NCBI GenBank assembly: GCA_033675265.1
Contig: JAUJYZ010001557.1
Span: forward strand, 1 to 64,000
Origin: Actinostola sp. cb2023
Lineage: Eukaryota > Cnidaria > Anthozoa > Actiniaria > Actinostolidae
Reading direction: 5' to 3'
Length of the DNA stretch: 64,000 bases
Numbering within the stretch: the stretch's first letter is position 1; the number at the start of each line of letters is the position of its first letter. Below, piece by piece: positions 1 through 64,000 of this stretch. The position numbers and the translations under genes are program-made. A model generated the notes under the pieces. That model saw nothing but the letters and a program-made list of their open reading frames with translations, was not told where the DNA came from and made no database searches.

Positions 1-843
1 GGAGTATCGATGATAACTATGAAAAGTGTATATGGTTTCACGTCGGGCAAATTAAAGAGTTCGATGATTTTGATACTTTCTTGATTACTGTCTTGTTGTG
101 ATTGTTATTCACAAAAACAACAAAACAACAAAAAACAGCCTTTTTGTAAGGTCAACGAATGCCGTCCTGCCGAAAAAAACATCCCGTGTGATGATTTAAT
201 GATTTTCAACTCAGCGAATCAAAATCTAAATTTCAAACTTTCTGATGAATAATAAAAGCGATTATTTTTCGTTGTCACCTCTTTTCAACATCGCAAAGTG
301 TGAATGTACTTCCCGGTATTCAAAATGGATGATAATTCTAGATAGTTAAGAAAACAGGACACTTCTTTAGTGTATGTATCACTCTTTAATTGAAGTTTAA
401 TGGTAAGGAGAAAGGATTCATCGATGGACAAAAAGGGAGATATCTATGATTATACAGTACGCCATTCCGGTTTGATGTGAAACTCCTTGCACCTGTTGAA
501 GACACCGCGGGGTTGCTTAGGGATGTATCGCGGGCTCGTTACGCGCGCTCATGCCATGCATTTACATACATTAGCATCCAGATGCACTTCACCAAAGTTA
601 AATCGACTTAATGGAATGAATTGAAAATACAATAATTGCTAAGCGACTAAAAGCATTGCTATATAGCCGAACAATACACTGAACAATTAAAATAGATTAC
701 TTCACTATGAATGGCTCTGAAACTTCACTAAAACACTTTACTACAATTGCCGCCTCTACGATTAGTTGAAAACGTCGCAAAATGTAGATGGCTGAATACA
801 TTGTCGTGATAAAATAAAAAATATCTTACATGAGTAAAAATGT

Positions 844-1187
844 TCATTTATCACGTAATTTCAAAACTCATAGGACAAAAAAATGATCATCATAGCTGGA
901 AAGAGCTCGTTGAAATTAGTAAAAATGTAAAGAGTGGAAAAGTTTCGAAGATATGAATTTTCAAAAATCGAAATTTTGTATGATAACCTTTGTTGGAGGC
1001 AAGAGTTGCCTACCAGCGTGAATCTCCAAAGGTTTTTGATATAAAATTTCGATTTTTGAAAATTCATATCTTCGCAATTTGTGAAGCGATCTTTTCCAAA
1101 CTTCACATTTTTACTCATTTCAACGAGCTCTTTCCAGCTATGATAATCATATGTTTGTCCTATGAGTTTTGAAATTACATGATAAAC
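844..1187. mobile_element. Foldback (MITE-like) element
   Basis: Left arm (about 845-1000) and right arm (about 1035-1186) are imperfect reverse complements: the stretch around ATTTCAAAACTCATAGGACA on the left pairs with the end of the right arm, and AAAAATCGAAATTTT-type sequence borders the loop. The loop is about 35 bases. The arms have accumulated small indels. There is no coding capacity, so this is a non-autonomous inverted-repeat element. No clear target duplication was seen. Confidence 0.65.
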
Positions 1188-4104
1188 CCTCATTGAAGTA
1201 TATTTATACTTCTAGAAAAAAAAATATATATATTTTTTTTTTAATTTTTATTTTTATACTCTTAAAAATAGTTTTGACCCCGGAATTTCGAAAAGTATTT
1301 CAGACCTATACGGCGAAACAGAACTCATAACAAAACAGGATACCAACACCACAGCACTAATGAAAGGATTGTGCAATTTCCTTTGTATGTTTATCGTTAA
1401 ATTTGCTGAAATTATTTTTCACATTTTGGTTTCCGTATTTTTCGTTAAGCATATAAACTATAATTATTGGGTCGAAAACGTTGAATTTTAGTTATCTCCC
1501 CGACTCATCAATGTTGATAGAGTTTATCCAAATTAATAACTATTAATTTGTATTAAAGTTTAAAAGTTTTCATTATAAAACTCAGATGGATTTGATTGTA
1601 TTGTGGAATACAAGAGTCTTATCAGACCATGGATATCAAACATTGATTAGAACGCAGTTATGTATGAAAGATTCACTGCCCGTGCGTTTTGATGCCTGGC
1701 GATCAAGTGCGCCAGAACAGACACCGTAGAAAAGCCAATCAAGTGCAGAACTATACCCTAGCTCGAAATGGCTTTATATCACTGCGCAGTGAATGCTGGT
1801 TATATGCCCTGTCTAACAATTGGTTGATGTTTATAATTAGTACACGAGTATTCCTTAGGTTTGTACTATAAACAAAGCTTCCAGTTATCAATTATGCAAA
1901 GAATACTTCATGATTAATGGTTCGATAGCACGTAAAAGGAGAAATCGATTTAGCGAATGATCAAAGACTTCGAATGATCAAAGATTCCAACGACCACACC
2001 TTTGCTGTAAATGTCAAATTCACTTTGTTTCAAAACCGATGTTGTTAGTTTTGTTGATAGTTTAGGGTCGTTTTCGGTTTTCTGAATACTGTCTTTAAGG
2101 TACCGCATTGCCAGTCCCTCGGGCCATACTACAGTAATTTCCGTTTCATACAATAATAGTGCCCTCCAAAAAAGATTTCAACTGATATGATTCAAATGTC
2201 GATCCCCTTTGTGTCAGTCAAGAAGCAGTACTTCCTTCAACCAATCTGACAATTCGAGACACCGGCGACTAGTTGATTTACTTTCAGTATGTAAAACAAG
2301 TTTTTCCCGAACCTCGACTCTAACAGAGAGTGATCAGCGAGGCGAATTAGTAAATTAACCAAGTCAAATGTTACGCCATTTTAAAGGCAAAGAGTGCCAG
2401 AAAAATGAAGCGGTCGTACCTGTTTTAGCCTTGAGTTCCTGCGAGGTTTTACGAAGCGTCGACGCAACGATCCAAGAGCATGTCTAAGTAAGCTATGTAC
2501 ATGCAAACTATTGACTTGTGTGTGACTCATGTGCGCTGATTTGATTAGATGTCAGCAGGACTTCTACATGAACAATAAAGCACAAGTCAAAATACCACAC
2601 TGAACAAAGACACAGAAGGAAGGGGCAGTGAGTAATAACACGGTGGGAATCAAATGCAACGTGAACCTGTGGAGTGGGTGGTGTGAAAACTAGGGTAGGG
2701 TCGTAGCGTAACTCGTATGGAATCTCCATCGCCTACACTAATGTCAACCATCTTCGCAGGTAGTACATGGGAGTACAGGTACAACTGACTTGTACGTATT
2801 CAAAGTGGAACGTGCTACAGTGTTTGCTCTCTTGCCATGGAAATTCAAGCCAACCGCGCGCCGTTTTTTTTATCATGGCGGAAAAGTACTCAAGTTTTCA
2901 ACACCTCACCTCTTCAGACAGGCAATCCACTGAGACATGTAAATAGCTTGGAAAACCTAAGTATCAAAAGACGACAGAAAGTCTAATGTATCTGTGCTCA
3001 CTCGGCGGGAATGAAAGTGGTCGACTTTAAATCTTCATCTAAAATTAAACAACTCCACAGTGTCCTGCGCTGGCACATGTTGTGAATTGTTCAAAGTGCC
3101 TTCGACTCCATCTGCCATTTGAAACTATTTTTGATATAGTTTTGATGGACGCTTGTCGCTCAAGTCTCTGAACGTAAGTACTTTGGGCACTAGAGACACT
3201 AAGTGACTGTCTTATCTCGTCACTCAATCAAAACAATGTCAAATTGTTCGAGTTTTTCAAATACTCACCTGTCTTCCTGTTGTCTTTCCTTGTTCATTGG
3301 ACCTCGCATGTACATCGTAACAGAACCTCGGTTTCGCTGCAATCCTCGCTGTCGCTTGGCAGAACGAATACGGTCTATGCATGTCTCGAAGACTAGACGA
3401 CCGCAAAAACCAAGTGAACTTTCAGATGAATATCTTTTCCCCCATTAACCGTACCATTTCATCAGTTTGCGAGCCTTTCTATACCCCCCACTGACTTGAA
3501 CAGCTTAGGAACTACTGTTTGTCTTTCTGATTGGACTAGCACCGTAATATTTGGACAGCCAAATAAACATGCGATGTTAGACGATTATTGGAGCGTAATA
3601 AGATTGTACTTAGGCGAAAATGGATGCCATAATTTGATTAGAAAGTAGATTGTCAGATTACTGGAGTCACGGACATTTAGACATCATCTTTCTTGTTTTA
3701 CGTTTTTACAATGACTGCGATATAATGCTGACACAAGTTTGCGATCCAAGCAGAATGACAATTGAACAGCACATGAGCAGATGGCGTCACTATCCCCGGC
3801 CGATAATCGCCTCAGGCTAAAGTAATCTAGGAGTACACCTCAAACTATTACTAGTAATTTGGATAGACTTAAAAGAGCTACCGAGATTTCAGATCACCGA
3901 GGGATTACGAACCAAGTGATATAAAATAAATAATAATTACATTAGACTACATTTTTGTGTGACAAAATAGAAAAAACTTTCAGTTTGCGGCAAGAGTTTT
4001 GGAAGATTGATTGACAACATCTTTACGCACTGGGGAGGTGAGAGGTTGCATTGCCAAGCCGAAGAGCCAATACTTTGGTTTACGAATTGTGATATACACC
4101 TGTT

Positions 4105-4252
4105 TTCAAAAACGTTGCCCATTTACAAAATACAAAATAGCAAAAAAGGAATTAATTAGAGAAACAAAAGAAATGCACTCCAGCTGAACTCTGGCTTATT
4201 GTTTCTCTAATCAATTCCTTTTTACTATTTTGTAAATGGGCAACGTTTTTGA
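4105..4252. mobile_element. Short foldback element
   Basis: An approximately 55-base arm starting CAAAAACGTTGCCCATTTAC pairs with the reverse complement ending GGGCAACGTTTTTG. The loop is about 35 bases. Arms differ by a few indels. It is non-coding and resembles a miniature inverted-repeat element. Confidence 0.7.
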
Positions 4253-4984
4253 TGAAATAATCAAAGCAATGAATACAATAAAAAATTATCTCATTTTCTT
4301 ATTTAATTTCATTATTTTAAAAATCCATTCTAGTCTCTAGACGACTCCCAGAGTCTGTTATAATTACATACAGTATCCGAGTACAATTTACACCTTCGGA
4401 ACAAATGAAACCCAGTCAAAGGACAGGGTGAGGGTGGGGAGGGCAAGTCATGATTGTCCATATATATAATCCTACTTTTGGTGGAGGAAAAGTTGAGCAT
4501 CTTTGTGTTAAGGATGAGGAGGGCAAGTCATGATTGCTCTATTTACACTTTCTTGAGTTTAAAATTAATTGAGTGGAAATTCTTTGCACAGTTTTAGTAT
4601 TCAAGCTATTTTTACTGATATTTATATATTATTTAAGGGGGAGATATCAATTGGGATGCAAGGTCTGTTTCCCTAGCTCCTACCATAATTAATTATTTTT
4701 GTAAATAATGGTGAATTAAATTAAAATTGATTGATGCAGCCCTCTTGTCATACAGCTCTGAGTCCAGACATAAGAAATGAAAGGGAATGGGAAATGGAAA
4801 AATGGGAAGTGGCCAGAATTTGTCTTAACTGATGACCTGCCAAAGACAACCACTTCTCCTAGTCTTGCCTGATGCAAGGGAGGGAGCGTAGAAGAGATTC
4901 TCTTTTCCCAGAATTGCAGGAGCCCATGAATAGAACCTCTATGCAGCTCACTCCAGAATCAAGCTGTTTTTCATTGACAAAAAA

Positions 4985-5965
4985 CTCTCACTGCTCACTC
5001 ACTTCTTACTACATTCTGTACACCCAACACTCATCTCACTAGTGGGGACACGACTCTCATACTCACTTCTTACTACATTCTATATTCTGTACACCCAACA
5101 TTCATCTCACTAGTGGGGACACGACTCTCACACTCACTTCTTACTACATTCTATATTCTGTACACCCAACATTCATCTCACTAGTGGGGACATGACACTC
5201 TCACTCACTTCTTACTACATTCTATATTTTCTACACCCAAAACTCATCTCACTAGTGGGGACACAACTCTCACACTCACTTCTTACTACATTCTATATTT
5301 TATACACCCAAAACTCATCTCACTAGTGGGGACACAACTCTCACACTCACTTCTTACTACATTCTATATTCTGTACACCCAAAAACTCATCTCACTAGTG
5401 GGGACACGACTCTCACACTCCCTTCTTACTACATTCTATATTCTGTACACCCAACATTCATCTTACTAGTGGGGACATGACTCTCACTCACTTCTTACTA
5501 CATTCTATATTCTGTACACCCAACACTCATCTCACTAGTGGGGACACACGACTCTCGCTCACTTCTTACTACATTCTATATTCTGTACACCCATCAACAC
5601 TCATCTCACTAGTGGGGACACGACTCTCACACTCACTTCTTACTACATTCTATATTCTGTACACACAACACTCATCTCACTAGTGGGGACACACGACTCT
5701 CACTCACTTCTTACTACATTCTATATTCTGTACACCCAACACTCATCTCACTAGTGGGGACATGACTCTCACACTCACTTCTTACTACATTCTATATTCT
5801 GTACACCCAACACTCATCTCACTAGTGGGGACACACGACTCTCACTCACTTCTTACTACATTCTATATTCTGTACACCCAACACTCATCTCACTAGTGGG
5901 GACACACGACTCTCACTCACTTCTTACTACATTCTATACACCCAAAACTCATCTCACTAGTCCAT
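4985..5965. repeat. 71-bp tandem array, about 14 copies
   Basis: Units of about 69-73 bases contain ACTAGTGGGGACACGACTCT and CTTCTTACTACATTC, with small indels (for example CAACATTCAT versus CAAAACTCAT). It lies downstream of the STK40 3' end. Unlike four other arrays in the window, I could not connect the unit to a coding exon boundary. Confidence 0.9.
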
Positions 5966-6120
5966 ATTTGCTCATCATTCTTCTATCCAATTTCTTCACC
6001 ATAATACTACTAATAATTATAGTGGCTTATATAGCGTATATTACAATGTAGATGAAAAAAAAACAATTAATAAGGATATAGTTTAGTCTCTGATCTGTTC
6101 ATATATATATATATTTCTCT

Positions 6121-6126
6121 TTTATT
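6121..6126 (-). promoter_or_regulatory. Candidate poly(A) signal for STK40
   Basis: Plus-strand TTTATT reads AATAAA on the STK40 strand. It is the first canonical hexamer found downstream of the STK40 stop codon, because the intervening 59-bp repeat unit lacks AATAAA and ATTAAA. If used, the STK40 mRNA would carry the whole 59-bp array in its 3'UTR. The hexamer is short and the region AT-rich, so chance is possible. Confidence 0.35.
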
Positions 6127-6240
6127 TTTGCTTGATGCAATGTCATTGGCTCTAGTACAAATTTATATAAACAGCTTGATCTGGGGAGAAGTTGGCCTTC
6201 AGTACGCAAGATGGACAACTATTCATGGTCTCCTGAGGAT

Positions 6241-8130
6241 AATGATAGAATGCTATAACAAGTGGTGATACGCAAGCACTTCTACAGCAGTCAAAGGCCT
6301 TGGATAGAATGCTATAACAAGTGGTGATACGCAAGCACTTCTACAGCAGTCAAAGGCCTTGGATAGAATGCTATAACAAGTGGTGATACGCAAGCACTTC
6401 TACAGCAGTCAAAGGCCTTGGATAGAATGCTATAACAAGTGGTGATACGCAAGCACTTCTACAGCAGTCAAAGGCCTTGGATAGAATGCTATAACAAGTG
6501 GTGATACGCAAGCACTTCTACAGCAGTCAAAGGCCTTGGATAGAAGGCTATAACAAGTGGTGATACGCAAGCACTTCTACAGCAGTCAAAGGCCTTGAAT
6601 AGAATGCTATAACAAGTAGTGATACGCAAGCACTTCTACAGCAGTCAAAGGCCTTGGATAGAATGCTATAACAAGTGGTGATACGCAAGGACTTTTGCAG
6701 CAGTCAAAGGCCTTGGATAGAATGCTATAACAAGTGGTGATATGCAAGCACTTCTACAGCAGTCAAAGGCCTTGGATAGAATGCTATAACAAGTGGTGAT
6801 ATGCAAGCACTTCTACAGCAGTCAAAGGCCTTGGATAGAATGCTATAATAAGTGGCGATACGCAAGCACTTCTACAGCAGTCAAAGGCCTTGGATAGAAT
6901 GCTATAACAAGTGGTGATACGCAAGCACTTCTACAGCAGTCAAAGGCCTTGGATAGAATGCTATAACAAGTGGTGATATGCAAGCACTTCTACAGCAGTC
7001 AAAGGCCTTGGATAGAATGCTATAACAAGTGGTGATATGCAAGCACTTCTACAGCAGTCAAAGGCCTTGGATAGAATGCTATAATAAGTGGCGATACGCA
7101 AGCACTTCTACAGCAGTCAAAGGCCTTGGATAGAATGCTATAACAAGTGGTGATACGCAAGCACTTCTACAGCAGTCAAAGGCCTTGGATAGAATGCTAT
7201 AACAAGTGGTGATACGCAAGCACTTCTACAGCAGTCAAAGGCCTTGGATAGAATGCTATAACAAGTGGTGATACGCAAGTACTTCTGCAGCAGTCAAAGG
7301 CCTTGGATAGAATGCTATAATAAGTGGCGATATGCAAGCACTTCTGCAGCAGTCAAAGGCCTTGGATAGAATGCTATAACAAGTGGTGATATGCAAGCAC
7401 TTCTACAGCAGTCAAAGGCCTTGGAAGAATGCTATAACAAGTGGTGATATGCAAGCACTTCTACAGCAGTCAAAGGCCTTGGATAGAATGCTATAATAAG
7501 TGGTGATACGCAAGCACTTCTACAGCAGTCAAAGGCCTTGGATAGAATGCTATAACAAGTGGTGATATGCAAGCACTTCTACAGCAGTCAAAGGCCTTGG
7601 ATAGAATGCTATAACAAGTGGTGATACGCAAGCACTTCTACAGCAGTCAAAGGCCTTGGATAGAATGCTATAACAAGTGGTGATACGCAAGCACTTCTAC
7701 AGCAGTCAAAGGCCTTGGATAGAATGCTATAACAAGTGGTGATACGCAAGCACTTCTGCAGCAGTCAAAGGCCTTGGATAGAATGCTATAATAAGTGGCG
7801 ATGCGCAAGCACTTCTACAGCAGTCAAAGGCCTTGGATAGAATGCTATAACAAGTGGTGATATGCAAGCACTTCTGCAGCAGTCAAAGGCCTTGGATAGA
7901 ATGCTATAACAAGTGGTGATACGCAAGCACTTCTACAGCAGTCAAAGGCCTTGGATAGAATGCTATAACAAGTGGTGATACGCAAGCACTTCTGCAGCAG
8001 TCAAAGGCCTTGGATAGAATGCTATAACAAGTGGTGATACGCAAGCACTTCTACAGCAGTCAAAGGCCTTGGGTAGAATACTATAACAAGTGGCGATGCA
8101 CAAGCACTTCTGCAGCAGTCAAAGGTCTTG
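6241..8130. repeat. 59-bp tandem array built from the end of STK40 coding sequence
   Basis: About 32 copies of a 59-bp unit. On the minus strand each unit reads as the last 49 nt of the STK40 coding sequence (RPLTAVEVLAYHHLL, then TAG) followed by 10 nt, CATTCTATCC. The real terminal codons are the copy at the high-coordinate edge (8081-8130), where the protein reads [15 protein letters not shown]. All other copies lie after the stop, in the presumed 3'UTR. Most array copies carry GTA where the gene has GCA (Val for Ala), so they form a subfamily distinct from the true exon end. Confidence 0.95.
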
Positions 8131-11100
8131 CGTCTTCCGAGATTCTTCTGATAGGTGGCTGACATAATACCTCCTGTGAAATACCAACGAGAGGTTCTTG
8201 TTTAAAGAATTCGTCACTCAATTTGTGGAACTGGAGTTCAAGGTCTGATGGTATTGTAGGGTTTTCTTTGTCTTGTGTCTCAGTATCTTCTGATTCATTC
8301 ATATCAGGCACTATTTGTGGGGATTCTCCATTACATGCCAAGTGATACCTGAAAACAGTAACATACTCACCATAAATACATGTTTGAGGATCAATTATAC
8401 ATGTACATAGATACAAACTCTGTTATTGACAAGGATTACACTTTTACTGATGATGCAGGTGATGATGATGACAGTGGTGATGATGATGATGATGATGATG
8501 ATGATAGCTGGTAGTGATGTTGATGATAGTGGTGGTGGTGATGAAACTGATGATAGTGGTCAAGATTGCATTTGCAGTGGCATCGATAATAATGATGATA
8601 ATGATGATGGTAATGAAGATGATGATAATGATTGTGCTGGAAATGATGATGGCAATTATTATTAGGATCAATAAAGACGGTAGCAGAGGTAATGATGAAG
8701 GTTGTACAATGTACATGTACATGTATGTCAGATAATATTGATGAAAATGAAGATAACAATGATCTGCTAGTCTTATCCATACCAGGAGTTCATGGTATTT
8801 TGTAGGAAGCCAAGTACTTCTGTTGCCGTTAGTCGTTTGTTAGGGTCAAGTGTCAGAAGTAAACGAATAAGATCCTTGGTGTTCTCAGACACAGGACTTT
8901 CCCTAAGATAAACAACAACAAAACAATGTTTACAATTCAATCAGTTACTAGGGGTGGTGAATGGTGATTTTGAGACTATGTTGTGGTGATGATGATGATG
9001 ATGATGGTGATAATGATGATGGTGGCAGTGGGTGATTATGATGGTGGTGATGATGATGATGGTGATAATGATGATGGTGGTGATGATGATGATGGTGATA
9101 ATGATGATGGTGGCAGTGGGTGATTATGATGGTGGTGATGATGATGATGACAATGCCTTATCGGCTTTTATCAGCTTAATAAAGATGATGATGATGATTA
9201 TTATGATGATGATGATGATTATATGATGATGATGGTAATGATGATGATGATGGTGGTGATAATGATGATGGTGGTGGTGATGATGATGATGATGGAAGTT
9301 AGTAGAAGTGATAATGACCCAAACAAGACTATAAGGCTTAATTATTATAACAGTCTATTTAGTGTTTCACATGATTTCATATATACGTACATACCCTGGT
9401 ATGATAAACTCAGCACTTTTGATTTTTCTGAAAAGTTCATGTGGAACACTGTCGTAGAAAGGGAACTGCCCATATAACATTGTGTATAATACAACACCCA
9501 GAGCCCACATATCACTAGCCTTGCCTGAATATGGCGCACCTACAAAAAAATAAAGGTATTGTCAGTCACTTTGAATAATACCAAATTATTCTTATAAATG
9601 TTTATATACTTTTTTTTTGGAAATTGTATTCTTGAGTTTTTCAATTCCCTTTGCCATTCATGTCAATAAACTATTATTATTATTATTAAAAATAAAGGAG
9701 TGGTTGCTCAAATATCCTTTGCCAAAGGATAATAGAATATAAATAATTAAAAAGAAAGAAATGAAATAATAATAAAAATAAGCTTTTTAAATTTATTACA
9801 GAGTAACTTGCTAAAGGGCAGCAACTTTAGTTTAATTTTTGGGCTGCCTCGCTGATAATAATAGATTGCTATAAGTACCACTACTATTAAGGTATCAGGG
9901 TACCCCAAAAAAACTTTCAAACCACCGGTTTTGATTTTTTTTGAGAATCAAATCTAATTGAATATTATCTATCATCTCCAAAAAACAGAATCTAAAAATA
10001 TATTTTTCCTAAAAAGTTAGAATCAAAAACGGATTTTGGTTTCATTTGATGTAAAAAGATGTTGACAAGCAAGCTGTCAACAGTACTCACGCAACAGACT
10101 TTCCACAAAGATTCAGATGCGAAGAAAGTATCCAAAAATCGTAACTGCTCACTCAAAACATCCTTGAATAACAATGCCAAACAACTCACGGTCAAAATGC
10201 TCGTATTTTCCGCCAGCAGTAACTTTGTTTTCCTGCCACGTTGTGTTACGTACTGTAAGGCGATCTTCTTTTGAATGCCATTCATATGTCATCAGGTATT
10301 GGATCACATATTTGTGGTGGATTATGGACACTTGTGTAAACAAAGGCGCCACTTGACTTTAAAACTCTTTTGCCTTTATTTCGGAAACAAAATAGCCATG
10401 AATCAAGCGCACATTTTGAGTTCCGGGTCAAAGGGATTTTATCCGATTTAGCTGAAATTTGGTAGATACTTTATCAAATAAATATTCTTCAAAAAGGTGT
10501 CTCCGAATTTTAATATTTAATTTCCTTCGAAAGTTATAACTTGTTTTGTAAAGTGTTTTCCAGTTTTGCAGAACTCGAAGTTTAGGACCGTATAAAAACG
10601 CAACGGGTTAATTTATCGATAAACGGAGACACCTTTTTTGTAAGCTATATCTCATGAGCTTATAAAGGTATTAGTCGAGGATTTCCGATAAATTGCGGCT
10701 GTATGGGACCTCAGCGATGATAGTGATGTCAAAATCTGAACTTTTTTACCTATTTCAATTATACTGTTTTTGTTCTAAAAACTAATTGTTTTATTGAATT
10801 CTGCATTTATTCAGCTTTCAGAAAATGTATACTTTATAGAGGTTTTAACGGAATGAGTACGCGCTAGAGCGTGTTGCGTGCATGATGGTCGTTTGGGGTA
10901 CCCTGATACCTTAAATACATCTGGACTAACATAAGCCTCGCTGATAATAATAATACATTTTATATAGCGCCACTATCCATAACAATGATCAGAGCACTTA
11001 GAATGCTAATTAAACCTATGAGTACTACTTATGAGTACTATATTGCTATACATTGTACATACCACTAAGTACATCAGGACTAATATAAGCTGGGCTGCCT

Positions 11101-14100
11101 CGCTGATAATAATAGATTGCTATACGTACCACTAAGTACATCAGGACTAATATAAGCTGGGCTGCCTCGCTGATAATAATAGATTGCTATACGTACCACT
11201 AAGTACATCAGGACTAATATAAGCTGGGCTGCCTTGCTGATAATAATAGATTGCTATACGTACCACTAAGTACATCAGGACTAATATAAGCTGGGCTGCC
11301 TCGCTGATAATAATAGATTGCTATACATACCACTAAGTACATCAGGACTAATATAAGCTGGGCTGCCTTGCTGATAATAATAGATTGCTATACATACCAC
11401 TAAGTACATCAGGACTAATATAAGCTGGGCTGCCTCGCTGATAATAATAGATTGCTATACATACCACTAAGTACATCAGGACTAATATAAGCTGGGCTGC
11501 CTTGCTGATAATAATAGATTGCTATACGTACCACTAAGTACATCAGGACTAATATAAGCTGGGCTGCCTCGCTGATAATAATAGATTGCTATACGTACCA
11601 CTAAGTACATCAGGACTAATATAAGCTGGGCTGCCTCGCTGATAATAATAGATTGCTATACATACCACTAAGTACATCAGGACTAATATAAGCTGGGCTG
11701 CCTTGCTGATAATAATAGATTGCTATACATACCACTAAGTACATCAGGACTAATATAAGCTGGGCTGCCTTGCTGATAATAATAGATTGCTATACATACC
11801 ACTAAGTACATCAGGACTAATATAAGCTGGGCTGCCTTGCTGATAATAATAGATTGCTATACATACCACTAAGTACATCAGGACTAATATAAAGCTGGGC
11901 TGCCTTGCTGATAATAATAGATTGCTATACATACCACTAAGTACATCAGGACTAATATAAGCTGGGCTGCCTTGCTGATAATAATAGATTGCTATACATA
12001 CCACTAAGTACATCAGGACTAATATAAGCTGGGCTGCCTCGCTGATAATAATAGATTGCTATACATACCACTAAGTACATCAGGACTAATATAAGCTGGG
12101 CTGCCTCGCTGATAATAATAGATTGCTATACGTATACCACTAAGTACATCAGGACTAATATAAGCTGGGCTGCCTTGCTGATAATAATAGATTGCTATAC
12201 GTACCACTAAGTACATCAGGACTAATATAAGCTGGGCTGCCTCGCTGATAATAATAGATTGCTATACGTACCACTAAGTACATCAGGACTAATATAAGCT
12301 GGGCTGCCTTGCTGATAATAATAGATTGCTATAAGTACCACTAAGTACATCAGGACTAATATAAGCTGGGCTGCCTTGCTGATAATAATAGATTGCTATA
12401 CATACCACTAAGTACATCAGGACTAATATAAGCTGGGCTGCCTTGCTGATAATAATAGATTGCTATAAGTACCACTAAGTACATCAGGACTAATATAAGC
12501 TGGGCTGCCTCGCTGATAATAATAGATTGCTATACATACCACTAAGTACATCAGGACTAATATAAGCTGGGCTGCCTCGCTGATAATAATAGATTGCTAT
12601 AAGTACCACTAAGTACATCAGGACTAATATAAGCTGGGCTGCCTTGCTGATAATAATAGATTGCTATACATACCACTAAGTACATCAGGACTAATATAAG
12701 CTGGGCTGCCTTGCTGATAATAATAGATTGCTATACGTACCACTAAGTACATCAGGACTAATATAAGCTGGGCTGCCTTGCTGATAATAATAGATTGCTA
12801 TACATACCACTAAGTACATCAGGACTAATATAAGCTGGGCTGCCTCGCTGATAATAATAGATTGCTATACGTACCACTAAGTACATCAGGACTAATATAA
12901 GCTGGGCTGCCTCGCTGATAATAATAGATTGCTATACGTACCACTAAGTACATCAGGACTAATATAAGCTGGGCTGCCTTGCTGATAATAATAGATTGCT
13001 ATACATACCACTAAGTACATCAGGACTAATATAAGCTGGGCTGCCTCGCTGATAATAATAGATTGCTATAAGTACCACTAAGTACATCAGGACTAATATA
13101 AGCTGGGCTGCCTCGCTGATAATAATAGATTGCTATAAGTACCACTAAGTACATCAGGACTAATATAAGCTGGGCTGCCTCGCTGATAATAATAGATTGC
13201 TATACATACCACTAAGTACATCAGGACTAATATAAGCTGGGCTGCCTTGCTGATAATAATAGATTGCTATACATACCACTAAGTACATCAGGACTAATAT
13301 AAGCTGGGCTGCCTTGCTGATAATAATAGATTGCTATAAGTACCACTAAGTACATCAGGACTAATATAAGCTGGGCTGCCTTGCTGATAATAATAGATTT
13401 GCTATACATACCACTAAGTACATCAGGACTAATATAAGCTGGGCTGCCTTGCTGATAATAATAGATTGCTATAAGTACCACTAAGTACATCAGGACTAAT
13501 ATAAGCTGGGCTGCCTCGCTGATAATAATAGATTGCTATACATACCACTAAGTACATCAGGACTAATATAAGCTGGGCTGCCTCGCTGATAATAATAGAT
13601 TGCTATAAGTACCACTAAGTACATCAGGACTAATATAAGCTGGGCTGCCTTGCTGATAATAATAGATTGCTATACATACCACTAAGTACATCAGGACTAA
13701 TATAAGCTGGGCTGCCTTGCTGATAATAATAGATTGCTATACGTACCACTAAGTACATCAGGACTAATATAAGCTGGGCTGCCTTGCTGATAATAATAGA
13801 TTGCTATACATACCACTAAGTACATCAGGACTAATATAAGCTGGGCTGCCTCGCTGATAATAATAGATTGCTATACGTACCACTAAGTACATCAGGACTA
13901 ATATAAGCTGGGCTGCCTCGCTGATAATAATAGATTGCTATACGTACCACTAAGTACATCAGGACTAATATAAGCTGGGCTGCCTTGCTGATAATAATAG
14001 ATTGCTATACATACCACTAAGTACATCAGGACTAATATAAGCTGGGCTGCCTCGCTGATAATAATAGATTGCTATAAGTACCACTAAGTACATCAGGACT

Positions 14101-17100
14101 AATATAAGCTGGGCTGCCTTGCTGATAATAATAGATTGCTATACATACCACTAAGTACATCAGGACTAATATAAGCTGGGCTGCCTCGCTGATAATAATA
14201 GATTGCTATACATACCACTAAGTACATCAGGACTAATATAAGCTGGGCTGCCTCGCTGATAATAATAGATTGCTATAAGTACCACTAAGTACATCAGGAC
14301 TAATATAAGCTGGGCTGCCTCGCTGATAATAATAGATTGCTATACATACCACTAAGTACATCAGGACTAATATAAGCTGGGCTGCCTCGCTGATAATAAT
14401 AGATTGCTATACATACCACTAAGTACATCAGGACTAATATAAGCTGGGCTGCCTCGCTGATAATAATAGATTGCTATACATACCACTAAGTACATCAGGA
14501 CTAATATAAGCTGGGCTGCCTCGCTGATAATAATAGATTGCTATACATACCACTAAGTACATCAGGACTAATATAAGCTGGGCTGCCTCGCTGATAATAA
14601 TAGATTGCTATACATACCACTAAGTACATCAGGACTAATATAAGCTGGGCTGCCTCGCTGATAATAATAGATTGCTATACATACCACTAAGTACATCAGG
14701 ACTAATATAAGCTGGGCTGCCTCGCTGATAATAATAGATTGCTATACGTACCACTAAGTACATCAGGACTAATATAAGCTGGGCTGCCTCGCTGATAATA
14801 ATAGATTGCTATACGTACCACTAAGTACATCAGGACTAATATAAGCTGGGCTGCCTCGCTGATAATAATAGATTGCTATACATACCACTAAGTACATCAG
14901 GACTAATATAAGCTGGGCTGCCTTGCTGATAATAATAGATTGCTATAAGTACCACTAAGTACATCAGGACTAATATAAGCTGGGCTGCCTTGCTGATAAT
15001 AATAGATTGCTATACATACCACTAAGTACATCAGGACTAATATAAGCTGGGCTGCCTCGCTGATAATAATAGATTGCTATACATACCACTAAGTACATCA
15101 GGACTAATATAAGCTGGGCTGCCTCGCTGATAATAATAGATTGCTATACATACCACTAAGTACATCAGGACTAATATAAGCTGGGCTGCCTCGCTGATAA
15201 TAATAGATTGCTATACATACCACTAAGTACATCAGGACTAATATAAGCTGGGCTGCCTCGCTGATAATAATAGATTGCTATACGTACCACTAAGTACATC
15301 AGGACTAATATAAGCTGGGCTGCCTTGCTGATAATAATAGATTGCTATACATACCACTAAGTACATCAGGACTAATATAAGCTGGGCTGCCTCGCTGATA
15401 ATAATAGATTGCTATACATACCACTAAGTACATCAGGACTAATATAAGCTGGGCTGCCTCGCTGATAATAATAGATTGCTATACATACCACTAAGTACAT
15501 CAGGACTAATATAAGCTGGGCTGCCTCGCTGATAATAATAGATTGCTATAAGTACCACTAAGTACATCAGGACTAATATAAGCTGGGCTGCCTCGCTGAT
15601 AATAATAGATTGCTATACATACCACTAAGTACATCAGGACTAATATAAGCTGGGCTGCCTCGCTGATAATAATAGCTGCTATAATACCACTAATAGATTG
15701 CGCTGATATATAGATTGCTATACATACCACTAAGTACATCAGGACTAATATAAGCTGGGCTGCCTCGCTGATAATAATAGATTGCTATACATACCACTAA
15801 GTACATCAGGATAATATAAGCTGGGCTGCCTCGCTGCTGATAATAATAGATTGCTATACATACCACTAAGTACATCAGGACTAATATAAGCTGGGCTGCC
15901 TCGCTGATAATAATAGATTGCTATACATACCACTAAGTACATCAGGACTAATATAAGCTGGGCTGCCTCGCTGATAATAATAGATTGCTATACATACCAC
16001 TAAGTACATCAGGACTAATATAAGCTGGGCTGCCTCGCTGATAATAATAGATTGCTATACGTACCACTAAGTACATCAGGACTAATATAAGCTGGGCTGC
16101 CTCGCTGATAATAATAGATTGCTATACATACCACTAAGTACATCAGGACTAATATAAGCTGGGCTGCCTCGCTGATAATAATAGATTGCTATAAGTACCA
16201 CTAAGTACATCAGGACTAATATAAGCTGGGCTGCCTCGCTGATAATAATAGATTGCTATACATACCACTAAGTACATCAGGACTAATATAAGCTGGGCTG
16301 CCTCGCTGATAATAATAGATTGCTATACATACCACTAAGTACATCAGGACTAATATAAGCTGGGCTGCCTCGCTGATAATAATAGATTGCTATACATACC
16401 ACTAAGTACATCAGGACTAATATAAGCTGGGCTGCCTCGCTGATAATAATAGATTGCTATACATACCACTAAGTACATCAGGACTAATATAAGCTGGGCT
16501 GCCTCGCTGATAATAATAGATTGCTATACATACCACTAAGTACATCAGGACTAATATAAGCTGGGCTGCCTCGCTGATAATAATAGATTGCTATACATAC
16601 CACTAAGTACATCAGGACTAATATAAGCTGGGCTGCCTCGCTGATAATAATAGATTGCTATACATACCACTAAGTACATCAGGACTAATATAAGCTGGGC
16701 TGCCTCGCTGATAATAATAGATTGCTATACATACCACTAAGTACATCAGGACTAATATAAGCTGGGCTGCCTCGCTGATAATAATAGATTGCTATACATA
16801 CCACTAAGTACATCAGGACTAATATAAGCTGGGCTGCCTCGCTGATAATAATAGATTGCTATACATACCACTAAGTACATCAGGACTAATATAAGCTGGG
16901 CTGCCTCGCTGATAATAATAGATTGCTATACATACCACTAAGTACATCAGGACTAATATAAGCTGGGCTGCCTCGCTGATAATAATAGATTGCTATACAT
17001 ACCACTAAGTACATCAGGACTAATATAAGCTGGGCTGCCTCGCTGATAATAATAGATTGCTATACATACCACTAAGTACATCAGGACTAATATAAGCTGG

Positions 17101-20100
17101 GCTGCCTCGCTGATAATAATAGATTGCTATAAGTACCACTAAGTACATCAGGACTAATATAAGCTGGGCTGCCTCGCTGATAATAATAGATTGCTATACA
17201 TACCACTAAGTACATCAGGACTAATATAAGCTGGGCTGCCTCGCTGATAATAATAGATTGCTATACATACCACTAAGTACATCAGGACTAATATAAGCTG
17301 GGCTGCCTCGCTGATAATAATAGATTGCTATACATACCACTAAGTACATCAGGACTAATATAAGCTGGGCTGCCTCGCTGATAATAATAGATTGCTATAC
17401 ATACCACTAAGTACATCAGGACTAATATAAGCTGGGCTGCCTCGCTGATAATAATAGATTGCTATACATACCACTAAGTACATCAGGACTAATATAAGCT
17501 GGGCTGCCTCGCTGATAATAATAGATTGCTATACATACCACTAAGTACATCAGGACTAATATAAGCTGGGCTGCCTCGCTGATAATAATAGATTGCTATA
17601 CATACCACTAAGTACATCAGGACTAATATAAGCTGGGCTGCCTTGCTGATAATAATAGATTGCTATACATACCACTAAGTACATCAGGACTAATATAAGC
17701 TGGGCTGCCTCGCTGATAATAATAGATTGCTATACATACCACTAAGTACATCAGGACTAATATAAGCTGGGCTGCCTCGCTGATAATAATAGATTGCTAT
17801 ACATACCACTAAGTACATCAGGACTAATATAAGCTGGGCTGCCTCGCTGATAATAATAGATTGCTATACATACCACTAAGTACATCAGGACTAATATAAG
17901 CTGGGCTGCCTCGCTGATAATAATAGATTGCTATACATACCACTAAGTACATCAGGACTAATATAAGCTGGGCTGCCTCGCTGATAATAATAGATTGCTA
18001 TACATACCACTAAGTACATCAGGACTAATATAAGCTGGGCTGCCTCGCTGATAATAATAGATTGCTATACATACCACTAAGTACATCAGGACTAATATAA
18101 GCTGGGCTGCCTCGCTGATAATAATAGATTGCTATACATACCACTAAGTACATCAGGACTAATATAAGCTGGGCTGCCTCGCTGATAATAATAGATTGCT
18201 ATACATACCACTAAGTACATCAGGACTAATATAAGCTGGGCTGCCTCGCTGATAATAATAGATTGCTATACATACCACTAAGTACATCAGGACTAATATA
18301 AGCTGGGCTGCCTCGCTGATAATAATAGATTGCTATACATACCACTAAGTACATCAGGACTAATATAAGCTGGGCTGCCTCGCTGATAATAATAGATTGC
18401 TATAATACCACTAAGTACATACCACTAAGTACATCAGGACTAATATAAGCTGGGCTGCCGCTGATGATAATAATAGATTGCTATACATACCACTAAGTAC
18501 ATCAGGACTAATATAAGCTGGGCTGCCTCGCTGATAATAATAGATTGCTATACATACCACTAAGTACATCAGGACTAATATAAGCTGGGCTGCCTCGCTG
18601 ATAATAATAGATTGCTATACATACCACTAAGTACATCAGGACTAATATAAGCTGGGCTGCCTCGCTGATAATAATAGATTGCTATACATACCACTAAGTA
18701 CATCAGGACTAATATAAGCTGGGCTGCCTCGCTGATAATAATAGATTGCTATACATACCACTAAGTACATCAGGACTAATATAAGCTGGGCTGCCTCGCT
18801 GATAATAATAGATTGCTATACATACCACTAAGTACATCAGGACTAATATAAGCTGGGCTGCCTCGCTGATAATAATAGATTGCTATACATACCACTAAGT
18901 ACATCAGGACTAATATAAGCTGGGCTGCCTCGCTGATAATAATAGATTGCTATACATACCACTAAGTACATCAGGACTAATATAAGCTGGGCTGCCTCGC
19001 TGATAATAATAGATTGCTATACATACCACTAAGTACATCAGGACTAATATAAGCTGGGCTGCCTCGCTGATAATAATAGATTGCTATACATACCACTAAG
19101 TACATCAGGACTAATATAAGCTGGGCTGCCTCGCTGATAATAATAGATTGCTATACATACCACTAAGTACATCAGGACTAATATAAGCTGGGCTGCCTCG
19201 CTGATAATAATAGATTGCTACATACCACTAAGTACATCAGGACTAATATAAGCTGGGCTGCCTCGCTGATAATAATAGATTGCTATACATACCACTAAGT
19301 ACATCAGGACTAATATAAGCTGGGCTGCCTCGCTGATAATAATAGATTGCTATACATACCACTAAGTACATCAGGACTAATATAAGCTGGGCTGCCTTGC
19401 TGATAATAATAGATTGCTATACATACCACTAAGTACATCAGGACTAATATAAGCTGGGCTGCCTCGCTGATAATAATAGATTGCTATACATACCACTAAG
19501 TACATCAGGACTAATATAAGCTGGGCTGCCTCGCTGATAATAATAGATTGCTATACATACCACTAAGTACATCAGGACTAATATAAGCTGGGCTGCCTCG
19601 CTGATAATAATAGATTGCTATACATACCACTAAGTACATCAGGACTAATATAAGCTGGGCTGCCTCGCTGATAATAATAGATTGCTATACATACCACTAA
19701 GTACATCAGGACTAATATAAGCTGGGCTGCCTCGCTGATAATAATAGATTGCTATACATACCACTAAGTACATCAGGACTAATATAAGCTGGGCTGCCTC
19801 GCTGATAATAATAGATTGCTATACATACCACTAAGTACATCAGGACTAATATAAGCTGGGCTGCCTCGCTGATAATAATAGATTGCTATATACATACCAC
19901 TAAGTACATCAGGACTAATATAAGCTGGGCTGCCTCGCTGATAATAATAGATTGCTGCTATACATACCACTAAGTACATCAGGACTAATATAAGCTGGGC
20001 TGCCTCGCTGATAATAATAGATTGCTATACATACCACTAAGTACATCAGGACTAATATAAGCTGGGCTGCCTCGCTGATAATAATAGATTGCTATACATA

Positions 20101-23100
20101 CCACTAAGTACATCAGGACTAATATAAGCTGGGCTGCCTCGCTGATAATATATTGCTATACATACCACTAAGTACATCAGGACTAATATAAGCTGGGCTG
20201 CCTCGCTGATAATAATAGATTGCTATACATACCACTAAGTACATCAGGACTAATATAAGCTGGGCTGCCTCGCTGATAATAATAGATTGCTATACATACC
20301 ACTAAGTACATCAGGACTAATATAAGCTAAGCTGGCTGCCTCGCTGATAATAATAGATTGCTATACATACCACTAAGTACATCAGGACTAATATAAGCTG
20401 GGCTGCCTCGCTGATAATAATAGATTGCTATACATACCACTAAGTACATCAGGACTAATATAAGCTGGGCTGCCTCGCTGATAATAATAGATTGCTATAC
20501 ATACCACTAAGTACATCAGGACTAATATAAGCTGGGCTGCCTCGCTGATAATAATAGATTGCTATACATACCACTAAGTACATCAGGACTGATAATATAA
20601 GCTGGGCTGACTAATATAAGCTGGGCTGCCTCGCTGATAATAATAGATTGCTATACATACCACTAAGTACATCAGGACTAATATAAGCTGGGCTGCCTCG
20701 CTGATAATAATAGATTGCTATACATACCACTAAGTACATCAGGACTAATATAAGCTGGGCTGCCTCGCTGATAATAATAGATTGCTATACATACCACTAA
20801 GTACATCAGGACTAATATAAGCTGGGCTGCCTCGCTGATAATAATAGATTGCTATACATACCACTAAGTACATCAGGACTAATATAAGCTGGGCTGCCTC
20901 GCTGATAATAATAGATTGCTATACATACCACTAAGTACATCAGGACTAATATAAGCTGGGCTGCCTCGCTGATAATAATAGATTGCTATACGTACCACTA
21001 AGTACATCAGGACTAATATAAGCTGGGCTGCCTCGCTGATAATAATAGATTGCTATACATACCACTAAGTACATCAGGACTAATATAAGCTGGGCTGCCT
21101 CGCTGATAATAATAGATTGCTATACATACCACTAAGTACATCAGGACTAATATAAGCTGGGCTGCCTCGCTGATAATAATAGATTGCTATACATACCACT
21201 AAGTACATCAGGACTAATATAAGCTGGGCTGCCTCGCTGATAATAATAGATTGCTATACATACCACTAAGTACATCAGGACTAATATAAGCTGGGCTGCC
21301 TCGCTGATAATAATAGATTGCTATACATACCACTAAGTACATCAGGACTAATATAAGCTGGGCTGCCTCGCTGATAATAATAGATTGCTATACGTACCAC
21401 TAAGTACATCAGGACTAATATAAGCTGGGCTGCCTCGCTGATAATAATAGATTGCTATACATACCACTAAGTACATCAGGACTAATATAAGCTGGGCTGC
21501 CTCGCTGATAATAATAGATTGCTATAAGTACCACTAAGTACATCAGGACTAATATAAGCTGGGCTGCCTCGCTGATAATAATAGATTGCTATACATACCA
21601 CTAAGTACATCAGGACTAATATAAGCTGGGCTGCCTCGCTGATAATAATAGATTGCTATACATACCACTAAGTACATCAGGACTAATATAAGCTGGGCTG
21701 CCTTGCTGATAATAATAGATTGCTATACATACCACTAAGTACATCAGGACTAATATAAGCTGGGCTGCCTTGCTGATAATAATAGATTGCTATACATACC
21801 ACTAAGTACATCAGGACTAATATAAGCTGGGCTGCCTCGCTGATAATAATAGATTGCTATACATACCACTAAGTACATCAGGACTAATATAAGCTGGGCT
21901 GCCTCGCTGATAATAATAGATTGCTATACGTACCCTAAGTACATCAGGACTAATATAAGCTGGGCTGCCTCGCTGATAATAATAGATTGCTATACATACC
22001 ACTAAGTACATCAGGACTAATATAAGCTGGGCTGCCTCGCTGATAATAATAGATTGCTATACGTACCACTAAGTACATCAGGACTAATATAAGCTGGGCT
22101 GCCTCGCTGATAATAATAGATTGCTATACGTACCACTAAGTACATCAGGACTAATATAAGCTGGGCTGCCTCGCTGATAATAATAGATTGCTATACATAC
22201 CACTAAGTACATCAGGACTAATATAAGCTGGGCTGCCTCGCTGATAATAATAGATTGCTATACGTACCACTAAGTACATCAGGACTAATATAAGCTGGGC
22301 TGCCTCGCTGATAATAATAGATTGCTATACGTACCACTAAGTACATCAGGACTAATATAAGCTGGGCTGCCTCGCTGATAATAATAGATTGCTATACGTA
22401 CCACTAAGTACATCAGGACTAATATAAGCTGGGCTGCCTCGCTGATAATAATAGATTGCTATACGTACCACTAAGTACATCAGGACTAATATAAGCTGGG
22501 CTGCCTCGCTGATAATAATAGATTGCTATACATACCACTAAGTACATCAGGACTAATATAAGCTGGGCTGCCTCGCTGATAATAATAGATTGCTATACAT
22601 ACCACTAAGTACATCAGGACTAATATAAGCTGGGCTGCCTCGCTGATAATAATAGATTGCTATACATACCACTAAGTACATCAGGACTAATATAAGCTGG
22701 GCTGCCTCGCTGATAATAATAGATTGCTATACATACCACTAAGTACATCAGGACTAATATAAGCTGGGCTGCCTCGCTGATAATAATAGATTGCTATACA
22801 TACCACTAAGTACATCAGGACTAATATAAGCTGGGCTGCCTCGCTGATAATAATAGATTGCTATACATACCACTAAGTACATCAGGACTAATATAAGCTG
22901 GGCTGCCTCGCTGATAATAATAGATTGCTATACATACCACTAAGTACATCAGGACTAATATAAGCTGGGCTGCCTTGCTGATAATAATAGATTGCTATAC
23001 ATACCACTAAGTACATCAGGACTAATATAAGCTGGGCTGCCTTGCTGATAATAATAGATTGCTATACATACCACTAAGTACATCAGGACTAATATAAGCT

Positions 23101-26100
23101 GGGCTGCCTCGCTGATAATAATAGATTGCTATACATACCACTAAGTACATCAGGACTAATATAAGCTGGGCTGCCTCGCTGATAATAATAGATTGCTATA
23201 CATACCACTAAGTACATCAGGACTAATATAAGCTGGGCTGCCTCGCTGATAATAATAGATTGCTATACATACCACTAAGTACATCAGGACTAATATAAGC
23301 TGGGCTGCCTCGCTGATAATAATAGATTGCTATACATACCACTAAGTACATCAGGACTAATATAAGCTGGGCTGCCTCGCTGATAATAATAGATTGCTAT
23401 ACATACCACTAAGTACATCAGGACTAATATAAGCTGGGCTGCCTCGCTGATAATAATAGATTGCTATACGTACCACTAAGTACATCAGGACTAATATAAG
23501 CTGGGCTGCCTCGCTGATAATAATAGATTGCTATACATACCACTAAGTACATCAGGACTAATATAAGCTGGGCTGCCTTGCTGATAATAATAGATTGCTA
23601 TACGTACCACTAAGTACATCAGGACTAATATAAGCTGGGCTGCCTCGCTGATAATAATAGATTGCTATACGTACCACTAAGTACATCAGGACTAATATAA
23701 GCTGGCTGCTGCCTTGCTGATAATAATAGATTGCTATACATACCACTAAGTACATCAGGACTAATATAAGCTGGGCTGCCTCGCTGATAATAATAGATTG
23801 CTATACATACCACTAAGTACATCAGGACTAATATAAGCTGGGCTGCCTCGCTGATAATAATAGATTGCTATACGTACCACTAAGTACATCAGGACTAATA
23901 TAAGCTGGGCTGCCTCGCTGATAATAATAGATTGCTATACATACCACTAAGTACATCAGGACTAATATAAGCTGGGCTGCCTCGCTGATAATAATAGATT
24001 GCTATACGTACCACTAAGTACATCAGGACTAATATAAGCTGGGCTGCCTCGCTGATAATAATAGATTGCTATACGTACCACTAAGTACATCAGGACTAAT
24101 ATAAGCTGGGCTGCCTCGCTGATAATAATAGATTGCTATTACCACTATACATACTAATATAACTGGGTGCATCGCTGATAATAATAGATTGCTATACATA
24201 CCACTAAGTACATCAGGACTAATATAAGCTGGGCTGCCTCGCTGATAATAATAGATTGCTATACGTACCACTAAGTACATCAGGACTAATATAAGCTGGG
24301 CTGCCTCGCTGATAATAATAGATTGCTATACATACCACTAAGTACATCAGGACTAATATAAGCTGGGCTGCCTCGCTGATAATAATAGATTGCTATACAT
24401 ACCACTAAGTACATCAGGACTAATATAAGCTGGGCTGCCTCGCTGATAATAATAGATTGCTATACATACCACTAAGTACATCAGGACTAATATAAGCTGG
24501 GCTGCCTCGCTGATAATAATAGATTGCTATACATACCACTAAGTACATCAGGACTAATATAAGCTGGGCTGCCTCGCTGATAATAATAGATTGCTATACA
24601 TACCACTAAGTACATCAGGACTAATATAAGCTGGGCTGCCTTGCTGATAATAATAGATTGCTATACATACCACTAAGTACATCAGGACTAATATAAGCTG
24701 GGCTGCCTTGCTGATAATAATAGATTGCTATACATACCACTAAGTACATCAGGACTAATATAAGCTGGGCTGCCTCGCTGATAATAATAGATTGCTATAC
24801 GTACCACTAAGTACATCAGGACTAATATAAGCTGGGCTGCCTCGCTGATAATAATAGATTGCTATACATACCACTAAGTACATCAGGACTAATATAAGCT
24901 GGGCTGCCTCGCTGATAATAATAGATTGCTATACGTACCACTAAGTACATCAGGACTAATATAAGCTGGGCTGCCTCGCTGATAATAATAGATTGCTATA
25001 CATACCACTAAGTACATCAGGACTAATATAAGCTGGGCTGCCTCGCTGATAATAATAGATTGCTATAAGTACCACTAAGTACATCAGGACTAATATAAGC
25101 TGGGCTGCCTCGCTGATAATAATAGATTGCTATACATACCACTAAGTACATCAGGACTAATATAAGCTGGGCTGCCTCGCTGATAATAATAGATTGCTAT
25201 ACATACCACTAAGTACATCAGGACTAATATAAGCTGGGCTGCCTCGCTGATAATAATAGATTGCTATACATACCACTAAGTACATCAGGACTAATATAAG
25301 CTGGGCTGCCTCGCTGATAATAATAGATTGCTATACATACCACTAAGTACATCAGGACTAATATAAGCTGGGCTGCCTCGCTGATAATAATAGATTGCTA
25401 TACATACCACTAAGTACATCAGGACTAATATAAGCTGGGCTGCCTCGCTGATAATAATAGATTGCTATACATACCACTAAGTACATCAGGACTAATATAA
25501 GCTGGGCTGCCTCGCTGATAATAATAGTTTGCTATACATACCACTAAGTACATCAGGACTAATATAAGCTGGGCTGCCTCGCTGATAATAATAGATTGCT
25601 ATACGTACCACTAAGTACATCAGGACTAATATAAGCTGGGCTGCCTCGCTGATAATAATAGATTGCTATACATACCACTAAGTACATCAGGACTAATATA
25701 AGCTGGGCTGCCTCGCTGATAATAATAGATTGCTATACATACCACTAAGTACATCAGGACTAATATAAGCTGGGCTGCCTCGCTGATAATAATAGATTGC
25801 TATACATACCACTAAGTACATCAGGACTAATATAAGCTGGGCTGCCTCGCTGATAATAATAGATTGCTATACGTACCACTAAGTACATCAGGACTAATAT
25901 AAGCTGGGCTGCCTCGCTGATAATAATAGATTGCTATACATACCACTAAGTACATCAGGACTAATATAAGCTGGGCTGCCTCGCTGATAATAATAGATTG
26001 CTATACATACCACTAAGTACATCAGGACTAATATAAGCTGGGCTGCCTCGCTGATAATAATAGATTGCTATACGTACCACTAAGTACATCAGGACTAATA

Positions 26101-29100
26101 TAAGCTGGGCTGCCTCGCTGATAATAATAGATTGCTATACGTACCACTAAGTACATCAGGACTAATATAAGCTGGGCTGCCTCGCTGATAATAATAGATT
26201 GCTATACATACCACTAAGTACATCAGGACTAATATAAGCTGGGCTGCCTCGCTGATAATAATAGATTGCTATACATACCACTAAGTACATCAGGACTAAT
26301 ATAAGCTGGGCTGCCTCGCTGATAATAATAGATTGCTATACATACCACTAAGTACATCAGGACTAATATAAGCTGGGCTGCCTTGCTGATAATAATAGAT
26401 TGCTATACATACCACTAAGTACATCAGGACTAATATAAGCTGGGCTGCCTCGCTGATAATAATAGATTGCTATACATACCACTAAGTACATCAGGACTAA
26501 TATAAGCTGGGCTGCCTCGCTGATAATAATAGATTGCTATACATACCACTAAGTACATCAGGACTAATATAAGCTGGGCTGCCTCGCTGATAATAATAGA
26601 TTGCTATACATACCACTAAGTACATCAGGACTAATATAAGCTGGGCTGCCTCGCTGATAATAATAGATTGCTATACATACCACTAAGTACATCAGGACTA
26701 ATATAAGCTGGGCTGCCTCGCTGATAATAATAGATTGCTATACATACCACTAAGTACATCAGGACTAATATAAGCTGGGCTGCCTCGCTGATAATAATAG
26801 ATTGCTATACATACCACTAAGTACATCAGGACTAATATAAGCTGGGCTGCCTCGCTGATAATAATAGATTGCTATACATACCACTAAGTACATCAGGACT
26901 AATATAAGCTGGGCTGCCTCGCTGATAATAATAGATTGCTATACATACCACTAAGTACATCAGGACTAATATAAGCTGGGCTGCCTTGCTGATAATAATA
27001 GATTGCTATAAGTACCACTAAGTACATCAGGACTAATATAAGCTGGGCTGCCTCGCTGATAATAATAGATTGCTATACATACCACTAAGTACATCAGGAC
27101 TAATATAAGCTGGGCTGCCTCGCTGATAATAATAGATTGCTATAAGTACCACTAAGTACATCAGGACTAATATAAGCTGGGCTGCCTCGCTGATAATAAT
27201 AGATTGCTATACATACCACTAAGTACATCAGGACTAATATAAGCTGGGCTGCCTCGCTGATAATAATAGATTGCTATACATACCACTAAGTACATCAGGA
27301 CTAATATAAGCTGGGCTGCCTCGCTGATAATAATAGATTGCTATAAGTACCACTAAGTACATCAGGACTAATATAAGCTGGGCTGCCTTGCTGATAATAA
27401 TAGATTGTTATACGTACCACTAAGTACATCAGGACTAATATAAGCTGGGCTGCCTTGCTGATAATAATAGATTGCTATACATACCACTAAGTACATCAGG
27501 ACTAATATAAGCTGGGCTGCCTTGCTGATAATAATAGATTGCTATACATACCACTAAGTACATCAGGACTAATATAAGCTGGGCTGCCTTGCTGATAATA
27601 ATAGATTGCTATACATACCACTAAGTACATCAGGACTAATATAAGCTGGGCTGCCTTGCTGATAATAATAGATTGTTATACATACCACTAAGTACATCAG
27701 GACTAATATAAGCTGGGCTGCCTCGCTGATAATAATAGATTGCTATACATACCACTAAGTACATCAGGACTAATATAAGCTGGGCTGCCTCGCTGATAAT
27801 AATAGATTGCTATACATACCACTAAGTACATCAGGACTAATATAAGCTGGGCTGCCTCGCTGATAATAATAGATTGCTATACATACCACTAAGTACATCA
27901 GGACTAATATAAGCTGGGCTGCCTCGCTGATAATAATAGATTGCTATACGTACCACTAAGTACATCAGGACTAATATAAGCTGGGCTGCCTCGCTGATAA
28001 TAATAGATTGTTATAAGTACCACTAAGTACATCAGGACTAATATAAGCTGGGCTGCCTTGCTGATAATAATAGATTGCTATAAGTACCACTAAGTACATC
28101 AGGACTAATATAAGCTGGGCTGCCTCGCTGATAATAATAGATTGTTATACGTACCACTAAGTACATCAGGACTAATATAAGCTGGGCTGCCTCGCTGATA
28201 ATAATAGATTGCTATACGTACCACTAAGTACATCAGGACTAATATAAGCTGGGCTGCCTCGCTGATAATAATAGATTGCTATACATACCACTAAGTACAT
28301 CAGGACTAATATAAGCTGGGCTGCCTCGCTGATAATAATAGATTGCTATACATACCACTAAGTACATCAGGACTAATATAAGCTGGGCTGCCTCGCTGAT
28401 AATAATAGATTGCTATACGTACCACTAAGTACATCAGGACTAATATAAGCTGGGCTGCCTTGCTGATAATAATAGATTGCTATACATACCACTAAGTACA
28501 TCAGGACTAATATAAGCTGGGCTCCTTGCTGCTGATAATAATAGATTGCTATACATACCACTAAGTACATCAGGACTAATATAAGCTGGGCTGCCTCGCT
28601 GATAATAATAGATTGCTATACATACCACTAAGTACATCAGGACTAATATAAGCTGGGCTGCCTCGCTGATAATAATAGATTGCTATAAGTACCACTAAGT
28701 ACATCAGGACTAATATAAGCTGGGCTGCCTCGCTGATAATAATAGATTGCTATACATACCACTAAGTACATCAGGACTAATATAAGCTGGGCTGCCTCGC
28801 TGATAATAATAGATTGCTATAAGTACCACTAAGTACATCAGGACTAATATAAGCTGGGCTGCCTCGCTGATAATAATAGATTGCTATAAGTACCACTAAG
28901 TACATCAGGACTAATATAAGCTGGGCTGCCTCGCTGATAATAATAGATTGCTATACATACCACTAAGTACATCAGGACTAATATAAGCTGGGCTGCCTTG
29001 CTGATAATAATAGATTGCTATACATACCACTAAGTACATCAGGACTAATATAAGCTGGGCTGCCTTGCTGATAATAATAGATTGCTATACATACCACTAA

Positions 29101-32100
29101 GTACATCAGGACTAATATAAGCTGGGCTGCCTTGCTGATAATAATAGATTGCTATACATACCACTAAGTATATCAGGACTAATATAAGCTGGGCTGCCTC
29201 GCTGATAATAATAGATTGCTATAAGTACCACTAAGTACATCAGGACTAATATAAGCTGGGCTGCCTTGCTGATAATAAATAGATTGCTATACATACCACT
29301 AAGTACATCAGGACTAATATAAGCTGGGCTGCCTTGCTGATAATAATAGATTGCTATACATACCACTAAGTACATCAGGACTAATATAAGCTGGGCTGCC
29401 TCACTGATAATAATAGATTGCTATACATACATACCACTAAGTACATCAGGACTAATATAAGCTGGGCTGCCTCGCTGATAATAATAGATTGCTATACATA
29501 CCACTAAGTACATCAGGACTAATATAAGCTGGGCTGCCTCGCTGATAATAATAGATTGCTATACATACCACTAAGTACATCAGGACTAATATAAGCTGGG
29601 CTGCCTCGCTGATAATAATAGATTGCTATACATACCACTAAGTACATCAGGACTAATATAAGCTGGGCTGCCTCGCTGATAATAATAGATTGCTATACGT
29701 ACCACTAAGTACATCAGGACTAATATAAGCTGGGCTGCCTCGCTGATAATAATAGATTGCTATACGTACCACTAAGTACATCAGGACTAATATAAGCTGG
29801 GCTGCCTCGCTGATAATAATAGATTGCTATACATACCACTAAGTACATCAGGACTAATATAAGCTGGGCTGCCTCGCTGATAATAATAGATTGCTATACA
29901 TACCACTAAGTACATCAGGACTAATATAAGCTGGGCTGCCTCGCTGATAATAATAGATTGCTGCTATACATACCACTAAGTACATCAGGACTAATATAAG
30001 CTGGGCTGCCTCGCTGATAATAATAATAGATTGCTATACATACCACTAAGTACATCAGGACTAATATAAGCTGGGCTGCCTCGCTGATAATAATAGATTG
30101 CTATACATACCACTAAGTACATCAGGACTAATATAAGCTGGGCTGCCTGCTGATAATATTAGATTGCTATAAGTACCACTAAGTATATCAGGACTAATAT
30201 AAGCTGGGCTGCCTCACTGATAATAATAATAGATTGCTATACATACCACTAAGTACATCAGGACTAATATAAGCTGGGCTGCCTCGCTGATAATAATAGA
30301 TTGCTATACATACCACTAAGTACATCAGGACTAATATAAGCTGGGCTGCCTCGCTGATAATAATAATAGATTGCTATACATACCACTAAGTACATCAGGA
30401 CTAATATAAGCTGGGCTGCCTCGCTGATAATAATAGATTGCTATACATACCACTAAGTACATCAGGACTAATATAAGCTGGGCTGCCTTGCTGATAATAA
30501 TAGATTGCTATAAGTACCACTAAGTACATCAGGACTAATATAAGCTGGGCTGCCTTGCTGATAATAATAGATTGCTATACATACCACTAAGTACATCAGG
30601 ACTAATATAAGCTGGGCTGCCTCACTGATAATAATAGATTGCTATACATACCACTAAGTACATCAGGACTAATATAAGCTGGGCTGCCTCGCTGATAATA
30701 ATAGATTGCTATACATACCACTAAGTATATCAGGACTAATATAAGCTGGGCTGCCTCGCTGATAATAATAGATTGCTATACATACCACTAAGTACATCAG
30801 GACTAATATAAGCTGGGCTGCCTCGCTGATCCTTCAGCAAATCATTCTCTCTGATTAAATGTTTCCCAAGACAGAAATTTGTTATTGTTATCTTTTTTGT
30901 CCTGTTCAACAAAAGAAAATAATGATCACATCAACACTTGCGAAACAAACAGAAAATTTCATTCATGAATATAATTTATAATTACTCGGCGGGCTGCCTG
31001 TGGCAGACGCCGAGTTTTAAATTGGGCTTTCTTTTTCTTCGTCGGTCACAAATTGGCAAGTCGTCATGACAACGCATGCGCTCAAACGTATATCGCAGGC
31101 TCAGACGAGACGTGCACGTTTGACTCATTCGATTCGATGAACTGGGAATCTTCCTCTTTCGGACGAACCTCATGACAAACTGAAGTCATTCTGTCGATAA
31201 CTGATCGCTAGCTTGCTGGTAGATACTCTCAGAGAATGATCACGTATTTTCTACAAGAAACTCGACAAAGCCAATAAGCCGACCCGCACTGCGAAAGTAA
31301 TCGTAACGAGACGTTGTCTAGACATCACTACACAACAACATATTAACACCCGCCGAGAAAACGCTCTCAGAGCGTCTTGTTCATTCCAAAAAAAAGAAAT
31401 AATATTTTTTTTTAAATAATTTTCTCTTGAAATTATACATTCATTCGTTTCTTGAAAATACAAAATATCTATCTATATATATTACCTTCTATTAAGAACG
31501 ATGTTTCCAAGTTTTAGGTCCCGATGAACAATATTTTTCTGAATATATAGAAAAGACAAAGGTCACGCGTGATATAACATGATATATTAGTAATGCTGAG
31601 AGTGGTTGGTCACCACCGTACCTTATGAAGACACTCAACAACACGAACAATATCGTGAAATATAATCAAAGCCTCCTTCTCAATTAATCTCTTCTCACGA
31701 ATAACGTAATGCTGTAGATTGATTAAATCCGATGTCTCTGTTCCAAAATCGTGCGAGCACAAACAGTCGAGAACCAAACACAACCGATGTCGAACTGTTC
31801 GACTTGAACCACTCGCAGATCCATTAGAGCCTTCTCGTTCGTTTTGAGTTTCAGATTCTTGCGGTATTTCTTCACGGTACTCATCTTTGAACAAGCCATG
31901 ATGGTGTACAACTCCTTCTTCGTCATGAAGAAGGGAGAGCAGTGAATATTCAGTGTGCAATAGCATCTTGCCTTGTTTGTCATCCTGGCTTTCGTGACCG
32001 ACTTCGCCGAGGGTTAAAATTTTGATAGAATAGAAATCATCGGTTCCTTCTTTCTTGGCTAAACATTGGACTATGCTACGGACAGGAGAGTTTCCTAATC

Positions 32101-32254
32101 GTGAGCCAAGAAGGTATGGACCGGCTCGCTTCAACCCACTTGGTCCACCACGTCGTCTGATTCGTTTCGAAGTCGAAGGTGACGATTCGTCGTCATTTTC
32201 GAGCGAAGTCGCGCTTCTTTTCGTACCGATCGCTCCACTATTGCTTGAACGCAT
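8081..32254 (-). CDS. STK40: STK40 (SHIK/SgK495) serine/threonine pseudokinase, six exons
   Basis: Exons 31622-32254, 31486-31538, 30786-30901, 9395-9539, 8783-8902 and 8081-8348 join in phase to 444 residues (human STK40 is 435). Visible landmarks: a charged, low-complexity N-terminus; [13 protein letters not shown] in place of the Gly loop (about 53-64); the putative ATP-site lysine K78 in [15 protein letters not shown] at 216-223; TNF (236-238) where active kinases have DFG, so the metal-binding Asp is absent; [13 protein letters not shown] at 256-268; then [10 protein letters not shown]. The tail has IVPDM (368-372), matching the vertebrate VP-type motif that binds the ubiquitin ligase COP1. 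Vertebrate STK40 acts as a COP1-binding scaffold rather than a kinase. Start chosen as the first Met of the long first exon. Intron 3 (9540-30785) is 21.2 kb, mostly a 67-bp array; all others are short. Orthology is secure; function is inferred from the family. Confidence 0.95.
8440..8690. repeat. GAT/GGT-rich microsatellite in STK40 intron 5
   Basis: Imperfect GATGATGGT-type repeats between exons 6 and 5. All frames are open because of the 3-base period. They give runs of Met/Asp/Val on one strand and His/Ser on the other, not a protein. Confidence 0.9.
8975..9300. repeat. GATGATGGT microsatellite in STK40 intron 4
   Basis: Imperfect (GATGATGGTGGT)n and (GATAATGAT)n tracts between exons 5 and 4, with one internal duplication of a block containing GGTGGCAGTGGGTGATTATG. 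Confidence 0.9.
9838..9882. repeat. Isolated partial copy of the 67-bp unit
   Basis: The stretch GGGCTGCCTCGCTGATAATA followed by ATAGATTGCTATAAGTACCA matches the 67-bp unit. It is separated from the main array by the TTAA-flanked insertion, so the array once extended here and was interrupted. Confidence 0.85.
9887..10914. mobile_element. TTAA-flanked non-autonomous DNA transposon, 1.0 kb
   Basis: Inverted termini GGTATCAGGGTACCCCAAA and TTTGGGGTACCCTGATACC are each flanked by TTAA (9887-9890 and 10911-10914). TTAA duplication is characteristic of piggyBac-type transposition, although the GG terminus is not the usual CC. Internal open frames of up to 97 residues are not recognisable, so it is probably a non-autonomous derivative. 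It sits between the partial copy at 9838 and degenerate copies at 10915-11055, that is, inside the old array edge. Confidence 0.75.
10915..11054. repeat. Degenerate edge of the 67-bp array
   Basis: Contains diverged fragments of the unit (ACATCTGGACTAACATAAGC, CCTCGCTGATAATAATAAT) mixed with unrelated AT-rich sequence. Divergence at the array edge next to a homogeneous core is the pattern expected of an old, recombining satellite. Confidence 0.6.
11055..30830. repeat. 67-bp tandem array (about 295 copies) built from the STK40 exon 3/intron 3 junction
   Basis: A 19.8-kb array with period 67. On the minus strand each unit is 40 nt identical or nearly identical to the end of STK40 exon 3 ([13 protein letters not shown] plus one base), then 27 nt beginning with a splice donor (GTATGT, GTACGT or GTACTT) and ending CTATTATTATCAG. 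The high-coordinate copy is the real exon end (30786-30825). Common variants are CAA/CGA (Gln/Arg at the first codon) and the three donor forms. The centre (about 15-27 kb) is more uniform than the flanks. Several rearranged units occur (near 15680, 18405, 20590, 24140). The array lies wholly in intron 3 of STK40. Confidence 0.97.
12307..14115. repeat. Higher-order duplication of a 12-unit block inside the 67-bp array
   Basis: Scoring each unit by its two variable sites (TTGCT/TCGCT and CATA/CGTA/AAGTA), the series from about 12307 to 13110 is repeated in the same order at about 13312-14115, an offset of 1005 bases (15 units). Neighbouring units on both sides do not match. This is a recent block duplication within the array. 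Confidence 0.75.
30983..31355. mobile_element. Element with terminal hairpin ACTCGGCG...CGCCGAGT
   Basis: Starts with ATAATTACTCGGCGGGCTGC, whose first 32 bases fold into a hairpin (ACTCGGCG with CGCCGAGT, CTGCC with GGCAG). It ends near CCCGCCGAG, the complement of its own start. Internal motifs CGCATGCGCT and ATCGCAGGCTCAGA are shared with the element at 60527-60795. It sits in STK40 intron 2. No coding capacity. Confidence 0.6.
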
Positions 32255-32637
32255 AGTCTAAATGTGTGCGTACTGTTCAAACTTCTGCAATGCTCAGACT
32301 GAGCTGTGACGCAGTACGTTTTGTCCTTTTCATTTTCACACTACGAACGAGTGTTTTGTTCAGTTGTGGTCCACCATTTTGAATCTAGAACTCAGTCTCT
32401 TACGAAGCGCGCGGACGAAAAGAACTGGAACTCTGGTTTGTTGTTGGCGGTTTTAAAAATATAAAAGTTCATCTCGCATACCAAATATTGCGTGAATTTA
32501 ACTAGACTTTTTTACTAATTTTTCAACTGTTGAAAAATACCAAATATTGCGTCATGTTTTCCCTTCCCCCCCAAAATAATACAAAAATAGAGAGAGTGGG
32601 CACCCCCCCCCCCAAAAAAAAACACAGAGAGAGAGCA

Positions 32638-32651
32638 CCGGAAATGACGTC
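32638..32651 (+). promoter_or_regulatory. Composite ETS/CRE-like site
   Basis: CCGGAAATGACGTC joins an ETS core (CCGGAA) to a CRE/ATF half (TGACGTC). Such sites are common in bidirectional housekeeping promoters. The motif match is visible; occupancy is unknown. Confidence 0.45.
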
Positions 32652-32678
32652 TATTGAAATCCAGCAATACCAGAAGCC

Positions 32679-32692
32679 GTTACTATGACAAC
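32679..32692 (+). promoter_or_regulatory. RFX X-box
   Basis: GTTACTATGACAAC fits the RFX X-box (RYYNYY, two-base spacer, RRNRAC) at every position. It lies 125 bases before the plus-strand gene's ATG, the usual distance for cilium genes driven by RFX factors. Confidence 0.7.
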
Positions 32693-32816
32693 CTCGATAA
32701 GCAACTCGAATAAAGCACCAAATACAGGTTCGATGATGCTAGAGAGCTCTCATCTCAACTAAATAAAGGAAATAAAGACGATATTTGTTGAGGGAAGTGA
32801 ACTACTTATACAACAA

Positions 32817-35800
32817 ATGGTAAGAAAAGAAATAATGATGCCAGGAGCCCTGATATCACTGACCGGCCACTGACTATAAACGCGCCACTACGCTAATCGA
32901 CCTTCGAATTTTGTTGCAATTAATCATTAATGTAAATCGTCACATTGCTTTAGCTGCAGATATCCCGTGAGTACAACCCTACGCATTTCACAAAGCCGTA
33001 CTATCTAGATGGCTATGGTAGCAGATCTATCGGTGAACCGAACTGGCGACCACATCCAAGAAATGCGCTATCGGATCCCGATGCTATACCCCACAGTAAA
33101 ATGTATGGTATTTTGATTTTATATTCGACATTATCGCATTTTTAGTCAAAAAGCTATAGGCCTAACAATGAAACCCTAACAATGTATACTTCAGTTTTAT
33201 TGTGATTGCCCGTTTTTATGCGTATGTGCCGCTGGATAGGGATAGGGTATACATTTCACCTTAATTGTAATTCTGTAATTGTCTGTATAAATTCTGACAA
33301 GGATCGTAATTTTCACTTTTTAGCGTCTTAGATAGGGTATTTAAAAAAAAAATGTTTGCAATAAAAAGCGCCTTACTATACAAGATTACTACTACAAACT
33401 AGTAGAGTGCAATTTAGAAAAGCTTGAAAACTAAATAACTAATTAGTACTAAATAGCACTAATGAAACAATAGAAAACAGCACTATTTAGTACTATTTAA
33501 GGTTAGTACTATTTCACGCTTTTCTAAATTGCACTCTACTAAGTTGTCAATAACTGTCTAAAATAGGGTAGGGAATTCCCCCGAGTCTTAGATATGGCCC
33601 ACTTTGTATCAATCTGTCTTGATGATGTTGCTGTCTTAGAGGGTTTACGGACTCCAGCGGGGCACCCCTATCAAAACCCAGACCAAGTACCCCCTCCCCA
33701 AGGCATAGGGCTCTTCTTGCAAAATTGTCCTCCTGCAAGAGAGCTAAGCAGGCTAAGGGGACAGGAATGGGGGAGACTGTACATGTACGTATATCTAAAC
33801 AACAAAATACACATTTGCTTTCTTTTCATAGGGGAGGTAATGGTCAGGATTGGTATTCAAGCATAAGATGTCCACTACCACCCCCTTCAAGGATAAGAAC
33901 TCCATCAAAGAAGGACAGTTCTGCCAGTAAGTAGAATAATAATAATACAGTTGACCTCTCTAAAAGCCCAGTACCTTGAGGACATACTAGCTGTCCAATT
34001 TAGAGAGGTGTTCACATCAGAGGGGGGATATATATGCAAAACAAAGTAGCAGAGATCAGACAAAGGCGTCTGTCTTGGAGAGGTGTCCACATTAGAGGGG
34101 TGTCTGTCTACAGTTGATTGTACATGTAGATGGCATTCACAACACCTCAACACTTTTTAATCCCCCCCAGCTTTCAAGAATGAGGTATCAAGTCCAAGGC
34201 CAGGCTTGTCCAGCAAACCCAGCCTTGACGCAAGACCAAATTATTATAACGATGAAAGATGCATCTACAGAAAATCATTTGAGCTCACACTATGCATGGC
34301 GATAGGGGCCAAAAAGAAAGGTAATTTCGCACAAAATGCTCAATAATCTTTAGCTTCGTATGTAAATTGCCCATTTCAAACCATGTGATGTAAACATGGT
34401 GTTCTTTGGAGAATTAGTCCTTTCAATATGAACGAATAAATTTCAGAAATATGAAGGAACAATATTATTCTCCAGAGAATATCATGTTTACATCACATGG
34501 TTTGAAATGGGCAATTTACATACAAGCTAAAGAGGTCTATCATCAATATTATCTCTTCTTCAATAGAGTGCAAACCATATGTCCGTGAAATAGTACTATT
34601 ACTAAATAGTACTAAATAGTGTTATCTCTATTGTTTTCTATTGTTTCATCAGTGCTATTTAGTACTAATTAGTTAGTATTGTTTCACGGACATATGGTTT
34701 GTACTCTATTATCTAATAAAAACAGTGTTGAGTTTTGAAAATCTCTCATGAGTAAGCAATCATTACCAAGATATTACATTGTAGCAAAACACATCTACAT
34801 TAGTATTAACATTTTGTACTTTTTTGTGATTATTTTTCAGTTTATTGCCAAAGGAATGGCCTCCCCGAGATAGCTCTCGGTGACAAAAGCTACCAGGTTC
34901 CAGAATATTCCAGAAACTTCCACAAACACGGCAGTACTCTACCTACAGTATCTTTTGGGTAGGTACACATAAACACAGCAGTATTCTACCTACAGTATCT
35001 TTTGGGTAGGTACACATAAACACGGCAGTATTCTACCTACAGTATCTTTTGGGTAGGTACACATAAACACGGCAGTATTCTACCTACAGTATCTTTTGGG
35101 TAGGTACACATAAACACGGCAGTATTCTACCTACAGTATCTTTTGGGTAGGTACACATAAACACGGCAGTACTCTACCTACAGTATCTTTTGGGTAGGTA
35201 CACATAAACACGGCAGTACTCTACCTACAGTATCTTTTGGGTAGGTACACATAAACACGGCAGTATTCTACCTACAGTATCTTTTGGGTAGGTACACATA
35301 AACATGGCAGTATTCTACCTACAGTATCTTTTGGGTAGGTACACATAAACACGGCAGTACTCTACCTACAGTATCTTTTGGGTAGGTACACATAAACACG
35401 GCAGTATTCTACCTACAGTATCTTTTGGGTAGGTACACATAAACACAGCAGTATTCTACCTACAGTATCTTTTGGGTAGGTACACATAAACACGGCAGTA
35501 CTCTACCTACAGTATCTTTTGGGTAGGTACACATTCAACCACATGATCTTCCTGGAAATTACTGTGAAAACTTGAAGCTTGACAGAAGTGATAAAAATGA
35601 TGGTGATGATGGCAGTGTTGATGATGATGCTTATGTTGGTGATGATGATTGTGGTGATGATACGGATGATGATGGTGATGATGCTTATGATCGTGGTGAT
35701 ACTGATGATGGCGGTGTTGATGATTGTGGTGGTAATGATGATGATGCTTATGTTGGTGATGATTGTGGTGATGATACGGATGATGATGGTGATGATACTT

Positions 35801-36830
35801 ATGATGGTGGTGATACTGATGATGGCGGTGTTGATGATCGTGGTGGTAATGATGATGGGAGTATTGATGATGATGCTTATGTTGGTGATGATGATTGTGG
35901 TGATGATACGGATGATGATGGTGATGATACTTATGGTGGTGGTGATACTGATGATGGCGGTGTTGATGATTGTGGTGGTAATGATGATGAGTGGTGATGA
36001 TGAATCATATGATGGTGGTGATACTGATGATGGCAGTGTTGATGATTGTGGTGGTAATGATGATGGGAGTGGTGATGATGATGCTTATGATGGTGGTGAT
36101 ACTGATGATGTTGATGATTGTGGTGGTAATGATGATGGGAGTGGTGATGATGAATCATATGGTGATGATACTTATGATGGTGGTGATACTGATGGCGGTG
36201 TTGATGATTGTGGTGGTAATGATGATGGGAGTGGTGATGATGAATCATATGATGGTGGTGATACTGATGATGGCGGTGTTGATGATTGTGGTGGTAATGA
36301 TGATGGGAGTGGTGATGATGATGCTTATGATGGTGGTGATACTGATAATGGTGTTAATGACTGTGGTGATGATGCTGATAGTACATGTACTTATGATGGT
36401 GCCGTTGATGATTGTGGTGATGATACATGCACTGATGGTGGTGGTGATACTGATGATGATACTGATGGTGATGATGATACTGATGGTGATATTGATGATG
36501 GTGGTGATGATACTGATTGTGATGAAGATTATTGATCAATATTATCTTTGTCTACAGAGGTGTCATGAAGTGTATTCCAGACACGTTTATACCTTTACAA
36601 GATCTCCCTGTCAAACCAAAGTAAGACTAATATTTATGTTATTAATACATCACATCCTAGACTAACATTCATGGTATCCATTGCTTTCTTATAGTCCAAC
36701 ATTTAAAGCAAAAATGAGAAAAACAGAAAAAGCACAAGAAATACAAGAAGTCATAACACTGGACATGTGGAAACCTGCACCATACCTTGTATCCTCATTC
36801 CAACTCCCATTGGCTGCCTTACATTTTTAA
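32817..36830 (+). CDS. Probable ciliary/flagellar protein, 235 residues, seven exons
   Basis: Coding exons 32817-32819 (ATG only), 32960-33102, 33832-33926, 34171-34320, 34841-34958, 36558-36620 and 36695-36830 chain with matching phases to 235 residues and a TAA stop. The protein is soluble, with no signal or membrane segment, rich in Pro, Tyr, Lys and Arg. Motifs include THFTKPYYLDGYGSRS near the N-terminus, NYYNDERCIYRKSFELT in the middle, HGSTLPTVSFGG (160-171), and LDMWKPAPYLVSSF near the end. Small Tyr/Pro-rich proteins of this style are typical of axonemal microtubule inner proteins; an SPATA48/SPMIP7-like protein is a guess, not an identification. The upstream X-box supports a role in cilia. 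Exon 5 feeds into a 47-bp array made of its own end. The exon chain is well supported; the function is inferred. Confidence 0.75.
33403..33538. mobile_element. Foldback element, TAGAGTGCAA termini (copy 1)
   Basis: Inverted termini TAGAGTGCAATTTAGAAAAG pair with the complement at the right end. The core contains TTAGTACTAAATAGCAC and a central AATAGAAAACA. In the intron before exon 3 of the ciliary-type gene. The core matches the element at 34564-34708 in inverted orientation, but the middle of the arms does not. Confidence 0.75.
33948..34117. mobile_element. CAGTTGA-type inverted-repeat element
   Basis: Bounded by ACAGTTGA sequences, with internal GAGAGGTGTTCACATCAGAG and GAGAGGTGTCCACATTAGAG. 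It resembles the CAGTYGAACCTC family seen at 40160, 62218 and 63415. The ends are degenerate. Intronic. Confidence 0.4.
34349..34532. mobile_element. Foldback element in the ciliary-type gene
   Basis: GTATGTAAATTGCCCATTTC and the following AAACCATGTGATGTAAACATG pair with the reverse complement at 34475-34525. Arms are about 60-65 bases and the loop about 50. Non-coding. Confidence 0.75.
34564..34708. mobile_element. Foldback element, TAGAGTGCAA termini (copy 2)
   Basis: Inverted termini TAGAGTGCAAACCATATGTC, then CGTGAAA, pair with the right end. The AT-rich core is the reverse complement of the core at 33403-33538, showing one family. Arm segments between terminus and core differ from copy 1, although each copy is self-complementary. 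Confidence 0.75.
34929..35533. repeat. 47-bp tandem array built from an exon 5 end plus splice donor
   Basis: About 13 copies. Each unit is about 33 nt of the end of exon 5 of the ciliary-type gene (ACACGGCAG...ATCTTTTGG, encoding GSTLPTVSFG) followed by GTAGGTACACATAA from the start of the intron. The first copy (exon end 34958) is the real one. Copies vary mainly at GTATTC/GTACTC. The unit repeats the donor GTAGGT each time. The intron proper resumes at 35534 with TTCAACCACATG. Confidence 0.95.
35580..36538. repeat. GAT/GGT microsatellite, about 960 bp
   Basis: Imperfect trinucleotide repeat with higher-order blocks (TGATACTGATGATGGCGGTG and similar) in intron 5 of the ciliary-type gene. 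The long Asp/Gly-rich and Met/Val-rich open frames are by-products of the 3-base period. It lies between two splice-compatible exons and is not coding. Confidence 0.92.
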
Positions 36831-36888
36831 TTGACAGAATTCCCTCTAGACAGACACCTCTAGACAGACACCCCTCTAGACAGAGATA

Positions 36889-37108
36889 GGGTGCATTCGA
36901 TTGACCTTATTCCGGAGTAGGAATACTTGGAATAATACGGAATGTCCGTTCAAATGAGTCTGTTCCGATTCCGGAATAAGCGAAATATATTCCAAACATT
37001 CTGCTCATCATAGCAGAATGCTTGGAATATTCCGGAATAATGACGTCATCCGTCTGCCCCAGAATCTGGAATTATTCCTATTCTGGAATAAGGTCAATCG
37101 AATGCACT
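36889..37108. mobile_element. MITE with GTGCATTCGATTGACC termini
   Basis: Left end GTGCATTCGATTGACCTTAT matches the reverse complement of the right end at 37087-37106. Internal TTCCGGAATAA and TTGGAATA motifs recur in both orientations. Located just 3' of the ciliary-type gene, between convergent genes. Non-coding. Confidence 0.8.
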
Positions 37109-37109
37109 C

Positions 37110-37850
37110 TTACTTGTAGAATAGCAGTATTATCAGATGGTTGTCATTCTCAGAAGAACAATAACCAACAGGGGCAAGTAGTCACAAATGATATACATGT
37201 AAGTGAACCCTTTTAAGTGAACAACCTCAGTGGCCACTAAGGGGTTGGGCGCTCACCAGTAATAGGGGTTGGCCACTTACTAGGGGGAGTTTTTTACAGT
37301 AAACAATACGAATTCAGCTGTAATGAAATTATATGAATATGTGGGGATTTCTCTCTCCAAAACAATTTATAACTTTTTATAAAATTGCAACACAATATTT
37401 TTCATAAAGTTTTATAACTAAAATATTTTAAATTTTTTGTTACATTTTGTACAAACTCAAAAAATATTTTTTGGGGAAAATTTGTAATATACAAAAATAT
37501 ATTAATTATAAAATTAATAAAATGACTATCAAAAACTATTTTGATTTGATTTGAAATGTGTCCATTTGTAAAAATAACTATGGGCATTCCCAATGCTTGC
37601 CACTCGGAATTACTACGCAACCATCCAAGACGAAAATTGCAACTGGTAAGTTTGCAATAGACTTTCGTCAAGCATCAACATCAAATATGCTGAAAGCGTC
37701 TAGTCTAATGTTAGTCTAATTTATTACAACTACAGTATGCAACTTTTGTCTCAGGTGGTCGCATAATTAAATGATTGGAAGGCAAATAATAATATTATTG
37801 TAAAATTGATGATTCCTCCACATCAACAAGTGTATGTACATGTTGTACAC
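37110..37850. other. Intergenic, no gene seen
   Basis: AT-rich sequence between the 3' ends of the two convergent genes. No splice-compatible frames and no recognisable RNA gene were found. Confidence 0.5.
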
Positions 37851-37852
37851 AG

Positions 37853-38234
37853 TCCTTTCAGAAAACGTTGTCGCTGATTACATGACTAGACCGAACGGGA
37901 GTATGGGTAAAAATTACTGAATCAAAAAAGTATTCGCTCTGGAAATTTATTTTCTCATTATCATAATAGAGAGTAATACTCAAATGAATGTATGCCTTCG
38001 TGTTTTATGCAAGGAAAATAAGAGTGGGTGTCAGTGCTGTGACAATGTTGAAAGACCACTGAATCATCCAAACCACTCGCTAGCATACATTTGTAGGTCT
38101 TCACTGTAAATTTGAGGCATGGCTAATCAGATATGCAGATTTAAAACCGCTTCAGTGATTTCTAGTCATACTCCTGTTTGGTCTAGTTGCATAGTCGGTG
38201 AGGTCGGTCGGCGACAACGTTTTCTGAAATGACC
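37853..38234. mobile_element. Foldback element with TTTCAGAAAACGTTGTCG termini
   Basis: Left arm TTTCAGAAAACGTTGTCGCT followed by ACATGACTAGACCGAACGGG pairs with the right arm ending CGACAACGTTTTCTGAAA. The right arm has a short internal duplication (GGTCGGTCGG). About 380 bases, no coding frames. Confidence 0.75.
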
Positions 38235-38825
38235 ATATTATATATATATATATATATCAGTGTGCCAATCTAAAATATTGTCTGCTTGCGTGACAAGCAT
38301 TATATATGAATAATGTTCAATGCTTACTTGCATGGTCAACTTGAACAATGGATAGTCACACAGAAAGACTTGGAATTTTGAAACTATTAACAAACGCAAT
38401 GCATTGCAATTAAATATGAAATTCAAATTGATCAATGTACAAACTTTGTACAAATATTAATACTGTCTCATTCAGCTAATAGAGACATAATAGAGATGGT
38501 TATAATAATAATAATAATATATTTTTGTTATCGTAATAATCCCTGGCAGCAATTCTCACTCTGCAAATGGGAAACATTCGTCTTGCACGAAACAAAATAG
38601 CAAGTGACAGACCAACTAAATTCACAGCTACATAATCATGCCGATGGTTGGTCTGTCGTAAACAATTCTAAATGATAACCTTGATGGGCTTGAGGCTTGT
38701 TCATATGTACACGTGTAGCTGGCTGTAATTATTATAGGATATGTTTGATGTTTCCTGTCAATTAAAGTACTTGTTAGAGCAGATACACTATAAGGTAAAA
38801 ATGTAAAGCTTTCTATTTATAGCAT

Positions 38826-39716
38826 GGAGCAGGGGGGCATAGAAGTATTGCTACTCCCCCTGGAATGGGTGCTAGTGAGATAGATTACTCTAAAAACTCA
38901 CTGGTAACCATTTATAGATCTGGGTGGAGTGAGGCAATGTGAAAGTAAAGTGTCTTGCCCAAGGACACATACAATATGATTGCCCATGTGTCCAGTTAGT
39001 ACACTAACAATTCCCTACCCATTTATACACCTGGGTGGAGTGAGGCAATGTGAACGTAAAGTGTCTTGCCCAAGGACACATACAATATGATTGCCCATGT
39101 GTCCAGTTAGTACACTAACAATTCCCTACCCATTTATAGATCTGGGTGGAGTGAGGCAATGTGAAAGTAAAGTGTCTTGCCCAAGGACACATACAATATG
39201 ATTGCCCATGTGTCCAGTTAGTACACTAACAATTCCCTACCCATTTATACACCTGGGTGGAGTGAGGCAATGTGAAAGTAAAGTGTCTTGCCCAAGGACA
39301 CATACAATATGATTGCCCATGTGTCCAGTTAGTACACTAACAATTCCCTACCCATTTATACACCTGGGTGGAGTGAGGCAATGTGAAAGTAAAGTGTCTT
39401 GCCCAAGGACACATACAATATGATTGCCCATGTGTCCAGTTAGTACACTAACAATTCCCTACCCATTTATACACCTGGGTGGAGTGAGGCAATGTGAAAG
39501 TAAAGTGTCTTGCCCAAGGACACATACAATATGATTGCCCATGTGTCCAGTTAGTACACTAACAATTCCCTACCCATTTATACACCTGGGTGGAGTGAGG
39601 CAATATGAAAGTACAGTGTCTTACCCAAGGACACGATGTGATGGCCTAGGTCAGGGATCAAAGTACCCAGGCCTGTCAACCCAGAGTCCGATGCACTAAT
39701 CACAAGACCATCACAC
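38826..39716 (-). mobile_element. tRNA-derived SINE with tandemly expanded body
   Basis: On the minus strand a tRNA-like head (39600-39716) shows an A-box-like TGGTCTTGTGATTAGTGC and a B-box-like GGGTACTTTGATCCC. Next comes a body unit of 111 bp (GTGTCCTTGGGCAAGACAC, CCTCACTCCACCCAGG, GTTAGTGTACTAACTGG) repeated about six to seven times. It lies immediately downstream of the HDAC8 stop codon. Pol III SINE identity rests on the box motifs and overall form. Confidence 0.65.
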
Positions 39717-39797
39717 TTTTCACTTGATACACTATACAGAATTCACTAGACTCTGTGAACAATAATACTGCTTACATGTAGAGGTCCTAATGTCATA

Positions 39798-42700
39798 TTA
39801 CATGTACAAACCTAGTGCTTTCTTCAGTTGATTTGTTAAGTCTTCTTGACTATTCATGTCTGGCTGAGGTCCTGGTGTTACAGCCAGCTGATAGCTTGGC
39901 CCATATGCAAGGAAATGCTGCAAGGAAATGAAAGAACGAGAAATGAAAATGTGAAAAATGAAATGATTATGCGTAGAAACAGTTGGATAACTGAAATAAT
40001 GAATGGAAGAATAAAAACAAATGAATGCATAAATGAATGATTAAATTGATGGATACATTGTCCTACATTGTATGAATGAATGGATAGCTGGACATATTGT
40101 TATGAATGTATGAAAGAACGAATGAATGAATGAACGAATACATGAACAAACAATATTTACAGTTGAACCTCCGGTTGCGACCACTCCCGTAAGCGACCAC
40201 CTCTCCTAAGTGACCAGTTTTCCAAAATACCAAAAGTTCAGTTCCAAGTAGTCAAATCACTATAGTTGGAAACTCTCATAAGTGACCGCCTCTCGTAAGC
40301 GACCACAAAACTTGACATTTTGGGTGGTCGCTTTAATACGGGAGATTCAACTATATATTGTAGTAGCAGAGCATGTTCCTAAATACAATCAAGTGGCACT
40401 AACATGTTCAAAGCACTAGAAATTGACAAAGCTGCATGACACGTTTAATATGTACATGTATTATTGAAGTGTACCTCGTGATCTGGAATGTCATTAGGTA
40501 ATAGTCTGCCTAAGATAAGTCCTGTTAGATACGTCCAACATCGAGCTGTGTTAACCAGGTTATAACCACCTATATATCACAAAATTGCATTATAATAATT
40601 ATTGCAAATACATGAATGCAACACTGCACACAATATTACTTGCAATGACTGCAGTGAGTGTCCACCTCTGCAATTGAAGGGCTCCCTGCAAGAACAACAT
40701 AAATGATCTCTGATCAAAATCTAAATTCTCCTTAAAAATTTTTGCATTTCAGAGGAGAATTTGAGTTTTGATCACAAGTCACTTACTCTGTTTTTGCAGG
40801 GATCCCTTCAATAAATTATTATTGTTGTGGCCAAGCTTATTGAAGTACAACGTGATCCCATACAATGTTGCACTGTGTGTCTTAGGCTTTACACAAACCA
40901 GGGGCATGAATGAGTACAGGCAAGCAAATTGTCAAGGAAATCTACATGGATGAGTAACTAAATACTGGCGCCAGATAACCTGAGATGAACAAGAATTCCA
41001 TCCAAAGGAGTCGAAATACTCCTAAATGCTTGATGCTATGAGAACTGAGCTAGAGCACCAGGCACATGGGCCACATTGGCTTATGAGTGGCTTTTCCTTA
41101 CTGAATGCTTCTGTTTACATCAACATTGATTAGGTTCACAGGCTAAATTGTTTTATTTATTTACCTCCACCAAGGATTAATGTTGGAAGATTCCACGATA
41201 GAAGATTCTTCACACAATGACCAACTCCAAACTGTGTTAGATTAAAGGATGTCATGGGATCCCCTGCTAACGTATCTACACCACACTGACATACTATTGC
41301 ATCTGGTTTGTACTTGGATCTTACTTTAGACATGACCCTGAAGTTACAACAACATACAGTATATAAATAACTTATATTTATATGGATCCAGAGCAATAGG
41401 ATACTCCCTTTTATTTGTATATTTGATTTATATTATTATATAGTATAAATGTGTCGTTATTGTTAAACTATGTAAAGGCTCTATCAAATATATGCACAAT
41501 ATCAGCAAGGATGCCAAAGATGTTTTCTTCTGTGTCTGATGTGGACAAGTTTTACCAGACAGGCAGGCCACAATTTATGACTGGTATTAAGATTGCAGTG
41601 GACAACTGTCTTGAAATCGTAAACATCAAATATGCTGAGAGCTTCTTTGATGTCATGAGTCTAGTAATAATAATATTGCAAACATGAGACTTGCATCTGT
41701 GGTTCGTAGTAACTGTAAACGATGGTAATACTGTAATGTTGTAAAGTTACTCTACCAGGCAGCCAATAAGTAGAATAACCTCTACAATGTATGTTGATAC
41801 AATGATGTTATAGACTGGTAATAGTCCATGGACATACCTGTTAAAGACCTCTACGAAAGGTCTATCAGTAACGCCATCATTGAAGCTCACATTTAGAGAA
41901 TAATATCTGCCTTTTCCTCTCCCAACCTGAAGACAAGATCCACTCCCTTCAAAAACAAATAATACACACATAAATAAAATGTCACTCTACAAAACTGTGA
42001 CTGCCATTCGAAACAATTGCCAGCTATTCTGAATGCCAATACATTGTGCCTTTTGAGCAGGTTCCATAGTTTGTTCTGAAGTTTTGAAGTTCACCTTGAA
42101 CATGGGTTTAAACTTGCTTCCTTCATGGATTTGGAAATTCATTGGAATTGAAGTTCACACTCAATTTGCAAAGTACATTGACTAGTATTACAAAACAAAG
42201 TAGTTCTCTCCCAAAAAGGCTTGAATTTGATTATTGAAGCAAATTTAGTTTGTACTTCATTTCCAGTGAATTTCCAAATCCACGCAGGAAGCAAGTTCAA
42301 AGTTCAAAAAGGAAGTCCGAACCCAGTTGTCAAAAGTGATGTGAAATGCAACAGTCTGCAAGCCAGCCTGCTATTTTAGCCTCCCTTGCATCCATTCTTT
42401 ATCTTAGTGTGGGTTCCACTCTCCAACAATGCAAACTGGAGGATATAGCTAATATTGCAAAACTTAGTGGCAACCCCATGTATGGATCTCACAAATAAGA
42501 ATATAGGATTACCTGGAAAGAATCCCGAACAATACTTATGAAAAGACACAGTCATGACCTTCGAGGTGAAAGAAAATGCATCCTCCACACCATCACCATG
42601 ATGGAGATCCAGATCCACGTAGAGCACTCTATTGAACTTCTCTCTCAGTTTGAGAATACCAAGAACGATGTCATTGACATAGCAAAACCCTGCTGCTTCA

Positions 42701-44605
42701 TCTCTAAAAGAAAATGAAGTTACTGCATCAAACTGTTTTATACAATGTAGAGTTGTTTTCGTATGAGTGGGAAAGTTACGGTACCGTGCTGTGCTGTATT
42801 GAAAGAGTTTGATTGGATGGGATGCATCGGCACGCTCTTTGACTGGTTCAGAAAAGAAAGCATTTGTGTGTCATGGTACCGTAGGTTTTCCACTTATACG
42901 AAAACAACTCTAATGGCAATATTGGTTAGGCAAAAAGTGCTCTCATGGATATACCCATGCTCGAGGATCCAGCAGTTTTTGTCCGGTGACTTCGGAGCGC
43001 GGACAAAAACCGCTGGATCCTCGAGCATGGGATATACCACGAATAAAGTACTTGACGATTTTCAATTTGTGTCTTTACCTTTGTGCATGATGCCAACCAC
43101 CTTGCCAGTTGATTGCTATTGAAGCTTGTCCACTCTTTAGTGCTTCGGCAGCAGCTAATGTGCCACCAGCAATGGCAGACACACACTCATAGGCCTCGTC
43201 AAACATGGGACAGTCATAACCTGAGAGAAATATTATGAAAAAATGAGATTAAAATAAATGGAGAAATGGGAGGATGGAACAATCTAATCTAATTCGCTCA
43301 CACAATCGAATTAATGTGTGGCAGGGAAAGGAAACAGAACAATATATAGAAGTAATTAATACTGTATAGAATAATAATAATAGATTACTAGCGAAATCAC
43401 TCGACTGTTAGCACTGCCAAAATAACGATCGATCGCGTTTTGAATTTCGGTTAACTCGCGTGACCGTTTGGAGAGCTCCAAATGGTCATGTGACATTCAA
43501 ATAGGTCTCCATTGATCAGAAAAGAGTGAGAAACTAATGTCACATGACCAGTGAGTTAACCGAAATTCAAAATGCGATCGATCGTTATTTTGGCAGTGCT
43601 AACAGTCGAGTGATTTCGGTAGTAGCATGAGAATATTTTTTGAAGATGTGAAAGAAAGTTTGATTTGGTGAATGAGTTTTAAACAGTTAAACGGATGGAA
43701 GATGAGTGAATTTGAGAAACAACAAAATGAATAAATGAATGGGAAAATGAATGGATGGATGGATGGGAGATTTCTAACATTACCTAGCCCAAATTGACTG
43801 ACATCTTCATCATCTTCAAGTTCACTAGATTTCTTCAGGCATTCGATGTACTCATCAGAATGAAAAGCAGCCAAATCATTGTCAGTGGCTCTCATAGGAC
43901 TCACAACACTAAAAAGCAAAAATTAGAGCAAATTTAGGCTAAACAAAAATGTTCATATTGGCACTTGAAATTGATATTTTTACAGCCAAAGAGGTCGATA
44001 CAATCAAGGTTCAATGCCACCAGCAAAAACAAGTCAAAGGAACAAATTTATATAAATATTTCAACGGATTTTTTCCGAGGTCGGAAAATAAGATATTATT
44101 ATATATCCTTTTCAAAAACAAAGGAAATGATTGTGATTCAAAAAAAATTGCAATATTTTCAGTACAAATTCTACCTTGATGAAGAACATTTGACAAGAAA
44201 TGTTTGAATTTACGAAATCAGTTTATTTGACAAAATGGCGTCGTGTTGGCCTTTTTCTCCCCAAAAATGTCTACAGAACTTCATAAAAACCTAAGAACAG
44301 ACTTACCTCAAGTTTCTGTCTTTTAAGAGTCCATAAGATTCAATAAGCGAAGTGGTAAGACTGGCCTGAAAAGTCAAAAAAAGAAACGTTTCTTCAGTAA
44401 TTTGGCGGCAAAACTGCCTTGGTCGAGTCGACCAAACTTTTCCCTCAAAAAATCTCACAAATATAAAACCAAACAGCTTTAAAAGAACACATACTCTTCC
44501 TTGAACTTTAGGGAGTTTATCACATAAGTTTATATAGTCTTCGGAGTGGATAAAGGCTACTTTACGCTGTGTAAGCACTCCTTCATCTTCGTCTGAAGAC
44601 GCCAT
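39798..44605 (-). CDS. HDAC8: HDAC8, class I zinc-dependent histone deacetylase, nine exons
   Basis: Exons 44495-44605, 44307-44365, 43784-43908, 43079-43220, 42513-42703, 41838-41946, 41165-41337, 40475-40569 and 39798-39917 join in phase to 374 residues (human HDAC8 is 377). It hydrolyses acetyl-lysine on histones and other proteins such as cohesin SMC3. Catalytic H142-H143 (GGWHHA), charge-relay D176, zinc ligands D178, H180 (DLDLHHG) and D267 (GVDTLAGDP), and Y306 (GGGGYN) fall at exactly the human numbers. Ser39, the regulatory phosphorylation site of the human enzyme, is conserved (GRASL). The last exon reads through a possible GT and ends KKALGLYM. Start: first Met of the frame, just upstream of the acidic MASSDEDEG. 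Several small transposons sit in the introns but none disrupts an exon. Identity is certain. Confidence 0.97.
40160..40354. mobile_element. CAGTTGAACCTC-type MITE
   Basis: Starts TACAGTTGAACCTCCGGTTG and ends GGGAGATTCAACTA, with internal GTAAGCGACCAC motifs. Similar sequences at 62218 and 63415 mark a dispersed family. HDAC8 intron 8. Confidence 0.65.
40679..40807. mobile_element. Foldback element in HDAC8 intron 7
   Basis: GGCTCCCTGCAAGAACA and ATCAAAATCTAAATTCTCCT on the left pair with AGGAGAATTTGAGTTTTGAT and TTTTTGCAGGGATCC on the right. Imperfect arms of about 55 bases. Confidence 0.6.
42096..42322. mobile_element. Foldback element in HDAC8 intron 5
   Basis: Left CTTCATGGATTTGGAAATTC pairs with right GAATTTCCAAATCCACGCAG. 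Flanking GAACATGGGTTTAAACTTGC-type sequence is also mirrored imperfectly. Non-coding. Confidence 0.6.
42750..42914. mobile_element. MITE with AGAGTTGTTTTCGTA termini
   Basis: AGAGTTGTTTTCGTATGAGT and its complement ACTTATACGAAAACAACTCT bound a 165-bp element containing ACGGTACCGTGCTGTG. Same family as 52893-53061. It lies in HDAC8 intron 4, about 45 bases before exon 5. Confidence 0.75.
42956..43029. mobile_element. 74-bp hairpin element with 9-bp target duplication
   Basis: Near-perfect palindrome starting CATGCTCGAGGATCCAGC and ending with its complement. Flanked by GGATATACC at 42947-42955 and 43030-43038. A 9-bp duplication is typical of Mutator-like transposition. Shares its outer stem with the element at 46298-46374. 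HDAC8 intron 4. Confidence 0.85.
43386..43625. mobile_element. Foldback element in HDAC8 intron 3
   Basis: GAAATCACTCGACTGTTAGC and the following ATAACGATCGATCGC and GAATTTCGGTTAACTC are mirrored at the right end. Arms are about 90 bases, the loop about 50. Non-coding, ends 159 bases from exon 3. Confidence 0.8.
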
Positions 44606-44911
44606 TTCTTTTGCGACCAGTTCAAACTTGCGCGCGTAAAACTGACCCTTCACATTATGTCTGTCGGGGGAGGGGAGCGTAGTTGTCAACCACAGGAAGC
44701 CCAAATCAGATTTATAAAAAACGATGAAAAGTGAAAACAAATTTGAGAATTACAAGGAAAGAAACAAGAACTAAGAAAACATAAAGAAGGTCGATATTGA
44801 GTCGCGCTATTTTGCGACGAAGATTTCATCTACATTTCGCATAAATGTGAGAAACGTCCAGCACTTGCCGTGTTTAGGCCTTCACCAAAAACCACTAAAT
44901 ATTGAGCTTGG

Positions 44912-44990
44912 GTGTCTGTGTTCGAACGAATCCGTACCGTGACCGTGTATCGTAGACTAGTTTCTCACAGTCATACGAAATCTGCTCTAA
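44912..44990. mobile_element. Partial MITE ending CATACGAAATCTGCTCTAA
   Basis: Contains CCGTACCGTGACCGTG and the terminus ACAGTCATACGAAATCTGCT shared with 63130-63300. The left end is not recognisable. Confidence 0.55.
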
Positions 44991-45289
44991 TTTGCGGCAA
45001 CAATAGACAGTCTATTCACAGAATTCCACTAGGTTGTTTTATATTTTGTCCTCCAAAACAATCGACGTTCAGATGGCCGTCGTTAAATATAAGGGCACTG
45101 TCTTAATATAGGGCCTGGCATCCTGAGATGTGTTCAATTCTGCTAGATTGCACGGTGGATATAGTAGGGCCGAACTTTTCATCCTTTAAAACCACTCTAA
45201 AACGATTCAATGACGCAAACATAAGCGCAACCACAAGGAAATGGACAAGTTTTGATACTTCGTCGGGTCCGTCATTCACATGACACAAG

Positions 45290-45862
45290 TTCTTGTGCCT
45301 TGCGCTTATGCTTGCGTCGGGTCCGTTTTCACATAGCACTGAAGGCCTCTTGTGTCTTGCGCTTATGCTTGCGTCGGGTCCGTTTTCACATAGCACTGAA
45401 GGCCTCTTGTGTCTTGCGCTTATGCTTGCGTCGGGTCCGTTTTCACATAGCACTGAAGGCCTCTTGTGTCTTGCGTTTATGCTTGCGTCGGGTCCGTTTT
45501 CACATAGCACTGAAGGCCTCTTGTGTCTTGCGCTTATGCTTGCGTCGGGTCCGTTTTCACATAGCACTAAAGGCCTCTTGTGCCTTGCCCTTATGCTTGC
45601 GTCGGGTCTGTTTTCACATAGCACTGAAGGCCTCTTGTGTCTTGCGCTTATGCTTGCGTCGGGTCCGTTTTCACATAGCGGCACTGAAGGCCTCTTGTGT
45701 CTTGCGCTTATGCTTGCGTCGGGTCTGTTTTCACATAGCACTGAAGGCCTCTTGCCTTGCGCTTATGCTTGCGTCGGGTCCGTTTTCACATAGCGGCACT
45801 GAAGAAAGGCCTCTTGTGTCTTGCGCTTATGCTTGCGTCGGGTCCGTTTTCACACGGCGCAG
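45290..45862. repeat. 57-bp tandem array, about 10 copies
   Basis: Unit contains GCGCTTATGCTTGCGTCGGG and CACATAGCACTGAAGGCC. Because 57 is a multiple of three, all reading frames stay open on both strands, giving spurious frames of over 200 residues. It lies 0.7 kb upstream of the HDAC8 start. The stretch ATAAGCGCAAG also occurs in the foldback at 59985-60178. Confidence 0.9.
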
Positions 45863-46297
45863 TTCTTGTGCTTGCATCGCTAGCGAAAACTAGGCTTCTT
45901 TAAACTTTAATCTTTAATCAGTTACTTCTAAAACAGCATAACTATACTAGAAGTTTAAATATTAATAAAAATAAAATTATGTGATGTTAATGTATACAGA
46001 AAAATATAAATACTAATAGCAGTACGTAAAATACGGTACTCAATTTGAAATAGGTATGCACTAGGGCAAAAAAGAACACTCGAGAACTGACTCAGGCAAA
46101 AATGAACACCCGGTACGCCCACGACATAGCATTCCAATGTGGGTGCATCATTTAAAACCGGAGACACCAGACTGGATGCATAGAATAGAAGCAGAAGGCT
46201 TCGTGCTATGAAGAGAATGAGGGGAAAGTTCAGCAAATTTCTAAATTTCACCGGCACTGATGTCTCGGCTGGCCCCATGATGACTCAACGATACGAT

Positions 46298-46374
46298 CAT
46301 GCTCGAGAATCCATCGGTGCTCTTCGGCGTGGGCTCGGATGAAACATAAGAGCACCGATGGATTCTCGAGCATG
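46298..46374. mobile_element. 77-bp hairpin element with 9-bp target duplication
   Basis: Palindrome starting CATGCTCGAGAATCCATCGG with its complement at the right end. Flanked by CGATACGAT at 46289-46297 and 46375-46383. Outer stem as in 42956-43029, inner stem unrelated. Confidence 0.85.
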
Positions 46375-46572
46375 CGATACGATGAGCGGTGAACTCCTCT
46401 TTTCTAGCCTCCAGGTCAACGATACGTCCTATTTACAAGTAAATAACAAATAACCAAACTAACACCGAGTTTGAAACCAGTTTTATACCGGTTTGAAACC
46501 AGTTTGAAACCAGTTTAACACCATCAACTTTTCATTTTTATTTCATCGTGTTTTCTAATTGAAGTGTGTTTG

Positions 46573-46648
46573 AACATTCGTTAGTCTGCGAATACAACCG
46601 CTGTGGTGAGCGCCAAAAAGCGGCTGTATTCGCAGGCTAAACATTCGT
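46573..46648. mobile_element. Hairpin MITE with TTAGYCTGCGAATACA termini
   Basis: TTAGTCTGCGAATACAACCG and CGGCTGTATTCGCAGGCTAA are inverted ends around a short loop. Direct repeats ACATTCG flank the element (7-8-bp target duplication). Confidence 0.8.
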
Positions 46649-46654
46649 AAACCC

Positions 46655-47055
46655 CCGGGGGGGGACTCTCCATAACAGTAGACGGGGGTGATCGTCCTAT
46701 CCCTTAGGGTATAAAATTCTACCATCTGCTATCCCTTAGGGGTGTTCAAAGAGTCTGCTATCCCTTAGGGATCATGCTATCCAAAAAAAGTCGGACTTGA
46801 AGACTGGATGACAGCACTATCAACAGTCACCAGAAAAGAGATGCGCTCGATGGCGGTGTCTTAAGGACCGTAATAAAATTCAGGAAAACTGAAAATGTGT
46901 TTGTTTTATTGCTATCTCTTAGGGTTAAAAATTTCTTCGACCACACCCAATGTGCTATCTCTTAGGGGTAAATTTGCTGTTGACCACACCCAATGTGCTA
47001 TCCCTTAGGGTTAAAATTGATTTTGCCGACGATCACCCCCGTCTACTGTTATGGA

Positions 47056-47091
<36 letters not shown>

Positions 47092-47092
47092 G
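46655..47092. mobile_element. Foldback element with poly-G/C ends and internal GCTATCCCTTAGGG repeats
   Basis: Arms GGACTCTCCATAACAGTAGA plus CGGGGGTGATCGTC are mirrored at 47024-47068. The interior has at least six copies of GCTATCYCTTAGGG, plus a duplicated CGACCACACCCAATGT-type spacer. The right end runs into about 36 consecutive C, the left end into 8 G. Non-coding. Confidence 0.8.
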
Positions 47093-49475
47093 CGCGTAGA
47101 CCCTTCGTACGGTCGGAAGTCTTCAAGTTAGGCCAGTGACCTAGCCAATCTGAACACTAGAAACGTGTGCTACTATTTTTGGATTTAGCCTTTTAAACAT
47201 TCCGTTAACTGAACAGTTTATCCGGCGCGAGACAAGATAGTCGAAGATATAAAACCACATTGGCCGATGAGAGTAGCATTGAAAGATCAAACAACTGGGC
47301 GCTGTTGTAGCCAGTTTGGTTTGTCGTGGGCTGTAGTAGCTTGTGGTGGATCGCTTAGAACAGGCCGACATGCTCTCACGTACACTGAGGGGGCTGACAT
47401 GCCTGGCATCGAGAGCAGGCCTATTAGTGTCATTTAAACTACCATATCAGTACACACAAATCACTTCACACACATACATCGGCAACAAGCTTCAGTTTAA
47501 AACCGCCTTTCAACTCAATGTCGTGGAGAGTTTATTCAAGAAAATGCGCTGTAAACATAACTACAGTACTATCGGGAGGTAATTGTACAAGTGTAAAGCG
47601 GAAACTAATCCACATTGCGCGCCCACTCTGACATGTACATGGCGTAACTCGTTATCACAAAGCGGAAGAGCATTTTTCTAAAGTACTTTAGAACTAATGA
47701 ACTGCTTGCGTCATTGGTGTGTAGCGGCTATTATGTTCCAACATAAACAACATCGAACTATTAAGCAACACTTTGGAAATTCCACAAAAGGTTGATCCAT
47801 CAGTAATCCCTTTGCGCTGCAGCACACAAATACATACATACATCAACAAGGAAGTCAAGTACATACATACACGATCATTCATGCTCGTTTTTGTCAGTCT
47901 CGCGTGCGGAACAACCGTTTTATCAGTGTTGCCTAAAATAGTTTCATTTGATAAACTTTCATTTATCTGTTTGTCATTTTGTCTAAGATATACAGCAGAT
48001 ATTTCACTTGGAGCGAAATGGATGACGTAAAATGCGTGTATTATGTGTATCTATCTTTAGACGGTTCTGGAACCTTTCAGCTCAGCACGACAAGCAAATC
48101 TCAAATCAACAACTCCACAAGAGCACATTGCACATTGAAAAACAGAGCAGAAAATGTTACCCCACGTTTCTCCGCTCGGCTCGATTACCTACTCCGAAGA
48201 GTTCTAAAGCAGAGCATGTTACAGATGTTAGGTCGTTGACACACAATTTGTTCCAAATAGCTTCTCATTATTCGGGGGAGTAATTAAGTACATACAATTA
48301 CTGAATTCTAATTGAATTACACTTTGGAGGGGACTGCTTGGAACAGTTGGAATGGAACTCGGCTTGTATAAAAGAGCCGATTGCGAACATGTTCTAAATT
48401 AGGACTAAAAGATGCGGGAACGTTGACGCCAAAAGCATAATCAATACCTTCAAGGCCGCTTTTTTAACCTATGAAGTCTTTCAGTAAACACTCTTTTCAA
48501 TTCTTTTTGTCCTATTGTTCTACTGTTGTTCAATAGGTAGTAGTTCTTGGTTTATAAATGATTGTCGAGGGGTATAGCTTGAGCTTCACACTACTTTTCC
48601 ACATCTGTTTTTCTCCTGAATGCTTTGAAGTGTGTCCGGGAGCCGTGCTAATCGGTACTCCCGGCGAGGTATCGTCCGGCCGACAAAACTTTCTTTTCTT
48701 TACACTACTGAAATAACCGAGAGACAAGAAATCAAGTTTCAAAAGCGCAGAAGAAAAAAAAGAAAAAACGCGAAGCCCAAAGCGTACCTAAATCATTTGC
48801 CAATCTACAGTGATATAGACGTAAAGACGGCAAGGCGGTCTTGATACGGTCTCGTTTGATCCTATGGGTCATTGTAGGTTGTTTCTTTGATGTGCCGACT
48901 TGAGCTACTCAAGGACACATAGGCATGAGAGTTCTATCATTAGCTAGTTCATGCAAACCGAGTCTAAACTGGCTGAATCTGATGGCCTTCCCGACACAGA
49001 TAGCGAGACCAGCGCGTCAAATACAGTACTCGGCGACGCGGAGTTAGAATGACTGACGTACTAACGTTTTATAAGCTCTTAACTTCATCTTAAGTGAATT
49101 AGTATGTAAATATTTACCTTGAATCCAATTAAACAGATAGCAATGTAATTGAATAGCCGCTAATTGAAGTATCACTTGAGCTTGGCGGCTTGAGCAGTAA
49201 TCAATGGACAATTACATGGAGCCTTTGCATTTGCCGCAATCTCACTTTAGACCAATCAGGGAATCAATGAGGCACGAATAGGAAGAGTGGTTGGTTTTGC
49301 GGACGTACGACCCTCTAGCCACTGCATTTAGTACAGTACTGTCAAGCGTTTAGTACTGACAATACACAACTTGGTAACACAAAAACACGCGGCCACAACT
49401 ACTGGGGGCTGACTCGCTGTAGTGTGCCATATCATCTTGAAACTTTTATCTAGGAAGGCAAAGAGTCCCTTTAAA

Positions 49476-52400
49476 ATGGTAAGAGTTTGGGGGTCAGTGA
49501 ATGAATGATTTCAAACGAGTTGTTCATTTGAAAAGTAAGTTTTTGTTCACTTGCAGTTCTTGTCCCAAAGCCTGATCACTGTAGTGGTGGTATTCATGTT
49601 GGTTCACTCAAGGCCGCTTGCGGTGAACGCAGACAACCTTGTTGACTTGCAAGTACAGCTCAAGTTCATAGCTCAACAATTACAATCCTGCCAACGATAC
49701 ACAACATCCAACATCTTCAATATGAGACTGCACTTCCTCGATAAAAATACGACTTGTAATGATGGTACTCCCGCCGGGTAAGTACAACCCTTCCAATCAT
49801 TGAATATTTGTTTCTTCAATTGCTCAAACACAACATACTTAACCTTATGAGAGCGGATTTCTCTTGCACTATTCTGGGCTCTTCTTATGTTGCCCTGAAC
49901 GTGAAAATGTACTCTAGCCTCGGGCAAAAGGGCACGAACAAATCCCTAAATAGTCTATATTAACTGCGGTGATTCCATTAGCCATTCCTTTTTTACACAC
50001 TTTTTGCGTTGTGTTTGCGGTTGGAGTAGTGTTCAAATGCATTGTGTGAATGCCGCAGTTGTAGTTCTGCGAGCAAGGCTCAATTTTAAGCGGGTTTTAA
50101 GCCGGTCACGCAGGCTAGTCAAGGCTGTAAATTATCCTAAGGTTTCCCATTCGCTCACAAGACGAATCTCTACTGGTCTCGTTGACTGTGTTGACAAAAC
50201 TAGGCGTGCGACATTTTTATGCAAAATTAATTTCCCAGTGATCGATTTCCCTGAACCATCCTGGTTCACCAATTTTATACATACTTGCACCAAAAAGCCA
50301 TACATGGCCGGGTGGGGGCCAGAATTCATAGAATACCAGTTAACTACGTCATACAACCCATGTTCTATTTAAGATGTTTATCTCTTTCTTACATGTTGTA
50401 GATACTATTTGAAGAAGGCCCACGGCAGCAAGCGATGGTTAGTTTATCTAGAAGGTGCGCCATTAATATGAATTATCATTATTAAGAATTTCAACCACTT
50501 TGCAAGACATTCTTAAAAAAATATCGAATTAGAATTTTAAAGACCCGGGTAAAGAACGTATCACATTTGAATGGTTTTCTTACTGCGAGATCAACCTTTG
50601 AATGTTTACTTACGAGATCAACATTTGAATGGCTTTTTTACTACGAGATCAACATTTGAATGGCTTTTGTACTACGAGATCAACATTTGAATGGCTTTTT
50701 TACTACGAGATTCGAACGCTTGAATGGCTTTTTACTACGAGATCCGAACACTTGATTGGCTTTTTACTACGAGATTCGAACGCTTGAATGGCTTTTTACT
50801 ACGAGATCAACCGGTTTGAATGGCTTTCTTACTACTGTGCCAGATCCGAACACTTGAATGGCATTTTTACTGCGGGATCAACACGTGAGTGGGGCTGTGA
50901 GTGGCTTCCAACGATCGACGCGTGAAAGGTTTTCTAACTATCATCACTAGCAATTACTTGGCTTCTCGCTACGATCAAACAGCACGTGGAGGCATGCCAT
51001 TGTTTGCGTTCGATGCCATTACAACCTTCAGTCATTGTTGCGAACAAATGGAGGTATCCAAGGTGTTGAGGGGATTACGTAGGGATTACATGCGGTACAG
51101 TTGTTTGAAGTAGAATTCAAAGGTGTTTACAATTACACCTTGTAGATATGTATAATTAGAAGGAAAAAAAAGAACTTTCAACTTTATTTGAAAAATAATC
51201 CGACCGGGCAGAATGGGTTGGAGACTGGTACGTACTCATCTCATATAAAGTAAATGGAAAGTGGTGAGTACACTACACCCCTAAAAACAGCCAGGCTAAC
51301 TAGTATGGGCTGCGTCGGTGTATACTGATAACTGATTCAATGTAGAAAGGAAATCTATAACACAGTACTTTGATTCTATATCCTAAGGAATCGTTTTGGT
51401 GAGATTTTGAGTGTCGATAGTGATTCTATTCCCATCCTTTGCATATCCGTGAGTTATCTAGTGTACAGTGGCTTCTTACGACATGTTTTTTTTCGATTTA
51501 CGCGGCGCGCGCCGTGCATTATCACGTAATTACAAGCACCTCGTTGAAAACTACTAAGTACTGCAACACCTCGTTAGCAACAAGTACTCACGTTTCAACC
51601 TGAAAGTGATTTAAAAGATGTCTTGGTTCGCTCTCCCACGGCTGCGAGGGAGAATAGCGAGGAATCTGATCGAAACACTTCACTGTTTCCGTACTGAGTT
51701 CCTGGTTCAGATTGCCTGCAACATAAGTGTTTATATAGAAGTTGTTAGGTCAAGATCATAATCACTTGGAATCACAGGTCATCGCTAGACACAGCTATAA
51801 ATATAAAACTGTCGTGTTTGCCGGGGCAAAGACGGGAAGCAGACAACGTAATTGTTGTGCTCTGTTTAAGGTGGCTCCGTCGAAATTCCAGACGCATTCG
51901 TCTGAAATAAAACTTCGGCCATACCTTTTTGAATATTCGCGTGATGGACTATCAGACTTGGAGAAAGTTGAAGCTATTATTTGGCAATATTACAACATAA
52001 TTCGATTTCCCTTTCCGCAAATATTCTTAGTGATATCGGAGCTACAGTGGACCTTGTTCTCGCTACTTAAACACGCTCAAAAAAAAAACTCCGATATTTT
52101 TGCGTAAAAGTTTGTAAATCGTATTCAATGGACTTGGTGAATATCTTATCTAAGTTTCAGCAAAATCGGCGAAACCAAAATCAACAAAATCAAATTCATG
52201 ACTAAAATACATAGCGAGAACAAGGTCCATTGCAGCTCCGATATCACTAAGAATATTTGTGGAAAGGGAAATCGAATTATGTTGTAATATTGCCAAATAA
52301 TAGCTTTAACTTTCTTCAAGTCTGCTAGTCCATCACGCGAATATTAAAAAATTCTAGAATTTCGACGGAGTCACCTTAAATACTCGGCAGCCTACATAGC

Positions 52401-55400
52401 TAGCGTTCTAGGGGCGTTGATAAGCAGGCAATACTGTGACGGGGCCCAGACTAATTTGTAAGGGATTGTGCTTGGGTTTTAGGGGGATGTGGGTAGAGGC
52501 GGGAGGGAAAGAGGGGAGGGTGAGGGACAAAAGGCTGAACCTTTTTGATATTAACCGGGAAAGAATGGTAACTAGTTACCATGGCAATCTCGGTCGCGTC
52601 CGTCTGAGGGTTCACTAGTACTGAGTCTCATGTTCTTCATTCTGTAGGTGGATGGTTTTGTGTCAATAAAAAGGCATGTAATGATAGAGCGAATTCCAGC
52701 ATGCGCACCTTGATGACGTCATCAAAATGGCGGAAAACAAAACGAGGTGAGGATTGTAGGGGACTGGGGCACAGTAATCTATATATATGCTGAACGACAA
52801 GAAGAAGGGTAAGTCCTTCATGGTCCTTCATATATGGTACATTATGGTGGTCCATAGTCATTATCTAATTAAAGGTTTGACTTTAATTATCATAAGAGTC
52901 GTTTTCGTACGAGTGGGAAGTAGTTACCGGTTCGTGCCGTGCGGTGACCGTGCCGTGTCCAAGCATTCTGATTGGTTGAACAATGATTTTGCGCCCTGTG
53001 ATTGGTTAAATAGATGTCCGTGCCGTAGGTTTCCCAGTCATACGACTGAAACGACTCTAATCGCTAACGAAGGCCTAAACTAATGGTTTATCTTCAAGGT
53101 ACTGGAATGCTGTCTTCAAATCCCAAAGAGAACCCAAGTTGGTGGAACGCCAACCACGTGTAAGTACCGACAAGACACCAAGAGTGTGTTCCCGAATAGG
53201 AATAGACCGAATGCAACAATGGCGTCCAATTTCAATTGCCATTGTTCTGGACTGACTAGCCTCTCATACAAGTGTTTCCACATGAACACGAGGCTAGTCA
53301 GTCCAGAACAACGGCAATTGAAATTGGACGCCATTATTGCATTCGTTCTATAAGTGACATAAACAGGATTAACCGTTCGATTCAATCACTATTCCTATTA
53401 GCCATTTTGGAGTTGATGTTTGCGGGGCATTGTGGGACTGTTTTAGGGGGACGCTCTATCTCAGTTCAATACAGCGACAAGTTTGAATAGTGATGTACCA
53501 AAGTTTGAATAGTGATGTACCAAAAAGAATTTGAATAGTTTGATAGTGTACCAAAGTTTGAATAGTGATGTACCAAAGTTTGAATAGTGATGTACCAAAG
53601 TTTGAATAGTGATGTACCAAAGTTTGAATAGTGATGTACCAAAGTTTGAATAGTGATGTACCAAAGTTTGAATAGTGATGTACCAAGTGATGTACCAAAG
53701 TTTGAATAGTGATGTACCAAAGTTTGAATAGTGATGTACCAAAGTTTGAATAGTGATGTACCAAAGTTTTTGAATAGTGATGTACCAAAGTTTGAATAGT
53801 GATGTACCAAAGTTTGAATAGTGATGTACCAAAGTTTGAATAGTGATGTACCAAAGTTTGAATAGTGATGTACCAAAGTTTGAATAGTGATGTACCAAAG
53901 TTTGAATAGTGATGTACCAAAGTTTGAATAGTGATGTACCAAAGTTTGAATAGTGATGTACCAAAGTTTGAATAGTGATGTACCAAAGTTTGAATAGTGA
54001 TGTACCAAAGTTTGAATAGTGATGTACCAAAGTTTGAATAGTGATGTACCAAAGTTTGAATAGTGATGTACCAAAGTTTGAATAGTGATGTACCAAAGTT
54101 TGAATAGTGATGTACCAAAGTTTGAATAGTGATGTACCAAAGTTTGAATAGTGATGTACCAAAGTTTGAATAGTGATGTACCAAAGTTTGAATAGTGATG
54201 TACCAAAGTTTGAATAGTGATGTACCAAAGTTTGAATAGTGATGTACCAAAGTTTGAATAGTGATGTACCAAAGTTTGAATAGTGATGTACCAAAGTTTG
54301 AATAGTGATGTACCAAAGTTTGAATAGTGATGTACCAAAGTTTGAATAGTGATGTACCAAAGTTTGAATAGTGATGTACCAAAGTTTGAAATAGTGATGT
54401 ACCAAAGTTTGAATAGTGATGTACCAAAGTTTGAATAGTGATGTACCAAAGTTTGAATAGTGATGTACCAAAGTTTGAATAGTGATGTACCAAAGTTTGA
54501 ATAGTGATGTACCAAAGTTTGAATAGTGATGTACCAAAGTTTGAATAGTGATGTACCAAAGTTTGAATAGTGATGTACCAAGTTTGAATAGTGATGTACC
54601 AAAGTTTGAATAGTGATGTACCAAAGTTTGAATAGTGATGTACCAAAGTTTGAATAGTGATGTACCAAAGTTTGAATAGTGATGTACCAAAAGTAAGTGA
54701 GTTTGGCTCACAATAATTATGTTTCACAGTCGTTTATTTTATACAGTAAATAGACAGCAATGGCGTCCCCTAGCACAGACCAATCAGTTTGAATAGTGAT
54801 GTACCAAAAGTAAGTGAGTTTGGCTCACAATAATTATGTTTCACAGTCGTTTATTTTATACAGTAAATAGACAACAATGGCGTCTCTAAAACACTCCCAC
54901 AATTCCCTGCCAATGTTTTCCAGTCGTTTCACCATGTTTTACAGTAAATAGACAGCAATGGCGTCTCTAAAACACTCGCCCACAATTCCCTGCCAATGTT
55001 TTCCAGTCGTTTCATCGTGTTTTATACAGTAAATAGACAGCAATGGCGTCTCTAAAACACTCCCACAATTCCCCGCCAATGTTTTCCAGTCGTTTCATCG
55101 TGTTTTACAGTAAATAGACAACAATGGCGTCTCTAAAACACTCCCACAATTCCCTGCCAATGTTTTCCAGTCGTTTCATCGTGTTTTATACAGTAAATAG
55201 ACAGCAATGGCGTCTCTAAAACACTCCCACAATTCCCTGCCAATGTTTTCCAGTCGTTTCACCATGTTTTACAGTAAATAGACAGCAATGGCGTCTCTAA
55301 AACACTCGCCCACAATTCCCTGCCAATGTTTTCCAGTCGTTTCATCGTGTTTTACAGTAAATAGACAGCAATGGCGTCCCCTAAAACACTCCCACAATTC

Positions 55401-58400
55401 CCTGCCAATGTTTTCCAGTCGTTTCATCGTGTTTTATACAGTAAATAGACAGCAATGGCGTCTCTAAAACACTCCCACAATTCCCTGCCAATGTTTTCCA
55501 GTCGTTTCATCGTGTTTTATACAGTAAATAGACAACAATGGCGTCCCCTAAAACACTCCCACAATTCCCTGCCAATGTTTTCCAGTCGTTTCATCGTGTG
55601 TTTTACAGTAAATAGACAACAATGGCGTCTCTAAAACACTCGCACAATTCCCTGCCAATGTTTTCCAGTCGTTTTTCATCGTGTACAGTAAATTCAATCT
55701 CTAAAACACTCCCACAATTCCCTGCCAATGTTTTCCAGTCGTTTCATCGTGTTTTTACAGTAAATAGACAACAATGGCGTCTAAAACACTCCCACAATTC
55801 CCTGCCAATGTTTTCCAGTCGTTTTCATCGTGTTTTATACAGTAAATAGACAACAATGGCGGCGTCTCTAAACACTCCCACAATTCCCTGCCAATGTTTT
55901 CCAGTCGTTTCATCGTGTTTTATACAGTAAATAGACAGCAATGGCGTCTCTAAAACACTCCCACAATTCCCTGCCAATGTTTTCCAGTCGTTTCATCGTG
56001 TTTTACAGTAAATAGACAGCAATGGCGTCTCTAAAACACTCGCCCACAATTCCCTGCCAATGTTTTCCAGTCGTTTCATCGTGTTTTACAGTAAATAGAC
56101 AGCAATGGCGTCCCCTAAAACACTCCCACAATTCCCTGCCAATGTTTTCCAGTCGTTTCATCGTGTTTTATACAGTAAATAGACAGCAATGGCGTCTCTA
56201 AAACACTCCCACAATTCCCTGCCAATGTTTTCCAGTCGTTTCATCGTGTTTTATACAGTAAATAGACAGCAATGGCGTCTCTAAAACACTCGCCCACAAT
56301 TCCCCGCCAATGTTTTCCAGTCGTTTCACCATGTTTTACAGTAAATAGACAACAATGGCGTCTCTAAAACACTCCCACAATTCCCTGCCAATGTTTTCCA
56401 GTCGTTTCATCGTGTTTTACAGTAAATAGACAGCAATGGCGTCTCTAAAACACTCCCACAATTCCCTGCCAATGTTTTTTCAGTCGTTTCATCGTGTTTT
56501 ATACAGTAAAAATAGACAGCAATGGCGTCTCTAAAACACTCGCCCACAATTCCCCGCCAATGTTTTCCAGTCGTTTCACCATGTTTTACAGTAAATAGAC
56601 AACAATGGCGTCTCTAAAACACTCCCACAATTCCCTGCCAATGTTTTCCAGTCGTTTCATCGTGTTTTATACAGTAAATAGACAGCAATGGCGTCTCTAA
56701 AACACTCCCACAATTCCCTGCCAATGTTTTCCAGTCGTTTCATCGTGTTTTATACAGTAAATAGACAACAATGGCGTCTCTAAAACACTCCCACAATTCC
56801 CTGCCAATGTTTTCCAGTCGTTTCATCGTGTTTTACAGTAAATAGACAGCAATGGCGTCTCTAAAACACTCCCACAATTCCCTGCCAATGTTTTCCAGTC
56901 GTTTCATCGTGTTTTACAGTAAATAGACAACAATGGCGTCTCTAAAACACTCCCACAATTCCCTGCCAATGTTTTCCAGTCGTTTCATCGTGTTTTATAC
57001 AGTAAATAGACAGCAATGGCGTCTCTAAAACACTCCCACAATTCCCTGCCAATGTTTTCCAGTCGTTTCATCGTGTTTTTATACAGTAAATAGACAGCAA
57101 TGGCGTCCCCTAAAACACTCGCCCACAATTCCCTGCCAATGTTTTCCAGTCGTTTCATCGTGTTTTATACAGTAAATAGACAGCAATGGCGTCTCTAAAA
57201 CACTCCCACAATTCCCTGCCAATGTTTTCCAGTCGTTTCATCGTGTTTTATACAGTAAATAGACAGCAATGGCGTCCCCTAAAACACTCGCCCACAATTC
57301 CCCGCCAATGTTTTCCAGTCGTTTCATCGTGTTTTTACAGTAAATAGACAACAATGGCGTCTCTAAAACACTCCCACAATTCCCTGCCAATGTTTTCCAG
57401 TCGTTTCATCGTGTTTTACAGTAAATAGACAACAATGGCGTCTCTAAAACACTCCCACAATTCCCTGCCAATGTTTTCCAGTCGTTTCACCATGTTTTAT
57501 ACAGTAAATAGACAACAATGGCGTCTCTAAAACACACCCCACAATTCCCTGCCAATGTTTTCCAGTCGTTTCATCGTGTTTTACAGTAAATAGACAACAA
57601 TGGCGTCTCTAAAACACTCCCACAATTCCCTGCCAATGTTTTCCAGTCGTTTCATCGTGTTTTACAGTAAATAGACAGCAATGGCGTCTCTAAAACACTC
57701 GCCCACAATTCCCTGCCAATGTTTTCCAGTCGTTTCATCGTGTTTTTTACAGTAAATAGACAGCAATGGCGTCTCTAAAACACTCCCACAATTCCCTGCC
57801 AATGTTTTCCAGTCGTTTCATCGTGTTTTACAGTAAATAGACAGCAATGGCGTCTCTAAAACACTCGCCCACAATTCCCTGCCAATGTTTTCCAGTCGTT
57901 TCATCGTGTTTTATACAGTAAATAGACAGCAATGGCGTCTCTAAAACACTCCCACAATTCCCTGCCAATGTTTTCCAGTCGTTTCATCGTGTTTTATACA
58001 GTAAATAGACAACAATGGCGTCTCTAAAACACTCCCACAATTCCCTGCCAATGTTTTCCAGTCGTTTCATCGTGTTTTACAGTAAATAGACAGCAATGGC
58101 GTCTCTAAAACACTCCCACAATTCCCTGCCAATGTTTTCCAGTCGTTTCATCGTGTTTTACAGTAAATAGACAACAATGGCGTCTCTAAAACACTCCCAC
58201 AATTCCCTGCCAATGTTTTCCAGTCGTTTCATCGTGTTTTATACAGTAAATAGACAGCAATGGCGTCTCTAAAACACTCCCACAATTCCCTGCCAATGTT
58301 TTCCAGTCGTTTCATCGTGTTTTATACAGTAAATAGACAGCAATGGCGTCCCCTAAAACACTCGCCCACAATTCCCTGCCAATGTTTTCCAGTCGTTTCA

Positions 58401-61400
58401 TCGTGTTTTATACAGTAAATAGACAGCAATGGCGTCTCTAAAACACTCCCACAATTCCCTGCCAATGTTTTCCAGTCGTTTCATCGTGTTTTATACAGTA
58501 AATAGACAGCAATGGCGTCCCCTAAAACACTCGCCCACAATTCCCCGCCAATGTTTTCCAGTCGTTTCATCGTGTTTTACAGTAAATAGACAACAATGGC
58601 GTCTCTAAAACACTCCCACAATTCCCTGCCAATGTTTTCCAGTCGTTTCATCGTGTTTTACAGTAAATAGACAACAATGGCGTCTCTAAAACACTCCCAC
58701 AATTCCCTGCCAATGTTTTCCAGTCGTTTCATCGTGTTTTATACAGTAAATAGACAACAATGGCGTCTCTAAAACACTCCCACAATTCCCTGCCAATGTT
58801 TTCCAGTCGTTTCACCATGTTTTACAGTAAATAGACAACAATGGCGTCCCCTAAAACACTCCCACAATTCCCTGCCAATGTTTTCCAGTCGTTTCATCGT
58901 GTTTTATACAGTAAATAGACAACAATGGCGTCTCTAAAACACTCCCACAATTCCCTGCCAATGTTTTCCAGTCGTTTCATCGTGTTTTATACAGTAAATA
59001 GACAACAATGGCGTCTCTAAAACACTCCCACAATTCCCTGCCAATGTTTTCCAGTCGTTTCATCGTGTTTTACAGTAAATAGACAGCAATGGCGTCCCCT
59101 AAAACACTCCCACAATTCCCTGCCAATGTTTTCCAGTCGTTTCATCGTGTTTTATACAGTAAATAGACAACAATGGCGTCTCTAAAACACTCCCACAATT
59201 CCCTGCCAATGTTTTCCAGTCGTTTCATCGTGTTTTACAGTAAATAGACAGCAATGGCGTCTCTAAAACACTCGCCCACAATTCCCTGCCAATGTTTTCC
59301 AGTCGTTTCATCGTGTTTTATACAGTAAATAGACAGCAATGGCGTCTCTAAAACACTCCCACAATTCCCTGCCAATGTTTTCCAGTCGTTTCATCGTGTT
59401 TTACAGTAAATAGACAGCAATGGCGTCCCCTAAAACACTCGCCCACAATTCCCTGCCAATGTTTTCCAGTCGTTTCATCGTGTTTTATACAGTAAATAGA
59501 CAGCAATGGCGTCTCTAAAACACTCCCACAATTCCCTGCCAATGTTTTCCAGTCGTTTCATCGTGTTTTATACAGTAAATAGACAGCAATGGCGTCCCCT
59601 AGCACAGACCAATCAGCACATCAATGCATCAACTCCGAAAGGGCTAATTTACGCGTGAAGGTTTTGTTGGTGAAGGTTTTGTTGCATCTTGCATTCCAAG
59701 CCCGAAATGCACTATGGGCGATGTGAATGGAGTCAGCGAAAGGTCACAACAATTATGGACTCTGGGAATTTTCCCAAACTTTGTCTTCGCAATATGGAGC
59801 AGGCATATTTTTTTCTGTATGTGCATGCTGACATTATTTATCCATGATCCACAATACATTTCGGGCTTGGTATGCAAGATGCAACATGCGATGCAACAAA
59901 ACCTTCACCAACCTTTTTTGAAATAGCTGTATAGCTATTACGGAATAATCCAGAAGATATTCTTATAGGACCGCGCACCCTAAAGCCTGGACCTCACTAG
60001 TGACATAAGCGCAAGCAACATACGCAGATTCAGAACACCATTTGATGCAAGACAAGTAATGAGCAATGTTGCTTGTGCTTATGTCACTAGTGAGGACCAG
60101 GCTTTAATGAGCAATGCATTACTGAGTCTGCGTATGTTGCTTGATGTGTTTATGTTGTAAGTGAGGACCAGGGCTAAACTAGGCAAGGCCTTCATGTAGC
60201 TGCACAAATTGTCCTGGCTATTGTGCGTTAAATGAGGGGTTTTGTAAATTAATTGTGTCTTTGTTTTTGTTTCAGTTTGATACCTTATTGCTCTAGTGAC
60301 GCGTGGAGCGGAAATGCCACAAGTCGTGAGACAGGAGGTAAGGGCACAGGCAGCCCAACCATTGCTTTTAAGGCTACTAAATAGTCAAATAAAATGATAT
60401 CTGCGTCTTTTTTGATGGGTTTCCTGTGGTAGAGCGCGCGTGCGCAATACGTATTATGTCGAGCTCCCTGTGCTGAGTAACGTCCTACCACAGGAAACCC
60501 ATAAAAAAACAAACAAATATAATTACTCGGGCTCCCCGTGGGAGGCCCGAGTCTAAAAATGCAAACTGTTCTTCGTCATGTTTGGTCGTCAAATCTGCAA
60601 TGGGCCACTATTGCGCATGCGCTCTGTGCCGCTTTCATGATGCATCGCAGGCTCAGATCTACGAATAGTTGCCGATTGACTTTCCGAAAACTCGTCGGTC
60701 GAGTATGTTAATCACGGGGCCATGCTAATCTTTTCTGTTTCGTTCCAATTTTAGCATGCAGTACGAACTGTATGTTTAGAAAAGGAGCCCGAGTTAACTC
60801 CACTTGTCGAGTTTTATTGAATTATTTAGTAGTCTCAGAAGCAATGGTTGGGCTGCCTGTGGTAGGGATGAATCCTTTGCAAGCGTGTATGAGTATAAAG
60901 AAAGCAGAGAAAATTGTGAGAATGAAAGGGAGCAAAAAGGAAGTAAGGTAGATGGAGAGTATAGAGAAAAAGAAAGAAGAATTCGAAAGACAAGTAAAAC
61001 AAGGCGAGCAGTGAAAGAAAGAATGACTTGAATTCATAAACTATTTACACCAGAACTCATTTTGATTCCGCAGAAAGGTTTTCTTTCCTCGGTTCGCGCA
61101 TCATCGAGAAAGTCATCGAAGACTTGTTAGCTAAGGGTCTGTACCACGCGGAACACTTACTGTTGGCCGGTAGCAGGTAAGTGTAGCCCGTAACAATCTA
61201 CAGCTTGATTTTCTATCACACGCTCTGGGTTTCTGAGGATGAAGTTAAAATATGATCAAATGATGGGCATTTTTACTAATAATGATTATGTACCCGTTCG
61301 TTTTAGTGCCGGTGCCATAGGGGTACTCCTAAATGTAGACTAATAATGATTATGTACCCGTTTGTTTTAGTGCCGGTGCCATAGGGGTACTCCTAAATGT

Positions 61401-64000
61401 AGACTAATAATGATTATGTACCCGTTTGTTTTAGTGCCGGTGCCATAGGGGTACTCCTAAATGTAGACTAATAATGATTATGTACCCGTTTGTTTTAGTG
61501 CCGGTGCCATAGGGGTACTCCTAAATGTAGACTAATAATGATTATGTACCCGTTTGTTTTAGTGCCGGTGCCATAGGGGTACTCCTAAATGTAGACTAAT
61601 AATGATTATGTACCCGTTCGTTTTAGTGCCGGTGCCATAGGGGTACTCCTAAATGTAGACCGCGTGTCCTTCAAACTACGAAGTCTTGGCTACAACATCA
61701 ATGTCCGTGGTCTTGTAGACTCAGGCTGGTATCTTGGTAATATATCCAAGCAAAAAGGCTGCGGTAAAGGATCGTGTGGACCTGAAAAAACCATTAAGGA
61801 AGGAATGAGGTAGGGTACGATTACAGTACGGGTACGGTATGGTTACGGTACGGTTAACGTTTTTATTTTTACCACTCGAAAATAAAATTCATATCTTCGC
61901 GCCGCCGTGTAGTATCGTCTATGTAATTTACGCAATTCAGCCTACTGGCTGACTTGAGAAGTAATCCTAATGCTTTCTCCGCCATGTAATATTGAAATAA
62001 ACTATCTATCTCCAGTCTTACGCATATGTTAATTTATCGATTTGTCCTTGATTACAGATACTGGAGAGGAGTAGTCCCTAAAGCATGCGCGGTGAATCAA
62101 TCCAAGTCCGAGTGGAACTGTTACTTTGGGAACGTTGTTTATCCCACATTGAAATGTGAGTACGACTCAGACAGAATCGGGCCAAAACAACATACAATAT
62201 ATAATATATAAAGTGTGTACAGTCAAACCTCACCAACTGACCTGCTTAATAGAGGTGACCGCTTAACAGAGGGCCGCTTAATAGAGGTTTGACTGTATTC
62301 ACTTTTATGTGCTACCTTCTTGAAATAGTCATCATTATCATCATTAGACATCTCTGTCTCTCGTTCATCCTCTGGTCTTCCTGTCAGTCTATTAACCGGG
62401 AGAGACTGGGGAAAGTATGAAGAGAATAACCTTAGTCTCCCCGGCCTCGTAAAGGACAGGGATACCATGGAAGGCTGCGTGCATTGCTGGTTTGTACGTG
62501 ACGTCATGGCGGCCATGTTGGATCCCGATATCAAAGCATTCCTAGCTATTCCTCATTAACTTCTCTTGTTTGTACCATACGTTGTACCAACGTGGCCGCT
62601 GCGTCTTTGTACTTTAAATCTCCAGGGATTTATTGTAACCCAGTAATAGTATTTTATGATTCCCACTCTTTTGGTTACAGCGCCCATCTTTGTATTTCAA
62701 TGGCTGTACGACGAGACGCAGCTTGCACTGAATGGTTCTGGGCGACCGAAGTCTTTGCAGGGAGTCACTCAAGAACAAGTGTCTTTTATACTCGACTTAA
62801 GCAAAGATCTCAGACATTCACTACGCCATGACAACGTCCAGTAAGTATGGTCAGCGGTGATTCTAGACTATTTTTGGGGTATAAATTTATGATACACTAA
62901 AGTAGTTTACCCCTCCTCCTCCCATTTGGACCACCCCTCCCCCTATTACGGTTTGATTATTTTACGAAAGCGAGTCATGTACATAAATCGTACTAAGAGA
63001 CCATTGTGGTCTCTTCAACGTACATTTTGAAATTTTAATGCGACGTTCTCAAATGCTGCCAGCCAAAGTTTGAAGGTCAAAATAATTTACTCGATATAAG
63101 AAATACCGATTATGACGTTATAGTATAGGTATAGAGCAGATTTCGAATGACTGTGAAAAACTTACGGCACGGACGTGCCGTGACCGTGATGATTTAGGAT
63201 TTCGAATGAATCCGTGCCGTGACCGTGCCGTGACCGTGCCGTGCCGTGACCGTGCCGCGTGCGTCGTGGTTTTGCACAGTCATACGAAATCTGCTCTAAC
63301 TAGATAAACATAGGAGAAGGGTAGCAGTAGATCGTGCTGTTTTTGGTGTGCGCGAGTCCGTCGAGAATTCGAATGTGCACCCAACTTTGAGAAAATGTGG
63401 GACCTCTCTGAGCGACCACCTTTACAAATTAACCGACCACTTTCGAGGGGTTCGACTGTATCTCAGACATCTTGTAAGCGAACACCTCATGTAAGCGACC
63501 ACCTTTACTTGTCAACAAGGGTGGTCGCTTACGAGAGGTTCGACTGTATCTCAGACATCTTGTAAGCGAACACCTCGTGTAAGCGACCACCTTTACTTGT
63601 CAACAAGGGTGGTCGCTTACGAGAGGTTCGACTGTATCTTTTTCATCCAAGTTCACACGGTTGTTGGTTTTTAATTTCAGTTCTGTCTTCGCTGCTTCGT
63701 GCCTATATCACACAATTCTGACAAATACTGACTGGTTAAAGACTACAATTTACGGCTACACGTTGGATGACGCGCTGAAGTGTTGGATGCACTCAAGCGG
63801 CCATAACAGAGGTCTGAGTCGACACAAGAACAGAATACACCGAGGTGCTCCATGTCGAATGCATCTACTGGAGAAGTGTCCTTACCCTATGTGTAACCCG
63901 ACTTGTCCTAGCCCAAGGGACCCCTACACGGGTCAACCGTACACATCCACGAACCCCCGTCCAGGGGTGCCTATAGACGATCGTGCGGTAGGCCAAGGAT
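49476..64000 (+). CDS. NOTUM: NOTUM, secreted palmitoleoyl-protein carboxylesterase (Wnt deacylase), partial
   Basis: Exons 49476-49478 (ATG only), 49557-49777, 50402-50454, 52648-52746, 53099-53159, 60276-60337, 61074-61176, 61627-61809, 62058-62155, 62681-62840 and 63681 onward join in phase; 454 residues are visible and the 3' end is beyond the window. NOTUM removes the palmitoleate from Wnt proteins outside the cell. The N-terminus (MFLSQSLITVVVVFM) is a signal peptide. YLEGGWFC (90-97), the nucleophile elbow GSSAG (199-203, Ser201), Asp305 in LYDETQL and His358 in SCLYHTI are the expected catalytic elements. Conserved cysteines are present (CPYPMCNPTCP). The Ser201 codon is split AG/T by intron 7, whose 3' end is amplified six times. 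Intron 5 (7.1 kb) is filled with satellites. Identity is secure. Confidence 0.96.
50570..50885. repeat. Imperfect 30-33-bp tandem array
   Basis: About ten diverged copies of TTGAATGGCTTTTTTACTACG followed by AGATCAACA or AGATTCGAACGC, in NOTUM intron 3. Confidence 0.8.
51866..52379. mobile_element. 514-bp foldback element with TTAAGGTG ends
   Basis: Arms of about 200 bases: TTAAGGTGGCTCCGTCGAAA on the left, the complement ending GGAGTCACCTTAA on the right, with GATATCGGAGCTACAGTGGA mirrored near the loop. TTAA lies at both ends, as for the 1-kb element at 9887. The right arm lacks about 40 bases present in the left. NOTUM intron 3. Confidence 0.85.
52893..53061. mobile_element. MITE with AGAGTCGTTTTCGTA termini
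   Basis: AAGAGTCGTTTTCGTACGAG at the left is mirrored by TACGACTGAAACGACTCT at the right. Interior has GTGCCGTGCGGTGACC and the two related words TTCTGATTGGTTGAA and CTGTGATTGGTTAAA. It ends 38 bases before NOTUM exon 5. Confidence 0.75.
53190..53352. mobile_element. Foldback element in NOTUM intron 5
   Basis: GACCGAATGCAACAATGGCG, then CAATTTCAATTGCC and TGGACTGACTAGCCTC are mirrored at the right (GGACGCCATTATTGCATTCG). Arms of about 65 bases differ at only a few positions, so it is young or being corrected. Confidence 0.85.
53466..54692. repeat. 22-bp satellite, about 55 copies
   Basis: Very uniform GTTTGAATAGTGATGTACCAAA repeats with a few indel variants at the low-coordinate end (near 53520, 53690, 53770). 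Long open frames on the minus strand arise because three 22-bp units make 66 bases without a stop. NOTUM intron 5. Confidence 0.97.
54693..54860. repeat. Duplicated bridge between the 22-bp and 82-bp arrays
   Basis: A segment of about 105 bases (GTAAGTGAGTTTGGCTCACA through GCGTC) occurs twice, with one 22-bp unit between. The first copy ends in CCCCTAGCACAGACCAATCA, which also closes the 82-bp array at 59593. The bridge thus preserves the ancestral order of the two satellites. Confidence 0.85.
54855..59600. repeat. 81-83-bp satellite, about 58 copies
   Basis: Unit contains AATGGCGTCTCTAAAACACT, CCTGCCAATGTTTTCCAGTC and GTAAATAGACAGC. Copies differ by TTTTATACAG/TTTTACAG, CTCCCAC/CTCGCCCAC, GCGTCTC/GCGTCCC, TCATCG/TCACCAT and GACAGC/GACAAC, forming repeated combinations that indicate multi-unit duplications. 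NOTUM intron 5; not derived from a NOTUM exon. Confidence 0.97.
59655..59915. mobile_element. Foldback element with GGTGAAGGTTTTGTTGCAT ends
   Basis: GGTGAAGGTTTTGTTGCATC and TTGCATTCCAAGCCCGAAAT at the left are mirrored by ATTTCGGGCTTGGTATGCAA and CAACAAAACCTTCACC at the right. The right arm has an extra ACATGCGATGC. About 260 bases. Confidence 0.8.
59985..60178. mobile_element. Nested foldback with ACTAGTGACATAAGCGCAAGC ends
   Basis: TAGTGACATAAGCGCAAGCA is mirrored at 60067-60098 (TGCTTGTGCTTATGTCACTA), and a second diverged mirror follows to GTGAGGACCAGGGC. ACATACGCAGA also appears inverted. NOTUM intron 5. Confidence 0.65.
60413..60510. mobile_element. Hairpin with ATGGGTTTCCTGTGGTAG stem
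   Basis: ATGGGTTTCCTGTGGTAG and CTACCACAGGAAACCCAT, 18 of 18 paired apart from small offsets, around a GC-rich 55-base loop. Probable hairpin MITE inside the larger inverted repeat. Confidence 0.65.
60527..60795. mobile_element. Element with terminal hairpin ACTCGGGC...GCCCGAGT
   Basis: Starts ATAATTACTCGGGCTCCCCG; the first 28 bases form a hairpin with GGGAGGCCCGAGT. It ends GGAGCCCGAGTT, complementary to the start. CGCATGCGCT and ATCGCAGGCTCAGA match the element at 30983-31355. Carries the U6-like segment near its right end. Confidence 0.6.
60716..60756 (-). pseudogene. U6 snRNA-derived fragment
   Basis: On the minus strand TGCTAAAATTGGAACGAAAC followed by AGAAAAGATTAGCATGGCCCC matches the central region of U6 snRNA across about 41 bases with three or four changes. 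The ACAGAGA splicing box is altered to ACAGAAA. The flanking U6 5' stem and 3' end are absent, so it is a fragment captured in a mobile element, not a functional gene. Confidence 0.75.
61276..61661. repeat. 64-bp tandem array built from a NOTUM splice acceptor and exon 8 start
   Basis: Six copies, with acceptor AG/TGCC junctions placing exon starts at 61307, 61371, 61435, 61499, 61563 and 61627. Each unit is 30 nt of intron end (TAATAATGATTATGTACCCG then TTYGTTTTAG) plus the first 34 nt of exon 8 (completing Ser201, then AGAIGVLLNVD). Only the last copy continues into the full exon. In all others GTAGAC is followed by TAA, an in-frame stop. Confidence 0.96.
62218..62298. mobile_element. CAGTCAAACCTC MITE, TA-flanked
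   Basis: TACAGTCAAACCTC and GAGGTTTGACTGTA invert around an 80-bp body containing three CTTAATAGAGG-type words. TA at both ends suggests a Tc1/mariner derivative. NOTUM intron 9. Confidence 0.7.
63130..63300. mobile_element. MITE with TAGAGCAGATTTCGWATGACTGTG termini
   Basis: AGAGCAGATTTCGAATGACT is mirrored by AGTCATACGAAATCTGCTCT. The interior is a tandem of GTGCCGTGACC. NOTUM intron 10. Confidence 0.75.
63395..63640. repeat. Tandemly duplicated CGACTGTA/GTAAGCGACCACC repeat
   Basis: A unit of about 96 bases (CTCAGACATCTTGTAAGCGA through GAGAGGTTCGACTGTAT) occurs twice after a partial copy. Each carries an inverted GTAAGCGACCACC/GGTGGTCGCTTAC pair. Related to the element at 40160-40354. 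It ends 41 bases before NOTUM exon 11. Confidence 0.8.

Follow-up and report, generated by a model that had tools for sequence, protein, structure and literature searches.

Tandem arrays across coding exon edges in an anthozoan genome share the layout of amphioxus 'mirages'

Tandem repeats that run across exon-intron boundaries in amphioxus have been named 'mirages'; the excerpted text of PMC3087553 describes them for Adh3 and the globins, cites Adh3 as the origin of the term and suggests that regular splicing is undisturbed, and excerpts of PMC3902484 add PGBD5 and mention Adh and troponin C. Throughout the cases covered by these excerpts (Adh3, BflGb6/BflGb9, PGBD5 and troponin C), a minisatellite-like unit spans the boundary, 5' and 3' boundaries both occur, the authentic boundary is retained beside the copies, and many extra copies bear AG or GT. 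Regular mRNA accompanies the same structures for Adh3 and the globins, according to the same two sources. Tandem duplication has also been tied to intron gain (the Rogers model), through a duplication across an intron-exon boundary, as excerpts of PMC4974935 report for potato RdRp, or of an AGGT exonic segment.

We examined a window (the whole 64,000-nucleotide stretch of DNA analysed) in which an earlier note had recognised four tandem arrays on coding-exon boundaries. TRF placed all four within a few bases of the positions reported there. Spliced gene models were then rebuilt from sequence with introns set as GT..AG; no splice site was set at three junctions, namely 49477-49479 (NOTUM start exon), 63682 (where NOTUM exon 11 begins) and 36816 (where the last SPATS1 exon ends). 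The arrays and the exons that they touch are as follows, a slash marking the exon edge:

31622-32254 and 31486-31538, minus strand: STK40 exons 1-2; the ATG starts at 32254
30786-30901, minus strand: STK40 exon 3; its final 45 nt belong to the exon-proximal array copy; donor G/GTATGT
11056-30830 (also by TRF), minus strand: 67-bp array of ~294 units that repeat the STK40 exon 3 donor (5' splice site)
9395-9539 and 8783-8902, minus strand: STK40 exons 4-5, downstream of the 21-kb array-bearing intron
8081-8348, minus strand: last coding exon of STK40, with the authentic stop at 8081
6241-8130 (6244-8130 by TRF), minus strand: 59-bp array of 32 full units, each repeating the STK40 C-terminus with its TAG stop
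34841-34958, plus strand: SPATS1-like exon (VYCQRNGLPEIALGDKSYQVPEYSRNFHKHGSTLPTVSFG), donor GG/GTAGGT
34924-35534 (also by TRF), plus strand: 47-bp array of 13 units that repeat the SPATS1-like exon's donor
61275-61660 (also by TRF), plus strand: 64-bp array, 6 units, replicating a NOTUM acceptor
61627-61809, plus strand: NOTUM exon, acceptor TTTTAG/TGCC within the last array copy

STK40 thus hosts two arrays, and the SPATS1-like gene and NOTUM one each. In all four, the unit combines coding sequence from the exon edge (34-50 nt) with neighbouring non-coding DNA (9-30 nt), a layout that the earlier note had recognised: 45 coding and 22 intronic nt at the STK40 donor (67 bp), 49-50 coding nt and 9-10 nt of 3' UTR at the STK40 stop codon (59 bp), 35 coding and 12 intronic nt at the SPATS1-like donor (47 bp), and 30 intronic and 34 coding nt at the NOTUM acceptor (64 bp). 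Coding sequence within the arrays amounts to 45, 50, 35 and 34 nt in the same order. Gene models and reading frames placed the authentic edge at the exon-proximal copy in every case (4/4 window arrays).

STK40 spans 32254 to 8081 (minus strand), with six exons in a single open frame of 444 codons plus stop. Its closest solved structure is PDB 5l2q, serine/threonine-protein kinase 40 (475 bits), and among the 120 best matches listed, protein identity was 74% with Nematostella, 69-73% with stony corals and 60% with amphioxus. Amphioxus, the host that the mirage reports would suggest, is rejected by these identities in favour of an anemone- or coral-like anthozoan. Within the large array of STK40 we counted 259 places with an acceptor-like TTATTATCAG and, 40-46 nt further on, GTATGT or GTACGT; the 21-kb intron therefore contains hundreds of potential mini-exons. 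Stray, diverged partial copies of the 67-bp unit lie past the distal end of the array (9840-9895 and 10900-10960).

The remaining genes of the window were identified by profile or structure. PF15160 (SPATS1) matches a gene at 32.9-36.8 kb and PF00850 (histone deacetylase) one at 39.8-44.6 kb, which we take to be HDAC8-like; our models of both genes are partial. Upstream of the HDAC gene, a 57-bp array (45291-45854) has open frames on both strands and a period that is a multiple of 3. NOTUM, on the plus strand, matches PDB 4uyz (302 bits) and is open through exons 2-10 of an 11-exon model whose start exon and exon 11 start are approximate. The NOTUM intron carrying the 64-bp array splits the GSSAG motif. 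The region of this array was reported at one place genome-wide, with no second haplotype copy in the assembly, which fits local birth. Two adjacent large arrays (22 bp and 83 bp, ~6 kb together, 53479-59596) occupy the NOTUM intron preceding the exon at 60276 and touch no modelled exon. At 63440-63639 lies an 88-bp repeat (..GTAAGCGACCACC..GGGTGGTCGCTTACGAGAGGTTCGACTGTA) from a dispersed family with at least 184 matches in the genome, itself often tandem with periods of 88-105 bp.

When one or three extra copies were read as coding, each of the three intronic window arrays produced a premature stop, in agreement with the earlier note: the STK40 frame ends after 283 of 444 codons, the SPATS1 frame after 169 codons of a 230-codon partial model, and NOTUM stops after residue 211, directly behind a repeated LLNVD. 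That note had also pointed out that none of the periods (67, 59, 47 and 64) is a multiple of 3; this is correct but weak as evidence, because chance alone gives (2/3)^4 = 0.20.

An independent sample was drawn from seven 10-kb regions (L029-L034 and L035) picked for dense myosin-head exon matches rather than for arrays; they are a subset of the places in the genome with myosin matches. Exons were placed with myosin homologues and tblastn, giving 68 exons, 136 edges and 19 arrays, most exon ends being the ends of tblastn or HMM matches, unrefined to a splice site. The sample excludes arrays with a period below 20 or above 300 or a score below 90, tblastn matches below 24 bits, and matches (some scoring as high as 36 bits) that we judged to be chance from their strand, order or low complexity. 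In L032, 10 of the 11 tblastn matches above 30 bits were best with Actinia tenebrosa myosin (76-100% identity), and the remaining one (30 bits) lies within a simple repeat.

One array in this sample spans an exon edge:

L034 8769-9897 (G000:C888:554769-555897): 95-bp myosin array, 11.9 copies, acceptor side

Its unit reads ..TACTGCAATAG/GAGTCGTTAGGGTCC.. with 58-59 coding nt, and the last copy is joined to the exon ESLGSLMTTLGQSHPFFVRCIKPNHSK. This is a new, independent example of the same layout in another gene and on another contig, so that recurrence in unrelated genes, claimed earlier for the three window genes, now extends to a fourth. A TCTCC-type array in L035 was considered as an edge array and not counted, since it ends ~70-90 bp before the acceptor; the exon there was entered ~60 bp too long on the array side in the sample count and leaves the array untouched. 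A Myosin_head search relaxed to E=10 missed the known 95-bp myosin array, so that approach is insensitive for edge arrays. On one contig (G000:C361), matching myosin exons occur on both strands, at 10189-18362 (minus) and 44604-53053 (plus), reflecting either an inverted duplication or a misjoin.

All five arrays are minisatellites in the usual sense of head-to-tail units of ~10-100 bp at high identity: the units measure 47-95 bp, and TRF put the match at 96-99% in the myosin array and three of the window arrays, while the 67-bp array, which TRF gave as two segments, had 90% and 97%. Three of the four window arrays and the myosin array have the unit that defines a mirage, an exon edge plus adjoining intron, and in these 4/4 intronic arrays (3 window, 1 myosin) the authentic splice site is contiguous with the exon body. 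The fourth window array (59 bp, STK40) spans the CDS/3' UTR border rather than an exon-intron boundary. The likeness to amphioxus mirages is one of layout in the genomic sequence. Unlike the amphioxus cases, the host is anthozoan-like rather than a cephalochordate, one array sits on a stop codon/3' UTR edge, and one reaches ~294 copies (19.8 kb). Compared with intron gain by tandem duplication, the duplication across a boundary is shared with the potato case, whereas here no new intron is evident, the edge in the gene models remaining at the exon-proximal copy. Human introns reportedly arose from tandem arrays within genes (Zhuo et al. 2007, by title); the present arrays differ in extending existing introns or a 3' UTR.

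The earlier note's statement that no description of such arrays as a class was known does not hold, given the excerpts of PMC3087553 and PMC3902484. The class is already described, and its presence in an anthozoan is new as far as we found, literature searches, some of them aimed at cnidarians, having shown no report of a cnidarian mirage. New here are the host lineage, the stop-codon member, the ~294-donor array and the independent myosin example.

We consider it likely that these arrays are mirages in the following sense: ordinary minisatellites born anywhere, some of them across coding exon edges by chance, and then filtered by selection. A local tandem duplication would begin with a segment that happens to span a coding exon edge, and the array would grow and be homogenised by slippage or unequal exchange. 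Duplication across an edge (c, coding part; i, intronic part) would give exon-c-i-c-i-intron, in which the first c alone is joined to the exon body and its site could yield normal mRNA; such a layout places no constraint on the period. Duplications of this kind may survive since the exon body always keeps one adjoining copy whose splice site or stop codon is intact, while those wholly inside an exon would be retained chiefly at periods divisible by 3, other periods breaking the frame. The earlier note had taken the position of the true edge at the outermost copy as a clue to mechanism; the rule follows instead from geometry, because any edge duplication ends with precisely one copy attached to the exon body. 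The note's proposal that the arrays may be tolerated through the exon-proximal site is plausible. We infer neutrality, continued use of the exon-proximal site in mRNA, and growth by slippage or exchange.

An alternative is that amplification is directed at exon edges, with splice junctions (through paused polymerase, R-loops or nascent-RNA-templated repair) preferentially seeding tandem duplications. To set the arrays against chance, we collapsed each window array to one unit, leaving 33,277 bases with 63 CDS edges and 12 arrays, and placed the 12 units randomly in 5,000 Monte Carlo trials that disallowed placements wholly inside coding sequence. Four of the 12 arrays lay on CDS edges vs 1.06 expected, and at least four did so in 1.6% of trials (P=0.016), which favours an edge-directed process but is not a fair test, because the window had been flagged for looking striking. 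The count of 12 omits simple or trinucleotide-like and short arrays, including 35626-36262 (114 bp) and 54669-54884 (117 bp), both of which the density filter kept, giving 14 window arrays there. In the myosin sample, one edge-spanning array was found among 19 arrays (1/136 edges), against 1.82 expected, and pooling six of the myosin regions with the window gave 5 edge arrays vs 2.74 expected (P=0.13). Window and seven-region sample differed with Fisher P values of 0.06 by arrays and 0.04 by edges, an unsurprising difference for a flagged window. The number of edge arrays expected from minisatellite density is thus about the number seen in the independent sample. A moderate (two- to three-fold) enrichment at exon edges is compatible with so small a sample (68 exons, 19 arrays).

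Other observations bear on the same alternative. The amphioxus reports likewise concern boundary repeats, although in the excerpted text the cases are presented gene by gene and not counted against chance. Two further arrays abut likely donors in one gene (L024, G000:C1368; presumably KIAA1549-like), at 2967-3224 and 4229-4835. They start ~5 bp into the intron behind donors that we read by eye as GCAAAT/GTATGT and CCAATG/GTGAGT; they were not counted as edge-spanning and may hint at a softer edge preference. Against direction to splice junctions stand the window array on the stop codon of a terminal exon and the geometric origin of the outermost-copy rule. Of the shared process proposed in the earlier note, local tandem amplification across edges therefore stands, while a process aimed specially at exon edges is not supported (myosin 1/19 vs 1.82 expected; pooled P=0.13). 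We regard edge-directed amplification as unlikely; on present evidence, chance and selection suffice to explain the arrays.

Minisatellites are abundant in this genome (424,152,321 bases searched, in 1,594 contigs). Twenty loci (L009-L028; 199,770 bases) held 56 arrays with periods of 30-300, covering 25.5 kb or 12.8%; the loci are non-random, six being the rest of the window's contig and 14 lying on contigs with the 88-bp repeat, and the first overlaps the window by 4 kb and includes two window arrays. A Pfam scan of open frames across array ends in these loci found no further coding-edge array besides NOTUM, which recurs in L009; the scan has low power and was excluded from the enrichment estimate. 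Of 182 frames left by the low-complexity filter, 180 were submitted, the two omitted being further frames of the NOTUM control array. Two of the 180 matched PAE: one is the NOTUM positive control (E=0.0011), and the other is most likely the last NOTUM exon, starting outside the 88-bp array. Single matches to three other families (E 0.007-0.008) look like chance. The ordinary minisatellites of the genome thus share the period range of the edge arrays and differ in that, NOTUM apart, no coding edge was found in them by this low-powered search. Two in-frame, apparently coding arrays occur on the window's contig (L011 6598-7172, 84 bp; L012 7080-7197, 42 bp), both with multiple-of-3 periods (frames read by eye), as our preferred reading would predict for duplications inside exons; they were not counted as edge-spanning, and they seemingly belong to two related gene copies ~10 kb apart, so are not independent.

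We also compared units within each array. Distinct units numbered 24 of 294 (67 bp), 15 of 32 (59 bp), 4 of 13 (47 bp), 2 of 6 (64 bp) and 4 of 12 (myosin 95 bp), consistent with recent expansion or homogenisation. In the same order, 55/67, 44/59, 44/47, 63/64 and 93/95 sites were invariant. In the stop-codon array the exon-side copy departs from the consensus at 7 of 59 sites; in the other four arrays it does so at 0-1 sites.

Variant units also bear on whether consensus or collapse errors in assembly made or inflated the arrays, which we think very improbable. In the amphioxus draft, the assembly of one globin mirage was aberrant (excerpts of PMC3087553), the 20-kb array here is extreme, and the myosin matches in two orientations on C361 could be a misjoin. 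Yet there are four unit families on one contig and a fifth on another, each with variant units, the array flanks are continuous with open exons, and the lancelet PGBD5 tandem repeats were upheld by re-examined and new reads, as excerpts of PMC3902484 state. It is equally improbable that the extra donors, acceptors or stops have a selected function, acting as decoys or supplying poison exons that tune expression: the 259 potential mini-exons of the STK40 array and the retention of the signal in all scored copies (293/293 GT at 67 bp, 32/32 TAG at 59 bp, 13/13 GT at 47 bp, 6/6 AG at 64 bp and 12/12 AG in myosin) would fit such a role, but retained splice dinucleotides or stops are no evidence of selection because most array sites are invariant anyway.

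A broader version of the edge-directed idea, that exon edges are true hot spots of minisatellite birth in both amphioxus and anthozoans through a transcription- or splicing-coupled mechanism, seems to us a little less likely still; were it true, mirages would be convergent and genome-wide in some animals, and would constantly supply new introns and decoy splice sites. The chance calculation itself carries a warning: in genomes so rich in minisatellites, repeats that coincide strikingly with exon edges should come as no surprise. A phenomenon that we found described only in lancelets is now carried into a second animal lineage, along with an exceptionally large natural construct, a 21-kb intron in which a conserved gene carries a single 5' splice site in ~294 tandem copies. 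Arrays like these offer natural tests of two things: the spliceosome's choice between sites that are identical, and the route by which tandem duplication would create introns.
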